Positions 1-56,598 of a stretch of DNA of 56,598 nt are shown in pieces. The notes under the pieces are model-generated. The model saw only the letters and a list, made by a program, of their open reading frames with translations, did no database searches and was not told the origin of the DNA. Positions within the stretch are counted from its first letter, which is position 1, and each line of letters starts with the position of its first letter. A program made the position numbers and the translations under genes. Source of the DNA: Bacteroidota bacterium (GTDB lineage Bacteria; Bacteroidota; Bacteroidia; JABEUT01); contig JABDGY010000007.1 in assembly GCA_013285805.1 (NCBI GenBank), positions 1-56,598 on the forward strand, read 5' to 3'.

Positions 1-11
1 TGGTACCTATA

Positions 12-1142
12 TCATAATGTTCCTCTTTTTGCCTGTTCAGCTTCAATAGATTCGAACAAGGCTTGAAAGTTTCCTTTGCCAAATGACTTTGCGCCAACCC
101 TTTGAATTATTTCAAAGAATAAGGTCGGCCGGTCTTCCACGGGCTTTGTAAATATTTGCAATAAATATCCTTCCTCATCTCGGTCAACCATTATACCAAG
201 TTGTTTTAACACCTCAAGATTCTCCTTTATCTTACCAACCCGCTCAGATACAGTGTCATAATAGTTACCTGGCACATGCAGGAATTCAATTCCTCTTTTC
301 CTCATTTCTCCAACCGTGTGTATTATGTCATCGGCGGCAACAGCAATGTGCTGGCAACCAGCCCCTTCATAAAACTCAAGATATTCTTCTATCTGAGATT
401 TCTTTTTACCGGCCGCAGGTTCATTGATCGGGAATTTAATTCTTCCATTGCCATTCGTCATTACTTTACTCATAAGCGCAGTATATTCAGTTGAAATATC
501 CTTATCATCGAAAGTGATGAGATTAGTGAACCCAAGCACATTTTCGTAAAACCTAGCCCATTTACCCATAGTACCCAATTCTACGTTACCAACACAATGG
601 TCAACATACTTTAAGCCTATATCGGTCGGTTTATAGTCAGAATCCCACTTCACAAATCCCGGTAAAAAATGGCCCTTATAATTCTTTCTTTCTACAAATA
701 CATGTAGCGTATCGCTATAGGTATGAATACCCGCACGCCTTACTTCACCAAAAGCATCTTTTTCAACAACAGGAGTAAAGGCTGAAGTAGCTCCTCTTTT
801 CCTTGCCTCAACATAAGCTGCTTCAGCATCATCAACCCAAAATGCTATCACCTTCACACCATCTCCATGTTTCCTTACATGTTCTGCTATCAAAGAACCT
901 GAATGCAATGAAGCGGTAAGCATCAGTGTTATCTTTCCCTGATTAATTACATAAGAGGTACGATCTCTCAAGCCTGTTTCAAGCCCTGCATAGGCAAGCG
1001 ACTGGAAGCCAAGCGCAGTTTTATAAAAATGTGCCGCCTGTTTAGCATTGCCAACATAAAACTCTATATAATCAGTACCGTTAATAGTAAGAAAATCTGC
1101 ACTTACTTTCTCTTTTGCTTTGGTGATTTGTTCTGCCTCCAT
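12..1142 (-). CDS. hppD: 4-hydroxyphenylpyruvate dioxygenase
   Basis: Converts 4-hydroxyphenylpyruvate to homogentisate using Fe(II) and O2, the second step of tyrosine breakdown in the cytoplasm. The 376-residue protein has the two vicinal-oxygen-chelate halves typical of the family. The three expected iron ligands are visible: His182 in VDHCVGN, His265 in GCQHIAV and Glu344 in LFFEIIQR. The reading frame is open 14 codons further upstream to a GTG, but I chose the ATG that begins MEAEQITK because it is the first ATG and gives normal family length. It lies 113 bp behind hmgA on the same strand and I see no promoter of its own, so the two probably form one operon driven from the hmgA promoter. 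Confidence 0.95.
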   Translation of the reverse strand: MEAEQITKAKEKVSADFLTINGTDYIEFYVGNAKQAAHFYKTALGFQSLAYAGLETGLRDRTSYVINQGKITLMLTASLHSGSLIAEHVRKHGDGVKVIAFWVDDAEAAYVEARKRGATSAFTPVVEKDAFGEVRRAGIHTYSDTLHVFVERKNYKGHFLPGFVKWDSDYKPTDIGLKYVDHCVGNVELGTMGKWARFYENVLGFTNLITFDDKDISTEYTALMSKVMTNGNGRIKFPINEPAAGKKKSQIEEYLEFYEGAGCQHIAVAADDIIHTVGEMRKRGIEFLHVPGNYYDTVSERVGKIKENLEVLKQLGIMVDRDEEGYLLQIFTKPVEDRPTLFFEIIQRVGAKSFGKGNFQALFESIEAEQAKRGTL

Positions 1143-1255
1143 ATTATTTATGAATGTATTGTTGATAGATGATAAATGCAACACTGGTTAAGGCTGCGGC
1201 CCATAATAGCCTCTCAAATAACCTTAGGGCTACAGGTTTTTTATCTCGTGCCATA

Positions 1256-2428
1256 TTATGAAGGTATTAATGTTTTACCTGCCCACGACATATAGTAATC
1301 ATTTACCTCTGTCTTCAGCGCATCTTCCGTTATCATCATTGGCCTGAAAGGGTCTATCATCACCGCAAGTTCATTGGTTTCCTTTTTGCCAATACTTCTT
1401 TCAATAGCACCAGGATGCGGGCCATGGGGGATACCACCCGGATGAAGAGTAATTTGCCCTTTCTTAATATTGTTCCGGCTCATAAAATCTCCGTCAACGT
1501 AATATAATATCTCATCAGAGTCAATATTGCTGTGATGGTATGGTGCAGGAATAGCCTGCGGGTGGTAATCATATAAACGGGGTACAAATGAGCAGACCAC
1601 GAAATTATTTCCTTCAAAGGTCTGGTGAATAGGTGGTGGCATATGTACCCGGCCTGTAATGGGTTCAAAATTGTGAATTGAAAAGGCAAACGGGTAATGG
1701 TAACCATCCCAGCCAACAACATCAAACGGATGAGTGCCGTAAATGTACCTATACAACATACCCTGTTTCTTAATCTGTACCAGGAACTCGCCAGTCTCGT
1801 CATGTGTTTCTAATCCTTCCGGTATTTTAAAATCACGTTCGCAGAAAGGTGAGTGTTCCAGCAACTGGCCATATTCATTCCTGTAACGTTTAGGTGTAGC
1901 AATTGGGCTAAATGATTCAACAATCAATAACCTGTTCTTTTCCGTTTCAAATTCAACCTGATAAATAGTACCCCGGGGAATAACTACATAATCGCCATAT
2001 TCAAAAGCAATATCGCCATACATAGTTTTAATGCTACCATTGCCTTCGTGAATAAAGATCATTTCATCTGCGTCGGCATTCTTATAAAAATACTCGGTAG
2101 ATTTCCTTGGAGCAGCAACACCAATCGTCAAATCACTGTTTATAAGTAAGGTTTTTCTACTATCAAGATAATCATTCTCAGGAGGAGTATTAAATGTAAC
2201 ATAACTGCGGGGCTTAAGGTTTTTCTTCACAGCTATTTTAGGTTCAACGGATATTCCTTCTTCAATATGAGTAATTATAGTAGGCGGGTATAAATGATAT
2301 ACCAATGAAGCACTTCCGGAGAATCCTTGTGTACCTACAAGCTCTTCCTGGTAAAGTGTCCCATCTTTTTTTCTGAATATCGTGTGGCGTTTTTGAGGAA
2401 TTATTCCCTCCCTGTGATAGTATGGCAT
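1256..2428 (-). CDS. hmgA: homogentisate 1,2-dioxygenase
   Basis: Opens the ring of homogentisate to maleylacetoacetate with Fe(II) and O2; it acts directly after HppD. The 390-residue protein has a double cupin fold pattern. A His/Glu-rich segment around residues 284-300 (PAPYHHSNIDSDEILYY) and the motif HPGGIPHGPHPG at 329-340 correspond to the metal and substrate site of the family. It is shorter than the human enzyme but in line with bacterial homologues. It is the first gene of the hmgA-hppD operon, and a Crp/Fnr-type palindrome with a consensus -7 element lies just upstream. The later pathway genes (maleylacetoacetate isomerase, fumarylacetoacetase) are not in the window. Confidence 0.94.
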   Translation of the reverse strand: MPYYHREGIIPQKRHTIFRKKDGTLYQEELVGTQGFSGSASLVYHLYPPTIITHIEEGISVEPKIAVKKNLKPRSYVTFNTPPENDYLDSRKTLLINSDLTIGVAAPRKSTEYFYKNADADEMIFIHEGNGSIKTMYGDIAFEYGDYVVIPRGTIYQVEFETEKNRLLIVESFSPIATPKRYRNEYGQLLEHSPFCERDFKIPEGLETHDETGEFLVQIKKQGMLYRYIYGTHPFDVVGWDGYHYPFAFSIHNFEPITGRVHMPPPIHQTFEGNNFVVCSFVPRLYDYHPQAIPAPYHHSNIDSDEILYYVDGDFMSRNNIKKGQITLHPGGIPHGPHPGAIERSIGKKETNELAVMIDPFRPMMITEDALKTEVNDYYMSWAGKTLIPS

Positions 2429-2475
2429 TTTTCGTTGCGTTTAGTTATACCTTTTGGGCTACTACTGTAACACAA

Positions 2476-2519
2476 CAAAATTATATGCGACATATGCTTT
2501 AAACAATGACCTTAGTCAC
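2476..2519 (-). promoter_or_regulatory. hmgA promoter with Crp/Fnr-type palindrome, 36.5-bp spacing
   Basis: Palindrome ATGAC-CTTA-GTCAC at 2506-2519. On the minus strand the -7 element TAATTTTG (2476-2483) matches the Bacteroidota TAnnTTTG consensus at all six fixed bases. The palindrome centre is 36.5 bp upstream of the final G of TTTG, the same value as at five other promoters here. The hmgA start codon is 48 bp beyond that G. The palindrome would cover the -33 region, as at class II Crp/Fnr sites. Confidence 0.75.
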
Positions 2520-2576
2520 AGTTTAAAAATGAAGTTTCTAAGGAAAACATATAATATAAAGGAGATAGGAACATTA

Positions 2577-3284
2577 TTAGTCGGAAACATTTGCCGAATG
2601 CAAAAGTTGTTGCTGGCTTACTATTTTAATCTTCTTTCCATTTAACTCAATGCTTTTCTCTTTACTTAGCTCTGTAAGCAAACGCGTAGCTGTTTCACGA
2701 GCTGTACCAACTATGCTTGCTAATTCTTCACGCGTTATTGATATATCAATGGTACATCCATCGTCTTCGTATCCGTAACTTTCTTTCAGTAGCAATATAC
2801 TCTGGGCCAATCGTTCTTTAACGGATTTCTGAGCCAGGTCCGTAATTGTTTGTTCCGCTGTTTTAAGCTCTTCAGAAAAAAGGTGTATCACTTTAAACGC
2901 CAGACGCGCATTTTTCTCCACCAAATCAAGAAATGCCTTTGCAGGTATGAAGCAAAGTGTAGAGGTTTCTAGTGCAGTAGCAGATGCAGAGTACCTGTCG
3001 CCACTAAGGATAGCCCTGTATCCCATAATATCACCATTTTTAGCCAGGTGTATAATCTGGTCTTTGCCATCGGGGCCGGTTTTGGTAACCTTTATTTTAC
3101 CATTATTCACACAATACAGGCCATGCGGGTATGTATCTTCCTCAAAAATAATCTGACCCTTTTTGTAAGTAACACAGCTCTTATGCAAATCCATTTCACG
3201 GGTCTCATCAAGATTCATATCGCTGAAAATTGATTTTAACCTTACACTACAATGGTAACATTCTATTTTGGTTGTTGCAGGCAT
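2577..3284 (-). CDS. Crp/Fnr family transcriptional regulator, FNR-like
   Basis: A 235-residue DNA-binding regulator: cyclic-nucleotide-binding-like beta-barrel (about residues 25-130), long dimer helix (130-160) and winged HTH (165-225). It aligns well with E. coli FNR. ATALETSTLCFIP places Cys111 at the position of FNR Cys122, and Cys9-x2-Cys12 matches Cys20-x2-Cys23. The fourth FNR cluster ligand (Cys29) is Ser18 here, so an iron-sulfur cluster would need a non-Cys ligand. The recognition helix reads TARETATRLL: Arg196, Glu197 and Arg201 match the CRP contacts Arg180, Glu181 and Arg185, while Thr200 takes the place of FNR Ser212. This suits TGA-type half-sites. It is the first candidate for the palindromes around it. 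Its role and signal are inferred. Confidence 0.9.
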   Translation of the reverse strand: MPATTKIECYHCSVRLKSIFSDMNLDETREMDLHKSCVTYKKGQIIFEEDTYPHGLYCVNNGKIKVTKTGPDGKDQIIHLAKNGDIMGYRAILSGDRYSASATALETSTLCFIPAKAFLDLVEKNARLAFKVIHLFSEELKTAEQTITDLAQKSVKERLAQSILLLKESYGYEDDGCTIDISITREELASIVGTARETATRLLTELSKEKSIELNGKKIKIVSQQQLLHSANVSD

Positions 3285-3300
3285 GGGAAGATTTATTTAT

Positions 3301-3308
3301 CAAATTTA
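3301..3308 (-). promoter_or_regulatory. putative -7 element of the crp/fnr gene
   Basis: TAAATTTG on the minus strand is a full TAnnTTTG match, 17 bp upstream of the regulator's start codon. The nearest palindrome (3356-3369) is 61.5 bp away, not 36.5 or 58.5, so I do not count this gene as part of the palindrome regulon. Confidence 0.45.
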
Positions 3309-3354
3309 GTATTACTTATCCGTTATAATTCAATTGCAGCGCTATTTTTAAGAG

Positions 3355-3399
3355 TGTGAGAAAAGTCACATGTTTTAAACCGGGCATGCTTTTTATTTG
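3355..3399 (+). promoter_or_regulatory. promoter of the 37-aa peptide gene with a perfect CRP-consensus palindrome
   Basis: TGTGA-N6-TCACA at 3355-3370 is the textbook E. coli CRP consensus; the 14-bp core used for comparison is GTGAG-AAAA-GTCAC (3356-3369). The -7 element TTTATTTG (3392-3399) matches five of six fixed bases. Centre to final G is 36.5 bp, identical to the hmgA and coxB promoters. The peptide start codon follows 24 bp after that G. Confidence 0.7.
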
Positions 3400-3422
3400 C
3401 AGTAACTTATATTCAATTAATC

Positions 3423-3536
3423 ATGAGCGAAGTTCACGAAGGTCAGAATCTTAACTATTACATAATGATGTACGTAGTTATTTTCAGTTGTATCGGAGTT
3501 GTTGCTGCAGTTGCAGAAGCCTTTTTTATAAAATAA
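3423..3536 (+). CDS. 37-residue single-pass membrane peptide
   Basis: ATG to TAA encodes 37 residues beginning MSEVHEGQNLNYY, followed by a hydrophobic stretch (about 14-35) and ending in FFIK. It is probably one membrane helix with a polar N-terminus. I do not recognise a family. What supports it as a gene is its own promoter, which has a consensus palindrome and -7 element at the regulon's standard spacing, and its place between the FNR-like regulator and the oxidase operon. Small helices of this kind often accompany terminal oxidases, so an accessory role for the cytochrome oxidase is possible, but this is inference. Confidence 0.6.
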   Translation: MSEVHEGQNLNYYIMMYVVIFSCIGVVAAVAEAFFIK

Positions 3537-3547
3537 CTCTAACACAT

Positions 3548-3652
3548 TTATTTTTTCTTCAATAGACTTGCAGGTATCGGCCTACAGCCACAGTTCTTTG
3601 CGTGCTCCAAATGCCATTTCAATCTTTGTTCCTTAGTAGGATTCTTTGGCAT
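3548..3652 (-). CDS. 34-residue Cys/His microprotein
   Basis: ATG to TAA encodes MPKNPTKEQRLKWHLEHAKN followed by a CGC motif and a basic tail. His14, His17, Cys21 and Cys23 form an H-x2-H-x3-C-x-C cluster that could bind a metal. It starts 10 bp after the stop of the 76-residue CPMC protein on the same strand, as the last gene of the cytochrome oxidase operon, and ends 11 bp from the convergent 37-residue peptide gene. I do not recognise the family. A role in copper or heme handling for the oxidase would suit the context but is not shown. Confidence 0.5.
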   Translation of the reverse strand: MPKNPTKEQRLKWHLEHAKNCGCRPIPASLLKKK

Positions 3653-3662
3653 TTTGTGCTTT

Positions 3663-3893
3663 TCATGCCATTCCTTGTTCATCTTCTTTCTTATTCTTTT
3701 TAACTTTTGAATAGAACCAATAAGAAATTCCGCCCCCGCCTAATATTGGTATCAAGGCGAGTATGGCCGTTGTTTCTTCATAGGCGGTCTGTGTCTTTTT
3801 TGTGGCGCCTGCCTGGCACATCGGACATGCCTTGACAAATGCCGGTAGCACAAACAATGCAATCAAAGCAGTATATACTCTTACACTTCTCAT
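3663..3893 (-). CDS. small membrane protein with a CPMC motif
   Basis: A 76-residue protein with an N-terminal hydrophobic signal or helix (5-20), then ACPMCQAG just after it, a second hydrophobic segment (about 42-60) and a charged KKNKKEDE tail. The Cys-Pro-Met-Cys motif directly after the signal region would face the periplasm and is a plausible copper or thiol-exchange site. It begins 2 bp after the stop of ctaB and is co-transcribed with the oxidase genes. The function is unknown; copper delivery or assembly of the oxidase is a guess from the motif and position. Confidence 0.75.
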   Translation of the reverse strand: MRSVRVYTALIALFVLPAFVKACPMCQAGATKKTQTAYEETTAILALIPILGGGGISYWFYSKVKKNKKEDEQGMA

Positions 3894-3895
3894 AA

Positions 3896-4792
3896 TTAAC
3901 TGAATTTAGCAATTACCAATACTATCAACACAAAAGGTAGATACACAAAAGAGCCAAACATTAATCCTAAAGCCGATTTGCTTGTTCTGCTTTTATATAA
4001 TTTATACGCAAATATTACCATACCCACGCCAGCTAAACCAAGTAACCAGCCAACCGATACACCTGCTGAATAGTACATATTGAAAACCAAGCCCGCAGGA
4101 ATAATTAAGAATGTAGATAGCAATATAATTATGGCGGATGCTTTATTACGGCCTCCTGAAGTCGGCATCATTTTTATGCCTGCTTTGTTATATTCTTCAT
4201 CAAGCAACCATGCAATTGACCATGTGTGCGGGAATTGCCAGATGAATTGAACCGTGAATAATAACCATGCTTCATTAGATAATCTACCAGTTGCCGCCAC
4301 ACAACCAATTACTACAGGCAATGAACCGGCAATGGCACCGGGTATAATAGTAAGGCGTGTAATTTTCTTTAGTGGAGTGTATATGCCGGCATAAATAATT
4401 ATTGCAATTAAACCGAGTATAGCACAAAGGCTGTTTACCTGGTAAAGGAGAAATAATCCCACCACGCCTAGAACAGCAGCCACTAAAAGTGCTTCGCCAA
4501 CCTGCATCCTTCCCGAAGGAAGGGGTCTATTAAGTGTGCGTTTCATCAATTTATCAGAATCTCTTTCAATAACCTGGTTCAGTGTATTGGCCGCACCGGT
4601 TATCATAAAACCGCCAATAGAGATGAGCCAAATAATTGATGGTTCTATATGCCTGTTACTTGCCCACAGGTAAGCCATAGCAGCTGAAAATACCACCAGT
4701 GACGAGAGCCTTATTTTTATAAGTTGGGTATAATCAGCAAGTTTTGACTGCAACGCTTTTACGGGCGAATTGATTGCGGTTATTGTTTCCAT
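3896..4792 (-). CDS. ctaB: protoheme IX farnesyltransferase (heme o synthase)
   Basis: Adds a farnesyl chain to heme b to make heme o for the terminal oxidase; it is an integral inner-membrane prenyltransferase of the UbiA superfamily. The 298 residues contain about eight to nine hydrophobic segments and the first polar loop motif NQVIERDSDKLMKRT (from about residue 73) with its conserved Asp residues, plus the second loop DEEYNKAGIKMMP. It lies 1 bp after the stop of the second subunit III gene. No heme a synthase (CtaA) is present in this window, so the final heme type (o or a) cannot be told from the sequence. Confidence 0.93.
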   Translation of the reverse strand: METITAINSPVKALQSKLADYTQLIKIRLSSLVVFSAAMAYLWASNRHIEPSIIWLISIGGFMITGAANTLNQVIERDSDKLMKRTLNRPLPSGRMQVGEALLVAAVLGVVGLFLLYQVNSLCAILGLIAIIIYAGIYTPLKKITRLTIIPGAIAGSLPVVIGCVAATGRLSNEAWLLFTVQFIWQFPHTWSIAWLLDEEYNKAGIKMMPTSGGRNKASAIIILLSTFLIIPAGLVFNMYYSAGVSVGWLLGLAGVGMVIFAYKLYKSRTSKSALGLMFGSFVYLPFVLIVLVIAKFS

Positions 4793-4793
4793 A

Positions 4794-5387
4794 TTAGTTT
4801 AAATAAACAAGTATGTAAAGAATTGGCCATATAGCCACCACAAAATACCAGTACATGCTGCAAGCTATAATCCTGCTCTTTAAAACTCCGAAAGGCAAAG
4901 GCTTACGAAAGGATGAAAAGAGGTAAAGCAATATTGTGAGCCCTACTAATACATGCGCCCCATGCAACCCTATAAGCGTGTAGAAAAAAGCGCCATAGAG
5001 GCTGGAATGCGTGGTGAGCCCATAGCCGACCAGTTTTACCCATTCCGTTCCCTGAACAGCAAGGAACGTTGCTCCCAACAAAAGGGCTGCCGTTAACAAT
5101 CCTTTCGACCTGATTTTAATATAGGCCGCACTCTTCACCCGCCTCCCAAACATATACAAGGCGAAAGCGCTGGATAAAAGTACTAACGTATTCACAGCAG
5201 TTACCTCTATGGGTAAGCGTGGCTGCCCTGCAGGTGGCCAAACCATAACCCCGGCACGGTTAACTATATATGCGCTTATAAGGCCTGCGAAAAACATGGC
5301 CTCAGTGGCAAGCACAAACACCATACCAATTATACCATCGCTGGTTATTTTCTTTTCTTGTATAGGCGCGGTCATTACAGCTTCCAT
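4794..5387 (-). CDS. cytochrome c oxidase subunit III, second copy
   Basis: A 197-residue membrane protein with about five helices. It carries the subunit III signature in GLHGAHVLVGL (about residues 139-149) and the C-terminal MYWYFVVAIWPILYI. It is a paralogue of the protein encoded at 5763-6371, from which it is separated by the subunit IV gene. In the other copy the terminal motif reads MYWHMVDLIWIF, so the His/Asp pair is lost here. It is part of the coxBACDC'-ctaB operon. Confidence 0.88.
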   Translation of the reverse strand: MEAVMTAPIQEKKITSDGIIGMVFVLATEAMFFAGLISAYIVNRAGVMVWPPAGQPRLPIEVTAVNTLVLLSSAFALYMFGRRVKSAAYIKIRSKGLLTAALLLGATFLAVQGTEWVKLVGYGLTTHSSLYGAFFYTLIGLHGAHVLVGLTILLYLFSSFRKPLPFGVLKSRIIACSMYWYFVVAIWPILYILVYLN

Positions 5388-5399
5388 TTTTAAGTTGAA

Positions 5400-5744
5400 T
5401 TAATGAGGTTTTGTTACATCAAGCGGAACAGCAGTGATGTCCGGATATACACCAAAGAAAAACGCGAATAATATCAGCAATACTGAAGCTATTACTATAA
5501 ATACCAGCAACGGTTCATACTTCAGGTGCATAAAATTGCGCATCACTAAAGCCGTTTTCCATATGGCTGTACCAAATATGAGTATAATTGCCAAACCAGG
5601 TGATACCAGGTAGCCCACAAGCAAACTTACAGACAATAATGCTAGCAAGGTTAATAATATTCTTGTATAATGCGGGTGTCCATGATAGTCATGTTCTGCA
5701 TCTGGGAAAATGGCGTTGTCGTTGTTATGTGTGACAGTTTCCAT
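5400..5744 (-). CDS. cytochrome c oxidase subunit IV (CyoD/COX4-type)
   Basis: A 114-residue protein with a polar His/Asp-rich N-terminus (NIFPDAEHDYHGH-like region) and three hydrophobic helices (about 29-47, 50-66 and 77-98). The segment WKTALVMRNFMHLKYE in the middle is typical of bacterial prokaryotic subunit IV. It probably stabilises the subunit I-III assembly in the inner membrane. It sits between the two subunit III genes. Confidence 0.85.
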   Translation of the reverse strand: METVTHNNDNAIFPDAEHDYHGHPHYTRILLTLLALLSVSLLVGYLVSPGLAIILIFGTAIWKTALVMRNFMHLKYEPLLVFIVIASVLLILFAFFFGVYPDITAVPLDVTKPH

Positions 5745-5762
5745 AGTGTTTAATTTTAAAGG

Positions 5763-6371
5763 TTATTTAGCTATATAAAGAAGAGGAAATAAGAATATCC
5801 AGATAAGGTCGACCATATGCCAATACATACCTGCTAATTCAACGCGGTGAAGGTTTTTACCTTTTCGTACCTGCATCATAATAATGAACATTACAATTAT
5901 TCCGACAAGTACGTGTGTTCCGTGAAGGCCAGTCATTATATAATAGAAAGACCAGAATAATGAATTCACATGGTCTCCCGCTTGTTGCAGATGTGGGCTG
6001 GTAAATGTGAAACCTTCACTGATTTCATGGTAATATTCTATTGATTTATCGACCAGAAATATTAAACCACCTGCAATTGTGCATGTCATCCATGTCAGTA
6101 CTTTCGGAATGTCCCTATGTTGTGCGGCTTCGTGTGCCCTGACTATAGTGTAGCTACTGCAAAGCAGAACCACCGTATTAATAGCGCCTATTAGTGTAGA
6201 TGTATGTGCAGCCATTTCACTCCACTGCGGGTAACGAAGACGATACTGCAAGTAGGTGGCAATTAACCCCCCGAATATTACTAATTCACCTGCAATAAGG
6301 ACCCACATGCCAAGGCGGCCTTCGGGAACCTTATTTATGGGTAGCGAAAGATGTTGCTGTTTTGTGCTCAT
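5763..6371 (-). CDS. cytochrome c oxidase subunit III
   Basis: A 202-residue membrane protein of the COX3 family with five to six helices. The signature GLHGTHVLVGI is followed by HRVELAGMYWHMVDLIWIF at the C-terminus, both standard for subunit III. The reading frame begins 41 bp inside the end of coxA. No other in-frame start would leave the first helix intact (the next Met is inside it), so the overlap appears real and may couple translation of the two subunits. Confidence 0.92.
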   Translation of the reverse strand: MSTKQQHLSLPINKVPEGRLGMWVLIAGELVIFGGLIATYLQYRLRYPQWSEMAAHTSTLIGAINTVVLLCSSYTIVRAHEAAQHRDIPKVLTWMTCTIAGGLIFLVDKSIEYYHEISEGFTFTSPHLQQAGDHVNSLFWSFYYIMTGLHGTHVLVGIIVMFIIMMQVRKGKNLHRVELAGMYWHMVDLIWIFLFPLLYIAK

Positions 6372-8094
6372 AGTTGTTTTGTGTTACATTGTTAGTGTCA
6401 TTTTTGCCTTGAACATTTTGTGGGAGAAAATCTGCGCCTTCACCGGGAAGGCTATATTCATAAGGGCCGTGATAAACCACCGGGTAAGTTTGGAAATTGC
6501 CATGCGGAGGAGGAGAATCTGCAACCCATTCGAGTGTGTTTGATTCCCACGGATTCTTAACTCCCTTCTTGGCTTTGGCCAAACTGGTGAATAAATTATA
6601 CAGGAATATGAATTGTGAGAGTATGAGAATTATAGCGCTTATTGTCGCGATTTTCTCGAAAGTAATATAAGGCTCTCTCATTATCAGGCTGAAGTCCGAA
6701 TAATCATTTATCCTCCTGTGCTGACCGGCAAGGCCATTGAAGAAAAGTACGAACCATGTAACGTTGAATGCAAAGAATGTGAGCCAAAAGTGCAGTTTAC
6801 CTAATCCCGCGTTAAGCGATTTACCTGTAAACTTCGGAAACCAGTAATAGATAGCCGCGAAAAAACCAAAGAATATATCGGGGAATAATGTGTAGTGGAA
6901 ATGAGCAACTACAAAATAGGTATCATGTGCATAAATATCGAAAGTATTTGAGCCCAGGAACAGACCAGTCAATCCACCTATAAGGAAGAGGCCGATGAAG
7001 CCCAACACCCACATCATAGGCACACTGAATTTAATTGAACCCTTCCACAATGTTGCCATAAACGAAAGAAATATGCCGGCAAAGGGAATTGATATAAGAA
7101 TGGTGCCTATACTAAAGAAAGTTGCCATGCGCGGGTCGATACCTGCTACAAACTGGTGATGGGCCCATACAAGAACCGAAAGTACTGCCGATACCAGTGC
7201 CATGTATATAATTGGTTTATACCCAAATAATGGCTTGCGTGCGAATACCGGCAATATTTCAGCCAGTACCCCTAACGCAGGCAAAAGCAATACATATACC
7301 TCAGGGTGGCCAAAGAACCAAAACAAGTGTTCCCATAACATTGGGTCGCCGCCACGTGCGGGGTCATAGAAGCCTGTGCCAAGTATATTATCAAAAAGCA
7401 ACATGAAAGCGCCTGCGACAAGCGGGCCTACTGAAAACATAAATATTACTGATGCAATATTAATGAACCATACTACTATCGGTACTCTGAAAGCTGTCAT
7501 ACCTTTAGTGCGCTTATTAATAGTTGTAACAACGAAGTTGATACCCCCCATTAACATGGCTACGAGCTCTAAGGCTACTGCAAGTATCATCAGGCTTACT
7601 CCTGAAAAAAGCGCTGTAAAGAAATGAGGATTGTGGTTAACATATCCCCCTGCAGAGAAAGGAGGGTACATTGTCCATCCACCGCCAAATGCACCACCAG
7701 GAACGAAGAATGATGCAAGTAAAACCACTGCGCTCAGAAAAAATATCCAGAACGATAACATATTTACAGTTGGAAAAGCCATATCATCGGTACCTATCAT
7801 TAGCGGAATAAGCAGGTTGCCTAAAGCTGACAATAGCACAGGCATACCTACCCAGAACACCATAATCATGCCATGGCAAGTTACAAATGCATTATATTGA
7901 GTTGCGCTCAGGTGGCCGAAAAGAGGGATTGATGCATTAGGATAAGCCAGGTTATACCTGAAAACATAGGCCAGGAATCCTCCAACCCCCGCCATAATTA
8001 TGCCCATAATAGCATACTGCATTCCAATTACTTTATGGTCGGTGGAGAAGATATACTTACTCCAGAAGCTTTGTTTGTGTAATGTAGCGTCCAT
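6331..8094 (-). CDS. cytochrome c oxidase subunit I
   Basis: Catalytic core of an A1-type heme-copper oxidase, 587 residues and about 12 membrane helices. Visible ligands: His74 (low-spin heme), His263 with Tyr267 in GHPEVY (CuB and cross-linked Tyr), His312-His313 (CuB) and His398/His400 in VVAHFHYTL (hemes). Glu265 of GHPEV is the proton-gating residue of A1 enzymes. It reduces O2 to water and pumps protons. It is the second gene of the operon, 21 bp after coxB. The polar Asn/Thr-rich C-terminal tail overlaps the start of the next gene. Confidence 0.97.
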   Translation of the reverse strand: MDATLHKQSFWSKYIFSTDHKVIGMQYAIMGIIMAGVGGFLAYVFRYNLAYPNASIPLFGHLSATQYNAFVTCHGMIMVFWVGMPVLLSALGNLLIPLMIGTDDMAFPTVNMLSFWIFFLSAVVLLASFFVPGGAFGGGWTMYPPFSAGGYVNHNPHFFTALFSGVSLMILAVALELVAMLMGGINFVVTTINKRTKGMTAFRVPIVVWFINIASVIFMFSVGPLVAGAFMLLFDNILGTGFYDPARGGDPMLWEHLFWFFGHPEVYVLLLPALGVLAEILPVFARKPLFGYKPIIYMALVSAVLSVLVWAHHQFVAGIDPRMATFFSIGTILISIPFAGIFLSFMATLWKGSIKFSVPMMWVLGFIGLFLIGGLTGLFLGSNTFDIYAHDTYFVVAHFHYTLFPDIFFGFFAAIYYWFPKFTGKSLNAGLGKLHFWLTFFAFNVTWFVLFFNGLAGQHRRINDYSDFSLIMREPYITFEKIATISAIILILSQFIFLYNLFTSLAKAKKGVKNPWESNTLEWVADSPPPHGNFQTYPVVYHGPYEYSLPGEGADFLPQNVQGKNDTNNVTQNNYEHKTATSFATHK

Positions 8095-8115
8095 ATCTGA
8101 TTCTTGTTTTAAGTG

Positions 8116-8814
8116 TTATTTCATTGCTGTTTTACGCCCGTTTGCTGTATATAACGAGTCTATGTAATGCTTGTATTTATCTTCCGATTCAACCATTACA
8201 AAATTCCTCATCTTAGAGTGAAGCACGCCACATATTTGGGTGCATGATATATCGTACTTACCCTCCTTAGTAAGGTTAAACCAGCGCACAACAGTACGGC
8301 CAGGTAATACATCTTGCTTAAACCTTGCATTAGCCAGGAAAAAACTATGTATTACATCCTGAGAGCGTAATTCAAATACTACATTTTTATTAATAGGTAC
8401 ATGAAGTGAACTATTCATATCATCTACAATTACATCATCCGCTGTATTTAATATACCATCGGGTCCCGGGTAAACAAATATCCAGTTCCATTGCCTGGCT
8501 ATAATACCTACCTTAACGTCTGCCTTTGCGGGCACTGATTCAATCTGTCCCCATGCATCATGTTCGCAGTAAAGAATCACAAAATCGCTTCCTAATAGCA
8601 AAACAAGCGCTACTACAACCCATTTAAAATGTTTTCGCTTTTCTCCTGTTATGTATTCCGCCTTGGGCGCTGCCTTTCGGTTATACTTAATTAATGGATA
8701 AAGTAAAACGAATAAACTAATTACAAATGCTATGGCTACAAAAGCAAATATTAACCAGAAAAGGTTATCTATTTCTTGCCCATACGTGCTGACATTCTCC
8801 GGAAATATGTTCAT
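8116..8814 (-). CDS. cytochrome c oxidase subunit II with CuA site
   Basis: Receives electrons from cytochrome c through CuA and passes them to subunit I. Two N-terminal helices (about 17-41 and 65-83) are followed by the periplasmic cupredoxin domain. The CuA ligands are present: His156 and the motif CTQICGVLHSKM with Cys191, Cys195, His199 and Met202. There is no fused cytochrome c domain (no CxxCH) and no lipobox in the 232 residues, so a separate electron donor is needed. It is the first gene of the oxidase operon and lies behind a palindrome-type promoter. Confidence 0.94.
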   Translation of the reverse strand: MNIFPENVSTYGQEIDNLFWLIFAFVAIAFVISLFVLLYPLIKYNRKAAPKAEYITGEKRKHFKWVVVALVLLLGSDFVILYCEHDAWGQIESVPAKADVKVGIIARQWNWIFVYPGPDGILNTADDVIVDDMNSSLHVPINKNVVFELRSQDVIHSFFLANARFKQDVLPGRTVVRWFNLTKEGKYDISCTQICGVLHSKMRNFVMVESEDKYKHYIDSLYTANGRKTAMK

Positions 8815-8834
8815 AGGTTTATTTTTTATGAATG

Positions 8835-8878
8835 CAAAATAACTGCGGTTGAATGGTGAGTAGCATGATTAAAGTCAC
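8835..8878 (-). promoter_or_regulatory. oxidase operon promoter with Crp/Fnr-type palindrome, 36.5-bp spacing
   Basis: Palindrome ATGAT-TAAA-GTCAC at 8865-8878. The minus-strand -7 element TTATTTTG (8835-8842) matches five of six fixed bases of TAnnTTTG. Centre to final G is 36.5 bp. The coxB start codon is 21 bp beyond that G. This site and the next lie in the 296-bp gap between coxB and the divergent USP gene, and each faces its own gene. Confidence 0.7.
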
Positions 8879-9004
8879 ATTCTTATATGATTATTTACAC
8901 CCGGCGTGGGATGCATAGAATAGCGCTGCTTTCCCAATTCATCTTGTATCTTAACAGCTAAAACCACTTTGTGTTTTCAGCATTTACGGGGCAAGAGAAG
9001 TTAT

Positions 9005-9070
9005 ATGATGTGAATCATGTCAATTTATGCGGCATATCATATAAGATAGCCTTATATGCTTGTTTCTTTG
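9005..9070 (+). promoter_or_regulatory. USP-HPF-RNase operon promoter with palindrome, 58.5-bp spacing
   Basis: The palindrome ATGAT-GTGA-ATCAT (9005-9018) is perfect in both arms. The -7 element TTTCTTTG (9063-9070) matches five of six fixed bases. Centre to final G is 58.5 bp, the second of the two recurring spacings. The start codon follows 41 bp after that G. Confidence 0.72.
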
Positions 9071-9110
9071 CTTCAGAATCTTAATCAATAATATTTTAAA
9101 ACCTTAAGTC

Positions 9111-10025
9111 ATGTCAACATTTAATATCAAAAAAATTCTCGTTCCGATAGATTTTTCGGAAGCGGGAGAAAAAGCTATAATTCAGGCAATTTATATGGCC
9201 AAACAGAACAATGCAAGTATAACATTGGTGCATATTGTAGAAAGTATGATGGAATCGTATGACTACAGTTCACTCGGGTTATCAAAAACGTTTAAGTTAG
9301 AGTTTGAAACCATATTGCACAATTCACTGAAAGAGAAAATGGAAGAATTAAAAGGCAAAATCAATAAACAGGGTATTGAGGATGTTGATTATTTTATTGA
9401 AGGGGGAAAAGTATATAAGAAGGTGTTGGAATTAGCTAATTCAACAAAAGCGGATATTATTATAATGGGAACACACGGTGTATCAGGATTTAAAGAATTT
9501 ATTATGGGAAGTAACACCTTTAGGGTGGTTGGAGGAGCAAAATGCCCCGTTCTTTCTATTCAACAGAAATCAATGAAGGACGGCTTTTCAGATATTCTTT
9601 TACCTTTCAGGGATAAGCCTCATTCAAGGGAAAGCGTAGATTATGCAATAAGTATTGCAAAAATGTACGATGCTACCATACATATATTGGGGATAAATAC
9701 CGACCCGGATATAGAAGCGTTGAAAAAAATTCAGTATGAAGCAAAACAAATAGAGGTTATTTTAGACAAGAAAGGTGTAAAATACACTACAGATATATTG
9801 ACTGGTCATTATGTATCGAGCCTTATACTTAGCTTTGCTGAGAATAAAAAAGCTGACATGATTGTAATGATGGCGGACCTTGATAAAATGGCTATTACAG
9901 AGTATATTGTGGGGCCGGTTGCACAACAACTAGTAAATCACTCTAAAATTCCTGTACTTAGCATTATTCCTGCATTTAATCCGTCAACATCAAACCTTCA
10001 ACTTATAGGAGACCCTACTTTCTGA
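9111..10025 (+). CDS. tandem-domain universal stress protein
   Basis: 304 residues with two UspA domains (about 6-148 and 155-290). The first domain has the nucleotide-binding signature GTHGVSGFKEFIMGS (G-x2-G-x9-G-S), so it probably binds ATP. The second domain lacks it and may be structural. USPs of this type accumulate under low energy or low oxygen and modulate partner proteins; no partner is visible here. It is the first gene of a three-gene operon with a hibernation factor and an RNase. Confidence 0.9.
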   Translation: MSTFNIKKILVPIDFSEAGEKAIIQAIYMAKQNNASITLVHIVESMMESYDYSSLGLSKTFKLEFETILHNSLKEKMEELKGKINKQGIEDVDYFIEGGKVYKKVLELANSTKADIIIMGTHGVSGFKEFIMGSNTFRVVGGAKCPVLSIQQKSMKDGFSDILLPFRDKPHSRESVDYAISIAKMYDATIHILGINTDPDIEALKKIQYEAKQIEVILDKKGVKYTTDILTGHYVSSLILSFAENKKADMIVMMADLDKMAITEYIVGPVAQQLVNHSKIPVLSIIPAFNPSTSNLQLIGDPTF

Positions 10026-10067
10026 TCGAATAAATTAAACAGGTTAACATTAAAAAAACAAAACATT

Positions 10068-10412
10068 ATGGAAATTATAATTGAATCTCCTCATTTCACA
10101 GTTAATTCTCTGTTAGAGGCATACATAAACAAGAGAGTAGAAAGATTGTCTCATCTCAATGACCAGTTATTGCGCGGTGACGTTCTTCTTAAACTTGATA
10201 AATCAGACACGGACGATAATAAAATATGTGAAATAAAAATTCATGCGCCTCGTAAGAACTTCTTCGCAATAAGCAAATGCTCAACATTTGAAGACGCTGT
10301 AGCAGATACAATCCATTCGCTTGAGAAGCAAATGAGAAAACAGAAAACCAAATTCAGCAAGACTAAAGAAAAGCTGGAAATGCCTGATATTGCTGAAGAA
10401 GAATCGGAATAA
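10068..10412 (+). CDS. ribosome hibernation factor, HPF/RaiA family
   Basis: A 114-residue protein with the short HPF/YfiA fold (about 1-100) and an acidic C-terminal end. Members bind the 30S decoding region, block mRNA and tRNA entry, and promote inactive ribosomes in slow-growing cells. It lacks the long C-terminal dimerisation domain of long-form HPF. The basic stretch MRKQKTKFSKTKEKLE near the end may contact rRNA. It follows the USP gene by 42 bp and precedes the RNase gene by 14 bp, consistent with joint control of translation and RNA decay. Confidence 0.85.
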   Translation: MEIIIESPHFTVNSLLEAYINKRVERLSHLNDQLLRGDVLLKLDKSDTDDNKICEIKIHAPRKNFFAISKCSTFEDAVADTIHSLEKQMRKQKTKFSKTKEKLEMPDIAEEESE

Positions 10413-10426
10413 GCACAATTGCTCAA

Positions 10427-11854
10427 ATGGATTACAAGGTATCGATTCAATTTTTAGGCGCTGCCGGAACGGTAACGGGGTCGAAGCATCTGCTAAAAAC
10501 CCCTGAGAAGAATATTCTTATAGATTGCGGGCTCTTCCAGGGGATAAAAGCTCTTCGGAGACGTAACTGGGATGCCCTGCCATTTCCGGCTGATAAGATA
10601 GACCTTATTATTATTACCCATGCGCACCTAGATCATACCGGATATTTGCCTCTTATTGTAAAAGCCGGCTATAAGGGTAAAATACTTATGACTCACCCTA
10701 CAAAAGATTTAACTGAGGTTATTCTTCGCGATAGCGCTAAAATACAGGAAGAAGACGCAGAAAAAGCAAACAAGCATGGTTATACAAAACACAAACCTGC
10801 CCTTCCGCTTTATACATTGGCTGAAGCTGAGAAGTGTTTCAGCCAATTTGTATCATACAATGATGATGAATGGGTAAAAGTTTCTGATGATATATGCTTT
10901 CGGTTCATAAAGAATGGCCATATACTTGGTTCGGCCTTTGTAGAAATACAGTGTTTCGGAAAAAGAATTATCTTTTCAGGTGATATTGGCCGGCAGCAGT
11001 CGGAGATATTAGATGCACCTTCTGTAATTAAAGAAACTGATTTCCTTATTATGGAAAGCACCTATGGAGACAGGCTCCACCCTGCAGTTCCTTCAAGTCT
11101 TCAACTTGCCGATATAATTAATTCCACCATTCGTAAAAAGGGAAATATAATTATACCCAGTTTTGCGGTAGGCCGTGCACAGGAATTAATGCACATTATA
11201 ACCCGGCTGAAGAAAGAAAAAAGCATTCCTGACATACCTGTTTACATGGACAGCCCAATGGGCGCCGATGTGTTGGCTATTATGGATAAATACCCGCAAT
11301 GGCATAAACTCCCGGAAAGAGAGTATGTAGCTATGTGTAAGGATATAACAACAATACGCGATTATCATGAAACCGAAAAGGTAATACAGAAAAAAGGAAG
11401 TAAGTTAATTATAGCGGCTAGCGGAATGCTTACCGGCGGACGGGTATTGGAATACATAAAGAACTACATTGGCCAAAAGAAAAATACTGTTTTACTGGTG
11501 GGTTACCAGGCCGAAGGAACACGCGGAAGGGCGCTAAAAGAAGGTACGCATGAAATAAAGATACATGGGAAGTATTACCAGGTAAGTGCGAGAGTAGCAG
11601 TTATAGGTTCTCTTTCAGGCCACGCCGATCAGGGAGAAATGATAGGCTGGCTTGGTAATTTTGAAAAGAAGCCGGCAAAAATATTCCTTGTACACGGAGA
11701 GCCTATGTCGCAAGAAGCTTTCAGAGTTAAGATAGAACATGAATTCAATATTCCTGTGGAAATTCCTTCACAGGAGCAGGAATTGGATATGTTCTCCCTT
11801 GAAGATGTGAAGAAGCCTTCTTCGTCGGTTGAAACATCAACTACTAAACAGTAA
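10427..11854 (+). CDS. metallo-beta-lactamase/beta-CASP RNA exonuclease
   Basis: A 475-residue RNA-processing nuclease of the YSH1/CPSF73-like bacterial group. The zinc motif HAHLDH at residues 65-70 is followed by GHILGSAFVEI and SGDIGRQQSEIL in the MBL core. The beta-CASP insertion starts at SFAVGRAQEL, and SGMLTGGRVLEYI plus SLSGHADQGEMIGWL carry the remaining metal and motif residues. It probably degrades or trims RNA under stress. Its 3' end overlaps the convergent acetyl-CoA hydrolase gene by 11 bp. Confidence 0.9.
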   Translation: MDYKVSIQFLGAAGTVTGSKHLLKTPEKNILIDCGLFQGIKALRRRNWDALPFPADKIDLIIITHAHLDHTGYLPLIVKAGYKGKILMTHPTKDLTEVILRDSAKIQEEDAEKANKHGYTKHKPALPLYTLAEAEKCFSQFVSYNDDEWVKVSDDICFRFIKNGHILGSAFVEIQCFGKRIIFSGDIGRQQSEILDAPSVIKETDFLIMESTYGDRLHPAVPSSLQLADIINSTIRKKGNIIIPSFAVGRAQELMHIITRLKKEKSIPDIPVYMDSPMGADVLAIMDKYPQWHKLPEREYVAMCKDITTIRDYHETEKVIQKKGSKLIIAASGMLTGGRVLEYIKNYIGQKKNTVLLVGYQAEGTRGRALKEGTHEIKIHGKYYQVSARVAVIGSLSGHADQGEMIGWLGNFEKKPAKIFLVHGEPMSQEAFRVKIEHEFNIPVEIPSQEQELDMFSLEDVKKPSSSVETSTTKQ

Positions 11855-13127
11855 TCTTAAACAGGTCAAACGCCTCTTTGGCAATACTTTCCCGATGATC
11901 GGGGTGGGCCACATTTATAAGTTCCTTTATCCTCTGTTTAATACTTTTACCATACAAATCGGCAATACCATATTCAGTAACTATATAGTGAACATGTGCC
12001 CTTGTAGTAACCACTCCTGAACCCTGTTTCAGTTCCGATACAATTTTCGATTCTCCCTTCTTTGTTGTTGATGGCATGGCAATAATAGGTTTTCCGCCCT
12101 CTGAGAGAGATACCCCTCTTATAAAATCCATTTGCCCTCCAACACCTGAATACAGGTGACTCCCAATAGAATCGGCACATACCTGGCCTGTTATATCCAC
12201 CTCGATTGCGCTATTTATAGCAACAGCTTTAGGGTTTTGCTTTATTATGTGGGTATCGTTTACATATGCGGAATCATGCAGTTCGAACATCGGGTTATTA
12301 TCAATATAGTCGTATAGTTTGCGGGTACCCAACGCAAAAGCGCTTATTACCTTCCCTGGATTTGTTTTTTTCATTTCTCCAGTTACTACTCCTCGTTCTA
12401 TCAAGTCAATTATACCATCAGAGAACATTTCCGTATGTACGCCCAAATGTTTACGGTCATATAGTTTGCCCAATACTGCATCGGGAATTCTTCCAATCCC
12501 CATCTGCAAAGTCGCACCATCTTCTATCAAACTTGCTACATTATCCGCTATTTTTAAATCAATTTCATCTGCCCCGCTCATTGCTGATTCAGGCAAAGGG
12601 TCATTAACTTCAACCATGCTACTGAAACGCGAAGAATGAATTATTGCTCCGCCAAAGGTCCTTGGCATATTAGGATTCACCTGTGCTATGATGTATTTAG
12701 CATTTTCCATGGCTGCAATAGCAGCATCGACCGATACACCCAAGCTGCAAAAGCCATGTTCATCCGGAGGTGATACCTGTAACAAAGCAACGTCAATTTT
12801 AATGATTCCCCTTCTGAACAAGGCTGGTACTTCGCTCATAAATACAGGGATATAATCAGCAATACCCTTATTAACCGATTCCCTCATATTTGCTGCAATA
12901 AAAAAACAATGCACATTAAAGTGTGTCTTCATCTCCTCAGTAGCATAAGGGACCTTTCCTTCTGTGTGAAGGTGATAGACAGATACATTGGTCAGCTTCT
13001 TGCCTGTTTCGGTCATAGCATTAATTAGTTGCTGTGGTGCGGCGGCGGCTGTTTGTATAAACACATTATACCCTGACTGCAGGACTGATAATGCCTCTTG
13101 AGCAGACTTATATATTGCTGTTTTCAT
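11844..13127 (-). CDS. acetyl-CoA hydrolase/transferase family protein
   Basis: A 427-residue protein of the butyryl-CoA:acetate / 4-hydroxybutyrate CoA-transferase family. The catalytic Glu233 lies in GVHTEMFSDG, and the glycine-rich MGIGRIPDAVLG and GVGGQMDFIRG segments are the CoA-binding loops. It would exchange or hydrolyse acyl-CoA, for example releasing acetate from acetyl-CoA under energy limitation; the true acceptor is not evident. The frame is open to an earlier ATG (18 codons upstream), but the chosen Met (MKTAIYKSAQEAL) fits the family. The -7 element ends only 5 bp before this ATG, so the transcript may be leaderless. Confidence 0.88.
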   Translation of the reverse strand: MKTAIYKSAQEALSVLQSGYNVFIQTAAAAPQQLINAMTETGKKLTNVSVYHLHTEGKVPYATEEMKTHFNVHCFFIAANMRESVNKGIADYIPVFMSEVPALFRRGIIKIDVALLQVSPPDEHGFCSLGVSVDAAIAAMENAKYIIAQVNPNMPRTFGGAIIHSSRFSSMVEVNDPLPESAMSGADEIDLKIADNVASLIEDGATLQMGIGRIPDAVLGKLYDRKHLGVHTEMFSDGIIDLIERGVVTGEMKKTNPGKVISAFALGTRKLYDYIDNNPMFELHDSAYVNDTHIIKQNPKAVAINSAIEVDITGQVCADSIGSHLYSGVGGQMDFIRGVSLSEGGKPIIAMPSTTKKGESKIVSELKQGSGVVTTRAHVHYIVTEYGIADLYGKSIKQRIKELINVAHPDHRESIAKEAFDLFKITV

Positions 13128-13131
13128 GTTG

Positions 13132-13227
13132 CAAATTTTGCTAAAACCATTCCCCGTATGTATGATACAAATCACCTTCAATACTGAGTGATATCATCCA
13201 TAATCCTTGCCTGTTACTGTTCTTTTG
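13132..13227. promoter_or_regulatory. shared divergent promoter region: one palindrome, two promoters (36.5 and 58.5 bp)
   Basis: Palindrome ATGAT-ACAA-ATCAC at 13162-13175. Minus strand: -7 element AAAATTTG (13132-13139) for the acetyl-CoA hydrolase, centre to final G 36.5 bp. Plus strand: -7 element TTCTTTTG (13220-13227) for tolC, centre to final G 58.5 bp. Both elements match five of six fixed bases. The plus promoter excludes the upstream in-frame tolC start and supports the ATG at 13249. Confidence 0.72.
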
Positions 13228-13248
13228 CATTGTCAAACGCGAAATAAA

Positions 13249-14670
13249 ATGTTAAACATTAAGCATATATTAACTCTGAGTACTTTAACAGCTGCCACAC
13301 TAACGGCAATTGCTCAAAATACGGGATGGACACTTAAGGCTTGCATCGATACAGGTATTCAACGAAACATAAGCCTGAAACAGGGCCAGGTTACCAATGC
13401 TATTGATGCAATAAACCTTGAGCAATCAAAGGCAAATCTTTACCCTGCGGTAAATATTACCGATGCACCTGGCTTCAGCTTTGGTAAAACTCAAAACTCC
13501 ACCGGAGAATACGTAGCTGAAAACACCTCTTCAAATTCCTTTGCCCTTACCGCCAACGTGACCCTTTATAACGGGCTCAGTTACCAGAACGCCATTCATG
13601 AAAATGACTACAATTACCAGGCAGGTGTGCAGAGTGTGGAAATAACAAAGAACAATATATCGCTGAACATTTTAACAGCTTATATGCAGGTTTTAGCTAA
13701 TTACGAAGGTGTCGATATAGCCGAATCGCAGATGCAGGCTACACAGGCGCAAATAGAGCAAACAAAAATTTATGTGCAGGCCGGGAAATACCCTGAACTC
13801 AATTTGTTGCAGATTCAATCGCAGCTGGCAAGTGATAAACTTGCAAAAGTGAATGCTGAGAATCAACTCAAACTTGCGAAAGTTAACCTTATGCAATTAA
13901 TGAACCTGCCCATAGATTATTCTTTTGAAACTGAACGCCCTGCCAGTATAGATTCCCTGCTAAACCTTACTGCTCTTACAACAAACGATATTTATAATAC
14001 CGCTACTGGGTTTCTTCCACAAGTTAAAAACGCACAGTTAATAACTCAGGCCGGTGCTTCAGGGGTAAAAGTTGCTCAATCACTTTACTATCCTAAACTC
14101 ACAATGAGCGGAAGTATAAGGTCAACCGGAAACAGTTTGATTTATAATGAATATTACCAGGAAGGCACCATTGGATTTGTAGAACCTTACCCTGCCGAAC
14201 AAGTTGTGGGTTATAACCTGGAAAGTAGTTCCAGTAACAACTTTTCAAACCTGTGGAGCCAGTTAAATAGCAATTTTAACCAGTTTATCGGTTTTAATTT
14301 AAGCATACCTATTTTCAACAGCTTTATAGCAAAAAATACTGTGGCAATTGCTAAATTGAATATGAAAAACGCGCAATTGAACGAAGAGGCCGTGAAAATT
14401 ACGTTAAGACAGACTATTGAGCAAGCCTATACTAACCTGCTTGCAGCTGCTGAACAGTATTCGGCTTCAAAAGATGCTCTTACATCAGAAGAAGAGACTT
14501 TTAATAATATGGATAAAAAGTTCAAAGTCGGACTTGAAAATGCAACCGATTATTTGATTGAAAAATCAAACTATACAAAAGCCCAGCAAAATGTTGCACA
14601 GGCAAAATACAATTACCTGCTACAGGTAAAACTGGTCGATTTCTACCTTGGCAAACCCCTAACCTTTTAA
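13249..14670 (+). CDS. TolC-family outer membrane efflux protein
   Basis: A 473-residue outer-membrane channel protein with signal peptide MLNIKHILTLSTLTAATL ending near AIAQ. The two long helical repeats of the OEP family follow (about 25-220 and 240-470), including the EQSKANLYPAVN-type repeat start and the second repeat near ALTSEEETFNNMDKKFKVG. I set the start at the ATG 22 bp after the -7 element, which also begins the signal peptide; an earlier in-frame start would lie upstream of the promoter. It forms an operon with a membrane fusion protein and an ABC transporter. Confidence 0.9.
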   Translation: MLNIKHILTLSTLTAATLTAIAQNTGWTLKACIDTGIQRNISLKQGQVTNAIDAINLEQSKANLYPAVNITDAPGFSFGKTQNSTGEYVAENTSSNSFALTANVTLYNGLSYQNAIHENDYNYQAGVQSVEITKNNISLNILTAYMQVLANYEGVDIAESQMQATQAQIEQTKIYVQAGKYPELNLLQIQSQLASDKLAKVNAENQLKLAKVNLMQLMNLPIDYSFETERPASIDSLLNLTALTTNDIYNTATGFLPQVKNAQLITQAGASGVKVAQSLYYPKLTMSGSIRSTGNSLIYNEYYQEGTIGFVEPYPAEQVVGYNLESSSSNNFSNLWSQLNSNFNQFIGFNLSIPIFNSFIAKNTVAIAKLNMKNAQLNEEAVKITLRQTIEQAYTNLLAAAEQYSASKDALTSEEETFNNMDKKFKVGLENATDYLIEKSNYTKAQQNVAQAKYNYLLQVKLVDFYLGKPLTF

Positions 14671-14674
14671 CAGT

Positions 14675-15928
14675 ATGAAAAAGAAAACAGTAATCATAAT
14701 TATTTCAATACTATTAGGCCTTGTGCTGGTATTTATTGCAAGCAAAAAGTTTTTCGGCAAGAGCAATGAGAAAGTTTACTATTGGCGGACTTCCCCTGTG
14801 GAAAAAGGTGATGTAAATGTAGTAATTACTGCAACCGGTACACTTGCGGCTGATACCACCATACAGGTTGGTACAGAAGTAACAGGTGTTCTTGAAAAGC
14901 AGTTTGTAGATTTTAATTCCACAGTTAAAAAAGGTCAAATTATAGCCCTTATTGATACTACATTGCTCTATCCCGCTATGCTTGATGCCAGAGCACAATG
15001 GGAAAAAGCCCAGGCACAGTGCGACGAATATAAACGGGAACTTGACAGAGCTAAGGTTCTTCTAGATAATAAAGTGGAAGCACAACAAGATTATGATATT
15101 GCCTTAACCAATTATAAGACTCAGCAGGCTTTAGTAAATCAACTTCAGGCCGATTATAACCGTGCCCTTGTTAACTTACATTATGCCACTATTCGCGCCC
15201 CGTTTAATGGCATTGTAATTTCACGAACGTATGATGTTGGTATTATGGTTATTGCCAGTTTCAGCACTCCTACCTTATTTACCATTGCAAACGACCTCAC
15301 CAAAATGCAGGTGCAGGCAAATGTTGATGAGGCAGATATAGGGCGCTTGAAGGAAGGGCAGACGGCCAATTTTACGGTGGATGCCTACCCTGATACTGTA
15401 TTTAACGGTATTGTTACCCAAATAAGAAGAAACCCGGTTATGGTTCAGAATGTAGTGAATTATGTGGTAATTATAGAATCGCCTAACCCTGATTTGAAAT
15501 TGATACCTGGCCTTACCGCGAATATTAATATTAATGTACTGACTCACAAGAATATACTTAAAGTTCCTTCCAACGCGCTGAGTTTTGTACCTCCAACCGA
15601 GTATCTTGATGGGACCGCAGCAATTCCTGATTCTGTTAAAAGAAAGGTTGAAGTGCAATCACAACAGGTCGCAAATAAAATAATCCCTTCCTCAACAGAA
15701 TTGGCCAAAACATACATATGGGTACAAAGAGGAAGTGATATTTATCCCGTATCTGTACTTAAAGGATTATCAGATGGGATATTCACGGAAGTAAGCGGTG
15801 ACCTAAAGCTTGGCGACATGATTGTGACGGGTATAAATATCTCTTCAGCAGCAGATACCCAAACCAGCCCGAGTTCCGGCCAGCAGAATCCGTTTATGCC
15901 AAAGTTCCCTACGCATCCTAAGAAATAA
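14675..15928 (+). CDS. HlyD/MacA-family periplasmic adaptor
   Basis: A 417-residue membrane fusion protein. The N-terminal anchor helix (about 4-22) is followed by a biotinyl-lipoyl-like half (VGTEVTGVLEKQFVDFNSTV), a coiled-coil hairpin (about 108-165, rich in Ala/Gln/Lys), the second lipoyl half (TIRAPFNGIVISRTYDVG) and beta-barrel domains. The proline- and serine-rich tail ends in MPKFPTHPKK. It connects the inner-membrane ABC transporter to TolC and follows tolC by 4 bp. Confidence 0.9.
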   Translation: MKKKTVIIIISILLGLVLVFIASKKFFGKSNEKVYYWRTSPVEKGDVNVVITATGTLAADTTIQVGTEVTGVLEKQFVDFNSTVKKGQIIALIDTTLLYPAMLDARAQWEKAQAQCDEYKRELDRAKVLLDNKVEAQQDYDIALTNYKTQQALVNQLQADYNRALVNLHYATIRAPFNGIVISRTYDVGIMVIASFSTPTLFTIANDLTKMQVQANVDEADIGRLKEGQTANFTVDAYPDTVFNGIVTQIRRNPVMVQNVVNYVVIIESPNPDLKLIPGLTANININVLTHKNILKVPSNALSFVPPTEYLDGTAAIPDSVKRKVEVQSQQVANKIIPSSTELAKTYIWVQRGSDIYPVSVLKGLSDGIFTEVSGDLKLGDMIVTGINISSAADTQTSPSSGQQNPFMPKFPTHPKK

Positions 15929-15932
15929 CAAC

Positions 15933-16688
15933 ATGGCACATGCATTAATATCAGTAAAAGACCTTGTAAAAACATACCAGATGGGCGATAACGTTGTACA
16001 CGCCCTTAGAGGTGTTTCGATTGATATTAATAAGGGAGACTTTGTTGCTATAATGGGCGCAAGTGGCTCAGGAAAATCTACCTTTATGAACACTCTTGGC
16101 TGCCTTGATAAACCTACCAGCGGTGAATACTACCTTGATGACGTGGATGCACTAAACCTTACCAGGAACCAACTGGCTGAACTTAGAAATAAAAAAATAG
16201 GTTTTATTTTTCAATCTTTTAATATTCTTGCCCGAACTTCTGCTTTGGAAAATGTTGAACTGCCATTATTATATAATAATAAAGTAAGTGCCAAGGAAAG
16301 AAAAGAAAAAGCGATTAAGGCCCTTGAAGCTGTGGGGCTTGCCGAACGAATGCATAATATGCCGAACCAGTTATCGGGCGGGCAACAACAACGGGTTGCT
16401 ATAGCAAGGGCACTGGTAAATGAACCAGTTGTAATTATGGCCGATGAACCTACGGGCAACCTGGATACGCGCACCAGCTATGAAATAATGGATATTTTCC
16501 AGAACCTTAATAAAAATGGTATTACTATAGTAATGGTAACCCATGAACCTGATATTGCAAAATGTGCTATAGATAATGTAATATTCAGGGATGGAAAAAT
16601 CATTGGCAACAAAAAAGTACAGGACAGGGTTATTGCAGGTGAAGAACTTAAAAAAATGCCTGTCGAAAATATAGATTCTTCCATATGA
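15933..16688 (+). CDS. MacB-type ABC transporter ATP-binding protein
   Basis: A 251-residue ATPase of the LolD/MacB group. Walker A is GASGSGKST, the signature is [15 protein letters not shown] and Walker B is [13 protein letters not shown]. It powers the permease encoded next, with which it overlaps by 4 bp (ATGA). In E. coli MacB these two parts are fused; here they are separate genes, as is common in Bacteroidota. The substrate cannot be told from the sequence. Confidence 0.92.
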
Positions 16689-17908
16689 AAATTTTAAAGC
16701 TTCTTATAATAGCGTACCGTTCGTTGAGTAAAAATAAACTCAGGAGTTTTCTTACCATGTTGGGTATAATCATCGGGGTTGCTTCGGTAATTGCCATGTT
16801 AGCCATTGGACAGGGCTCAAAGAAGAACATTGAAGATTCTATTTCCAGCCTGGGAGTGAACACAATTATGGTTATGCCCGGAGCTATTACCAGCGGTGGC
16901 ATAAGGTTATCGACCGGTAGTGCCAACAGCCTTAAGGATGAGGACGAAGAAGCGGTAGCACAACGCTGTGATTTGCTGGAATATATTACTCCCTTGGTTT
17001 ACCAGGGTGTGCAGGTAGTTGCAGGCGACCAAAACTGGTCAACTATTATTTACGGTGCAAGGGCTCCTTATTTTGATATACGTTCAATAACCGTTTCTAT
17101 AGGTACCAAGTACACTGAAGAGGACGAGCATTCAGCTGCTAAAGTTTGTGTTATAGGGCATACAGTTGATTCAAATCTCTTTGGCCCCGGCGCCAATCCT
17201 GTTGGTCTTACCATCCGTATAAACAGTGTTCCTTTCCGTATCATAGGCATGTATGACCGTAAAGGGCAAAATGCTTTCGGACAAGATCAGGACGATGCCA
17301 TTATCGCGCCTTTCTCTACGGTTCAAAAAAGGATGATGTCGAGCAGCGATAACCTTAATTCAATTTATTGCTCTGCCAAAAGCCCCGATCTTATTGATGA
17401 TGCCGTAGATGAAATAAGCAAGGTGTTGCGCCAACGCCATAAACTTGCACCATCTGATGATGACGATTTTACTGTCCGCACAGAAAAAGATATTTCAAAT
17501 ATATTCGGCAGTGTTACAACGATTATGACTATTCTCCTTGCCAGTGTTGCAGGTATATCACTACTCGTTGGTGGTATAGGCATTATGAATATAATGCTTG
17601 TTTCGGTGACGGAAAGAACACGCGAAATAGGTATACGCCTGGCTGTAGGCGCTAAAGGCAGGGATATACTTGTGCAGTTTATGATTGAATCTATTCTTAT
17701 AAGTTTTATAGGTGGTTTTATAGGCGTATGCCTGGGCATCGGCATATCTTCAGTAGTGAGCCGCTTTGGTGGGTGGCCAGTTACAGTAACTGTCTCTTCG
17801 GTACTTCTGTCCTTTATATTTTCAGCTATTATAGGAATATTTTTCGGCTGGTACCCTGCACGTAAAGCCGCAAACCTTAACCCAATTGATGCCCTCAGGT
17901 ATGAATAA
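16685..17908 (+). CDS. MacB-type ABC transporter permease
   Basis: A 407-residue permease with one N-terminal helix (about 20-40), a large periplasmic MacB_PCD domain and three C-terminal helices (FtsX domain, about 283-400). The FtsX motif GIGIMNIMLVSVTERTREIG is present and the C-terminus ends PARKAANLNPIDALRYE, standard for MacB/FtsX-type transporters. It works as a mechanotransmitter that drives TolC-linked export of peptides, lipids or drugs. It is the last gene of the exporter operon. Confidence 0.92.
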   Translation: MKILKLLIIAYRSLSKNKLRSFLTMLGIIIGVASVIAMLAIGQGSKKNIEDSISSLGVNTIMVMPGAITSGGIRLSTGSANSLKDEDEEAVAQRCDLLEYITPLVYQGVQVVAGDQNWSTIIYGARAPYFDIRSITVSIGTKYTEEDEHSAAKVCVIGHTVDSNLFGPGANPVGLTIRINSVPFRIIGMYDRKGQNAFGQDQDDAIIAPFSTVQKRMMSSSDNLNSIYCSAKSPDLIDDAVDEISKVLRQRHKLAPSDDDDFTVRTEKDISNIFGSVTTIMTILLASVAGISLLVGGIGIMNIMLVSVTERTREIGIRLAVGAKGRDILVQFMIESILISFIGGFIGVCLGIGISSVVSRFGGWPVTVTVSSVLLSFIFSAIIGIFFGWYPARKAANLNPIDALRYE

Positions 17909-17918
17909 AATGAGGGTG

Positions 17919-17984
17919 CTGATAAAAATCACCTAAATACTTGATTGTTCTCATTAGCAATAGTACATTCACACAATACTTTTG
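17919..17984 (+). promoter_or_regulatory. BON-domain operon promoter with palindrome, 58.5-bp spacing
   Basis: Palindrome CTGAT-AAAA-ATCAC at 17919-17932. The -7 element TACTTTTG (17977-17984) matches the consensus fully. Centre to final G is 58.5 bp. The start codon follows 19 bp after that G. The site begins only 11 bp after the stop of the exporter permease, so this is a separate unit and not read-through alone. Confidence 0.74.
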
Positions 17985-18002
17985 GGTTATAAATAAAAAG
18001 TT

Positions 18003-18674
18003 ATGAAAACAGACCTGGAAATACAAAAAGATGTAATGGAAGAACTCAAATGGGAGCCATTCCTGAATTCAGCAGAAATAGGAGTTTCTGTGAAAAATGG
18101 TATTGTTTCCCTGTCGGGCACGGTAGATAACTATGCCAAGAAAATTATGGCAGAAAAGGCAGCCAGGAAAATTGAGGGAGTAAAAGCGGTAGCTGAAGAA
18201 ATAGAAGTAAAACTTGCAGACAGTGGGTGGAGAGATGATGTTGAGATTGCAGAAGCTATATTAAACACATTGAAATGGCAAACATCATTAGATGAAGACC
18301 AGGTAAAAATTAAGGTGGAAAATGGCTGGGTAACCCTTGACGGTATTGTTAACTGGATATTCGAAAAGAACAAAATCACCGAACTCGTAGAAAACCTTTT
18401 GGGTGTGCGAGGAATAACCTGCCTTATTAAGGTTGCACCCCAAATACCGATTAACGAAGTAAAACGTAAGATAAATGCAGCTTTTCACCGCAGTGCTACA
18501 GTAGATGCTTCCAACATTACTATTGAAACTGCGGGAAATACAGTAATACTTACCGGCAAGGTTCGTTCACTCACAGAAAAGAAAGATGCCGAAGATGCGG
18601 CCTGGCTTGCTCCGGGAGTTACCGAAGTAAAAAATGACTTAGTAGTAGATTCAGCGAAAGTAATGGCTGAATAA
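18003..18674 (+). CDS. triple BON-domain protein (OsmY-like)
   Basis: A 223-residue protein with three consecutive BON domains (about 3-70, 76-145 and 150-217), each with the characteristic GWVTLDG- or NTVILTGKV-type strand pair. BON domains are thought to bind phospholipids or other envelope components and occur in osmotic stress proteins. No signal peptide is visible, so it may stay in the cytoplasm, unlike E. coli OsmY. It is the first gene of an operon that continues to the PRPP synthetase. Confidence 0.9.
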
Positions 18675-18697
18675 ATTGTACTCTTAAACAAAATACT

Positions 18698-18949
18698 ATG
18701 GAAAACACAGAGCAACAGGAAACGCACGAAAACCATAATACGGGCAAAATAATAGGTGCGTTATTATTGGGGAGCGTTTTAGGGGCAGGATTAGGTTTGT
18801 TATTTGCACCTGATTCAGGAGACGGGGCCCGGAAGAAAGTATGGGATGAGCTTAAAGAAAGGTTGGGAGAACTAAAAGATAAAGCAGGTGAGCACCATTG
18901 CCAAGGCTGTAATTGCAAAAAAGAAGGAGAACCCAGCCAAAAGGTATAA
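18698..18949 (+). CDS. YtxH-domain small protein
   Basis: An 83-residue protein with a hydrophobic glycine-rich helix ([20 protein letters not shown], about 17-36), then [10 protein letters not shown] and an amphipathic charged helix, the YtxH pattern. The C-terminus carries an unusual [10 protein letters not shown] cluster of two His and three Cys that could bind a metal. YtxH proteins are linked to general stress. It lies 23 bp after the BON gene. Confidence 0.78.
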
Positions 18950-19005
18950 TTTAATGTTTGATTTAAGTAAATTTACTATTATGAATTAAACAAAAACCTT
19001 AAGCG

Positions 19006-19467
19006 ATGCATATAAGACGAGCAAACATAAGTGATATTGATGAAATAGGGACATTGTATAAAGATACTATCAATACTTTAAATTCCAAAGATTACACTAA
19101 GGAACAAATTGTAGCTTGGACTGCAACCTATAATAACGAAGCCGGCTGGATACGCAGGATAGAAGAACAGCATTTTTACGTAGCTACTATTGATGATATA
19201 ATAGTAGGCTTTGCTTCAATTGATAATAATGGCTATTTCGACCTCTTATACGTACATAAAGATTTTCAGAAGCAGGGAATTGCCACCAACCTTTGCAGTA
19301 CTATAGAGAATAAGGCCAAAGAAATGGGCTTTGATGAAATTACCGTACAATCGAGCATTACCGCTAAACCTTTTTTTACTTCACAGGGTTTTATACAAAC
19401 CAGTGAAAAGAAGAAAGAGATAAATGGGGTGCCGTTTACCAACGCCGTAATGAGCAAAAAAATATAA
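19006..19467 (+). CDS. GNAT-family N-acetyltransferase
   Basis: A 153-residue acetyltransferase with the fold MHIRRANISDIDEIGTLY at the N-terminus and motif A (LLYVHKDFQKQGIATNLC, about 80-97) with the acetyl-CoA pyrophosphate loop Q-x-x-G-I-A. The substrate is unknown. It lies 56 bp after the YtxH gene. The gap contains the perfect 12-bp palindrome AGTAAATTTACT (18966-18977), whose role is unclear, but no palindrome of the island type. Confidence 0.85.
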   Translation: MHIRRANISDIDEIGTLYKDTINTLNSKDYTKEQIVAWTATYNNEAGWIRRIEEQHFYVATIDDIIVGFASIDNNGYFDLLYVHKDFQKQGIATNLCSTIENKAKEMGFDEITVQSSITAKPFFTSQGFIQTSEKKKEINGVPFTNAVMSKKI

Positions 19468-19479
19468 AGGTTCATCTTC

Positions 19480-20985
19480 ATGGTAAAAGCCCCATTAAAC
19501 AGGTTGCGACTAAGACGATTGGGGGTAGATACCCAAAAGGAATATGTTGCCTACCTAAGAGTAGATTCACATATAGCTATGTCGGAAGGCTTTGAAGCCC
19601 TTACGCGTATACGTGTGCATAGTGGCAATACTTCCATTGTTGCCAGTCTTTATATTGTTCATTCCAATATGCTAAAGAAAGGTGAGCTTGGTTTATCTGA
19701 AATGGCATTTAATGCATTAAGTGCAAAAGAGGGTGGATATGTTACTATAGCACACCTGGAGCCTATAAATTCTCTTAGCTATGTCCGCTCTAAAATTTAC
19801 GGGAACAGGGTTACAGGTAAAGAGATGAAGGAAATAATTACTGACATAGTTGCCGGTAATTATTCTAATGTTCACATGGCTTCATTTATTACTGCTTTTG
19901 GCGGTGAAAATATGAATCTTGACGAAATAATTTCGCTTACCCGAGCTATGATAGAAAGCGGTTCACAAATGAAATGGGGTAAAAGCGTGGTTGTTGATAA
20001 GCATTGCATTGGTGGGTTACCCGGAAACCGAACGACACCAATAATAGTTTCAATAGTTTCTTCTTTGGGTTTAATAATGCCCAAGACATCTTCGCGGGCT
20101 ATTACCTCACCTGCCGGAACAGCCGACACAATGGAAGTAATGGCTCCGGTAAATCTTTCGCTTAAAAAAATAAAAGCAGTTGTAGATAAGGAAGGTGGAT
20201 GCGTTGCATGGGGAAGTAATGCCAGGCTAAGCCCTGCCGATGATATTTTAATACGTATTGAACGAGCACTTGACCTTGACAGTGAGGGGCAGATGATAGC
20301 TTCGGTTTTATCTAAAAAGAAAGCCGTTGGCTCTACTCATGTGGTTATTGATATACCCGTAGGAGATACGGTAAAAATAAGGAGTATTGAAGCAGCTAAT
20401 CACCTTAAGGTATTAATGGAAAAGACCGGCAATGCAATAGGATTAAAAATAAAAGTAGTAGTTACCGATGGCTCGCAGCCCGTAGGTAAAGGTATTGGGC
20501 CATCTCTGGAAGCTATGGATATATTAGCCGTTCTGAGGAATGAAAAAGAAGCTCCGTCAGACTTAAGGAGCCGCTCCTTATTACTGGCGGGGGAATTATT
20601 GGAACTGGTAGGCCTCGCAGAAAGCGGAAAAGGAAATGAAATGGCTGCAAAAGCTTTATCATCAGGAAAGGCATATCAAAAGTTCATGGCTATATGTAAA
20701 ATGCAAGGTGGCTTTACTGAACCCGGGTTTGCCAAATATATGCATGATGTGAAAGCGGATAAAGAAGGTACAATATGCGCAATTGATAACCGTAAGCTAT
20801 CCAGGGTTGCAAAACTTGCAGGAGCACCCGACCATGCACGAGCAGGTTTATTGTTCCTTTCGCCCATTGGCAGAAAAGTAAATGTTGACGATATATTATA
20901 CACCATATTTACAGAAACCGAAGGGGAATTGGAATATGTGCTCGAATATCAGAAAACAGAAAAAGACATAATAACTATACAATAA
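19480..20985 (+). CDS. AMP phosphorylase / thymidine phosphorylase-like enzyme
   Basis: A 501-residue protein of the nucleoside phosphorylase class with the long N-terminal extension (about 85 residues) that marks AMP phosphorylases and related proteins, not ordinary DeoA. The core has KHCIGGLPGNRTTPIIVS and SPAGTADTMEVM with the phosphate-binding loop and catalytic residues. Family members release the base from AMP or other NMPs with phosphate and give ribose 1,5-bisphosphate. It sits 13 bp before a PRPP synthetase gene, which suggests that the two act on the same ribose phosphate pool. True substrate preference is not visible. Confidence 0.88.
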   Translation: MVKAPLNRLRLRRLGVDTQKEYVAYLRVDSHIAMSEGFEALTRIRVHSGNTSIVASLYIVHSNMLKKGELGLSEMAFNALSAKEGGYVTIAHLEPINSLSYVRSKIYGNRVTGKEMKEIITDIVAGNYSNVHMASFITAFGGENMNLDEIISLTRAMIESGSQMKWGKSVVVDKHCIGGLPGNRTTPIIVSIVSSLGLIMPKTSSRAITSPAGTADTMEVMAPVNLSLKKIKAVVDKEGGCVAWGSNARLSPADDILIRIERALDLDSEGQMIASVLSKKKAVGSTHVVIDIPVGDTVKIRSIEAANHLKVLMEKTGNAIGLKIKVVVTDGSQPVGKGIGPSLEAMDILAVLRNEKEAPSDLRSRSLLLAGELLELVGLAESGKGNEMAAKALSSGKAYQKFMAICKMQGGFTEPGFAKYMHDVKADKEGTICAIDNRKLSRVAKLAGAPDHARAGLLFLSPIGRKVNVDDILYTIFTETEGELEYVLEYQKTEKDIITIQ

Positions 20986-20998
20986 AACAGAATAAATC

Positions 20999-21910
20999 AT
21001 GAAAACCATAGTATTTGCTTATCCTGGAAATGAAACCCTTGCAGATAATATCTGCAATACATTAGGATTTGAAAGGGGAAAATTTGAAATACGAAGTTTC
21101 CCTGATGGAGAAACATATATACGGCTTGAAAGTGAAGTAAAGGGGAAGAATGCAATAGTAGTTTGTACACTGGACAGGCCGGACAGTAAATTATTGCCTT
21201 TATATTTCCTTTCTGAAATTATCAGCGATGGTGGCGCTTTCAGGTTAACACTTGTGGCTCCTTACCTGGCTTATATGAGGCAGGATAAACAATTTAATCC
21301 CGGTGAGTGCGTAACATCACACCATTTTGCGAACCTGCTTTCTTCTTTTATTGATGAACTGATAACTGTTGACCCGCACCTTCACCGTATATCAAGCCTT
21401 GACAAAATATATTCAGTACCTACATATACTATTCATTGCGCGCCCTTGATATCGTCCTGGATAAAAGAAAATATTCCCAACCCACTTTTAATCGGACCTG
21501 ACGGAGAGAGTAAACAATGGGTTAGTGAAGTAGCTGAGGATGCTGGGGCCAGGTATACTGTTTTGAATAAAGTGCACATAGGCAGCGATAAGGTAAAAGT
21601 ATCTGTACCTCATATTGAAAAATACAGAAAAACGCATACACCCGTCATTGTAGATGATATCATGTCGTCGGGTAAAACAATGATTGAGACTTTAGGACAT
21701 TTGAAAAGAGAAGGAACATTACCACCTATCTGCCTGGGTATACATGCCATTTTTGCCGGAGATGCTTATGAAAAAATTAAAGAAGGTGGGGCACAGAGAA
21801 TTGTTACTTGCAATACTATTCCACATTCCAGCAATGCTATTGATGTGAATTCATTAATTGTAAATGCAGTAAAGGGCTTACGCGTAGAGGCCCCCGTAAT
21901 AGAAATGTAG
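20999..21910 (+). CDS. prs: ribose-phosphate pyrophosphokinase (PRPP synthetase)
   Basis: A 303-residue enzyme of the PRPP synthetase family. It has FPDGETYIRLE near residue 34, the ATP/pentose region VDPHLHRISSL and the PRPP loop VDDIMSSGKT. It lacks part of the flexible and regulatory loops of class I enzymes and is slightly shorter. Fused to the operon of an AMP phosphorylase, it could run in the normal direction (ribose 5-phosphate to PRPP) or handle ribose 1,5-bisphosphate-derived pools. A housekeeping prs may exist elsewhere. It ends 10 bp from a convergent USP gene. Confidence 0.9.
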   Translation: MKTIVFAYPGNETLADNICNTLGFERGKFEIRSFPDGETYIRLESEVKGKNAIVVCTLDRPDSKLLPLYFLSEIISDGGAFRLTLVAPYLAYMRQDKQFNPGECVTSHHFANLLSSFIDELITVDPHLHRISSLDKIYSVPTYTIHCAPLISSWIKENIPNPLLIGPDGESKQWVSEVAEDAGARYTVLNKVHIGSDKVKVSVPHIEKYRKTHTPVIVDDIMSSGKTMIETLGHLKREGTLPPICLGIHAIFAGDAYEKIKEGGAQRIVTCNTIPHSSNAIDVNSLIVNAVKGLRVEAPVIEM

Positions 21911-21920
21911 GAATTAGACA

Positions 21921-22361
21921 TTACATAGCCAGGTGTAATGGAACTACTATCACCGGGATTTCAGAATGCCGGATAACCCTTTCGGCTACACTTCCTACAA
22001 ACAAATGGCCAAGGCCAGTTCTGCCGTGCGTACCCATTATAATTAAATCGGCCTTGATTTTTTTAGCCATGTCATTTATAGCTTCAAAGGGAATACCTTC
22101 TATGGCTAACTTGTTCAGTTTATCGTAAGGATACTTTTGTGATATACCATGTACAACTTCAGCAGCCTGCTTTTCATACTTGCTGTATATTTCAGGACTC
22201 ATTATTGAACCTTCTATTGTAGAAGTAATGCTGCCAACATCAATTACACATAACAATGTTACAGTAGACGATAGCTGTTTTGCCAGTTCAATTCCTTTTT
22301 GGGCTGCATTTTCAGAATGCGGGCTACCGTCAACTGGTATCAGAATATTAGAGTAAATCAT
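21921..22361 (-). CDS. single-domain universal stress protein
   Basis: A 146-residue UspA-family protein. It begins MIYSNILIPVDGSPHSENA and carries the full nucleotide-binding signature GTHGRTGLGHLFVGS, so ATP binding is likely. It is the closest of the five USPs in the island to classical single-domain forms. It is the last gene of the doxX-usp-hyp-usp operon. Confidence 0.92.
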   Translation of the reverse strand: MIYSNILIPVDGSPHSENAAQKGIELAKQLSSTVTLLCVIDVGSITSTIEGSIMSPEIYSKYEKQAAEVVHGISQKYPYDKLNKLAIEGIPFEAINDMAKKIKADLIIMGTHGRTGLGHLFVGSVAERVIRHSEIPVIVVPLHLAM

Positions 22362-22383
22362 AAAATACGGGGTTTAAATTCTA

Positions 22384-22767
22384 CTATTTAATACTTTCTG
22401 CAGTAGGCCTGCTCATCTCTTCCCCGGCACGGTTTTCTTCTTCCAGCGTCCAGTTAACGGTTGATGATGTTTCAATCCAATTACTACCCGATTTGCGAAA
22501 GACCTGAACTGCAAGACCAAAGGTGTCACTAAAGCCCTGTTCAAGATCCGTTATCCTCATTTTAGGTAAAATGGTCAAAGTACCGTTTGAGTTTACTGTT
22601 CTGCACTCACCAATTGTTTTGCTGGAGCTTCTCATAAATTTCTTAGGCGATGCCCCTCCAGACTTAGATGGTTTGACATAAAACTCAAGTTTAAGGTAAG
22701 GGAACATCTCTGAAAATGCCTCCTGAATTGCGAATATTTTTCTCTTGTCATTAATTGTAATTTTCAT
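22384..22767 (-). CDS. hypothetical protein
   Basis: A 127-residue soluble protein, beginning MKITINDKRKIFAIQEAFSE and rich in Lys, Ser and Thr, with a Ser/Lys-rich stretch (KPSKSGGASPKKFMRSSS) followed by a predicted alpha/beta part containing LPKMRITDLEQGFSDTFGLAV. I do not recognise the family. It has no signal peptide or membrane segment. Its place between two USP genes suggests a role in the same stress response. Confidence 0.72.
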   Translation of the reverse strand: MKITINDKRKIFAIQEAFSEMFPYLKLEFYVKPSKSGGASPKKFMRSSSKTIGECRTVNSNGTLTILPKMRITDLEQGFSDTFGLAVQVFRKSGSNWIETSSTVNWTLEEENRAGEEMSRPTAESIK

Positions 22768-22778
22768 ATCGTTTTAAT

Positions 22779-23597
22779 TTATTCGTGAATACTTAGTACA
22801 GGAATGTGCGTATGTAAAGTCATTTTCTTTGTCTTACTGAAATGGAATACTCTATGCAGGAATGAATGGTTATGAGGTATCATTACCAGCATTCCGGCAT
22901 TATTTCTTTCCAGGAACTCATTGGTTTCTTTTTCTAAGTCATTGCCAGCCGGGTAATAAAGTGAGTGATTAATGTTACTCAAAGAATTTTCCAGGTTTAC
23001 TTCGGCTGCTGCTTTCTGGTAGGTAACAAGCTCTGCAGGTTTCAAAACATCAAAAACCAATAACTTAGAACCAAACAGGCCGATATAATATTTCAGCGTA
23101 TCGGTTACAGCATCGGGAACAATAGCTGTGAAATCGCATGCAAGAGCCATTTTTTCAGGCTTTGCAAATTTCACGCCTGCCGGTATAGCCAGAACAGGGC
23201 TTTTTGCCTTTTTCATTATAGCAGTAGTATCAGTACCCAAAACATCTGAGGCCTTGCCTGTACCGGTTACGGCCATTACTATAAGGTCAGCCTTCATTTC
23301 CTCCTCTGTTAATAATATTTCTTCTATAACAAAGCCTGTTTTTACAATGGCTTCCATACCTATTTCGGGATATGAATCGGCCAGTTTCTTTTTCAAGGTT
23401 TCAAGATCCGCCGTACATTGTTTTTCTACTTCATCAATAGGAATCATTGCTACAGGCACATCAGCCACAGGTACAGGCACCGAACAAACATGCAACAGAA
23501 TAAGGTTTGCTTTTGCAAGGCTTGCAACTTCGGCTGCGTACCTTGCACTATTTTCAGCATTAGCTGAAAAATCGGTTGGAACAAGAATTGTTTTCAT
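22779..23597 (-). CDS. tandem-domain universal stress protein
   Basis: A 272-residue protein with two UspA domains (about 1-142 and 148-272). The first has a modified nucleotide loop (AVTGTGKASDVLGTDTT) instead of the strict G-x2-G-x9-G-S; the second lacks it. ATP binding is therefore uncertain. It is the second gene after doxX on the minus strand and 11 bp before the 127-residue hypothetical gene. Confidence 0.88.
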   Translation of the reverse strand: MKTILVPTDFSANAENSARYAAEVASLAKANLILLHVCSVPVPVADVPVAMIPIDEVEKQCTADLETLKKKLADSYPEIGMEAIVKTGFVIEEILLTEEEMKADLIVMAVTGTGKASDVLGTDTTAIMKKAKSPVLAIPAGVKFAKPEKMALACDFTAIVPDAVTDTLKYYIGLFGSKLLVFDVLKPAELVTYQKAAAEVNLENSLSNINHSLYYPAGNDLEKETNEFLERNNAGMLVMIPHNHSFLHRVFHFSKTKKMTLHTHIPVLSIHE

Positions 23598-23608
23598 AAT
23601 TGGGATTA

Positions 23609-24058
23609 TTAGGATATTGATTTAATGAATTTAATTAAAGACCATAGATAGTCTACAGAAATCCTGTCCCATTGTGAAGGGAGCAAGAGAAGTATAATAA
23701 TGAGTAAGAGACGCGGGAAAATGTGTCGCATGTCCCACATCGGCTCAACTATTCCGAAGGCGAATGCAGCAAAAAGCACATCAATTCCAAGCAAATAAAG
23801 GCTGTAATATTTTATAAAACCTATTATCAGCAACCCTCCGCATATAAGTTCAACGTACGATGTGAAATACGCACCTGTCTTACTTACTAGATTAGGAATT
23901 CCCTTGCTTTCAAGCGGGGTATGTATAGTCTCTATAACATTCTTCACTCCTACCCTGAATACTTTATCATATCCCTGCAGGAAGAAAAGCATTCCCAGAA
24001 AAACCCTGGCAAGCAATGCTGCTGCTGTTTCATGTGTTGCTGTCGTTAGTTGTATCAT
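23609..24058 (-). CDS. DoxX-family membrane protein
   Basis: A 149-residue inner-membrane protein with four hydrophobic segments (about 15-32, 60-80, 85-100 and 112-130). ALLARVFLGMLFFLQGYDKV is the typical DoxX/DoxD first helix. DoxX relatives take part in quinone-linked sulfur oxidation or redox homeostasis, but many members are uncharacterised. The frame can be extended one codon to a GTG, but the ATG lies 18 bp after the -7 element, so I use it. It is the first gene of a four-gene minus-strand operon. Confidence 0.82.
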   Translation of the reverse strand: MIQLTTATHETAAALLARVFLGMLFFLQGYDKVFRVGVKNVIETIHTPLESKGIPNLVSKTGAYFTSYVELICGGLLIIGFIKYYSLYLLGIDVLFAAFAFGIVEPMWDMRHIFPRLLLIIILLLLPSQWDRISVDYLWSLIKFIKSIS

Positions 24059-24075
24059 CACTTTATTATTTGATA

Positions 24076-24141
24076 CAAAACTACTTCTGCTGCCATCCGG
24101 GCAATATGAAGACCATCATATTTCAGTATGATATATATCAT
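24076..24141 (-). promoter_or_regulatory. doxX-usp operon promoter with palindrome, 58.5-bp spacing
   Basis: The palindrome ATGAT-ATAT-ATCAT (24128-24141) is perfect. The minus-strand -7 element TAGTTTTG (24076-24083) is a full consensus match. Centre to final G is 58.5 bp. Confidence 0.78.
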
Positions 24142-24252
24142 GCCCTCTTCAATTATGATTTTCTAAACTTGCGTGACTTCTGAAAGAAGGTTAAGGGATT
24201 AAAAAAATGCTTAGCAAGTTTTATGTCTTATTGATCCTAAATTGATTATGTC

Positions 24253-24318
24253 ATGATTTCAATCATACCTATGAATGACAACACACATTTTATTTACACT
24301 AGAGTAATCGGTACTTTG
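24253..24318 (+). promoter_or_regulatory. usp-kinase-regulator operon promoter with palindrome, 58.5-bp spacing
   Basis: The palindrome ATGAT-TTCA-ATCAT (24253-24266) is perfect. The -7 element GTACTTTG (24311-24318) keeps the TTTG but not the TA (four of six fixed bases). Centre to final G is 58.5 bp. This and the preceding site share the 280-bp divergent gap, one for each direction. Confidence 0.68.
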
Positions 24319-24338
24319 TACAATAAAATTACAGGACT

Positions 24339-25097
24339 ATGTTAAACAATCAACATATTAAAGATAAACAGTTAAAACTCTTAGTACCCACAGATTTCTC
24401 CGGTACAGGAGTGAATGCGGCGGCTTATGCCATTCAACTATTCCACAAAAAAACAGGCGAGTTAATACTTGAAAACGTATTCCAGGCCCCTAAGGAAAAA
24501 GCCGGCACACTAATATCAATAACTGATATATTGCTAAGCGAATCTAAAACCTTGTTAGAAAAGGAACGTAAACATCTTGCTGCAGAGTTTAGAAATGTAA
24601 ATATCTCCATTGAGTCGGAGGAAGGTAGCATTATTAATACAATTAAGAATGCCATTAAAGCAAAAAACATTAACCTGCTTGTGTTAGGTATACCTAAACG
24701 TGCCGCATATTTAACGAGCGTTCCTAAGACATTTATTGAATTGCCTTATTACTGGCCCATGCTTATGGTTCCACAAAGCGCTTTGAAAAATAAATCAAAA
24801 GAACTGGTTATTATAATTTCTGAGGATTCACGTCATAGAAATACACTGGAACTTGAAACCTACCTTAAAGACATTAATCTGAAGGACAATAAAATGCATC
24901 ATATTGAATTTACAACAAATAATAGTGTCGTTCAATTAATGAAGCAACTGGACGAGTTGTTGAAAAAACACAAAATAGGGTTACTGGTGTTTAATACTTT
25001 TAAAGGCGACAAACTTCAGAAAGCAATAACAAACCATGAGCTTGACTCCTTATTACTTACTCTTCCGGCCCTTATAATGCAGAATAATGAAGCATGA
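24339..25097 (+). CDS. degenerate tandem universal stress protein
   Basis: A 252-residue protein that resembles two UspA domains. The N-terminus LKLLVPTDFSGTGVNAAAYA and the strand LLVLGIPKRAAYL fit the fold, but the nucleotide-binding glycines and final G-S are missing, so it probably does not bind ATP. It overlaps the histidine kinase gene by 11 bp, which suggests that they are translated together and that it may act on the kinase. That link is inference from position. Confidence 0.78.
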   Translation: MLNNQHIKDKQLKLLVPTDFSGTGVNAAAYAIQLFHKKTGELILENVFQAPKEKAGTLISITDILLSESKTLLEKERKHLAAEFRNVNISIESEEGSIINTIKNAIKAKNINLLVLGIPKRAAYLTSVPKTFIELPYYWPMLMVPQSALKNKSKELVIIISEDSRHRNTLELETYLKDINLKDNKMHHIEFTTNNSVVQLMKQLDELLKKHKIGLLVFNTFKGDKLQKAITNHELDSLLLTLPALIMQNNEA

Positions 25098-26733
25098 AAG
25101 AATTAATCTAAACAGAGAATCAACTATTTCTACTAAAACCTTATCTTCGCCATATAAAACCTCAAATAGCGAAAGTATGCCTACCACGAAAATGGGCGAA
25201 GATATAAACCAGGTTTACAAGTTATTATTTGAAACCGCAGCAGAAAGTCTCCTTATTGTAAATAAAGAAGGTGTTATTCAATTGGTTAATCACCGCACCA
25301 ACGATATGTTCGGATATGAGGGCAAAGAGCTCATAGGGCAGAAAATGGAAATACTTTTGCCCGAGAAGTACCGTGAAAAACATGTCCATAACCGTGAAGA
25401 TTATTCAAAGAACCCCAGGCGAAGGTCAATGGGAATGGGAATGGAGCTTTGGGCGAGACGTAAAGACGGTACCGATTTCCCTGTAGAGGTGAGCCTTAAC
25501 CATTTTGAGGCAGACGGCAACCTTTTTGTTATGGGCCTTATTACTGATATAACAGAAAGGCGAAAAGCAGAAGAGAAAATAAAGATACTTAACGAAGAAC
25601 TTGAACAACGGGTTGAAGACCGTACACGTGAACTGGAAGAAAGTCAGCGCTTATATAAAACCGTTGCCCGTAATTTCCCCGATGGAACCATTAACGTTTT
25701 TGACAAGGACCTTAATTATGTTTTTGTTGAGGGAATGGAGTTGTTTAAATACGGGGTAACCAGTGAAAAACTCGTGGGAACAAGTTACGTAGCGCGCCTT
25801 CCTGAAGAAATAAAGCCCTTTATTACTGGAAAACTTACTGATGTATTTGAAACTAAAGCTAATACTTCATTTGAGGTAAGTTTCAGGGATAGGAGCTATA
25901 TTATGAATGTAGTGGCCCTGCATGATAACGATGGCAATGTGGACCAGATATTACTGGTTGAGAGGGATGCGACACAACAAAAACAAAACGAAGAAGAAAT
26001 AAGGAAAACACTGCAAAAAGAGATACAGCTTAATGAATTAAAATCGCGATTTGTTTCAATGGCGTCGCATGAATTCAGAACCCCTTTGGGGGCTATACTT
26101 TCCTCCACATCATTAATTGAAGAATATCTTACAAAAAAAGATGCTACTATTGACTTTGTTAGGGAAAAGACAGATAAACATATTAAACGTATAAAGTCTT
26201 CCATTGGTAACCTTATAAGTATATTGAATGATTTCTTATCTCTTGAAAAACTTGAACAGGGGAAAGTTGAGATTAAGGATTCTATATTTAATATGCCCGA
26301 TTTCACTAAAGAATTGATAGAGGAAATACAACCCACATTGAAGAAAGGCCAGAAAATAATTTATATTGAAAAAGGGGATATTAAGGAAGTGTTCCTTGAT
26401 CAGAATACGTTAAGGAATATTATGCTCAACCTTATTTCAAATGCCATTAAATATTCCCCGGAAAATTCCGCTATTGAGGTTTTAACCGTCAGCAATAAAG
26501 AAGGCCTTGAAATACTAGTAACTGACCATGGAATGGGAATTCCTGAAGATGACCAGCAACATTTATTCGAGCGCTTCTTCAGGGCAAAAAATGCAACCAA
26601 TGTTCAGGGTACCGGGCTTGGCCTTAATATTGTGAAGAGATATATTGACCTGATGGGAGGCGAAATATCTTTCACTACAAAAGAAAACCAAGGAACAACC
26701 TTTACTGTATATTTGAAGACTCATACCCATTAA
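25087..26733 (+). CDS. PAS-PAS sensor histidine kinase
   Basis: A 548-residue soluble kinase without membrane segments: PAS 1 (about 40-158), coiled coil (160-190), PAS 2 (190-300), HisKA with phospho-acceptor His328 in SMASHEFRTPLGA and HATPase_c with NLISNAIKYSPEN, DHGMGIP and GTGLGL. PAS 1 has the segment PEKYREKH, where His99 aligns with the FixL heme ligand, but the FixL Arg that contacts O2 is Met119 here, so heme is uncertain. It lies 11 bp from the REC-Crp gene, its likely partner. It probably reads a cytoplasmic signal such as redox or gas. Confidence 0.93.
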   Translation: MKHERINLNRESTISTKTLSSPYKTSNSESMPTTKMGEDINQVYKLLFETAAESLLIVNKEGVIQLVNHRTNDMFGYEGKELIGQKMEILLPEKYREKHVHNREDYSKNPRRRSMGMGMELWARRKDGTDFPVEVSLNHFEADGNLFVMGLITDITERRKAEEKIKILNEELEQRVEDRTRELEESQRLYKTVARNFPDGTINVFDKDLNYVFVEGMELFKYGVTSEKLVGTSYVARLPEEIKPFITGKLTDVFETKANTSFEVSFRDRSYIMNVVALHDNDGNVDQILLVERDATQQKQNEEEIRKTLQKEIQLNELKSRFVSMASHEFRTPLGAILSSTSLIEEYLTKKDATIDFVREKTDKHIKRIKSSIGNLISILNDFLSLEKLEQGKVEIKDSIFNMPDFTKELIEEIQPTLKKGQKIIYIEKGDIKEVFLDQNTLRNIMLNLISNAIKYSPENSAIEVLTVSNKEGLEILVTDHGMGIPEDDQQHLFERFFRAKNATNVQGTGLGLNIVKRYIDLMGGEISFTTKENQGTTFTVYLKTHTH

Positions 26734-26744
26734 AATTATTTAAA

Positions 26745-27797
26745 ATGAAAAAAATCCTGCTTATTGAAGACAATCCTGACATGCGCGACAACACGGCAGA
26801 AATACTTGATTTAGCCAATTATGTTGTTGTAACTGCTGAAAATGGTAAAGTAGGCGTTGAAGTTGCCAAACAGGAAAAGCCCGATTTAATTATTTGTGAT
26901 ATTATGATGCCCGACCTTGATGGTTATGGTGTATTGCATATCCTCAGCAATGACCCAAAGACTGCCGGTATCCCGTTTATCTTTTTGACGGCTAAAGCGG
27001 AAAAGAGCGATATGCGCAAAGGCATGAACCTAGGTGCTGATGACTACCTGGTTAAACCATTTGATAAAATGGAGTTACTTAACGCCATTGAAACCCGGTT
27101 GAAAAGGAGTGAGTTTTTCAAGAAAAACTACACCCGGGATTTAAGTGGATTAGTGGATTTTATTCAAACAGCCAATAAATTCAGCCTGCCGACAAGTGTT
27201 TCAACAAACCATAAGCTTCGTAATTTTCCGATAAAGGGTTTTGTTTATCATGAGGGTGATGAACCTATTTCAGTTTTCTTTGTTAACAAGGGAAAAATAA
27301 AATCGTGGCGTATGAGTCCCGATGGTAAAGAATTGATTACAGGAATATATGGCGCCGGCGAATTTTTTGGGTATAACTCGATATTGGAAGGCACAAACTA
27401 TGCAGATTCAGCTACAGCATTAGAAGATGCGGAAGTTGCCCTCATACCAAGGAACGAATTTCTATCATTGGTATATTCTACACAGGAAGTATCAGCCAGG
27501 TTTATTAAAATGCTGGTGAATAATATTAATGAAAAAGAAGAGCAGTTACTTAGCCTTGCATATAATTCAGTAAGAGGCAGGGTAGCTGATGCGTTACTGA
27601 AACTGGTTAAGAAGACACCGAATAGTCAAAACTTAAGTTTATCGCGGGAAGACCTTGCCAATATGGTTGGGACATCTACTGAATCACTTATTCGCACCCT
27701 TTCAGATTTCAAACAGGAAAAAATGGTAGAGATAGACGGAAGAGATGTTAAAGTGGTTAATGCACAAGGCCTGGAGAGAATCAGGAAATTCTCGTAA
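26745..27797 (+). CDS. response regulator fused to a Crp/Fnr DNA-binding module
   Basis: 350 residues in three parts: receiver domain (1-120) with phospho-acceptor Asp52, Thr82 and Lys104; cyclic-nucleotide-binding-like barrel (about 150-260); and Crp-type winged HTH (275-345). The HTH reads REDLANMVGT then STESLIRTLS; Glu313 and Arg317 correspond to the conserved Glu/Arg of CRP and FNR, while Ile316 replaces FNR Ser212 and Thr312 replaces CRP Arg180. The nucleotide-pocket Arg/Ser pattern of CRP is not evident, so control is probably by phosphorylation. It is the second candidate to bind the island's palindromes. A hairpin terminator follows. Confidence 0.92.
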   Translation: MKKILLIEDNPDMRDNTAEILDLANYVVVTAENGKVGVEVAKQEKPDLIICDIMMPDLDGYGVLHILSNDPKTAGIPFIFLTAKAEKSDMRKGMNLGADDYLVKPFDKMELLNAIETRLKRSEFFKKNYTRDLSGLVDFIQTANKFSLPTSVSTNHKLRNFPIKGFVYHEGDEPISVFFVNKGKIKSWRMSPDGKELITGIYGAGEFFGYNSILEGTNYADSATALEDAEVALIPRNEFLSLVYSTQEVSARFIKMLVNNINEKEEQLLSLAYNSVRGRVADALLKLVKKTPNSQNLSLSREDLANMVGTSTESLIRTLSDFKQEKMVEIDGRDVKVVNAQGLERIRKFS

Positions 27798-27820
27798 AGA
27801 ATATACCCATGGCTATTTAA

Positions 27821-27850
27821 GGGGGACAGGTTAATTTACCTGCCCTTTTT
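27821..27850 (+). terminator. hairpin terminator of the usp-kinase-regulator operon
   Basis: The stem GGG-A-CAGGT pairs with ACCTG-CCC (one bulged A) around a short AT loop, followed by TTTTT at 27846-27850. It starts 24 bp after the response regulator stop codon and lies partly in the last codons of the convergent ppsA gene. Confidence 0.6.
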
Positions 27851-30269
27851 CGTATCTGGGCAATTTATCTTTTGCTTCCGCATTATTTATATTTTCAATA
27901 CCCCTTAATAATGCATCAGGATTAAATGAAATACTGTCAATACCATGCTCTACAAGGAATTGGGCATACTCCGGAAAATCGCTAGGGGCCTGTCCGCATA
28001 AGCCCACTTTTACACCGGCTTTCTTTGCCTTTTTTATCAGTGTACTCACCATCTGCTCTGCGCCGGCATCCTTCTCATTAAAGAGAGCATGAATGGTGGA
28101 ATTATCTCTATCAATACCTAAAGTTAATTGAGTAAGGTCGTTTGAGCCGATAGAAAAGCCATCAAATATTTTCGCAAATTCTTCGGCCAGTAAAATATTG
28201 TTAGGTATTTCAGCCATCACGTATATTTCCAGTCCATTATCCCCACGTTTCAATCCGTTTTCAGCCATTACCGCTACAACCTTCTTCCCTTCATCAACTG
28301 TACGACAAAAAGGTATCATAAGCTTTACATTAGTTAGCCCCATTTCATCTCTCACCATTTTCATGGCCTTGCATTCCAGTTTAAATCCCTCCTTATAACG
28401 GTCATCATAATAACGTGATGCCCCACGGAAGCCAATCATAGGGTTTTCTTCTCTGGGTTCAAATTCTTTGCCTCCAATAAGGTTTGCATATTCGTTCGTT
28501 TTGAAATCGCTCATCCTTACTATTACATCTTTCGGATAAAAAGCACATGCTATAGTTGCCACAGCGTAAGCAAGTTTTTCAACAAAGTATCCTGCTTTAT
28601 CTGGGTAATGATGCGTAAGCCTTTCAATGGTAGCTTTTGCTTCCTTATCTTTTAATTCATTAAATTTTATAAGCGCCATAGGGTGTACCTGTATTGTATT
28701 GCTTATAATAAACTCTAATCGCATTAACCCTATTCCTCGGTTGGGGTAAAATGAAAAAGAAAACGCCTTATCAGGGTCACCCAATATTAACATAGGTTGG
28801 GTTTTGGGCATTTTTATATTCTTCAGGTTAATTTCGCTTTCCTCCCATTTCAGTTTGCCATCATATACAAAACCTTCTTCACCTTCCGAACAACTAACGG
28901 TAATCATTTGCCCATCGGTTATTTTACTTGTCGCATCGCCAGTGCCTACGATTGCAGCAATGCCTAATTCACGGGCAACAATTGAGGCATGGCTGGTACG
29001 TCCACCTTTATTGGTAATAATAGCAGAGGCCTTCTTTAATATTACATCCCAATCAGGGTTAGTTACATCTGTAACCAGAATCTCTCCCTCTTTAAGCTCA
29101 TCGCTTTGTGCAGGAGAATTAATGATCCGTGCCTTTCCACTGGCTATTTTATTTCCAATTGCGCTTCCTTTAACCAGTTTTTTACCTTTCTCTTTAAGTA
29201 TATATTCTTTATGTATAAAAGCTTTATCCTGTACGTGCACTGTTTCGGGACGGGCCTGAACTATATATAACTCGCCTGTCAGCCCATCTTTTGCCCATTC
29301 TATATCCATTGGCGTTTTATAGTGTTCTTCTATAAGTAATGCCCATGAAGCAAGCACATTTATTTCAGTATCGTTAAGTATAAACAATTCGCGTTTTTCA
29401 TCAGGCGTATCAATATTACTAACACTAGCACCCGGTTGATGATCGGTATTTGCAATGTATATCATAGTTTTTGCCTTCGAACCTAACTTCTTATTCACAA
29501 TGGCATTTTTACCTTCTTTAAATTTAGGTTTAAAAACATAGAACTCATCAGGATTTACTGTACCCTGCACAACATTTTCACCTAATCCCCATGAACCGCT
29601 TATAAGAATAATATCTCTGAAACCTGATTCAGGTTCAAGTGTAAAAGCAACACCCGATGAGCCTTTATCTGAGCGGACCATATTCTGTACTCCCACGGAT
29701 AAGCCTACTTTCATATGTTCAAAGCTATTGTCTTCTCTGTATTTAATAGCTCTTTCATTGAATAAAGAAGCAAAACATTTCTTTATTGAATACAATAGCA
29801 TTGCAATTCCTCTTATATTCAAATAAGAATCGTGTTGGCCTGCAAAACTTGCTGAGGGAAGATCTTCTGCAGTTGCACTGCTCCTTACTGCAACATCTGC
29901 TTCATATCCTGCCACTTTGCACATCTGGTTATAATTATCCAATATCTCATTCACAACACTTTCTGGTAGTACGGCATCATTTATCAATGCCTGTGCCTTT
30001 TCGGCTATTTCTCTTAAATTAGAATATTCCTTCTTATCAATTCCTTTCATTAATTCAGAAAGAGGTTCAAACAATTTATTTGAATGAATAAACTCCCAAT
30101 ATGAAGCAACGGTAACACAGAAACCATTGGGTATTTTAACACCTTTTGTAGTAAGTGCATTATACATTTCGCCAAGTGACGCATTCTTACCACCTACCAG
30201 TGGCACATCAGTGATATGAATATCCTTAAACCATTTGGTATAATCCTGATTTGATTTTTCGTCTTTCAT
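27831..30269 (-). CDS. ppsA: phosphoenolpyruvate synthase
   Basis: An 812-residue enzyme that makes PEP from pyruvate and ATP, giving AMP and phosphate. The N-terminal ATP-grasp part (about 20-345) has the start motif VGGKNASLGEMYN; the swivelling domain carries phospho-His427 in KGGRTSHASIVAREL; the PEP-binding TIM barrel has LMIPFCRTVDEG and the catalytic Cys in VGLCGQAPSDFPEY. The length is normal for PpsA and no PEP:pyruvate dikinase insert is seen. AMP from this reaction could feed the AMP phosphorylase encoded nearby. It is a single-gene unit with a consensus palindrome promoter. Confidence 0.95.
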   Translation of the reverse strand: MKDEKSNQDYTKWFKDIHITDVPLVGGKNASLGEMYNALTTKGVKIPNGFCVTVASYWEFIHSNKLFEPLSELMKGIDKKEYSNLREIAEKAQALINDAVLPESVVNEILDNYNQMCKVAGYEADVAVRSSATAEDLPSASFAGQHDSYLNIRGIAMLLYSIKKCFASLFNERAIKYREDNSFEHMKVGLSVGVQNMVRSDKGSSGVAFTLEPESGFRDIILISGSWGLGENVVQGTVNPDEFYVFKPKFKEGKNAIVNKKLGSKAKTMIYIANTDHQPGASVSNIDTPDEKRELFILNDTEINVLASWALLIEEHYKTPMDIEWAKDGLTGELYIVQARPETVHVQDKAFIHKEYILKEKGKKLVKGSAIGNKIASGKARIINSPAQSDELKEGEILVTDVTNPDWDVILKKASAIITNKGGRTSHASIVARELGIAAIVGTGDATSKITDGQMITVSCSEGEEGFVYDGKLKWEESEINLKNIKMPKTQPMLILGDPDKAFSFSFYPNRGIGLMRLEFIISNTIQVHPMALIKFNELKDKEAKATIERLTHHYPDKAGYFVEKLAYAVATIACAFYPKDVIVRMSDFKTNEYANLIGGKEFEPREENPMIGFRGASRYYDDRYKEGFKLECKAMKMVRDEMGLTNVKLMIPFCRTVDEGKKVVAVMAENGLKRGDNGLEIYVMAEIPNNILLAEEFAKIFDGFSIGSNDLTQLTLGIDRDNSTIHALFNEKDAGAEQMVSTLIKKAKKAGVKVGLCGQAPSDFPEYAQFLVEHGIDSISFNPDALLRGIENINNAEAKDKLPRYEKGQVN

Positions 30270-30298
30270 AATTGGAGTTTTTAATATTGTTTTACTGA

Positions 30299-30394
30299 CA
30301 AAGCTATTCTCACCCCATACCAGGCAATATGATATAAGTCATATATATGTTTGAGAGTAGTCATTGAATTAACACCCACTACGCACAATCTTTG
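30299..30394. promoter_or_regulatory. shared divergent promoter region ppsA / alcohol dehydrogenase
   Basis: Palindrome ATGAT-ATAA-GTCAT at 30329-30342. Minus strand: -7 element TAGCTTTG (30299-30306), full match, 36.5 bp from the centre, for ppsA. Plus strand: -7 element AATCTTTG (30387-30394), five of six, 58.5 bp from the centre, for the dehydrogenase. Another TATGTTTG at 30346-30353 is only 17.5 bp away and would be blocked by a bound protein. Confidence 0.75.
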
Positions 30395-30419
30395 TCATAT
30401 CAAATTAAACTTAACAGTC

Positions 30420-31430
30420 ATGGCTTTAATGCGTGCAATACAAATAAGCAAACCACACGGAGAGTTTGAACTGGTTAACCGGGAGATACCTGAACCTTTA
30501 GTCAACGAAGTACTGGTTAAGGTAGATGCCTGTGGTGTTTGTCACGGTGAGGCCGTGTTGAAAGAAGGATTCTTCCCTGGGCTCAAATATCCGCGCATAC
30601 CTGGGCATGAAGTAATAGGGTCAATCATTAAGTTAGGCTCAGAAGTGGAAGGTTGGAAAACAGGTGACAGAGTGGGTGTAGGATGGCACGGAGGGCATTG
30701 CTTTAAATGTAAAGAATGTATGCGAGGCAATTTCTGGGGGTGTGAAAAATCAATGACAACAGGAATAGACCGTGATGGAGGGTATGCAGAATATATGACT
30801 GCAAGAGCCGAGGTTCTTGTAAATATACCTGCAGAGCTTGATAAAATTGAAAGTGCACCATTGGTATGTGCAGGCAGAACAACTTTCGGAGCTTTAAAAT
30901 ATAGCGGTGCACAAGGTGGCGATTTAGTTGCTATTCACGGCATAGGCGGGTTAGGGCATCTTGCAATACAGTTTTCAGCCAAAATGGGCTTCAAAACTGT
31001 TGCTATTTCAAGAGGCACTGAGAAAAAAGACCTTGCTCTTAAATTGGGCGCCAATCTATACATAGATTCTACTATACAAGATGCTGCCAAAGAGTTGAAG
31101 AAACTGGGAGGCGCCCGGGCAATAATATGCCTTGCACCTAACGCCAAAGAAATGTCGGCATTGGTTGACGGACTGGGGCAGAATGGTAAAATGGTAATAG
31201 TTACCTCAGTTAATGAACCGATGGAAATATCACCTAATCTTTTCTTAGGCAGAGGCCGTTCAGTAACTGGTTTTGCCGGGGGCGATATAGCTGAAACATT
31301 AAACTTCAGCATGCTTGCTAAAGTAGCACCTATGGTTGAAGTATTCCCTTTGGAACAAGCGGCAATAGCTTATGAGAAAATGATGACATCGAAAGTACAG
31401 TTCAGGGCCGTTTTAAAAATGAGCAAATAA
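30420..31430 (+). CDS. zinc-dependent alcohol dehydrogenase
   Basis: A 336-residue medium-chain dehydrogenase. Catalytic zinc ligands are Cys in CGVCHGE, GHE in IPGHEVIG and a later Cys (LVCAGRT); the structural zinc is bound by C-x2-C-x2-C-x7-C in CFKCKECMRGNFWGC. The Rossmann motif is GIGGLGHLA. It probably reduces aldehydes with NAD(P)H and regenerates NAD+ in fermentation, or oxidises alcohols. The frame is open to a TTG 23 codons earlier, but that lies upstream of the deduced promoter; I chose the ATG beginning MALMRAIQ. It is the first of four genes. Confidence 0.93.
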   Translation: MALMRAIQISKPHGEFELVNREIPEPLVNEVLVKVDACGVCHGEAVLKEGFFPGLKYPRIPGHEVIGSIIKLGSEVEGWKTGDRVGVGWHGGHCFKCKECMRGNFWGCEKSMTTGIDRDGGYAEYMTARAEVLVNIPAELDKIESAPLVCAGRTTFGALKYSGAQGGDLVAIHGIGGLGHLAIQFSAKMGFKTVAISRGTEKKDLALKLGANLYIDSTIQDAAKELKKLGGARAIICLAPNAKEMSALVDGLGQNGKMVIVTSVNEPMEISPNLFLGRGRSVTGFAGGDIAETLNFSMLAKVAPMVEVFPLEQAAIAYEKMMTSKVQFRAVLKMSK

Positions 31431-31449
31431 CTTAATTAAACCCAATATC

Positions 31450-32166
31450 ATGAACAATCTATTAGACCTTATTAAAGACAGACACTCTTCAAGAGTACTT
31501 TTCGACCCAAACAAACCAGTAAAGAAACAAGACTTGAATAAAATTCTTGAAGCAGGAAGTTGGGCGCCAACTGCGCATAACATGCAGAATTTTGAAGTGA
31601 TAATAGTTGATGACAAGAAAATACTGAAAGAGATATCATCTGTTAAATCCGCTGCTTCCTTAACATTTGTCAGGGAAAGCTACAAGCAGATGTCTTTCTC
31701 GGTTGAAGAACTGGAAAAGAAGAAAACAGGCGTGCTGGGTACAATGTTCCCGCCGGCTTGGAGAAAGCCTGACCTTAAAAAGTCTGACCTTAAGGAAAGT
31801 GACGGAAATTCATTCATGGAACAGGAACTTAATACTACACCTATACTGGGTATAGTACTTTATGACCCGTCACGAAGAGCTCCGGCATCGGAAGGTGATT
31901 TCCTGGGTATTATAAGCCTGGGCTGTGTTATGGAAAACATGTGGCTCATGGCTAACTCATTAGGTATAAACTTTCACATTGTAAGCTCGCTCAGTGAAGG
32001 AGCATTTGAAAAGAAGATAAAGGAGATGATGAATATCCCAGATAAACTTAAAATTGCTTATTCCTTCAGGCTTGGCTATGCCATTAGTACATATAAATAC
32101 ACACGCGTACGTCGCGACGTGGAAGACTTTACTCATCACAACAAATACGGCGCAAAAGGACTTTAA
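31450..32166 (+). CDS. nitroreductase-family FMN protein
   Basis: A 238-residue protein of the nitroreductase superfamily. N-terminal RHSSRVLFDPNKPV and AGSWAPTAHNMQNFEVI form the FMN-binding start. SLGCVMENMWLMANSLGI and the C-terminal RRDVEDFTHHNKYG complete the fold. It probably uses NAD(P)H to reduce quinones, nitro compounds or similar acceptors; the true substrate is unknown. It lies 19 bp after the alcohol dehydrogenase and 24 bp before a USP gene. Confidence 0.88.
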   Translation: MNNLLDLIKDRHSSRVLFDPNKPVKKQDLNKILEAGSWAPTAHNMQNFEVIIVDDKKILKEISSVKSAASLTFVRESYKQMSFSVEELEKKKTGVLGTMFPPAWRKPDLKKSDLKESDGNSFMEQELNTTPILGIVLYDPSRRAPASEGDFLGIISLGCVMENMWLMANSLGINFHIVSSLSEGAFEKKIKEMMNIPDKLKIAYSFRLGYAISTYKYTRVRRDVEDFTHHNKYGAKGL

Positions 32167-32190
32167 TAAAAACCTCATAAACTTTCAACC

Positions 32191-33024
32191 ATGTTAAATA
32201 AAATAATATGCCCGACCGATTTCTCAGATGAAGCTAATAATGCAGTTGAATATGCAGCAAAATTAGCGCAGGTATTCAACACGAAATTATTGCTGGTTAA
32301 TGTTCACCAGATACCTTTAGCCTCTTCGGTTACATTGAGTGAAGGTATAAGCTCATCTTCAAAAGAAGACTCTATGATAGCTGCAGACAGGTTGAAAAAT
32401 ATCTGCCAGGAAATAAACAGGATGTTTAAAATATCGGTAGATTATGAAGTGGATATTACTATACAGTCCTTGTCTGCCAAGCTAGGCTCTACTGGAGATG
32501 CAAATACTATAATTGTAATGGGAACAGGAGGGGCCCGCACAATTACTGAATTTTTCTTCGGAACCAATACATACAATGTGATAAAAAAAGCACAATGCCC
32601 TGTTTTATTTGTTCCGGCAGGTTGTTCCTATGGCACGTATAAGAATATTGCGTATGCAATGGCTTATGAAGAAAAGGGGCGTCTTGCGTTAAAACCTTTC
32701 AGTGAATTTATTAAACCTCTCAACGCCTCAATTACATTTCTTCATATAAGTAAACATGATACAGACTTAAGCAAAGATGTATTTAAAGCCGAAAATGAAG
32801 AAATATCAGACTTCTTCAAGGATAAACCAGGGTTAAATTTTGAAAGAATATGGTCCGATGATGTGGCTGATGCTATTGAAAAATACGTAAGGGATCATAA
32901 TACCGACTTATTAGTGACAGCTGCACATCACAGGAATATTTTTGCTGCTTTATTTGAGCAAAAACCAATACTATCTGATTTAACAGCAGCTCCTTCATTT
33001 CCTGTGCTTGTATTTCATGAATAG
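32191..33024 (+). CDS. tandem-domain universal stress protein
   Basis: A 277-residue protein with two UspA domains (about 1-145 and 150-277). The first has GTGGARTITEFFFGT, a variant of G-x2-G-x9-G-S/T, so nucleotide binding is plausible; the second lacks it. The start MLNKIICPTDFSDEANNAVE is typical. It is the fifth USP in the island and the third gene of the dehydrogenase operon. Confidence 0.9.
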   Translation: MLNKIICPTDFSDEANNAVEYAAKLAQVFNTKLLLVNVHQIPLASSVTLSEGISSSSKEDSMIAADRLKNICQEINRMFKISVDYEVDITIQSLSAKLGSTGDANTIIVMGTGGARTITEFFFGTNTYNVIKKAQCPVLFVPAGCSYGTYKNIAYAMAYEEKGRLALKPFSEFIKPLNASITFLHISKHDTDLSKDVFKAENEEISDFFKDKPGLNFERIWSDDVADAIEKYVRDHNTDLLVTAAHHRNIFAALFEQKPILSDLTAAPSFPVLVFHE

Positions 33025-33069
33025 ACAATAAGAATTTACTAACCAATCCAATAATCAAAAACTGATATT

Positions 33070-33522
33070 ATGAAATCATTAACACCTTCAACAAACGCTT
33101 ACCTGCTCGATGCCGGAATTGAAACCTTACACCAGCAAAGCATGGAATGGCTGGATGATATAGCATTCTGGCGCGATGAGGCTGCCTTTCTGTATGCCCT
33201 TGAAATCAGTAAAACAAGCAAAGAAGTCCCTGTCAAAGCTAAGGGTAAACTTGATAAGATTAATGATGAACTTATAAAGATGTCGGCAGGGGAACTCGAT
33301 AGCCTTTATGAGAAAGTTGAAGCCCATGAGAAGTTTCTCGACCAATTAATCAGCAGTAAGCGTGAGGATGAAGCTTCTTATCGCGAAAAGCATAAGCAGA
33401 TTGGTGATGAAATAATCAAATTCGGCCTGCGTTTCAGGGAAGTAAAGAAGGGCATGTTTGAAGTTGTAAAACTTACAAAGACAGACCTAGTAGTTGAGGT
33501 ACCTTCAGGCAAAAAACACTAA
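33070..33522 (+). CDS. hypothetical helical protein
   Basis: A 150-residue protein that is almost entirely charged and helical, with likely coiled coils at about 55-110 (KGKLDKINDELIKMSAGELD). The N-terminus includes QSMEWLDDIAFWRDEAAFLY. There is no signal peptide or membrane segment. I do not recognise a family. It is the last gene of the dehydrogenase operon, 45 bp after a USP gene. A scaffold or binding role could be imagined but nothing shows it. Confidence 0.72.
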   Translation: MKSLTPSTNAYLLDAGIETLHQQSMEWLDDIAFWRDEAAFLYALEISKTSKEVPVKAKGKLDKINDELIKMSAGELDSLYEKVEAHEKFLDQLISSKREDEASYREKHKQIGDEIIKFGLRFREVKKGMFEVVKLTKTDLVVEVPSGKKH

Positions 33523-33574
33523 TTTTTTACGCTTACATTTTGTCTCATCTTCTTCAATCAGAGGGTGAGGCAAT

Positions 33575-34420
33575 TTATTTTATATCTAAGCTCAAGGAAT
33601 CTTTTACCTGGCACCTGAATTTACGTGCCAGTTTATTATTTTGATTTTTGCTCCTGTTTATTGCCTTTTCTATAGCCAGGATATCACTAGCCCGCATATC
33701 CTTTCCCGATGCCTTCACAAAATCATCCATCGATTCAATTAGAACTGTATTATCGTGCCATATACCAATGGTCTCTTCAATCTCTTTTATCTCTTTTATA
33801 AATTTCTTACCCACAAGGTCAGGGTTAATACTATACATTAGTTTAGCCGCCGCTACCATTTCTTTTAATTGTTTGCGTATTTTATGCAGGGTTGCGTCAC
33901 TTGCCTTTTTTGTGTTTAGTTTTCTTATCTTCCTGCAGCAATTCTTAATAAACTTCCTTCCTTCACTCTTGAATTTATCGGTGGGTAGGGTTTCCGATAG
34001 AGCCATAACTGAAATATCGTTCCTGTTAAGGTAAGAAGGATCGAAATAGAGAAGGCTTGATTCCAATGAGCTATATAATTCTCTTATTTCACAATTAATT
34101 GAATGGATGTATGCCTGTTTAGCAGATGAGGGAAACTTCATGGCCTTTACCCTGGCTTTATTAACCTGTAACTCTCTTACATTCCCGGCATTTGAAAAAA
34201 GGCCCTCGAAACATAACGCTTTAATCCCGGCGTCAAACCGACCAGGTGAAATTGACTCAAGAAGTTTATATAAAGCCCGTATCTTCTTTATATCAAGGCG
34301 TAATCTATGTATATTATCTTCCCTGAATCCAGCAGATATCTTATTGAAATCTTCACGGAATGATTTCAGAATAGCCCTATGATATCGAGGTATATAGGCG
34401 CCTGCCTTTTCAGTTCCCAT
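33575..34420 (-). CDS. CHAD-domain protein
   Basis: A 281-residue protein with a CHAD domain: repeated helical units with conserved His and basic residues, such as NIHRLRLDIKKIRALYKLL (about 36-54) and the second LHKIRKQLKEMVAAAKLMYS. CHAD proteins bind inorganic polyphosphate and are found near polyphosphate granules or enzymes. No CYTH/triphosphatase domain is fused. This is the third gene of a minus-strand unit with a holin-like membrane protein and a small unknown. It fits an energy or phosphate stress setting. Confidence 0.84.
   Translation of the reverse strand: MGTEKAGAYIPRYHRAILKSFREDFNKISAGFREDNIHRLRLDIKKIRALYKLLESISPGRFDAGIKALCFEGLFSNAGNVRELQVNKARVKAMKFPSSAKQAYIHSINCEIRELYSSLESSLLYFDPSYLNRNDISVMALSETLPTDKFKSEGRKFIKNCCRKIRKLNTKKASDATLHKIRKQLKEMVAAAKLMYSINPDLVGKKFIKEIKEIEETIGIWHDNTVLIESMDDFVKASGKDMRASDILAIEKAINRSKNQNNKLARKFRCQVKDSLSLDIK
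33607..33640 (+). terminator. possible terminator of the dehydrogenase operon
   Basis: CTGGCAC (33608-33614) and GTGCCAG (33625-33631) form a 7-bp stem with a 10-base loop, followed by the T-rich TTTATTATTTTG. It lies 85 bp after the stop of the 150-residue protein and inside the 3' end of the convergent CHAD gene, like the ppsA-side terminator. Confidence 0.42.
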
Positions 34421-34474
34421 ATTCCGGAAGTTTTAGCTTTCTACTTTAATAATAGCCCCTTATAAGTACAACAA

Positions 34475-34792
34475 TTATTTACGGGAACCGGAGAATACAT
34501 TATCCAATATATCCATCACAAAACTGCGCCTCTTTTCATTTTTGACACCCATCAATTTTCTGACAATAAATTTTGATCCCCCACTTAAAATTGCACTCAG
34601 CGATTGATGATAAAGCTCATTGTCAGAATTCACCTTCTTCAAATAACTCTTTAGTATTGATACCGGGTTTAGCTTATCTCCTATTTGCCTGAAGTTCGAC
34701 TTAATTAACTCTTCTTTTCCCGCCTTCTCTGATTTGAGTAATTCTATGGCGAAGTGTAGCTCCGCATAGTTTGTTATTTTCTTATTTTCCAT
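34475..34792 (-). CDS. hypothetical protein
   Basis: A 105-residue soluble, basic and helical protein, beginning MENKKITNYAELHFAIELLK. A short hydrophobic patch (LSAILSGGSKFIVRKLMG) is too weak for a clear membrane helix. The start overlaps the end of the holin-like gene by 11 bp, so the two are probably translated together. I do not recognise a family. Confidence 0.7.
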   Translation of the reverse strand: MENKKITNYAELHFAIELLKSEKAGKEELIKSNFRQIGDKLNPVSILKSYLKKVNSDNELYHQSLSAILSGGSKFIVRKLMGVKNEKRRSFVMDILDNVFSGSRK

Positions 34793-35132
34793 TGCCTAAT
34801 ACTTCTTTAATTATACTATTCCTTATTGGGTTTACAAGCAATTGGTTCTTAAATACCAAAAGCAATATTGCTATCACCAGGTATATTCCTGCCACTATTA
34901 ATAAAGCCGATGCCAATGAGCCTGTATAATGGGCCAGCCAGAAACTTGCTGCCCCTCCTGTAAAAGCAACTACGAGGAAAAATACCAGGCCTATTATATA
35001 GGCCGACCATATCCTTGCTCCCACCGATGAGGTTTTATCGGTCGCTTTATAAACTGCAAGTTTATATTGAATATCTGCATATTCTTTAATATTTCCGGCA
35101 ACTTCTTCTATTTTATCTTTTATTTCTTCCAT
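34782..35132 (-). CDS. holin-like / YqjE-type membrane protein
   Basis: A 116-residue protein with a charged N-terminal helix (1-35), then two membrane helices (about 42-66 and 70-93) and a basic C-terminus. The pattern matches the phage-holin-like/YqjE group that is common in stress operons of free-living bacteria; there is no phage gene nearby. It is the first gene of a three-gene unit with a palindrome-type promoter. Function: probably a membrane stress accessory protein. Confidence 0.72.
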   Translation of the reverse strand: MEEIKDKIEEVAGNIKEYADIQYKLAVYKATDKTSSVGARIWSAYIIGLVFFLVVAFTGGAASFWLAHYTGSLASALLIVAGIYLVIAILLLVFKNQLLVNPIRNSIIKEVLGNGK

Positions 35133-35166
35133 ATTATTCCGGATATTATAAACCAGTTTATAATGG

Positions 35167-35262
35167 CAATATTAGGATAATGCTTTGCCAGGGGTAATGA
35201 CGCAAATCATGTGGAATACTGATTGAATTCATGAGAATAAATTCATTTATGCTAGAATTTAG
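35167..35262. promoter_or_regulatory. shared divergent promoter region holin-like operon / mlaE
   Basis: Palindrome ATGAC-GCAA-ATCAT at 35197-35210. Minus strand: -7 element TAATATTG (35167-35174), five of six, 36.5 bp from the centre. Plus strand: the 58.5-bp position falls on a G at 35262, but the element (GAATTTAG) matches only four of six fixed bases, so the mlaE promoter is the least certain of the set. Confidence 0.6.
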
Positions 35263-35270
35263 CCCTTGAA

Positions 35271-36047
35271 ATGAAGAGCATACAATCCATAGGGTTAAGA
35301 GATTTTCTACTTGAAGTTGGAGAAATATCCCGTTTTACCGGGCGTTTCTTTAAAGAGTTATTCAGGCCGCGTTTAGAATTTCGTGAATTCCTGAGGCAGG
35401 CATTCATTATTGGTTATAAATCAGTTCCTTTAACAGGTATTACTGCATTTATAATGGGCCTGGTATTAACTATCCAGTCAAGGCCAACACTTGAAGAATT
35501 TGGCGCTGCTTCATGGCTTCCCTCAATGGTTGCCGTATCGTTGGTGCGTGAAATTGGTCCTGTGATAACGGCTCTTATATGTGCCGGTAAAATTGGTTCT
35601 AGTATTGGGGCCGAGCTAGGTTCAATGAAAGTAACTGAACAGATTGACGCTATGGAAGTCTCAGGCACAAATCCGTTTAAATATCTTGTAGTTACAAGGG
35701 TTCTGGCCACTACATTTATGGTTCCGGTTCTTATCATTATGTGCGACGCTATAGGTATTTTCGGTTCTTACCTTGGCGTAAATATGAAAGGTGTTACTAG
35801 CCTGCACTTATTCTACTCCCAGGTATTCGATAAACTTGCCTACGGCGACATTCTGCCGGCGACAGTCAAATCATTCTTCTTTGGTTTTGCTATTGGAATA
35901 ATAGGTTGTTATAAAGGATACAACTCTAACAAGGGCACTGAGGGCGTTGGAGAATCAGCTAATTCAGCTGTAGTCGTTTCCTCGCTGGTTGTTTTTATAC
36001 TTGATTTATTGGCTGTACAGGTAGCCGATTTAATGGGACTAACATGA
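35271..36047 (+). CDS. MlaE-type lipid transport permease
   Basis: A 258-residue inner-membrane permease of the MlaE family with five to six hydrophobic segments. SLVREIGPVITALICAGKIG and AELGSMKVTEQIDAMEVSG are the conserved cores. It moves phospholipids between the inner membrane and the periplasmic MCE protein. It overlaps the ATPase gene by 4 bp (ATGA). It shares the same core motifs with the MlaE encoded at 41508-42308. Confidence 0.93.
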   Translation: MKSIQSIGLRDFLLEVGEISRFTGRFFKELFRPRLEFREFLRQAFIIGYKSVPLTGITAFIMGLVLTIQSRPTLEEFGAASWLPSMVAVSLVREIGPVITALICAGKIGSSIGAELGSMKVTEQIDAMEVSGTNPFKYLVVTRVLATTFMVPVLIIMCDAIGIFGSYLGVNMKGVTSLHLFYSQVFDKLAYGDILPATVKSFFFGFAIGIIGCYKGYNSNKGTEGVGESANSAVVVSSLVVFILDLLAVQVADLMGLT

Positions 36048-36820
36048 TTGAAACGAAAGGACATAATGAATTGAGAAAAGAAGCGGTAAATGGCCAATCG
36101 GTTATTGAAATTGAACATTTATATAAATCGTTTGGCGATAACCATGTGCTCATTGACTTTGATATGAAAGTATCTAAAGGTGAGAATGTGGCTGTGCTTG
36201 GCAGGTCGGGCTCAGGTAAATCAGTACTTATAAAGTGTATTATAGGACTTTTGCAACCCGAAAAAGGAACAATTAAGGTACTTGGACAAAATGTACCTGG
36301 TCTTTCGCACGACGAACTTGATAAAATGCGTGTAAAAGTAGGGTTCTTGTTTCAAAGCAATGCCCTGTATGACTCTATGACGGTAAGAGAAAATCTTGAA
36401 TTCCCTTTACGCCGCCACTGGATTGAAAAACCAAAAGCCGAAGTTAATGATATGGTTATGGAAGCACTTACTAATGTTGGGCTTGAACATACTGTAGATA
36501 TGATGCCTTCGGAGTTATCGGGTGGTATGCGCAAACGTATAGGCCTCGCACGTACACTTATTCTGAAGCCTGAAATAATTCTATATGATGAACCTACTAC
36601 AGGGCTTGACCCAATTACGGGGCGCGATATAAGCCAACTTATAAATGATGTACAGAAAAAATATAATGCTTCATCTATCATTATATCGCATGACATGAAT
36701 TGTATTAAAATAACAGCTAACCGCATTATTGCCCTCGTCGAAGGAAAACGCCGTGCAGATGGCTCATATGATGAACTAAAAGACACAATAGACCCATTAG
36801 TAAAACCATTTTTTGAATAG
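36044..36820 (+). CDS. MlaF-type ABC transporter ATPase
   Basis: A 258-residue ATPase with Walker A GRSGSGKS (residues 53-60), signature LSGGMRKRIGLARTL and Walker B EIILYDEPTTGLDP. The N-terminal 20 residues are an extra non-conserved stretch. It drives the MlaE permease encoded before it, and may also serve the second MlaE-MlaD pair, which has no ATPase gene. It ends 4 bp before the mlaD start. Confidence 0.93.
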   Translation: MIETKGHNELRKEAVNGQSVIEIEHLYKSFGDNHVLIDFDMKVSKGENVAVLGRSGSGKSVLIKCIIGLLQPEKGTIKVLGQNVPGLSHDELDKMRVKVGFLFQSNALYDSMTVRENLEFPLRRHWIEKPKAEVNDMVMEALTNVGLEHTVDMMPSELSGGMRKRIGLARTLILKPEIILYDEPTTGLDPITGRDISQLINDVQKKYNASSIIISHDMNCIKITANRIIALVEGKRRADGSYDELKDTIDPLVKPFFE

Positions 36821-36824
36821 TATC

Positions 36825-37829
36825 ATGGAAAAGAGCATTTCACGAAATATAAGACTTGGAATATTTGTCACCATAGGGACACTTATCCTCATATATGCAT
36901 TATATATGATTGGATCGAAAAAGAATTTTTTCGGTTCAACATTCCGCGTTAACGCTATGTTCCATAATGTAAATGGCCTCATGGCTGGCAATAATGTAAG
37001 GTTTGCAGGTATTGATGTAGGAACAGTAGAAAGTGTACAGATAATTAACGACAGTTTAATAAAGGTGGTAATGGTAATTGAAACAAAAGACGAGAAATTT
37101 ATAAGTAAAAATGCTATTGCAAGTATAGGCACCGATGGGCTTATGGGAAATAAAATAGTAAACATAAATGGTGGCAGTACTGAAGCCACTGAATTGAAGA
37201 AAGATGATACTATAGCTACCATGCGCCCTATTGAAACAGATGAAATGATAAGAACATTGAACAGGACCAATGATAATATTGCAGTAATTACTGATAACCT
37301 CAAAAAAATCACCACTAAAATTAACAGCCCCAACACCATGTGGAGTTTGCTGATGGACACTGTAGTGGCCGACAATATTAAGGAAGCTGTAGTGAATATA
37401 CGAAGGACGGGTAAGAATTCTGCAGAAGTTACAGGCGATTTGAGTAACATAGTAAAATCAATAAAAGACGGTAAGGGTTCAGTGGGCGCTTTGTTGGCAG
37501 ATACTTCAATATCGAATGAGATACACCAGGCAGTAGTGAATATAAAAATTACGGGTAGTAGGGCAGCAATTGTAACCGGCGACCTTGACAGTATATTAAA
37601 AAAAGTGAATAACGATAATGGTACTATGGGTAGGTTATTTATGGATACAACATTTGTGCCTAACCTTAATAAGAGTATGGAAAACATAAAGACAGGAACA
37701 AAAGGTTTAAATGAGGTAATAGATGCTCTTAAACATAGTGTATTTTTGCGGGGTTATTTCAGGAGAAAAGAAAAACATCAGGTTCATATCACTAAAGCTG
37801 ATTCAAGTCAAAATAAAACCTCACACTAA
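36825..37829 (+). CDS. MlaD-type MCE-domain protein
   Basis: A 334-residue periplasmic lipid-binding protein anchored by one N-terminal helix (about 11-30). The MCE domain (about 38-120) has FHNVNGLMAGNNVRFAGIDV. A long helical C-terminus follows and ends with ALKHSVFLRGYFRRKEK, a motif that recurs in the second MlaD (ALQHSFLLRGYFKK). I chose the ATG 4 bp after mlaF; an in-frame TTG further upstream would overlap mlaF. Confidence 0.92.
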   Translation: MEKSISRNIRLGIFVTIGTLILIYALYMIGSKKNFFGSTFRVNAMFHNVNGLMAGNNVRFAGIDVGTVESVQIINDSLIKVVMVIETKDEKFISKNAIASIGTDGLMGNKIVNINGGSTEATELKKDDTIATMRPIETDEMIRTLNRTNDNIAVITDNLKKITTKINSPNTMWSLLMDTVVADNIKEAVVNIRRTGKNSAEVTGDLSNIVKSIKDGKGSVGALLADTSISNEIHQAVVNIKITGSRAAIVTGDLDSILKKVNNDNGTMGRLFMDTTFVPNLNKSMENIKTGTKGLNEVIDALKHSVFLRGYFRRKEKHQVHITKADSSQNKTSH

Positions 37830-37835
37830 AATACT

Positions 37836-38792
37836 ATGGAATTTAAGGACTATTATAAAATATTGGGCGTTGAACGGAATGCCTCGGCGGAAGAGATTAA
37901 AAAAGCGTTTCGTAAGCTGGCAATAAAGTATCATCCAGATAAAAACCCGGGTGATAAAACAGCTGAAGAAAAATTTAAAGAGATAAATGAAGCCAATGAA
38001 GTATTAAGCGACCCGGCAAAAAGAAAGAAGTATGATGAATTAGGCTCTAACTGGAAAAACTATCAGCAAGATGGCAACAAGGCAGAGGATTTTGATTGGT
38101 CGAGATGGAGAACCCAGAACCAGGGTAGTAGGCAGGGTTTCGGAACCCATGGAGGGCATGAAGAGATGTTTACTGAGGGCGGAGAGTTTTCTGACTTTTT
38201 TGAATCTATTTTTGGAGGGAGCGGTTTTGGACAAAGGAGTACCGGAAGAAGAGCAGCTAAAGGCGAGGATTATCGAACCGAGACAACTATCTCACTTGAA
38301 GAAGCATATTCAGGTACCAGTCGAAGAATAGAGCTAAATGATGAAACCCTGGATATAAAATTTAAACCGGGAGTAAAGGACAAACAGGTTTTAAGGCTAA
38401 AAGGTAAAGGCGGACAAGGATATAATGGCGGGCCACGCGGAGATATTTACATCACCGTTGAAATTCCCGAGCATCCTCATTATAAGAGAAAGGAAAACGA
38501 CTTGTATTGTAATGCCCCTGTTGATTTGTACACTGCCATCCTGGGTGGTAAGCAAATTATACGGACCCTTAAAGGCAATATAAGGATTACTATTTCGCCA
38601 GGCACAGACAATAGTCAAACCATGAGACTGAAAGGAATGGGTATGCCCATATTTGGTAAAGCAGGAGAGTTTGGTGACTTATATGTACAAGTACGGATTG
38701 CATTACCTAAGAATCTATCGGAAGAGGAGCTTGAATTATATAGAGAGCTTGCGGCTATTAACGCAAAAAAGAAAGAGACAAAAACTTCTTGA
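37836..38792 (+). CDS. DnaJ-family co-chaperone, CbpA-type
   Basis: A 318-residue J-protein: J domain (1-70) with His33-Pro34-Asp35, a Gly/Phe-rich linker with [12 protein letters not shown], and two C-terminal substrate-binding domains (about 140-305). No zinc-finger (CxxCxGxG) repeats are present, so it is the CbpA type, not DnaJ. It stimulates the ATPase of DnaK; the DnaK gene is not here. It follows mlaD by 6 bp and precedes polX by 3 bp. Confidence 0.92.
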
Positions 38793-38795
38793 GCC

Positions 38796-40529
38796 ATGTA
38801 TGCGGCAAATAAAGAGTTATCTGAGATATTTCATGCCATAGCGGCCATTTACCGCTATAAAGGCGATGACCGTTTCCGTGCCCTTGCCTACGACAAGGCC
38901 TCACGCGCTATAGCTTCTCTCCATGAAGATATTGAATCATTTGCCAAACACGACAGGTTAAGCGATATCCCTGGAATTGGCATACATACAGAGGAAAAGA
39001 TAAAAGAATATTTCCGCACCGGGAAAATTGCAAAATATGAAGAACTAAAAAAAGAAGTACCCGTTGGTATTCTTGACATGACTGAGATATCGGGTTTTGG
39101 CCCCCAGTCGGTAAAAAAACTGCACGATGAATTAAAAGTAGAAACAAAAGAAGAATTGGTAAAAGCATTACAAAGTGGTGAAGTAGCAAAACTGAAAGGT
39201 TTTGGCAAAAAAAAGGTTGAGGGTATGTTACGCGGATTAAAACTCCATAAGACAATAGAAGAAAGAATGCTTCTATGGGATGCACTTCAGGGTGCTGGCC
39301 AGGTTCTTGAAAAATTAAAGAAACTACCGGAAGTAAAAAGAGCTGAAATAGCTGGTAGCCTGCGCAGGATGAAGGAAACCATTGGCGATATAGACATACT
39401 TGTATCATGCGAAGCTAAAAACAGGAAGAAGGTTATTACTTATTTCACAGGGCCGGCGTTAGCAAAACAGGTTCTTGCAAAAGGCGACACAAAAGTCAGT
39501 ATTATACACAAAGAATCAGGCAGGCAAATTGATTTACGGATGGTGAATGAAAATGAATGGGGCTCGGCGCTGCAATATTTCACGGGTTCAAAAGAACATA
39601 ATGTTCACATCCGAACCATTGCAAAAGACAAAGGGTATAAAATAAGCGAATATGGTATTTTCACAATTAAGAGCAATAAATGGGTAGCAGGAAAAGAAGA
39701 GGAAGATATTTACAATGCACTCGGATTTAAAATAATGCCTGCAGAAATGCGTAAAGACAAAGGTGAAATAGAGTTAGCGGCCAAAGGCAAAATTCCAAAC
39801 CTTGTTACATTAAAAGATATCCGCGGCGATTTGCATACCCACTCTACCTGGAGTGACGGGGCTCGTTCAATAGATGAAATTGCCAGATACATTATGAAAA
39901 ATCTTCCGTACGACTACTTTGCAATTTCTGACCATTCAAAAGCGACCAGGATTGCCAATGGCATGGATGAAAAACAAATATTGAAACAATTAAAAGAGAT
40001 AGATAAACTGAACAAGCAATATGGGAAATATTTCATAAAAAAGAGCATTGAAGTTGATATTTTGGCTGATGGTTCCCTCGATATGCCCGACGAAATTTTA
40101 GCCCGGCTCGATTGGGTAACAGCTTCCATACATAGTGGCTTCAAGGGCGACAACACCGACAGGCTTATCGCCGCCTGCCACAGTAAATATGTTTCTTCTA
40201 TAGGACATCCAACCGGAAGATTAATAGGTTCAAGGGAACCTTATAAAGTGGATATTGAAGAATTAATAAAAGTAGCAAAAAACACAGGTACCGCACTTGA
40301 GATAAATAGCCAGCCCCAACGAATGGACCTGAATGATGAAATGGCACGCTTAGCCCGGGAAAATGGGGTTAAACTGGTTATTGATACCGACAGCCACGAT
40401 TTAAATCACTTCAACTATATGAAACTAGGAGTTGCAATTGCCCGCAGGGCCTGGTGTACACCCGACGATATACTGAATACAAAATCGTGGAGCGAGATGA
40501 AGAAATTTGCATCTAAAAAACTTAAATAG
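38796..40529 (+). CDS. polX: DNA polymerase/3'-5' exonuclease PolX
   Basis: A 577-residue family X polymerase with a helix-hairpin-helix/DNA-binding start (about 50-140), the nucleotidyltransferase core with AGSLRRM and Asp198/Asp200 in GDIDIL, and a C-terminal PHP domain (from about 345) beginning DLHTHSTWSDG with the metal-binding HxH. It fills short gaps in base-excision repair. Its position in an Mla operon is unusual but the same promoter would tie DNA repair to the stress response. It ends 18 bp from the convergent second mlaD. Confidence 0.94.
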   Translation: MYAANKELSEIFHAIAAIYRYKGDDRFRALAYDKASRAIASLHEDIESFAKHDRLSDIPGIGIHTEEKIKEYFRTGKIAKYEELKKEVPVGILDMTEISGFGPQSVKKLHDELKVETKEELVKALQSGEVAKLKGFGKKKVEGMLRGLKLHKTIEERMLLWDALQGAGQVLEKLKKLPEVKRAEIAGSLRRMKETIGDIDILVSCEAKNRKKVITYFTGPALAKQVLAKGDTKVSIIHKESGRQIDLRMVNENEWGSALQYFTGSKEHNVHIRTIAKDKGYKISEYGIFTIKSNKWVAGKEEEDIYNALGFKIMPAEMRKDKGEIELAAKGKIPNLVTLKDIRGDLHTHSTWSDGARSIDEIARYIMKNLPYDYFAISDHSKATRIANGMDEKQILKQLKEIDKLNKQYGKYFIKKSIEVDILADGSLDMPDEILARLDWVTASIHSGFKGDNTDRLIAACHSKYVSSIGHPTGRLIGSREPYKVDIEELIKVAKNTGTALEINSQPQRMDLNDEMARLARENGVKLVIDTDSHDLNHFNYMKLGVAIARRAWCTPDDILNTKSWSEMKKFASKKLK

Positions 40530-40547
40530 CTAAAATAATAAGGTATC

Positions 40548-41501
40548 CTAATTACCCGGATGCTTTTTAAAATATCCTCTCAGCAAAAAGCTATGCTGAA
40601 GCGCATCCATAGTTTTATTGAGTTTTTTAGTGCTTTGCTGTAAATTATCAATACTTTGTTTAAGGTTTCCTGCAAATGCCGTATCTTTCATTAAAACACT
40701 CCAGGTATTACTATTATTAGCTTGTAAACCTTTCAGCAGTTCACCTGTGATTTGGGTTGAATATGCACTGCTGGTTTTTAAATTAGCCATAGTTTCCTGT
40801 AATTCATGCTTCATAATTGTATCATTCATTAAAATACCGATAACCCCGCTATCAGGGTTTATCTTATCAACCATCTTATCTATATCTGATGATATTGTAA
40901 TCAGTTGACTACTAGTGGTGCTGATATTCCTCAAAGTATTCCTGAATTCCTTATCCGAAGTACTATCATTGACCAATGTTTTAAAGATGCTTTTCTTCTC
41001 AGTCATATCAGTGCTTATCTTAGCCAGGTTGGCGGTAATTATTGATACATTCTGGTTTGTATTTATAAGCTTTTCAATAATGCCTTGGCTATCAAATGGA
41101 TTAACCGAGGCCAGGATACCATTATCCTCAATGCTTTCCCTCGACTTCCATACAGGCTTAATATTTACTTCCTTATTTCCCACAAGGCCTTCTGTAGCAA
41201 TATAAACCACAGCATCTTTTTTAATAAGAGGCTGAAAGCTCTTATCAAGTTTCATATCTACTTTTATCATCGAATCGTTGAGAAAGGTTATTTTTTCTAC
41301 AATGCCTGCTTTAACCCCTGAGAAATTGACATTGTCGCCGGTTCTAAGTCCGCTAAGGTTATTATAAATAGCGCTGACTCTGAACGTACGGGAAAAGAGA
41401 TTTTGTTTAGAGCCAACAAAGAAAATACCAACAACAAAAATGGCAGTACCTGTAGCAACCAATATCCCAAGCATTAATTTTCTTTTCGATTGCTTATCCA
41501 T
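40548..41501 (-). CDS. second MlaD-type MCE-domain protein
   Basis: A 317-residue protein with N-terminal anchor helix (about 9-28), an MCE domain (about 38-118, with YNNLSGLRTGDNVNFSGV) and a long helical tail ending ALQHSFLLRGYFKKHPGN. It is a paralogue of the protein encoded at 36825-37829, with the same C-terminal motif. It follows the second MlaE gene by 6 bp. Confidence 0.9.
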   Translation of the reverse strand: MDKQSKRKLMLGILVATGTAIFVVGIFFVGSKQNLFSRTFRVSAIYNNLSGLRTGDNVNFSGVKAGIVEKITFLNDSMIKVDMKLDKSFQPLIKKDAVVYIATEGLVGNKEVNIKPVWKSRESIEDNGILASVNPFDSQGIIEKLINTNQNVSIITANLAKISTDMTEKKSIFKTLVNDSTSDKEFRNTLRNISTTSSQLITISSDIDKMVDKINPDSGVIGILMNDTIMKHELQETMANLKTSSAYSTQITGELLKGLQANNSNTWSVLMKDTAFAGNLKQSIDNLQQSTKKLNKTMDALQHSFLLRGYFKKHPGN

Positions 41502-41507
41502 GGTTTA

Positions 41508-42308
41508 TCATAATAAATTGAAAATATTCGATATTTGAGTTACAACCATATCTGTAATTATTACAAGCATTAGCGAGTTAATAACCGATGCATTTGTTGC
41601 TTTTCCTACACCCGCAGTGCCGTTTTCCGATGTATACCCTTTATAACATCCAACAATTCCAATAATAAAGCCAAATATGAACGATTTAATTATGGAAGGA
41701 GCAATATCATTAAATGAAAGTTTCTCTACTACCTGCCCGAAAAACAACCTAAGGCTTATCTGACCCTTTACATTCGCACCAATAAAGGAACCTATAAGTG
41801 AAATAGCATCAGCATGTATTACAAGAATGGGTATAATAAGCGTACTTGAAATTACCCTTGTAACAACAAGGTATTTAAAAGGGTTTATCCCCGATACTTC
41901 CATAGCATCAATCTGGTCCGATATTTTCATTGAACCCAGTTCAGCTGTAATATTCGAGCCTATGTTGCCGGCGCATACAAGTGCCGTAATAAGCGGGCCA
42001 ATTTCACGTATAATAGATACTGCTGCCATGGATGGTATGTAGGAGCCTGCACCGAATTCAACAAGCGCCGGCCTGGATTGAAGCACGAGGACTATACCCA
42101 TTCCTAACGCGGTTATGCTGACAGGGAAAATAGATTTAAAGCCCACCTCATACGCCTGCCTTATAATTTCATTGAATTCAAATGGGGGAAGAAATGCTTC
42201 TTTAATGACGCGCAGAACAAACTGAACAGTATCACCAAGCCCCATAGCCCTTCTATAAAGGCCCTTAACTTTGCTATTCTGAACTGATGTTTCTTCTGTT
42301 TGCTCCAT
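41508..42308 (-). CDS. second MlaE-type lipid transport permease
   Basis: A 266-residue permease with SIIREIGPLITALVCAGNIG and AELGSMKISDQIDAMEVSG, close to the first MlaE. The frame is open 18 codons upstream, but a full-consensus -7 element occupies 42344-42351, so an ATG further upstream could not be on that transcript; I use the ATG beginning MEQTEETSVQ. Only a permease and an MCE protein are encoded in this operon; the ATPase is missing. Confidence 0.9.
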   Translation of the reverse strand: MEQTEETSVQNSKVKGLYRRAMGLGDTVQFVLRVIKEAFLPPFEFNEIIRQAYEVGFKSIFPVSITALGMGIVLVLQSRPALVEFGAGSYIPSMAAVSIIREIGPLITALVCAGNIGSNITAELGSMKISDQIDAMEVSGINPFKYLVVTRVISSTLIIPILVIHADAISLIGSFIGANVKGQISLRLFFGQVVEKLSFNDIAPSIIKSFIFGFIIGIVGCYKGYTSENGTAGVGKATNASVINSLMLVIITDMVVTQISNIFNLL

Positions 42309-42343
42309 TGTAATATTCCGCAGGACTAATTGATAATCCTTAA

Positions 42344-42409
42344 CAAACATATTTCCATACAATAACTATATGGATGAGTAGTGTCAGTTTTCAAGCTGAT
42401 TTACCTCAT
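42344..42409 (-). promoter_or_regulatory. second mlaE promoter with degenerate palindrome, 58.5-bp spacing
   Basis: Palindrome CTGAT-TTAC-CTCAT at 42396-42409, one mismatch per arm to ATGAT/ATCAT but with the TGA-N6-TCA core intact. The minus-strand -7 element TATGTTTG (42344-42351) is a full match. Centre to final G is 58.5 bp. This is the last palindrome I find in the window. Confidence 0.65.
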
Positions 42410-42584
42410 ATTCATTGGCAATGCGCTTTATTCCATTTAAACTCCCAACTATGATTTAAAGTAGGCTAAAAGGATTGAATAGCCAATTACTGAATGGGAA
42501 GTCAAAAAAAACTGCTGCCATTATTCAATTCAATCTCATAGCTATATGGTCCTGAAAAGTAAATTGCGAATGCTCTAATTGCTT

Positions 42585-44057
42585 TTAAAATCTTACAAGG
42601 AAAGCAATTATAATACGGTCCTCTGTTTGCCTCAGGTCAGGCGCCCAGCCGGGAATTGTAGTGTAACTTCCGTTAGCCTGCTGAATTAAAACCGGGGTTG
42701 TAGAATACCCTGTTGGAGAGGTAACTCCACCAGGGCCTGCAAAGTATGGTACACTAGCCCAGCGGTGAACATATTCCAGCTTAAATTCAAAACTCTGGCT
42801 AGGCATCCACGAAATATTGGTGGAATAATCCCATGCATTGAATTGGTTACCCGGGTTTTGCGTAAAGGGGTCTATGCCTTGTTGCAGTGTAGTTTGCAAC
42901 ACGCTCCCGTTCAATAACTGTACTGCGGCAGGAGTAGGCAAATCACTTGCCTGTCCGGTAGGTTCGAGTACCAGGTAGCGGCCGGGGTTGGTCATAACAC
43001 CACCACCAAACAGCCATGCAAGTTTACCATGTGCAAACCAAATGCGGTTATAAAACATAGCGCTGGCAAAGTACTGTGCATATCCACTGCTTGAAGAGTC
43101 CTTGAAACCATTGAAGCCATTTACACCATCGCCCTTTTCATCACCAATATCGCCGGTTAAAGAAAATGCCATTTGTGTAATTCCTTTTGATGATTTTGGC
43201 CTGTGGAAATATCTCACTAAAAAACTATTGTCGGAGTGAAACCTGTGCCTGCCGTAAAGGCCGGCCGCATCAGAGCCGTAATAATCATTTGTAAGAAGTT
43301 TTACATTTTCATTTGGCATCCATGTAATATTGCCGCCGAACCCAGGCATATCATTAAAACTGCCATAGCTCTGCCAACCATTAACACCCCACAATTCTAT
43401 CTTCAGGAAATTCGATGGAAATATCTGTACGCGTATTCCGTTAAAAAACCATGGTGTATTATCAGATGTATAGGAAGCCTGGTAATCCCAGTTTTCAACC
43501 TGGTAATATGAATTGAGGCCGATATATGACATGAACAAACCACCGTCAATGTTAATACCGTGCATACAGTTAAAGTGACACCCTCCATACGCTTCACTTA
43601 TATATTGATAGGCACCTTGCAAATCATATTGCCCGCGATACGTACTGTAATCATTTCGAGGAACTACCTGGTCGCGTGTACCGAATTGGGTCATAAAACG
43701 AGCGCGCGCTCCATCATAACTAAAATCGCCTCCGAAACCTAAAGCAGAGAGTTGCATTTCATTGTCGCGCGATAAAGCAGTAGAGCCTACAACCGTATGA
43801 TCAATAGGGTTGGCAAATGAATAGGTTGTATTAGCATCTATAAAAATTTCAGGTGAAAAATATGGGATATGAAATATTGATGAATCTCTTCTGTCGTTAC
43901 CATTTATCCAGCTCTGGTCCATGTTGTCAAAAGGGTTCTGGTCCTGCATTATCTTCTTCTTTGCAGTGTCCTTAGTTGCAGTGGTTGTTTGTGCATTAGT
44001 GAGTTGGCTAAGCCCTAATATTGCTAGAGTCACTAACGCTATTATAATTTTTTTCAT
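42585..44057 (-). CDS. outer-membrane beta-barrel porin-like protein
   Basis: 490 residues with a signal peptide (MKKIIIALVTLAILGLSQ, cleavage near TNAQ), then a beta-rich sequence with many alternating aromatic strands and a C-terminal Phe (IIAFLVRF), typical of an outer-membrane barrel. The pattern SYIGLNSYYQVENWDYQASY with the GVNGW loop resembles the beta-barrel porin-2 (OmpL-like) family common in Bacteroidota. Substrate is unknown. It lies in the envelope part of the window, outside the palindrome regulon. Confidence 0.75.
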   Translation of the reverse strand: MKKIIIALVTLAILGLSQLTNAQTTTATKDTAKKKIMQDQNPFDNMDQSWINGNDRRDSSIFHIPYFSPEIFIDANTTYSFANPIDHTVVGSTALSRDNEMQLSALGFGGDFSYDGARARFMTQFGTRDQVVPRNDYSTYRGQYDLQGAYQYISEAYGGCHFNCMHGINIDGGLFMSYIGLNSYYQVENWDYQASYTSDNTPWFFNGIRVQIFPSNFLKIELWGVNGWQSYGSFNDMPGFGGNITWMPNENVKLLTNDYYGSDAAGLYGRHRFHSDNSFLVRYFHRPKSSKGITQMAFSLTGDIGDEKGDGVNGFNGFKDSSSSGYAQYFASAMFYNRIWFAHGKLAWLFGGGVMTNPGRYLVLEPTGQASDLPTPAAVQLLNGSVLQTTLQQGIDPFTQNPGNQFNAWDYSTNISWMPSQSFEFKLEYVHRWASVPYFAGPGGVTSPTGYSTTPVLIQQANGSYTTIPGWAPDLRQTEDRIIIAFLVRF

Positions 44058-44359
44058 AATGTTTATTTATAATTTTTGTATCAAATATTTAATGTTAACT
44101 AATTAATCGTGTAGTCTGAATTTTCTTCTCAGAAATTCAAAAACCATCTCTTTATTAAAACTCAGTGTACTTGTGTAAGAAAGGGCATTCTTAACCTTTT
44201 TATCATTTCCGTTCACCTTTCGGTGCATTTGGAGTTGCAAAGATAAACAGATTCATGATTGCCTTAATAAAATTGTATCTTCTATCTAAATTATGCCAAT
44301 AAAGCAAGGGATTTACCCTATGTTCAAACCCATTAATATGAAATTACGTAATTAAATGT
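44058..44359. other. 302-bp divergent intergenic region
   Basis: No gene is supported in this gap. It contains one full TAnnTTTG match on the minus strand, TATCTTTG at 44238-44245, which could drive the porin gene with a leader of about 175 bases. On the plus strand only weak elements are seen (TGCATTTG at 44224-44231). No island-type palindrome and no clear hairpin are present. Confidence 0.5.
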
Positions 44360-45310
44360 ATGAAGCATAGCATACTCTTAACATATTTGCTTGTCCTTTT
44401 TGGCCTATCAGCAACCGGACAACTTGGCAATTCTGGTAACATAATAGGTGGAGAGAAATATGCCGGCCTTTATTATGAAAACGACTTTTTTACAGGAACA
44501 GATATGTATTATACCCAGGGAATACGAGTAGAATTTGTAGACCCTGTATTAAGGTATTCACCTGTTATGTGGTTATTACCTGTATTGGGCCATTCTTCGG
44601 TAAAATATGGCTTATCGGCAGGACAAGACTGCTTTACGCCCACAAGTATTACAAGCCCCACAATATTATACGGAAATGAACCTTTTGCGGGGTATATCTA
44701 TCTCGGGCACTATAAAGCCTCTACTGATGATACTAAAAAACAAATGCTGACGGCTGAGCTTGATGCAGGCGAAATAGGCCCATGTGCCGAATGTGAAGAG
44801 GAGCAAAAAGCAATACATAAAGCCGTGCCAGGAAACGTTCAGCCGGACGGATGGCAATACCAGATACGAAGTGCGTTACTGCTTAATTATAAATTACGCT
44901 ACGAAAACGCTTTATTTTCTGATACGGCAATAGATATTGATGCTATAGGGCAGGCAACTGCAGGTACCGTTTACGATAATGCCCTGGCAGGTTTTGCCCT
45001 TCATTTGGGAAAAATGCAATCGTATTTCTCCGCTAACCGAAATTCCGCCTTTCAACTTTATGGCAATTTCCAGGTATGGGTAGAAGGAGTGGCCTATAAT
45101 GGTACAATGCAAGGTGCTCTTTTTGCGCCCGAGAGTGTTTATACCTTAAGTTCAAAAGAGCTTAATCATATAGTACTTGGCGATTCGTATGGTATTTGCC
45201 TATCTTATCACAAAATTCTGCTCGAGTACTCAGGAACCCGCATTACAAATGAAATACTAACAGGAGTTAATCATGGTTGGGGGCATATAGGCATTGTGGT
45301 TTTTTTTTGA
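44360..45310 (+). CDS. LpxR-like lipid A deacylase (DUF2219 family)
   Basis: A 316-residue outer-membrane protein with signal peptide MKHSILLTYLLVLFGLSATG. It has the family motif YYENDFFTGTDMYYTQG, with Asn41-Asp42 and Thr52, GQDCFTPTSI with EPFAGYIYLG, and a segment with GEIGPCAE and His153 before PDGWQYQ. These are the conserved residues of LpxR, which removes the 3'-acyloxyacyl chain of lipid A with Ca2+. Two Cys (CAEC) near the active loop are unusual. Activity is inferred from the family. Confidence 0.82.
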   Translation: MKHSILLTYLLVLFGLSATGQLGNSGNIIGGEKYAGLYYENDFFTGTDMYYTQGIRVEFVDPVLRYSPVMWLLPVLGHSSVKYGLSAGQDCFTPTSITSPTILYGNEPFAGYIYLGHYKASTDDTKKQMLTAELDAGEIGPCAECEEEQKAIHKAVPGNVQPDGWQYQIRSALLLNYKLRYENALFSDTAIDIDAIGQATAGTVYDNALAGFALHLGKMQSYFSANRNSAFQLYGNFQVWVEGVAYNGTMQGALFAPESVYTLSSKELNHIVLGDSYGICLSYHKILLEYSGTRITNEILTGVNHGWGHIGIVVFF

Positions 45311-45336
45311 GCGCTCCTACACTATTCCCTATTTGC

Positions 45337-47133
45337 TTATTTCTGAATTATAAATTTCCCTTCAGAAATCAAATTACCCGATTCTGTCATTATCCTATAA
45401 AAATATACTCCGGTAGGAACTCCACTCCCACTCTCCGCATTAGTAACGGATATTAGGGTAACTGACATTCCATTGTCTGGATAGTTTAATGGCATTGTAT
45501 ACATTTTTTCTCCCATCATATTATAAATCTCGGCTTTAGCTTTTTCGTTACACTCTTTTATCTCAATAGTAAATTGCCCGTTATTAGGGTTTGGATATAT
45601 TCTTGTATTTTCTATATCACTAATAACCGGCAACCCTGTTGTGCTCTGATATTCATCAGCACCAATGTCTATGCGTCCGCTAACAATCCTTGTTTCTCCA
45701 TAAAAGTCGCGTTCACTGGTATCAACAGGCCAGCCCGGCATACCACCATTAATACATGTTGAAGCTGGCAACAGCCGGAAATTCAACGCTGACCGTGAAG
45801 TATCCGTTAATAACGGGTCTTTAAAAATTGAATGTGCATCAAATCCGCTACCGGTTTTGTAATTTGAAAAACCTGTATACGAATTAGTACCATAGGAATA
45901 TGAGGCATTAATTGAATCGCCATGAATGGCATAGTACTGGTTGTAATCAAACTTAAACGCTATCGAGTTTCCCCCACTCCAGCCCGAAGATATCATTGTA
46001 TTAGATGCACTATAGAATATATTATTGTAAAAAGAACAGTGCTCACTGTAACTGAGCGACAACTCACCATTTCCCTCTGCAAGTGTATCATTATTAAAAA
46101 AAGTATTGTTTGAAATTGTAGAGTTAATAACACGGCCAGTGCTTACCGGGCCATTATATCCTCCTACCTGCATACCAGCCATACCATTCCTGTATATCAT
46201 ATTATCTCTAACTGTAATACCGGCCGTAGTATCTCCCGGAGTCTCGCATCCAACTTCTATACCCCAATCATTGTTATAGGATGCATTCTGTTCAATTGTA
46301 ATATTTATGCCCCCGTCTACATAAATACCGCCGGCTGAACTGTCGTATATCGAATGGCATTTATAAATTGTGTTCCCTTTTACCAAGCCATTCCTGGCAT
46401 GATCTGTAGCTTGGTTGGGGCTTACGCCTTCATTACCCTCCATATCAATACCAATATTGGCATTGCTATCTACTATGTTGTCTATGATGCTGAAACCATC
46501 CACATTTCCGTTAACTGAACAAACTTCGCTGAAACCGGGAGCATTATCATAAAAATGGTTACCCTGGATAGTTAAATTTTGCAAGGCAGTGCTTGAATCT
46601 CCATACACAATTAAAGGATTAACATTATCGTTCGTATTAGGGATAGCGGAAAAAGTAGTGTTCCAGTATATGTGATGAATAGTGCAATTACTAATGGTTA
46701 TATAATTTGAGACTCCATCAATAAATATACCAATACTCGTATTATTACCTACACAGTTGTAGAATTCCAACCCGTTTACTTTAATATAACTCTTGTTGGA
46801 AATAGTAAGTAATTGCACTGCTGCTCCATTTCCATTCAGAACAACATTGCCGCCCTTATAATTAGTAAGGGTTATATAGCCCCCTATGGCTGAACCTGAA
46901 ACAGAAACTGTATCCTGTTCGTAATAGGTTCCGGCCATTATCTGAATAGTTGTACCCGGAGTAGCGTTATTACAGGCATGCTGAATTGTTTTCCAGGGGG
47001 TGGTTATACTTTGCGCCTGTGCTTTAGTATAACTATCATTTCCTGAATTTGAAACATAATATGTTTGGCCATAACCTGACAAACTAATAATTACAAAAGT
47101 GATTATTAGCGACACGCATAGTTTACTAATCAT
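45337..47133 (-). CDS. secreted right-handed beta-helix protein with T9SS sorting domain
   Basis: A 598-residue secreted protein: signal peptide (about 1-22, ending SGYGQ), a long parallel beta-helix (about 30-440) with repeated N-x-I/V-x-x-N ladder turns such as NTIYKCHSIYDSSAGG and ITIEQNASYNN, and a C-terminal type A Por sorting domain with IYPNPNNGQFTIEI and the ending ISEGKFIIQK. Such proteins are exported by the type IX system and anchored at the surface; the helix often binds or cleaves polysaccharide. No catalytic residues are clear. Confidence 0.85.
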   Translation of the reverse strand: MISKLCVSLIITFVIISLSGYGQTYYVSNSGNDSYTKAQAQSITTPWKTIQHACNNATPGTTIQIMAGTYYEQDTVSVSGSAIGGYITLTNYKGGNVVLNGNGAAVQLLTISNKSYIKVNGLEFYNCVGNNTSIGIFIDGVSNYITISNCTIHHIYWNTTFSAIPNTNDNVNPLIVYGDSSTALQNLTIQGNHFYDNAPGFSEVCSVNGNVDGFSIIDNIVDSNANIGIDMEGNEGVSPNQATDHARNGLVKGNTIYKCHSIYDSSAGGIYVDGGINITIEQNASYNNDWGIEVGCETPGDTTAGITVRDNMIYRNGMAGMQVGGYNGPVSTGRVINSTISNNTFFNNDTLAEGNGELSLSYSEHCSFYNNIFYSASNTMISSGWSGGNSIAFKFDYNQYYAIHGDSINASYSYGTNSYTGFSNYKTGSGFDAHSIFKDPLLTDTSRSALNFRLLPASTCINGGMPGWPVDTSERDFYGETRIVSGRIDIGADEYQSTTGLPVISDIENTRIYPNPNNGQFTIEIKECNEKAKAEIYNMMGEKMYTMPLNYPDNGMSVTLISVTNAESGSGVPTGVYFYRIMTESGNLISEGKFIIQK

Positions 47134-47177
47134 TGCATTTAAGTATTAGTTTGATATTCAGTCCCAATTATATTTAT

Positions 47178-47185
47178 CAAATTTA
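47178..47185 (-). promoter_or_regulatory. putative -7 element of the beta-helix gene
   Basis: TAAATTTG on the minus strand, full match to TAnnTTTG, 45 bp upstream of the start codon. No island-type palindrome at either standard spacing. Confidence 0.45.
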
Positions 47186-47320
47186 AAAAAATAGGGCAAT
47201 TACTGAAATGTAAAAAAATAGGAGAGCCCTATCATGACCCGTTAAATGAATTTAAATCACGGCGAAATCGGTTTAGTGGCTGTGCCTGAAAAATAGAACC
47301 TCACAATGCAATTTTCTTCT

Positions 47321-47842
47321 TTAATAATGGCTTTTCCCAAGTACAAATTCTATACGTATATCGTCAACATAGAATTCCTTTTTGCCATTATTCCATGGAT
47401 AAACAGCCAACGTATTTTCAGGTTTATTAATAGAATCGTCACGAAATAAAAAATCGGAACTTATCATCTGCCACTTATTATTTTTTACATAAGGCTGATC
47501 AAGGTTACGCGATTCCCACATTATTACTTTTCCTGCCGGGTTACGAACTTCCACTACCATGTTGCCTTTAGCGCTATCAGCCATAAGGGTCCACATACTT
47601 ACCTTTACCCTGCCCACTTTTTCAGTCGATATTTCATGAAAGGGCTGAATGAAAGTAAGGCCATACATATGAATTGTATCTAGCTTATTTGAAAATATAC
47701 CCGAGTGGGCATATTTTGAACTCAAGGTTACTGTTGTCCACCCCTTTATAGATTCAAAATCATTATAATACACCAACCCTCTTTGCTTTGTTTGGGTACA
47801 TGCTCCTAAAATTATCAGCAACGGGTAAATAACTTTCTTCAT
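47321..47842 (-). CDS. small lipoprotein
   Basis: A 173-residue protein with a lipoprotein signal: MKKVIYPLLIILGACTQTKQ, with lipobox LGAC and Cys15 as lipidation site. I chose the Met immediately before KKVIYPLL; an earlier Met would add five residues before the charged start. The mature part is beta-rich and resembles a carbohydrate-binding jelly-roll (YYNDFESIKGW at the start, YVDDIRIEF at the end). No catalytic motif. Function unknown. Confidence 0.72.
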   Translation of the reverse strand: MKKVIYPLLIILGACTQTKQRGLVYYNDFESIKGWTTVTLSSKYAHSGIFSNKLDTIHMYGLTFIQPFHEISTEKVGRVKVSMWTLMADSAKGNMVVEVRNPAGKVIMWESRNLDQPYVKNNKWQMISSDFLFRDDSINKPENTLAVYPWNNGKKEFYVDDIRIEFVLGKSHY

Positions 47843-47969
47843 CTGCCAAAACAACAAGAAATACCTACATTGCGAATATACAATGTTATGTTGAACCCCT
47901 GTAAATACTGTTAAGTCCCCTGAACGTATTTGTTTGGCAAAAAAACACTTTCTATAGGCCCAAATCGTT

Positions 47970-47977
47970 TAGCTTTG
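47970..47977 (+). promoter_or_regulatory. -7 element that decides the start of the next gene
   Basis: TAGCTTTG, a full TAnnTTTG match, ends 1 bp before an in-frame ATG at 47979. A transcript starting about 7 bp downstream would not contain that ATG, so the next Met at 48027 is the likely start. Confidence 0.42.
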
Positions 47978-48026
47978 TATGAAACTAAAAAAGGCTCTCT
48001 TTTTCCGGTTTAGAATTGAATATTAC

Positions 48027-49433
48027 ATGATTAGCAGGTTGTGGCATAAGGTTCTTATAGTTATTTCCGTATTCCTTGTTTTTACATTTTTATATAAACT
48101 GCTGGAAAAACCCAGTATTTACCACAGTACAATTGGTAAAATAACTAACAATTATTTGCGGGTTAAAACAGATAAAGGTTCTGAAATAGTTGAGTCAGAT
48201 ACGGCCTTTACCCAATTCCAGGGGAACCATGAAGCAAATTGGGATGCCGTTTATTATCGCGGAATCCGCGACAGTATGTATTCCGGTACAACTAAAATCA
48301 CACAGTACCGGTACGCATTTTACCCTTTCTTTCCTATGATATGGAAATTATCACATGCCAATTCTCATGGAATAATACTGCTTAATTACCTTTTCTTCGG
48401 CCTTTTCCTTCTCCTGTTATCTTCCGTATTCATGAAGGGAACAACATCAGAAATATTCTTCTTCGTCATTGCCCTGTTATTGCCAACATCAATATCTTAC
48501 CGCATACCTTATACTGAATCATTATTTGCCCTTACATTTTCATTGGCAATAATTGGGTTACTAAAGCAGAAATACTGGTTGTATTTTATAGCCATGTTAT
48601 TTTTTACCATGACCCGGCCCGCGGCACTAATGTTTTGTGCTGCATTTTCAATAATTAATCTACTGCAGTTCTTCCGGCATAAAAAAATCCTCCTCTTTAT
48701 TAAAGAGTGTTTACTAACTGCCCTGCCGGTAATAGTTGGTGTATTTATAGTAACTCTTATACAGTTTTATTACAGTCATTCCTGGACCTCGTACATTGAA
48801 GCATGCGGCTTATGGACTAAAAGGCCTGATTTATACAAAGCTGTGTCCGACTGGTCTGTAGAAGGGTTTAGCATGAATGCTTTCGCTATTTTCTTCTTTG
48901 CTGTGCCTGTAATCGTCTACGCCATAATTAAATGTATAAAAACCCTTTCTTCTAAGACAACACCCAATTCAGTCTCATTATTCGGCGGAAATGAAGTATA
49001 TATAAAAGAATATATGTTCAACATATCTATTTTGTTCATCACCATATTTTCTTTCTTTACACTATGGGCAAGCGGTTACGATATTAATGGGTTCTCGCGC
49101 TACACTATGGCAACTCCCTTCTTTTACATAATACTGTTTCAACTACCCCAAAAACTTGAAACAATGCCTTGGGCCTATAAAGCCTCTGCCTTCATTATAG
49201 GAATAGCAGGTATACTACTTTTTCTAATGTCGACCGAATATGCAGGAGATATTTTAAGATTTCAGTATCTTGGGCTTTACCTATTAATACCACTGGGGTT
49301 TATGATAATTTTCCAGCAGTATTTTTCAAACAGAGTTAAAATAATTTTGCTGATCCTGTTCTTAATACCTTGTTCAATATGGCACGCGTATTTATTTAAT
49401 ATGTACCTGGGCGATACCTGGATATTTACCTGA
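48027..49433 (+). CDS. GT-C type membrane mannosyltransferase-like protein
   Basis: 468 residues with about ten membrane helices, beginning MISRLWHKVLIVISVFLVF. The first loop has NWDAVYYRGIRDSMY followed by YAFYPFFPMIW, the WD..YY/FFP pattern of PIG-V/GPI18-related polyprenol-phosphate mannosyltransferases. It would transfer a sugar from a lipid carrier at the outer face of the inner membrane. The frame is open 16 codons further upstream (ATG at 47979), but a -7 element abuts that ATG. It heads the glycosyltransferase run; next gene after 49 bp. Confidence 0.75.
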   Translation: MISRLWHKVLIVISVFLVFTFLYKLLEKPSIYHSTIGKITNNYLRVKTDKGSEIVESDTAFTQFQGNHEANWDAVYYRGIRDSMYSGTTKITQYRYAFYPFFPMIWKLSHANSHGIILLNYLFFGLFLLLLSSVFMKGTTSEIFFFVIALLLPTSISYRIPYTESLFALTFSLAIIGLLKQKYWLYFIAMLFFTMTRPAALMFCAAFSIINLLQFFRHKKILLFIKECLLTALPVIVGVFIVTLIQFYYSHSWTSYIEACGLWTKRPDLYKAVSDWSVEGFSMNAFAIFFFAVPVIVYAIIKCIKTLSSKTTPNSVSLFGGNEVYIKEYMFNISILFITIFSFFTLWASGYDINGFSRYTMATPFFYIILFQLPQKLETMPWAYKASAFIIGIAGILLFLMSTEYAGDILRFQYLGLYLLIPLGFMIIFQQYFSNRVKIILLILFLIPCSIWHAYLFNMYLGDTWIFT

Positions 49434-49482
49434 GAAAAATGATTAAAAGAATCTTTATATTTTTATAGATACTTCCTGAACC

Positions 49483-50415
49483 ATGGAATTAAAAAACATT
49501 AAACTATCCATAGTTATACCCGTCTTCAACGAGGAGCATAATATTCCCATATTATACAGCAAGGTGTCGGAAGTATTGAAAGAAGTTATTTCTCATGAAG
49601 TAATTTTTGTAAATGATGGCAGTCGCGATAATTCGCTGGCTGTAATTTCGGAAATTGTCGGAAAGAATACCAACTCAAAATACATTAACCTTACCCGTAA
49701 TTTCGGTCAACAGGCCGCACTTACTGCGGGATTAGACTTTGCAACAGGAGATATTGCAGTTACCATGGATTGCGACATGCAAGACCCCCCGGAATTAATA
49801 CTGGAGATGTTAAAAAAATGGCAGGAAGGAGCGCTGGTTGTATATGGAAAACGAAAGGAAAGAAGTGACAATTTCCTGAAGAAATATAGCGCAAAAATAT
49901 ACTACGCTATATTCCGGAGAGTTGCAGAAATATCGAATGCCGGTGATATTGGGGAGTTCAGGCTCATGGACAAGAAAGTGCTTGGTGAGCTAAAGAAAAT
50001 GAACGAAAAATCAAGATACCTGCGTGGAATGATATCGTGGTTAGGGTTCAACTTCGCCGTTATAGAATATGACCGCCCTTTAAGAAAACATGGTAAAACA
50101 GGATTCAGCATTGTGAAAATGGTGCGACTTGCAATGGATGGCATACTCAGTTTCTCCCTACTACCTTTAAAGCTGGGCTTTGTAATTGGTGTGCTGTGTA
50201 TACTGACAGGGTTAATATTTTTGGGCTATATTTCTTACGATGCCCTCATAAATCACGTTAACTATCCTTTATATAAATGGTTAGTTGTAGCATTATTTCT
50301 GCTGCTTGGATTTATGTTCATATTACTATGGATAGTGGCAGAATATATAGGCAGAATTTTTGATGAAACAAAAGGCAGGCCTATTTATGTTATTAGCAAT
50401 ACAGGCAATATATAA
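49483..50415 (+). CDS. family 2 glycosyltransferase, GtrB/DPM1-like with two membrane helices
   Basis: 310 residues: GT-A domain (1-225) with SIVIPVFNEEHNIPILY, FVNDGSRDNS and MDCDMQDPPELI, then two C-terminal helices (about 228-255 and 263-290). This pattern is typical of enzymes that load sugars on undecaprenyl phosphate (GtrB, ArnC, DPM1 types). It may supply the lipid-linked donor for the GT-C protein encoded before it. It lies 6 bp before the next gene. Confidence 0.9.
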   Translation: MELKNIKLSIVIPVFNEEHNIPILYSKVSEVLKEVISHEVIFVNDGSRDNSLAVISEIVGKNTNSKYINLTRNFGQQAALTAGLDFATGDIAVTMDCDMQDPPELILEMLKKWQEGALVVYGKRKERSDNFLKKYSAKIYYAIFRRVAEISNAGDIGEFRLMDKKVLGELKKMNEKSRYLRGMISWLGFNFAVIEYDRPLRKHGKTGFSIVKMVRLAMDGILSFSLLPLKLGFVIGVLCILTGLIFLGYISYDALINHVNYPLYKWLVVALFLLLGFMFILLWIVAEYIGRIFDETKGRPIYVISNTGNI

Positions 50416-50421
50416 TCCTGC

Positions 50422-51576
50422 ATGAAAATCCTTATGCTCAATTATGAATATCCGCCTTTGGGAGGAGGCGCAGGTGTTATTACACAGAATATTTCTGAAA
50501 GGCTTGCCGGGTTGGGGCACAGTGTTACCGTAGTTACAACATGGTTTAACACTGAGAAAGAAGTTGAAGAAAAAGGCAACTTAAAAATTATCAGGCTTAG
50601 ATCAAAAAGAGTGCATACCCATAAATCAAGCGTGACTGAAATGCTGTCCTGGATTTACCAAAGCAAAAAATATCTCAAAAATTACGGCAGGCAAAATAAA
50701 TTCGATATATGCTTTGCCAACTTTTCAATACCGGGTGGCGAAGTAGCGTTCTACTTAAAGAAGAAATATGGATTAAAATACACTGTTATCTCCCACGGAC
50801 ACGACATTCCATTGCAATTCCCTAAACAAATGCGCTGGTTTCATTTGGCAACCTATAACCGGATTAAAAGAATCTGCATGCAATCGGAAGCAAACTTTGT
50901 TCAAACTGTTACCATGAAAAATAATATTGACAAATTCTTAGGTGAGAAATATGCCACTAAAAATATACTTATTCCAAACGGTATAGATACAAATACGTTC
51001 ACACCCGATTATTCACAAAGAAGCAACATATTCAAAATAGTATTTGCAGGCAGGCTGGTTGAGCAAAAGGACCCGTTTACTTTTCTCAAAGCAATAAAAC
51101 TTTATGCGGAGAAAAATAGAAACTTCATTGTACATATTATTGGCGATGGAATATTGCGCAAAGGCATGGAGAATTATGTAAAGGCAAATCATATAGATGA
51201 AGTGGTAAAATTCCTTGGCTGGATATCAAAGAACGAAATAGTGAAAGAATATCAGGCAGCCCATGTTGCAATTGTTTCATCTGTCTTTGAAGGAATGTCC
51301 ATTGCAGTTCTTGAATCTCTTGCCTGTGGCTGTTTCCTTATCACTACTCCTTTAGATGGTATTGATGAAATCATTACCAAAGATGAGAATGGGATTATTG
51401 TTAATTTTCATTTGCCCGAGGAAATTGCCCAACAATTAGAACATTACCACAATGAAAAGTACTTGAGCGGATATAAGGTAAGCGATATGGTAATGGATAA
51501 ACTTTTAGAGCAATATAATTGGGATATTATTGTGAAAGAATATGAAAAGACCTTTAAGCAGTTAATAAACCAATGA
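50422..51576 (+). CDS. family 4 glycosyltransferase
   Basis: 384 residues in a GT-B fold. N-terminal MKILMLNYEYPPLGGGAGVI is the acceptor-side glycine-rich start; the C-terminal half has FAGRLVEQKDPFTFLKA and the nucleotide-sugar motif SSVFEGMSIAVLESLACGC with E-x7-E. It transfers a sugar from a nucleotide donor to a growing glycan in the cytoplasm. It overlaps the next gene by 4 bp (ATGA). Confidence 0.92.
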   Translation: MKILMLNYEYPPLGGGAGVITQNISERLAGLGHSVTVVTTWFNTEKEVEEKGNLKIIRLRSKRVHTHKSSVTEMLSWIYQSKKYLKNYGRQNKFDICFANFSIPGGEVAFYLKKKYGLKYTVISHGHDIPLQFPKQMRWFHLATYNRIKRICMQSEANFVQTVTMKNNIDKFLGEKYATKNILIPNGIDTNTFTPDYSQRSNIFKIVFAGRLVEQKDPFTFLKAIKLYAEKNRNFIVHIIGDGILRKGMENYVKANHIDEVVKFLGWISKNEIVKEYQAAHVAIVSSVFEGMSIAVLESLACGCFLITTPLDGIDEIITKDENGIIVNFHLPEEIAQQLEHYHNEKYLSGYKVSDMVMDKLLEQYNWDIIVKEYEKTFKQLINQ

Positions 51577-52667
51577 GGGGTCTACACATAATAGATACCC
51601 TTTGGCTTGGTGGTGCACAAGCCGTTGAGCGCGACTACTTTGAGAATCAGCCAAACAATAAGGATATTTTTTTATATGTATTGCGTAAATCAAATCCTAA
51701 GATAGACATTAAGCACCCTAACGTATTTGCTGAGAATTCATTTAGCCGATATAGCTTCTCCCCTATCTTCAGTATTAGCAGGCTTATAAAGGAAAATAAG
51801 ATAGATATCATTCACTGCCATCTTTTACGCTCACACCTATTTGGTTACCTTTTAAAAAGATGGTTTCACCCTAATATTAAGCTAATAATACATGAACATA
51901 GTGATATTATAGATAATGAAAGGCTTTCCATTCCAATATTAAAATTTATTCGAAAGCGAGCAAGCCTATTCATCACGTGCTCCAATGCATTAAGGAGAGA
52001 CCTGGTACAGAAGATTACTATTGTGGATGAAAAAACAGTAACACTTTATAATGGTATTAACCTAGAGAAGTTCGATAGAAATACCACTATTTTTAATGTT
52101 GCAGAAGAAAAAAAGAAACTAAGCATTCCTGAAGATGCATTTGTCGTTGGTTTTATTGGAAGGCTTACACAACGCAAAGGCTGGCAAGAGTTTATTGAAA
52201 CGGCCAATCTCCTTAAGGATAATAGCTCTATCAGGTTTGTTATTGCCGGGGATGGAGAGGATAAGGAGAAGCTACTTAGCCTGATATCTTCATATAAACT
52301 TGACAACGTAATTTATCTTGGTTATGTTTCTAACCCGGGATGGTTCTATTCATTAATCGATTGCCTTGTTATTCCATCGCATTATGAGCCCATGGGAATA
52401 ACAGCCATTGAAGCCCAGGCCATGGGAGTGCCAGTTATTGCAAGCAATGTTACCGGCCTCAATGAGATAATTACTAATGAAAATGCAATACTAGTTGAGC
52501 CCAAAAATGTTCAGGAACTAAAGAAAGCTATAAACCGGGCAAAGGATGATTTGGCTTTATGCAGACATTTATCTGATAGTGGGCTTAGAAACGCCAAAAA
52601 CTATTCGATCGGGAATTATGTGCAAGAGCTTGATTCTATTTACAATTCAATTTCATCTTCCCAATAA
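51573..52667 (+). CDS. family 4 glycosyltransferase
   Basis: 364 residues in a GT-B fold. It starts MRGLHIIDTLWLGGAQAVER, has IIHCHLLRSHLFGYL and HEHSDII, and in the C-terminal half GFIGRLTQRKGWQEFIE and PSHYEPMGITAIEAQAMG with the E-x7-E pattern. It is co-translated with the previous gene and directly abuts the next one (TAA immediately followed by ATG). Confidence 0.92.
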   Translation: MRGLHIIDTLWLGGAQAVERDYFENQPNNKDIFLYVLRKSNPKIDIKHPNVFAENSFSRYSFSPIFSISRLIKENKIDIIHCHLLRSHLFGYLLKRWFHPNIKLIIHEHSDIIDNERLSIPILKFIRKRASLFITCSNALRRDLVQKITIVDEKTVTLYNGINLEKFDRNTTIFNVAEEKKKLSIPEDAFVVGFIGRLTQRKGWQEFIETANLLKDNSSIRFVIAGDGEDKEKLLSLISSYKLDNVIYLGYVSNPGWFYSLIDCLVIPSHYEPMGITAIEAQAMGVPVIASNVTGLNEIITNENAILVEPKNVQELKKAINRAKDDLALCRHLSDSGLRNAKNYSIGNYVQELDSIYNSISSSQ

Positions 52668-53576
52668 ATGGAGTTAAGTATTATCATAGTGAGTTATAAT
52701 GTTGAAAAACTAGTACTTGAATGTATTGAATCCATTTACAAGTACCTGAATGGTACTTTATTTGAAATGATCTTAGTAGATAACAACTCAACCGATAATA
52801 TTGTAGATACAATTCCCAAACAATTCCCTGAAGTACATTTAATAAAGAATATCAGTAATGTTGGCTTTTCAGAGGCCAATAACCAGGGAATAAAAGCGGC
52901 TAAGGGTGATTACATTCTACTATTGAACCCCGATACATATTTAATCGACGATTCCCTGAAGAAAATGTTGACCTATGCAAAGACTCTTGATAGTTCTACC
53001 ATAATAACCCCTCAATTATTAAACACTGACCATTCTATACAGACATCAGTATGGAAGGACAAAAGCCTGACTGTAATGGCCCTTGAGCTTCTACGGGTAT
53101 TTATTGACAGGTATCCATTAAAAGAATACACAGCACCTCAAACTGTTGAAAATGTAGCAGGTGCCGCCATGCTTTTCCCAAAATCAATTATAGAGCGTAT
53201 AGGGTATTTTGACAGTGAATTATTCTGGATGGAGGATTTTGACTTCTGTTACCGTTTGCGCCAACAAGGTGGCCAGGTAATCTATTTCCCTGAATCGTCA
53301 GTAGTGCATTATGGCGGAAAGAGCTCAGCCCAAAATCTTACCCTAGCTTATGCAAATGCTAACATTAGTAAACTGAAGTTCTATGAAAAACATTCTTCTG
53401 CTTTCAGGACTTTCCTTGCAGAAACAATAATCTTCATTCATATAACCAGCAGATTATTGCTTTTCATGGTATTATCTCCTTTCAATAAAAACTTTCGGAG
53501 CCAATTCTCTGCCTATGCTTTTACTTTAAGGAAATACTTTAGATACATCTTGCAAAATGACAGAACATTGCATTGA
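52668..53576 (+). CDS. family 2 glycosyltransferase, rhamnosyltransferase-like
   Basis: 302 residues, GT-A fold. SIIIVSYNVEKLVLECIESI, DNNSTDN, NVGFSEANNQGIKAAKG and LLLNPDTYL are the classical rhamnosyltransferase-like motifs; FWMEDFDFCYRLRQQG is the acceptor motif. A C-terminal hydrophobic segment (about 255-272) may associate with the membrane. It is the last gene of the plus-strand glycosyltransferase run and ends 3 bp from the convergent methyltransferase. Confidence 0.9.
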   Translation: MELSIIIVSYNVEKLVLECIESIYKYLNGTLFEMILVDNNSTDNIVDTIPKQFPEVHLIKNISNVGFSEANNQGIKAAKGDYILLLNPDTYLIDDSLKKMLTYAKTLDSSTIITPQLLNTDHSIQTSVWKDKSLTVMALELLRVFIDRYPLKEYTAPQTVENVAGAAMLFPKSIIERIGYFDSELFWMEDFDFCYRLRQQGGQVIYFPESSVVHYGGKSSAQNLTLAYANANISKLKFYEKHSSAFRTFLAETIIFIHITSRLLLFMVLSPFNKNFRSQFSAYAFTLRKYFRYILQNDRTLH

Positions 53577-53579
53577 TTG

Positions 53580-54401
53580 CTATAAATTGGCCTCAGTGAA
53601 ATGGAAGTCGTAGTTGGCAGTACTTGCCTTCTTGCCAATAATAACTACTGATGTGCGGAAAGAAGGGATGATGTGAAATATCTTCCTTATAAACGATACA
53701 ACTCCGGCTTTAGCGGGGCCATTTTCCCCAAAGAAATATTTCTTTACAACATTGAACCCCATCCTCCCGAATATTTCAACTGCTTCTTTCATTGTATATT
53801 CCCTCCAATGCAGGCTTACAACATAATTTTCCTTTCTGTTCAGTTGGTCAAAAAAATACTGTACAGGCTCATGTATTGAGCACCCTACTAGAAGCTTGAA
53901 CCTATTATCGATACAAACCTGATTTGGGATTGCCATATATAGGTATCCGTCTTTCCTAAGTACCCTGTTAACTTCCTGCATAACAGGCAACGGGTTAAAA
54001 TTCAAATGCTCCATTACCTCGCACATTATAACCATATCAAATGACTCATCAGCATAAGGTAATTTATAGCTCCGCAGATTAACACTCTCAAAGCCAATGC
54101 CATGCTTTGCATACAGTTCCTGCAATCTTTTTGATTTATGAAACTCAGGAATATCTGTTCCGGTTACCATAAACCCCAATTGCTTCAACGAAATACTTAC
54201 AACGCCAAATAAAGAACCTATCTCTAATACCTTCATGCCTTTTTGAAGAATCGGGGCCACGTCATTAACTGTTCGCGCGTACGAATATTTCAAGTCATTT
54301 AAATACTGGTATTCCTTCTCCCCTGCCGCATTTTCCAAAAGGTCAATAGGGGTATCCTTAAAAGTGAGTATAGTACTATTTACCAGTGATGAATAATCCA
54401 T
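53580..54401 (-). CDS. class I SAM-dependent methyltransferase
   Basis: A 273-residue methyltransferase. Motif I is VLEIGSLFGVVSISL, followed by TGTDIPE, FDMVIMCEVMEHL and the motif after it (VNRVLRKDGYLYMAIPN). This is the Methyltransf_11 type, often found in glycan clusters where it methylates sugars or caps chains. The substrate is unknown. It is the last gene of the four-gene minus-strand methyltransferase run. Confidence 0.88.
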   Translation of the reverse strand: MDYSSLVNSTILTFKDTPIDLLENAAGEKEYQYLNDLKYSYARTVNDVAPILQKGMKVLEIGSLFGVVSISLKQLGFMVTGTDIPEFHKSKRLQELYAKHGIGFESVNLRSYKLPYADESFDMVIMCEVMEHLNFNPLPVMQEVNRVLRKDGYLYMAIPNQVCIDNRFKLLVGCSIHEPVQYFFDQLNRKENYVVSLHWREYTMKEAVEIFGRMGFNVVKKYFFGENGPAKAGVVSFIRKIFHIIPSFRTSVVIIGKKASTANYDFHFTEANL

Positions 54402-54410
54402 AATGGTTCT

Positions 54411-55184
54411 TTATTTCCACATTATAACAGGCAGCCTGAAGAAACGTAATACTGAATTAAGGGTATAAACGACAATATATGCAGGGGCATACAATACCTT
54501 TGGCAACTTTGATTCTGAATGCTCTGATGCAAGAGCAGGTATTCCTGTTTTCTCTATCTGAAAATTATTTACTTCACCCTTTTCAATTACTAGCATACCG
54601 TTGTAGTAATGCAATCCTTTTATTGATTTTGTTAATGAATCTACTTTAAGTACACCTTGTTCAGAATAGTGTGCGTTTAATTGGTCGATGATATTTTTAC
54701 TGAATTCAATAAATGTCCCCTTTCGCTTGTACCCGCCTCCATACTTCAGCCAATACGATGTATGCAGGTCTTCACATATATAAATGCCATCAGCTTTAAC
54801 TTGGTCGAATATTTCTTTAAACGCCGTTATCTGTTGCTTCATGGTATGCCCACCATCGTCTATTAAAACATCTATAGGCGGGACTTGAGAAAGTACATTC
54901 TTAAGAAAAAGCTTGTCAGACTGTGAACCTGTGAATATTTTAATTCCTTCTTCCTCAAACTTTTTGCACTCAGGGTTTATATCAATTCCATAAATCCTTG
55001 CTTCATCGCCAAAATAGTTTTTCCACATTTGCAAGCTACCACCGTGGTACACTCCTATTTCAAGTATAACCACTTGTTTACCTCTATACTTAGCGAAGTA
55101 CTGTTCATAAATATCAAAGTAGTGGGTACATTTGTGAATGAGCCTTCCCGGGTTATTTCTGAAATATTTCTCTAAGTCACTCAT
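54411..55184 (-). CDS. class I SAM-dependent methyltransferase, cephalosporin hydroxylase-like group
   Basis: 257 residues. Motif I is VVILEIGVYHGGSLQMWK, followed by GIDINPECKK, DVLIDDGGHTMKQQ and GIYICEDLHTSYW. The conserved Asp-Asp-Gly-Gly-His group matches macrolide/sugar O-methyltransferases of the CmcI/MycE kind, which use a metal. The start is the ATG beginning MSDLEKYF: it overlaps the stop of the previous gene as ATGA and has GGAG 6-7 bases upstream. An earlier ATG six codons upstream would extend into that gene. Confidence 0.85.
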   Translation of the reverse strand: MSDLEKYFRNNPGRLIHKCTHYFDIYEQYFAKYRGKQVVILEIGVYHGGSLQMWKNYFGDEARIYGIDINPECKKFEEEGIKIFTGSQSDKLFLKNVLSQVPPIDVLIDDGGHTMKQQITAFKEIFDQVKADGIYICEDLHTSYWLKYGGGYKRKGTFIEFSKNIIDQLNAHYSEQGVLKVDSLTKSIKGLHYYNGMLVIEKGEVNNFQIEKTGIPALASEHSESKLPKVLYAPAYIVVYTLNSVLRFFRLPVIMWK

Positions 55185-56008
55185 GCATTCTCCTTTTTCC
55201 AATAAACACCCGTCCAGTCAATGGTCTTTATTTCTTCAGTAATACCGTGGTGCTTCCTGTAATCCTCAACTGCTTTCATGCATGCAGGTACTGCGCCCCA
55301 GTCATCAATAATAATATATCCGCCTTTTGAAAGCTTAGGATATAGATTAGTTAGCCCATCCATAGTAGATTCGTACATATCGCCATCTAGCCGCAGTATA
55401 GCTAGCTTATTTATAGGAGCCTTAGGTAATGTATCCTTAAACCAGCCTTTCAAAAACTTAACCTGTTCATCTAAGAGTCCATACTTCTCAAAATTATGTT
55501 TTACTTCATCTAAAGATACTTTCAACTCTTCAAATTGAAAATGTTTATCGCCTCTATCAGCAGGATATTTATTAGGGTCAGGTGTTGGCAGGCCTTCAAA
55601 TGAGTCAGCTACCCAAACAAATCTATTAGTAATATTTATTTCTTTAAGTATTGCCCTCATAAGAATTGTAGAACCACCCCTCCAAACACCAAGTTCAATC
55701 AAATCACCTTCAACATTATTCTCAATAACATCTCTCACACAGAATTCTATATTGTCAAGTCGCTTCATGCCGACCATGGTATCGGCATACATGGGCCTGT
55801 CCTTCCCATTCAGGCGCTCCTCTTCACTTGATTTGTTTACCTGGCTTATTGTATAGTTCATTGGACGAAGCAACCTGTCTAACCAACGTAACTTCCTTGA
55901 AACAACTCCATGAGTCAACCTAACCGGAATATATTCCTTAGTACCCACTCGGTGATAATCCGTGAGCATTTTCTTCAAAAGATTAATATATGCAGAACTT
56001 TGCTCCAT
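55181..56008 (-). CDS. TylF/MycF-family O-methyltransferase
   Basis: 275 residues, TylF family (macrocin O-methyltransferase). Motifs: MVGMKRLDNIEFCVRDVIEN, DLIELGVWRGGSTILMRA, VADSFEGLPTPD, LAILRLDGDMYESTMDGL and GGYIIIDDWGAVPACMKAV, with the metal-binding Asp-Asp. These enzymes O-methylate sugars, in antibiotic or surface glycan biosynthesis. With its neighbours on both sides also methyltransferases, it probably modifies the glycan made by the adjacent glycosyltransferases. Confidence 0.9.
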   Translation of the reverse strand: MEQSSAYINLLKKMLTDYHRVGTKEYIPVRLTHGVVSRKLRWLDRLLRPMNYTISQVNKSSEEERLNGKDRPMYADTMVGMKRLDNIEFCVRDVIENNVEGDLIELGVWRGGSTILMRAILKEINITNRFVWVADSFEGLPTPDPNKYPADRGDKHFQFEELKVSLDEVKHNFEKYGLLDEQVKFLKGWFKDTLPKAPINKLAILRLDGDMYESTMDGLTNLYPKLSKGGYIIIDDWGAVPACMKAVEDYRKHHGITEEIKTIDWTGVYWKKENA

Positions 56009-56013
56009 AAGGG

Positions 56014-56598
56014 TTAACTAAATTCTCTTTTTAATCGCCTTTTAATAATAATGTGTAGCGAAAATATTTTCCTAAGATTACGCCCCAACTGTAGCTTTCT
56101 GTATTTTGCCTTGAGTTCTTTCCCATGGTTCTCGAAAGATTGACTAAACCCTTTGTCTATCTTAATCTTTTGAATAAGGCCCAGCACTTCTAAAGGTACA
56201 TTATTGCCCACAGCTATTATTCCTAGTCCACAACTATGTGTAAACGCACATGAAGGGTAAAGTTTGCTTATTTCTGCCCAAAATTTCCAAACGCCAAAAC
56301 CCTTACGGCGTATTTGGGTATCGTGAAATAATACCACTGCTTTATCAGAAAGCTTGGGAAACCAATTATCAAAATCGTGCTTTACAGCATCATAGGTATG
56401 TAATCCATCAATATTCAATATATCAATGCTCTTATCTCTAAACTTATCCTTTGCTTCGTCAAATTTCATTCTAAACAATGTGGCAATATCGGCATATTCC
56501 TCCTTCACGTGATTAACTATACTCTCATAAACATCTTCATAATAGAAGCCAGAGTGTTCATCTCCTAACCATGTATCAATCGCGTAGCATTTGACCGG
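56014..56598 (-). CDS. class I SAM-dependent methyltransferase, partial at window edge
   Basis: The reading frame is open to the right edge, so the 5' end of the gene is missing; 194 residues are visible. The first visible part reads PVKCYAIDTWLGDEHSGFYY, and later come NIDGLHTYDAVKHDFDNW and VVLFHDTQIRRKGFG, the pattern of Methyltransf_24 proteins in sugar clusters. A GTG further inside (56506-56508) should not be taken as the start because the conserved IDTW/GDEH segment is upstream of it. The C-terminus is basic. It is followed 5 bp later by the TylF gene. Confidence 0.82.
   Translation of the reverse strand, partial: PVKCYAIDTWLGDEHSGFYYEDVYESIVNHVKEEYADIATLFRMKFDEAKDKFRDKSIDILNIDGLHTYDAVKHDFDNWFPKLSDKAVVLFHDTQIRRKGFGVWKFWAEISKLYPSCAFTHSCGLGIIAVGNNVPLEVLGLIQKIKIDKGFSQSFENHGKELKAKYRKLQLGRNLRKIFSLHIIIKRRLKREFS

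Follow-up and report, generated by a model that had tools for sequence, protein, structure and literature searches.

Promoter activation in Bacteroidota is, in our judgement, poorly understood, and the present locus raises the question of how one palindrome can stand at two distances from its promoters and which regulator reads it. The window, the whole stretch of 56,598 nucleotides that was analysed, had been interpreted in a sequence-only reading as a Crp/Fnr regulon of 14 out of 15 transcription units, with 11 intergenic TGAN6TCA palindromes whose centres are separated by either 36.5 or 58.5 bp from the last G in the -7 element TAnnTTTG. All 11 palindromes were found, each starting with TGA one base after the coordinate listed for it, and in all 14 named promoters a palindrome lies at 36.5 bp, 58.5 bp or both; the ORF of the proposed 37-aa peptide is present at 3423. 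That no other distance occurs leaves out the fnr gene itself, with TAnnTTTG 61.5 bp from the site at 3357, and counting by eye gave about 16 rather than 15 transcription units in the range. The evidence speaks strongly for a Crp/Fnr-type regulon whose promoters keep a rigid spacing, but the two exact spacings were a misreading: the sites at 36.5 and 58.5 bp form one composite element of two palindromes 22 bp apart (58.5 - 36.5 = 22), with the consensus CTGATAAAnATCAT, 8 bp, TTGATnnnnGTCAT, 22 bp, TAnnTTTG. The promoters are as follows.

2476..2518, minus strand: hmgA promoter, single TGTGA-type site 2507-2518 at 36.5; -7 TAATTTTG at 2476-2483
3357..3399, plus strand: promoter of the 37-aa peptide, single TGTGAN6TCACA site 3357-3368 at 36.5; -7 TTTATTTG at 3392-3399
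8835..8899, minus strand: coxB operon promoter, proximal site 8866-8877 (36.5), distal site 8888-8899 (58.5, one mismatch); -7 TTATTTTG
9006..9070, plus strand: usp-HPF operon promoter, distal site 9006-9017, proximal site 9028-9039 (one mismatch); -7 TTTCTTTG
13132..13227, both strands: divergent promoters of acetyl-CoA hydrolase (minus) and tolC (plus), common pair 13163-13174 / 13185-13196
17920..17984, plus strand: BON promoter, pair 17920-17931 / 17942-17953; -7 TACTTTTG
24076..24140, minus strand: doxX-usp operon promoter, pair 24107-24118 / 24129-24140; -7 TAGTTTTG
24254..24318, plus strand: promoter of the usp-kinase-REC-CRP operon, distal site 24254-24265, proximal site 24276-24287 (one mismatch); weak -7 GTACTTTG
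30299..30394, both strands: divergent promoters of ppsA (minus) and alcohol dehydrogenase (plus), common pair 30330-30341 / 30352-30363
35167..35262, both strands: divergent promoters of the holin-like operon (minus) and mlaE (plus), common pair 35198-35209 / 35220-35231
42344..42408, minus strand: mlaE2 promoter, pair 42375-42386 / 42397-42408; -7 TATGTTTG

Six exact partner palindromes (13185, 17942, 24107, 30352, 35220 and 42375) were absent from the earlier list, each at a distance of 22 bp from one that had been included. The pair reads alike from either side, which is why divergent genes can share it. Among the 14 palindrome pairs of this genome that have 0-30 bases in between, 11 are spaced exactly 22 bp. 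The -7 boxes of the 14 promoters are exact in five cases and carry one mismatch in seven and two in the remaining two, mlaE and usp-kinase, whose boxes had rightly been called weak. Since the position of the nine inexact boxes was looked up at the given distance, they are weaker evidence, and usp-HPF has a second one-mismatch box at 50.5 bp.

The element recurs in relatives. Around their receiver-Crp genes (loci L083-L162, 1.38 Mb, the best 80 of at least 578), 63 of the 114 palindrome pairs have the 22-bp spacing, and the palindrome-to-G distances show the two peaks that had been predicted for other genomes (36.5 bp, 43; 58.5 bp, 50); an exact tandem occurs in only 34 of these best 80 of at least 578 loci. 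A weight matrix trained on these loci, where its 144 matches are in-sample and which contain other genomes only, gave 14 matches above 14 bits in the window; 12 lead to the expected genes and two are the same pairs seen from the opposite side. Across 197 Bacteroidia genomes we counted 663 tandem pairs (3.4 each), and of 150 places with tandem and TAnnTTTG among the matches listed for the class, 115 lie at 36.5, 13 at 35.5, eight at 37.5 and 14 elsewhere. The 149 genomes from outside Bacteroidia, of 198 scanned, contain 72 tandems (0.48 each, at most three; control 12), and the element therefore belongs mainly to Bacteroidia. That the pattern arose by chance or from low complexity in AT-rich intergenic DNA, as the short core and the 29 TGAN6TCA in the window might suggest, has practically no probability and was rejected, since reversed-pattern controls gave only 17 versus 663 pairs in the genomes and 3 versus 114 in the 1.38 Mb, and 40 first-order Markov sequences predict 0.05 matrix matches versus the 14 observed.

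A single palindrome that serves at either of two distances, -41.5 (class II) or -63.5 (class I), without any tandem, would suit the promoters with one exact palindrome, as at hmgA and the 37-aa peptide and as with the lone palindromes at 36.5 or 58.5 in the best 80 of at least 578 fusion loci. However, with up to one mismatch allowed both positions are filled in 12 of the 14 promoters, hmgA and the 37-aa peptide being the only single-site ones, and if the distal site alone is required in the relatives' sequences, the proximal TTGATnnnnGTCAT is still conserved. This conservation of a site that was not demanded argues for a single composite element whose two sites are 22 bp apart, and two alternative spacings, largely refuted in this way, are very improbable.

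Which regulator goes with the composite element? The shared switch is probably operated by a Crp/Fnr-type DNA-binding protein, as judged from sequence, that in many species is fused to a two-component receiver. The window encodes two such proteins and a kinase.

2577..3284, minus strand: FNR-like Crp/Fnr regulator P0001, with CxxC (C9/C12), C37 and C110 and a CRP-type recognition helix GTARETATR (Pfam, PDB matches, alignment)
25087..26733, plus strand: PAS histidine kinase, first PAS nearest to the FixL heme PAS among solved structures (Pfam, PDB matches)
26745..27797, plus strand: REC-CRP P0002, a response regulator fused to a Crp output, recognition helix GTSTESLIR (Pfam, alignment of 16 sequences)

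P0002 scores above the Pfam cut-offs for Response_reg, cNMP_binding and HTH_Crp_2 and thus belongs both to the Crp/Fnr family and to the response regulators; in the alignment of 16 sequences D52, T82 and K104 of its receiver are invariant. FixL-FixJ-FixK is the oxygen cascade of rhizobia, and the output of FixJ is LuxR-type. The fusion shares with this cascade a FixL-like PAS kinase, a Crp-type DNA-binding domain and, in relatives, microaerobic targets (cbb3 oxidase, hemN), but it unites receiver and Crp output in one protein, so that by Pfam it has no FixJ-type LuxR HTH, and it comes with a tandem operator. The first PAS of the kinase matches FixL in the PDB at 1e-16 and has a His aligned with one that serves in FixL as heme ligand; an Arg that has a role in FixL is replaced here by Met, and the His motif is not uniform among the kinases of relatives. 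The kinase gene lies upstream of the fusion gene in 69 of 72 loci, and Dyadobacter and Reichenbachiella strains (L089, L093, L143, L146) are examples of relatives with both. An element within 2.6 kb upstream was found for 21 of 72 fusion operons, versus 13% of 2.6 kb strand windows from these loci, and autoregulation of every fusion operon is thus unsupported. In open-access literature, judged by titles and the beginning of abstracts and with subscription papers mostly outside the scope, no description of the receiver-Crp fusion or the operator was found, and the accessible part of PMC9239204 has nothing on such a fusion.

P0001 scores above the Pfam cut-offs for cNMP_binding and HTH_Crp_2, which places it in the Crp/Fnr family; Crp/Fnr and FNR chains are among its best PDB matches, and its best NCBIfam model is Fnr, although with 104.5 bits it stays below the cut-off of 228. 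P0001 and its relatives share with FNR of E. coli and Aliivibrio the aligned N-terminal CxxC and central Cys (C9, C12 and C110 in P0001). Unlike FNR, the five aligned proteins from the window's genus all lack the third N-terminal Cys, which most of the aligned relatives retain; four have Ser instead and one has Asp. C37 is a possible substitute in P0001, and the helix in this genus is CRP-type. The position of CRP R180, linked to recognition of TGTGA (PMC1274295), is R in P0001 and T in the fusion. In line with these different helices, the single palindrome of the sequence-only reading probably needs splitting: TGTGA makes up four of six half-sites in the hmgA-fnr-cox segment (2507, 3357 and 8866) versus none of 28 at 14 other exact sites, a grouping made after the sites were seen, from 17 exact sites without the one-mismatch sites and without palindrome 9011, which overlaps 9006 and has one TGTGA half. 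To judge from its helix, P0001 probably prefers the three TGTGA-type sites. In one member of the genus (G113, L196) the helix is R-type, yet no TGTGA site lies in the 12.9 kb around.

Tandem and fusion go together across genomes: with regulator presence set by E-value cut-offs picked after the tables were seen, the tandem is present in 93 of 100 fusion-bearing genomes (549 in total) versus 41 of 97 fusion-less ones (114; Mann-Whitney 6e-17). Within families the permutation p is 2e-4; the 22 mixed families comprise 16 with more tandems in fusion-bearing and four with more in fusion-less genomes. Seven of the 100 fusion-bearing genomes lack an exact tandem, one of them from the window's genus, and three of four loci around the fusion gene in that genus have no matrix match. 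Against the link between tandem and regulator also stand 18 tandems in 48 genomes with neither regulator, versus 5 in the control. In the best 80 of at least 578 fusion loci, 43 of the 63 tandems lie within 3 kb of the fusion gene, a physical linkage between element and regulator gene. Fusion-less genomes carry the tandem as well. Twenty of their FNR-like loci contain 19 tandems in 366 kb and matrix matches in 17; 18 of them come from the best-scoring fusion-less genomes listed, and L181 and L182 were added knowing that their genomes have tandems (without these two, 17 tandems in 326 kb, in 12 of 18 loci). Exclusive use of the tandem by the fusion was therefore rejected.

P0001 may also bind the tandem sites. 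It might even occupy all sites alone, tandem and single, with the fusion acting elsewhere; FNR-like genes lying among the same elements in fusion-less genomes speak for this, as do 1.96 tandems per genome with an FNR-like match and no fusion versus 0.375 with neither. Against it, the 62 genomes with a fusion but no FNR-like match under the E-value cut-off average 3.9 tandems, with at least one in 56, and all 63 tandems near fusion genes sit in the 78 of 80 loci (best 80 of at least 578) without a second Crp/Fnr gene detected in the flanks. The CRP-type helix of P0001 and the concentration of TGTGA halves in the hmgA-fnr-cox segment argue in the same direction. An FNR-like protein as the only regulator is weakened by these data, and we regard it as improbable. 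Because the window's assembly is 60% complete, other regulators may be missing from it.

At class II promoters of E. coli, CRP and FNR activate from -41.5. In the flavobacterium F. psychrophilum the -7 box was mapped at -12 to -5 (PMC9723704), and with the box placed likewise here the palindromes would be centred at -63.5 and at -41.5, the class II position (36.5 bp to the G, plus a G at -5 taken from another species). The proximal palindrome would thus resemble that of class II Crp/Fnr promoters, from which the present ones differ by the Bacteroidetes -7 TAnnTTTG and by the second site, which 12 of the 14 have at a distance of exactly 22 bp upstream. We propose that two Crp/Fnr-type dimers sit side by side, 22 bp or about two helical turns apart, the proximal one at -41.5 being able to touch RNA polymerase and the distal one at -63.5 probably stabilising it by direct contact. 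This contact is probable because only 22 bp, less often 23, is enriched and other in-phase spacings are not. Class I contacts are known for Crp, and the distal dimer could instead touch the alpha C-terminal domain of RNA polymerase or bend the DNA, with 22 bp, about two turns, merely setting the helical phase. This is unlikely, as longer in-phase spacings are rare in the best 80 of at least 578 fusion loci (one pair at 32-33 bp and five at 42-43 bp, versus 63 at 22 bp).

Direct dimer contact on a composite activator element is part of the explanation that we consider, as a whole, probable. In this genome the tandem sites would most likely be bound by the fusion, which the neighbouring FixL-like PAS kinase would activate, and P0001 would most likely occupy the TGTGA-type sites of hmgA, the 37-aa peptide and coxB; the output would be a low-oxygen and survival programme. 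Computation establishes the element with its geometry, the fact that it recurs and that it is physically linked to regulator genes; binder, cooperativity, activation and oxygen as the signal are what we infer here from sequence. Relatives that lack the fusion appear to use this tandem through FNR-like proteins, most of which have the other recognition helix. More tentatively, and with somewhat less than even confidence, one composite promoter with adjacent Crp/Fnr dimers at -41.5 and -63.5 could govern low-oxygen respiration across Bacteroidia, evolution having repeatedly exchanged its driver, either an Fe-S FNR or a phosphorylated receiver-Crp fusion (FixJ and FixK merged), with an R180-type change of the helix splitting the targets where both coexist.

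Synergistic tandem CRP/FNR promoters of E. coli likewise place two sites of the same family ahead of a single promoter, but their second site is usually much further upstream, whereas here it is fixed at 22 bp. A two-component system over an oxygen-utilisation regulon is also found in Myxococcus xanthus NmpRSTU, whose regulator, according to PMC11841059, is NtrC-like and sigma-54 dependent and not a Crp fusion. The base-exact architecture makes regulon prediction possible in many genomes and is tied to a widespread receiver-Crp regulator for which the open-access literature yielded no described function. It also makes accessible to experiment the spacing that two Crp-type dimers need, how an activator meets the TAnnTTTG polymerase, and low-oxygen sensing in these bacteria. 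Genes typical of low-oxygen and survival states would stand behind one switch in this genome and many relatives. From 141 downstream ORFs, ten were picked by hand and compared with NCBIfam; three had no family, and the targets sampled in relatives include cbb3 oxidase, heavy-metal ATPase, hemN, hemA and universal stress protein.

All 11 palindromes proposed by the sequence-only reading are present in the window (56,598 bp, 38.8% GC), which contains 29 TGAN6TCA matches, including exact 22-bp partners at 13163/13185, 17920/17942, 24107/24129, 30330/30352, 35198/35220 and 42375/42397. That reading placed the palindromes at two exact distances, 36.5 and 58.5 bp, from their centre to the last G of the TAnnTTTG −7 box. 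Since these distances differ by 22, they describe two members of one pair; both values are real, but they are not alternatives, as both positions are filled at 12 of the 14 promoters. Nine promoters have two exact palindromes, and coxB, usp-HPF and usp-kinase have one exact and one single-mismatch palindrome, while the promoters of hmgA and the 37-aa peptide have the 36.5 site alone. Three divergent pairs (acetyl-CoA hydrolase/tolC, ppsA/alcohol dehydrogenase, and holin-like/mlaE) each read one tandem both ways. The −7 box is exact at five promoters and has one mismatch at seven and two at two, so several are weak; the distance of the inexact boxes was set by the look-up, and usp-HPF has a further one-mismatch box at 50.5. 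The statement that no other value occurs did not hold, since the fnr gene has an unlisted TAnnTTTG 61.5 from site 3357.

As a promoter architecture, the tandem is real, exact to the base and widespread. The source genome (2.05 Mb in 110 contigs, 60% complete) contains 14 palindrome pairs separated by 0–30 bases, compared to four for a reversed-pattern control, and 11 are spaced at exactly 22 bp, six of these in the window. Across 197 Bacteroidia genomes we counted 663 exact tandems versus 17 for the control. The 80 loci around relatives of the receiver-Crp fusion P0002, the best 80 of 578, were fetched solely for encoding such a relative; they hold 114 palindrome pairs at most 60 bp apart, 63 at 22, 10 at 23 and no more than four at any other spacing (control core, three pairs), and 34 of the 80 carry an exact tandem. 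The predicted distance peaks appeared here at 36.5 (43) and 58.5 (50), with every other value at seven or below. Among 150 listed places combining a tandem with TAnnTTTG in a 31-value range downstream, 115 lie at 36.5, 13 at 35.5, 8 at 37.5 and 14 elsewhere. When the distal palindrome and TAnnTTTG were required (50 cases, 24 with an exact proximal site), the proximal position read T 0.90, G 0.80, A 0.90 ... T 0.94, C 0.86, A 0.84, T 0.76, and the signal persisted in the 26 cases lacking an exact proximal site (T 0.81, G 0.62, A 0.81 ... T 0.88, C 0.73, A 0.69, T 0.73). With the proximal site required instead, 19 cases without an exact distal site retain mainly its right half.

A weight matrix of the composite promoter was built from the 80 fusion loci with the window excluded, and matches within those loci are in-sample. 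It yields 14 window matches above 14 bits, compared with an expectation of 0.05 derived from 40 first-order Markov sequences. Twelve of the 14 lie at proposed promoters and two are the same pairs read backwards; the hmgA promoter scores 8.9. The regulon island stops at ∼42.4 kb: past the mlaE2 pair, from 42.4 to 56.6 kb, no match exceeds 14 bits, and this stretch contains a porin-like gene and, judged by eye, glycosyltransferase- and methyltransferase-like genes.

In E. coli the class II position of CRP and FNR is −41.5. With its binding sites predicted from sequence, the architecture is a variant of this known Crp/Fnr class II kind. The sigma-A box TAnnTTTG of Flavobacterium psychrophilum lies at −12 to −5 (PMC9723704), and by analogy the proximal and distal centres would lie at −41.5 and −63.5.

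The genes discussed below are:
2577-3284 (−), P0001, FNR-like Crp/Fnr protein
10427-11854 (+), beta-CASP nuclease of the usp-HPF operon
22384-22767 (−), 127-aa protein without a Pfam match
26745-27797 (+), P0002, fusion of a receiver to a Crp output, behind a PAS kinase gene

Predicted targets in the window include universal stress proteins, a ribosome hibernation factor (Ribosomal_S30AE) and the beta-CASP nuclease, the enzymes PEP synthase, acetyl-CoA hydrolase/transferase, alcohol dehydrogenase, nitroreductase and cytochrome oxidase, as well as TolC-type efflux, BON, DoxX and MlaE-type transport proteins. Matrix matches in relatives precede 141 ORFs, 78 of which resemble a window protein (23 universal stress proteins, 21 kinases, 17 oxidase subunits I and 5 DoxX among them) and 63 none. 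For ten sampled ORFs, NCBIfam models scoring over their cut-offs identified a cbb3 subunit I/II fusion, HemN, HemA, an iron-sulfur repair protein, a P-type ATPase (nearest to heavy-metal/copper models, below those cut-offs) and an ArsR-type regulator; one further match, to an Hsp18/20-type protein, fell below cut-off, and three of the ten had no NCBIfam family, one of them a universal stress protein by Pfam. In F. psychrophilum, cbb3 oxidase and heme synthesis are described as induced under oxygen limitation in a text whose main part does not contain the word Crp (PMC9723704). Given this response and the cbb3 and heme targets of the relatives, low oxygen is by analogy the likely signal. The 127-aa protein is the best window counterpart of nine of the 141 ORFs. 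The best NCBIfam model of the nuclease is type VII CRISPR Cas14, but its 398 bits are far under the cut-off of 800, so that an aCPSF1-like RNase, whose model at 320 bits likewise misses its cut-off, is more likely.

Two Crp-type HTH proteins exceed the Pfam cut-off in the assembly, both encoded in the window, and a third match lies below it. The first PAS domain of the kinase has FixL heme domains as best PDB matches; a His aligns and one FixL Arg is replaced by Met. Of the 72 relatives whose upstream flank spans at least 2 kb, 69 carry a kinase gene upstream of the fusion. The element precedes the fusion by at most 2.6 kb in 21 of 72 loci, versus 13% of such windows in general. Genomes with a full-length fusion (100) hold 549 tandems, with at least one in 93, versus 114 tandems and 41 positive genomes among the 97 without it; the excess holds in a within-family permutation of 22 mixed families (16 for, 4 against; p = 0.0002, the smallest value that 5000 permutations can give). 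The 63 tandems near fusion genes all fall in the 78 of 80 loci where no second Crp/Fnr gene was detected in the fetched flanks, 43 of them at most 3 kb from the fusion gene, although unequal flank lengths somewhat favour short distances. The exact tandem is missing in seven of the 100 fusion-bearing genomes, including G142 of the window's genus, and no matrix match was found around the fusion gene in the genus loci L189, L190 and L192. FNR-like genes related to P0001 in fusion-less genomes also sit among tandems (19 over 366 kb, with distances peaking at 36.5 (11) and 58.5 (12) and matrix matches in 17 of 20 loci), so the element is common to two regulator types and its driver protein apparently interchangeable. 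The 48 genomes with neither regulator hold 18 tandems versus five for the control.

At the position of CRP R180, P0001 has R (GTARETATR), whereas 14 of 15 aligned FNR-like proteins of fusion-less genomes (mostly GTATETAIR) and the fusion (GTSTESLIR) have T. In the Crp/Fnr family, R180 is associated with TGTGA, and regulators that have lost it with half-sites of the TTGA type (PMC1274295). In the window, four of six halves at the three sites of the hmgA-fnr-cox segment are TGTGA versus 0 of 28 at 14 other exact sites (Fisher p = 0.0003, with a post hoc grouping that leaves the overlapping palindrome 9011, with one TGTGA half, outside the 14). TGTGA sites also surround the fnr gene in the genus members L191, L194 and L195, but not in L196, which has the same R-type helix. 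From the helix difference and the TGTGA distribution we infer that P0001 would act at hmgA and the 37-aa peptide and the fusion at the tandem sites; coxB probably belongs to P0001 and, having a distal site too, may be common to both. All five aligned genus proteins lack the third N-terminal Cys that most FNR-like relatives have (SIFC), with Ser in its place in four and Asp in the fifth, but they retain C37; cluster ligation or sensing may thus be altered.

Triple palindromes with 22 bp per step occur at L087 7625, L119 11063, G323:C5:324937 and G034:C2:2518584. In the source genome, composite promoters at G000:C34:571-635 and 1603-1667 (L183) precede two successive genes, one each, whose secreted products look similar. 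For three of the 80 fusion loci (L097, L116, L155) the source records carry the labels Alphaproteobacteria, Deltaproteobacteria and Bacteriovoracaceae, reflecting either transfer or mis-binned contigs.
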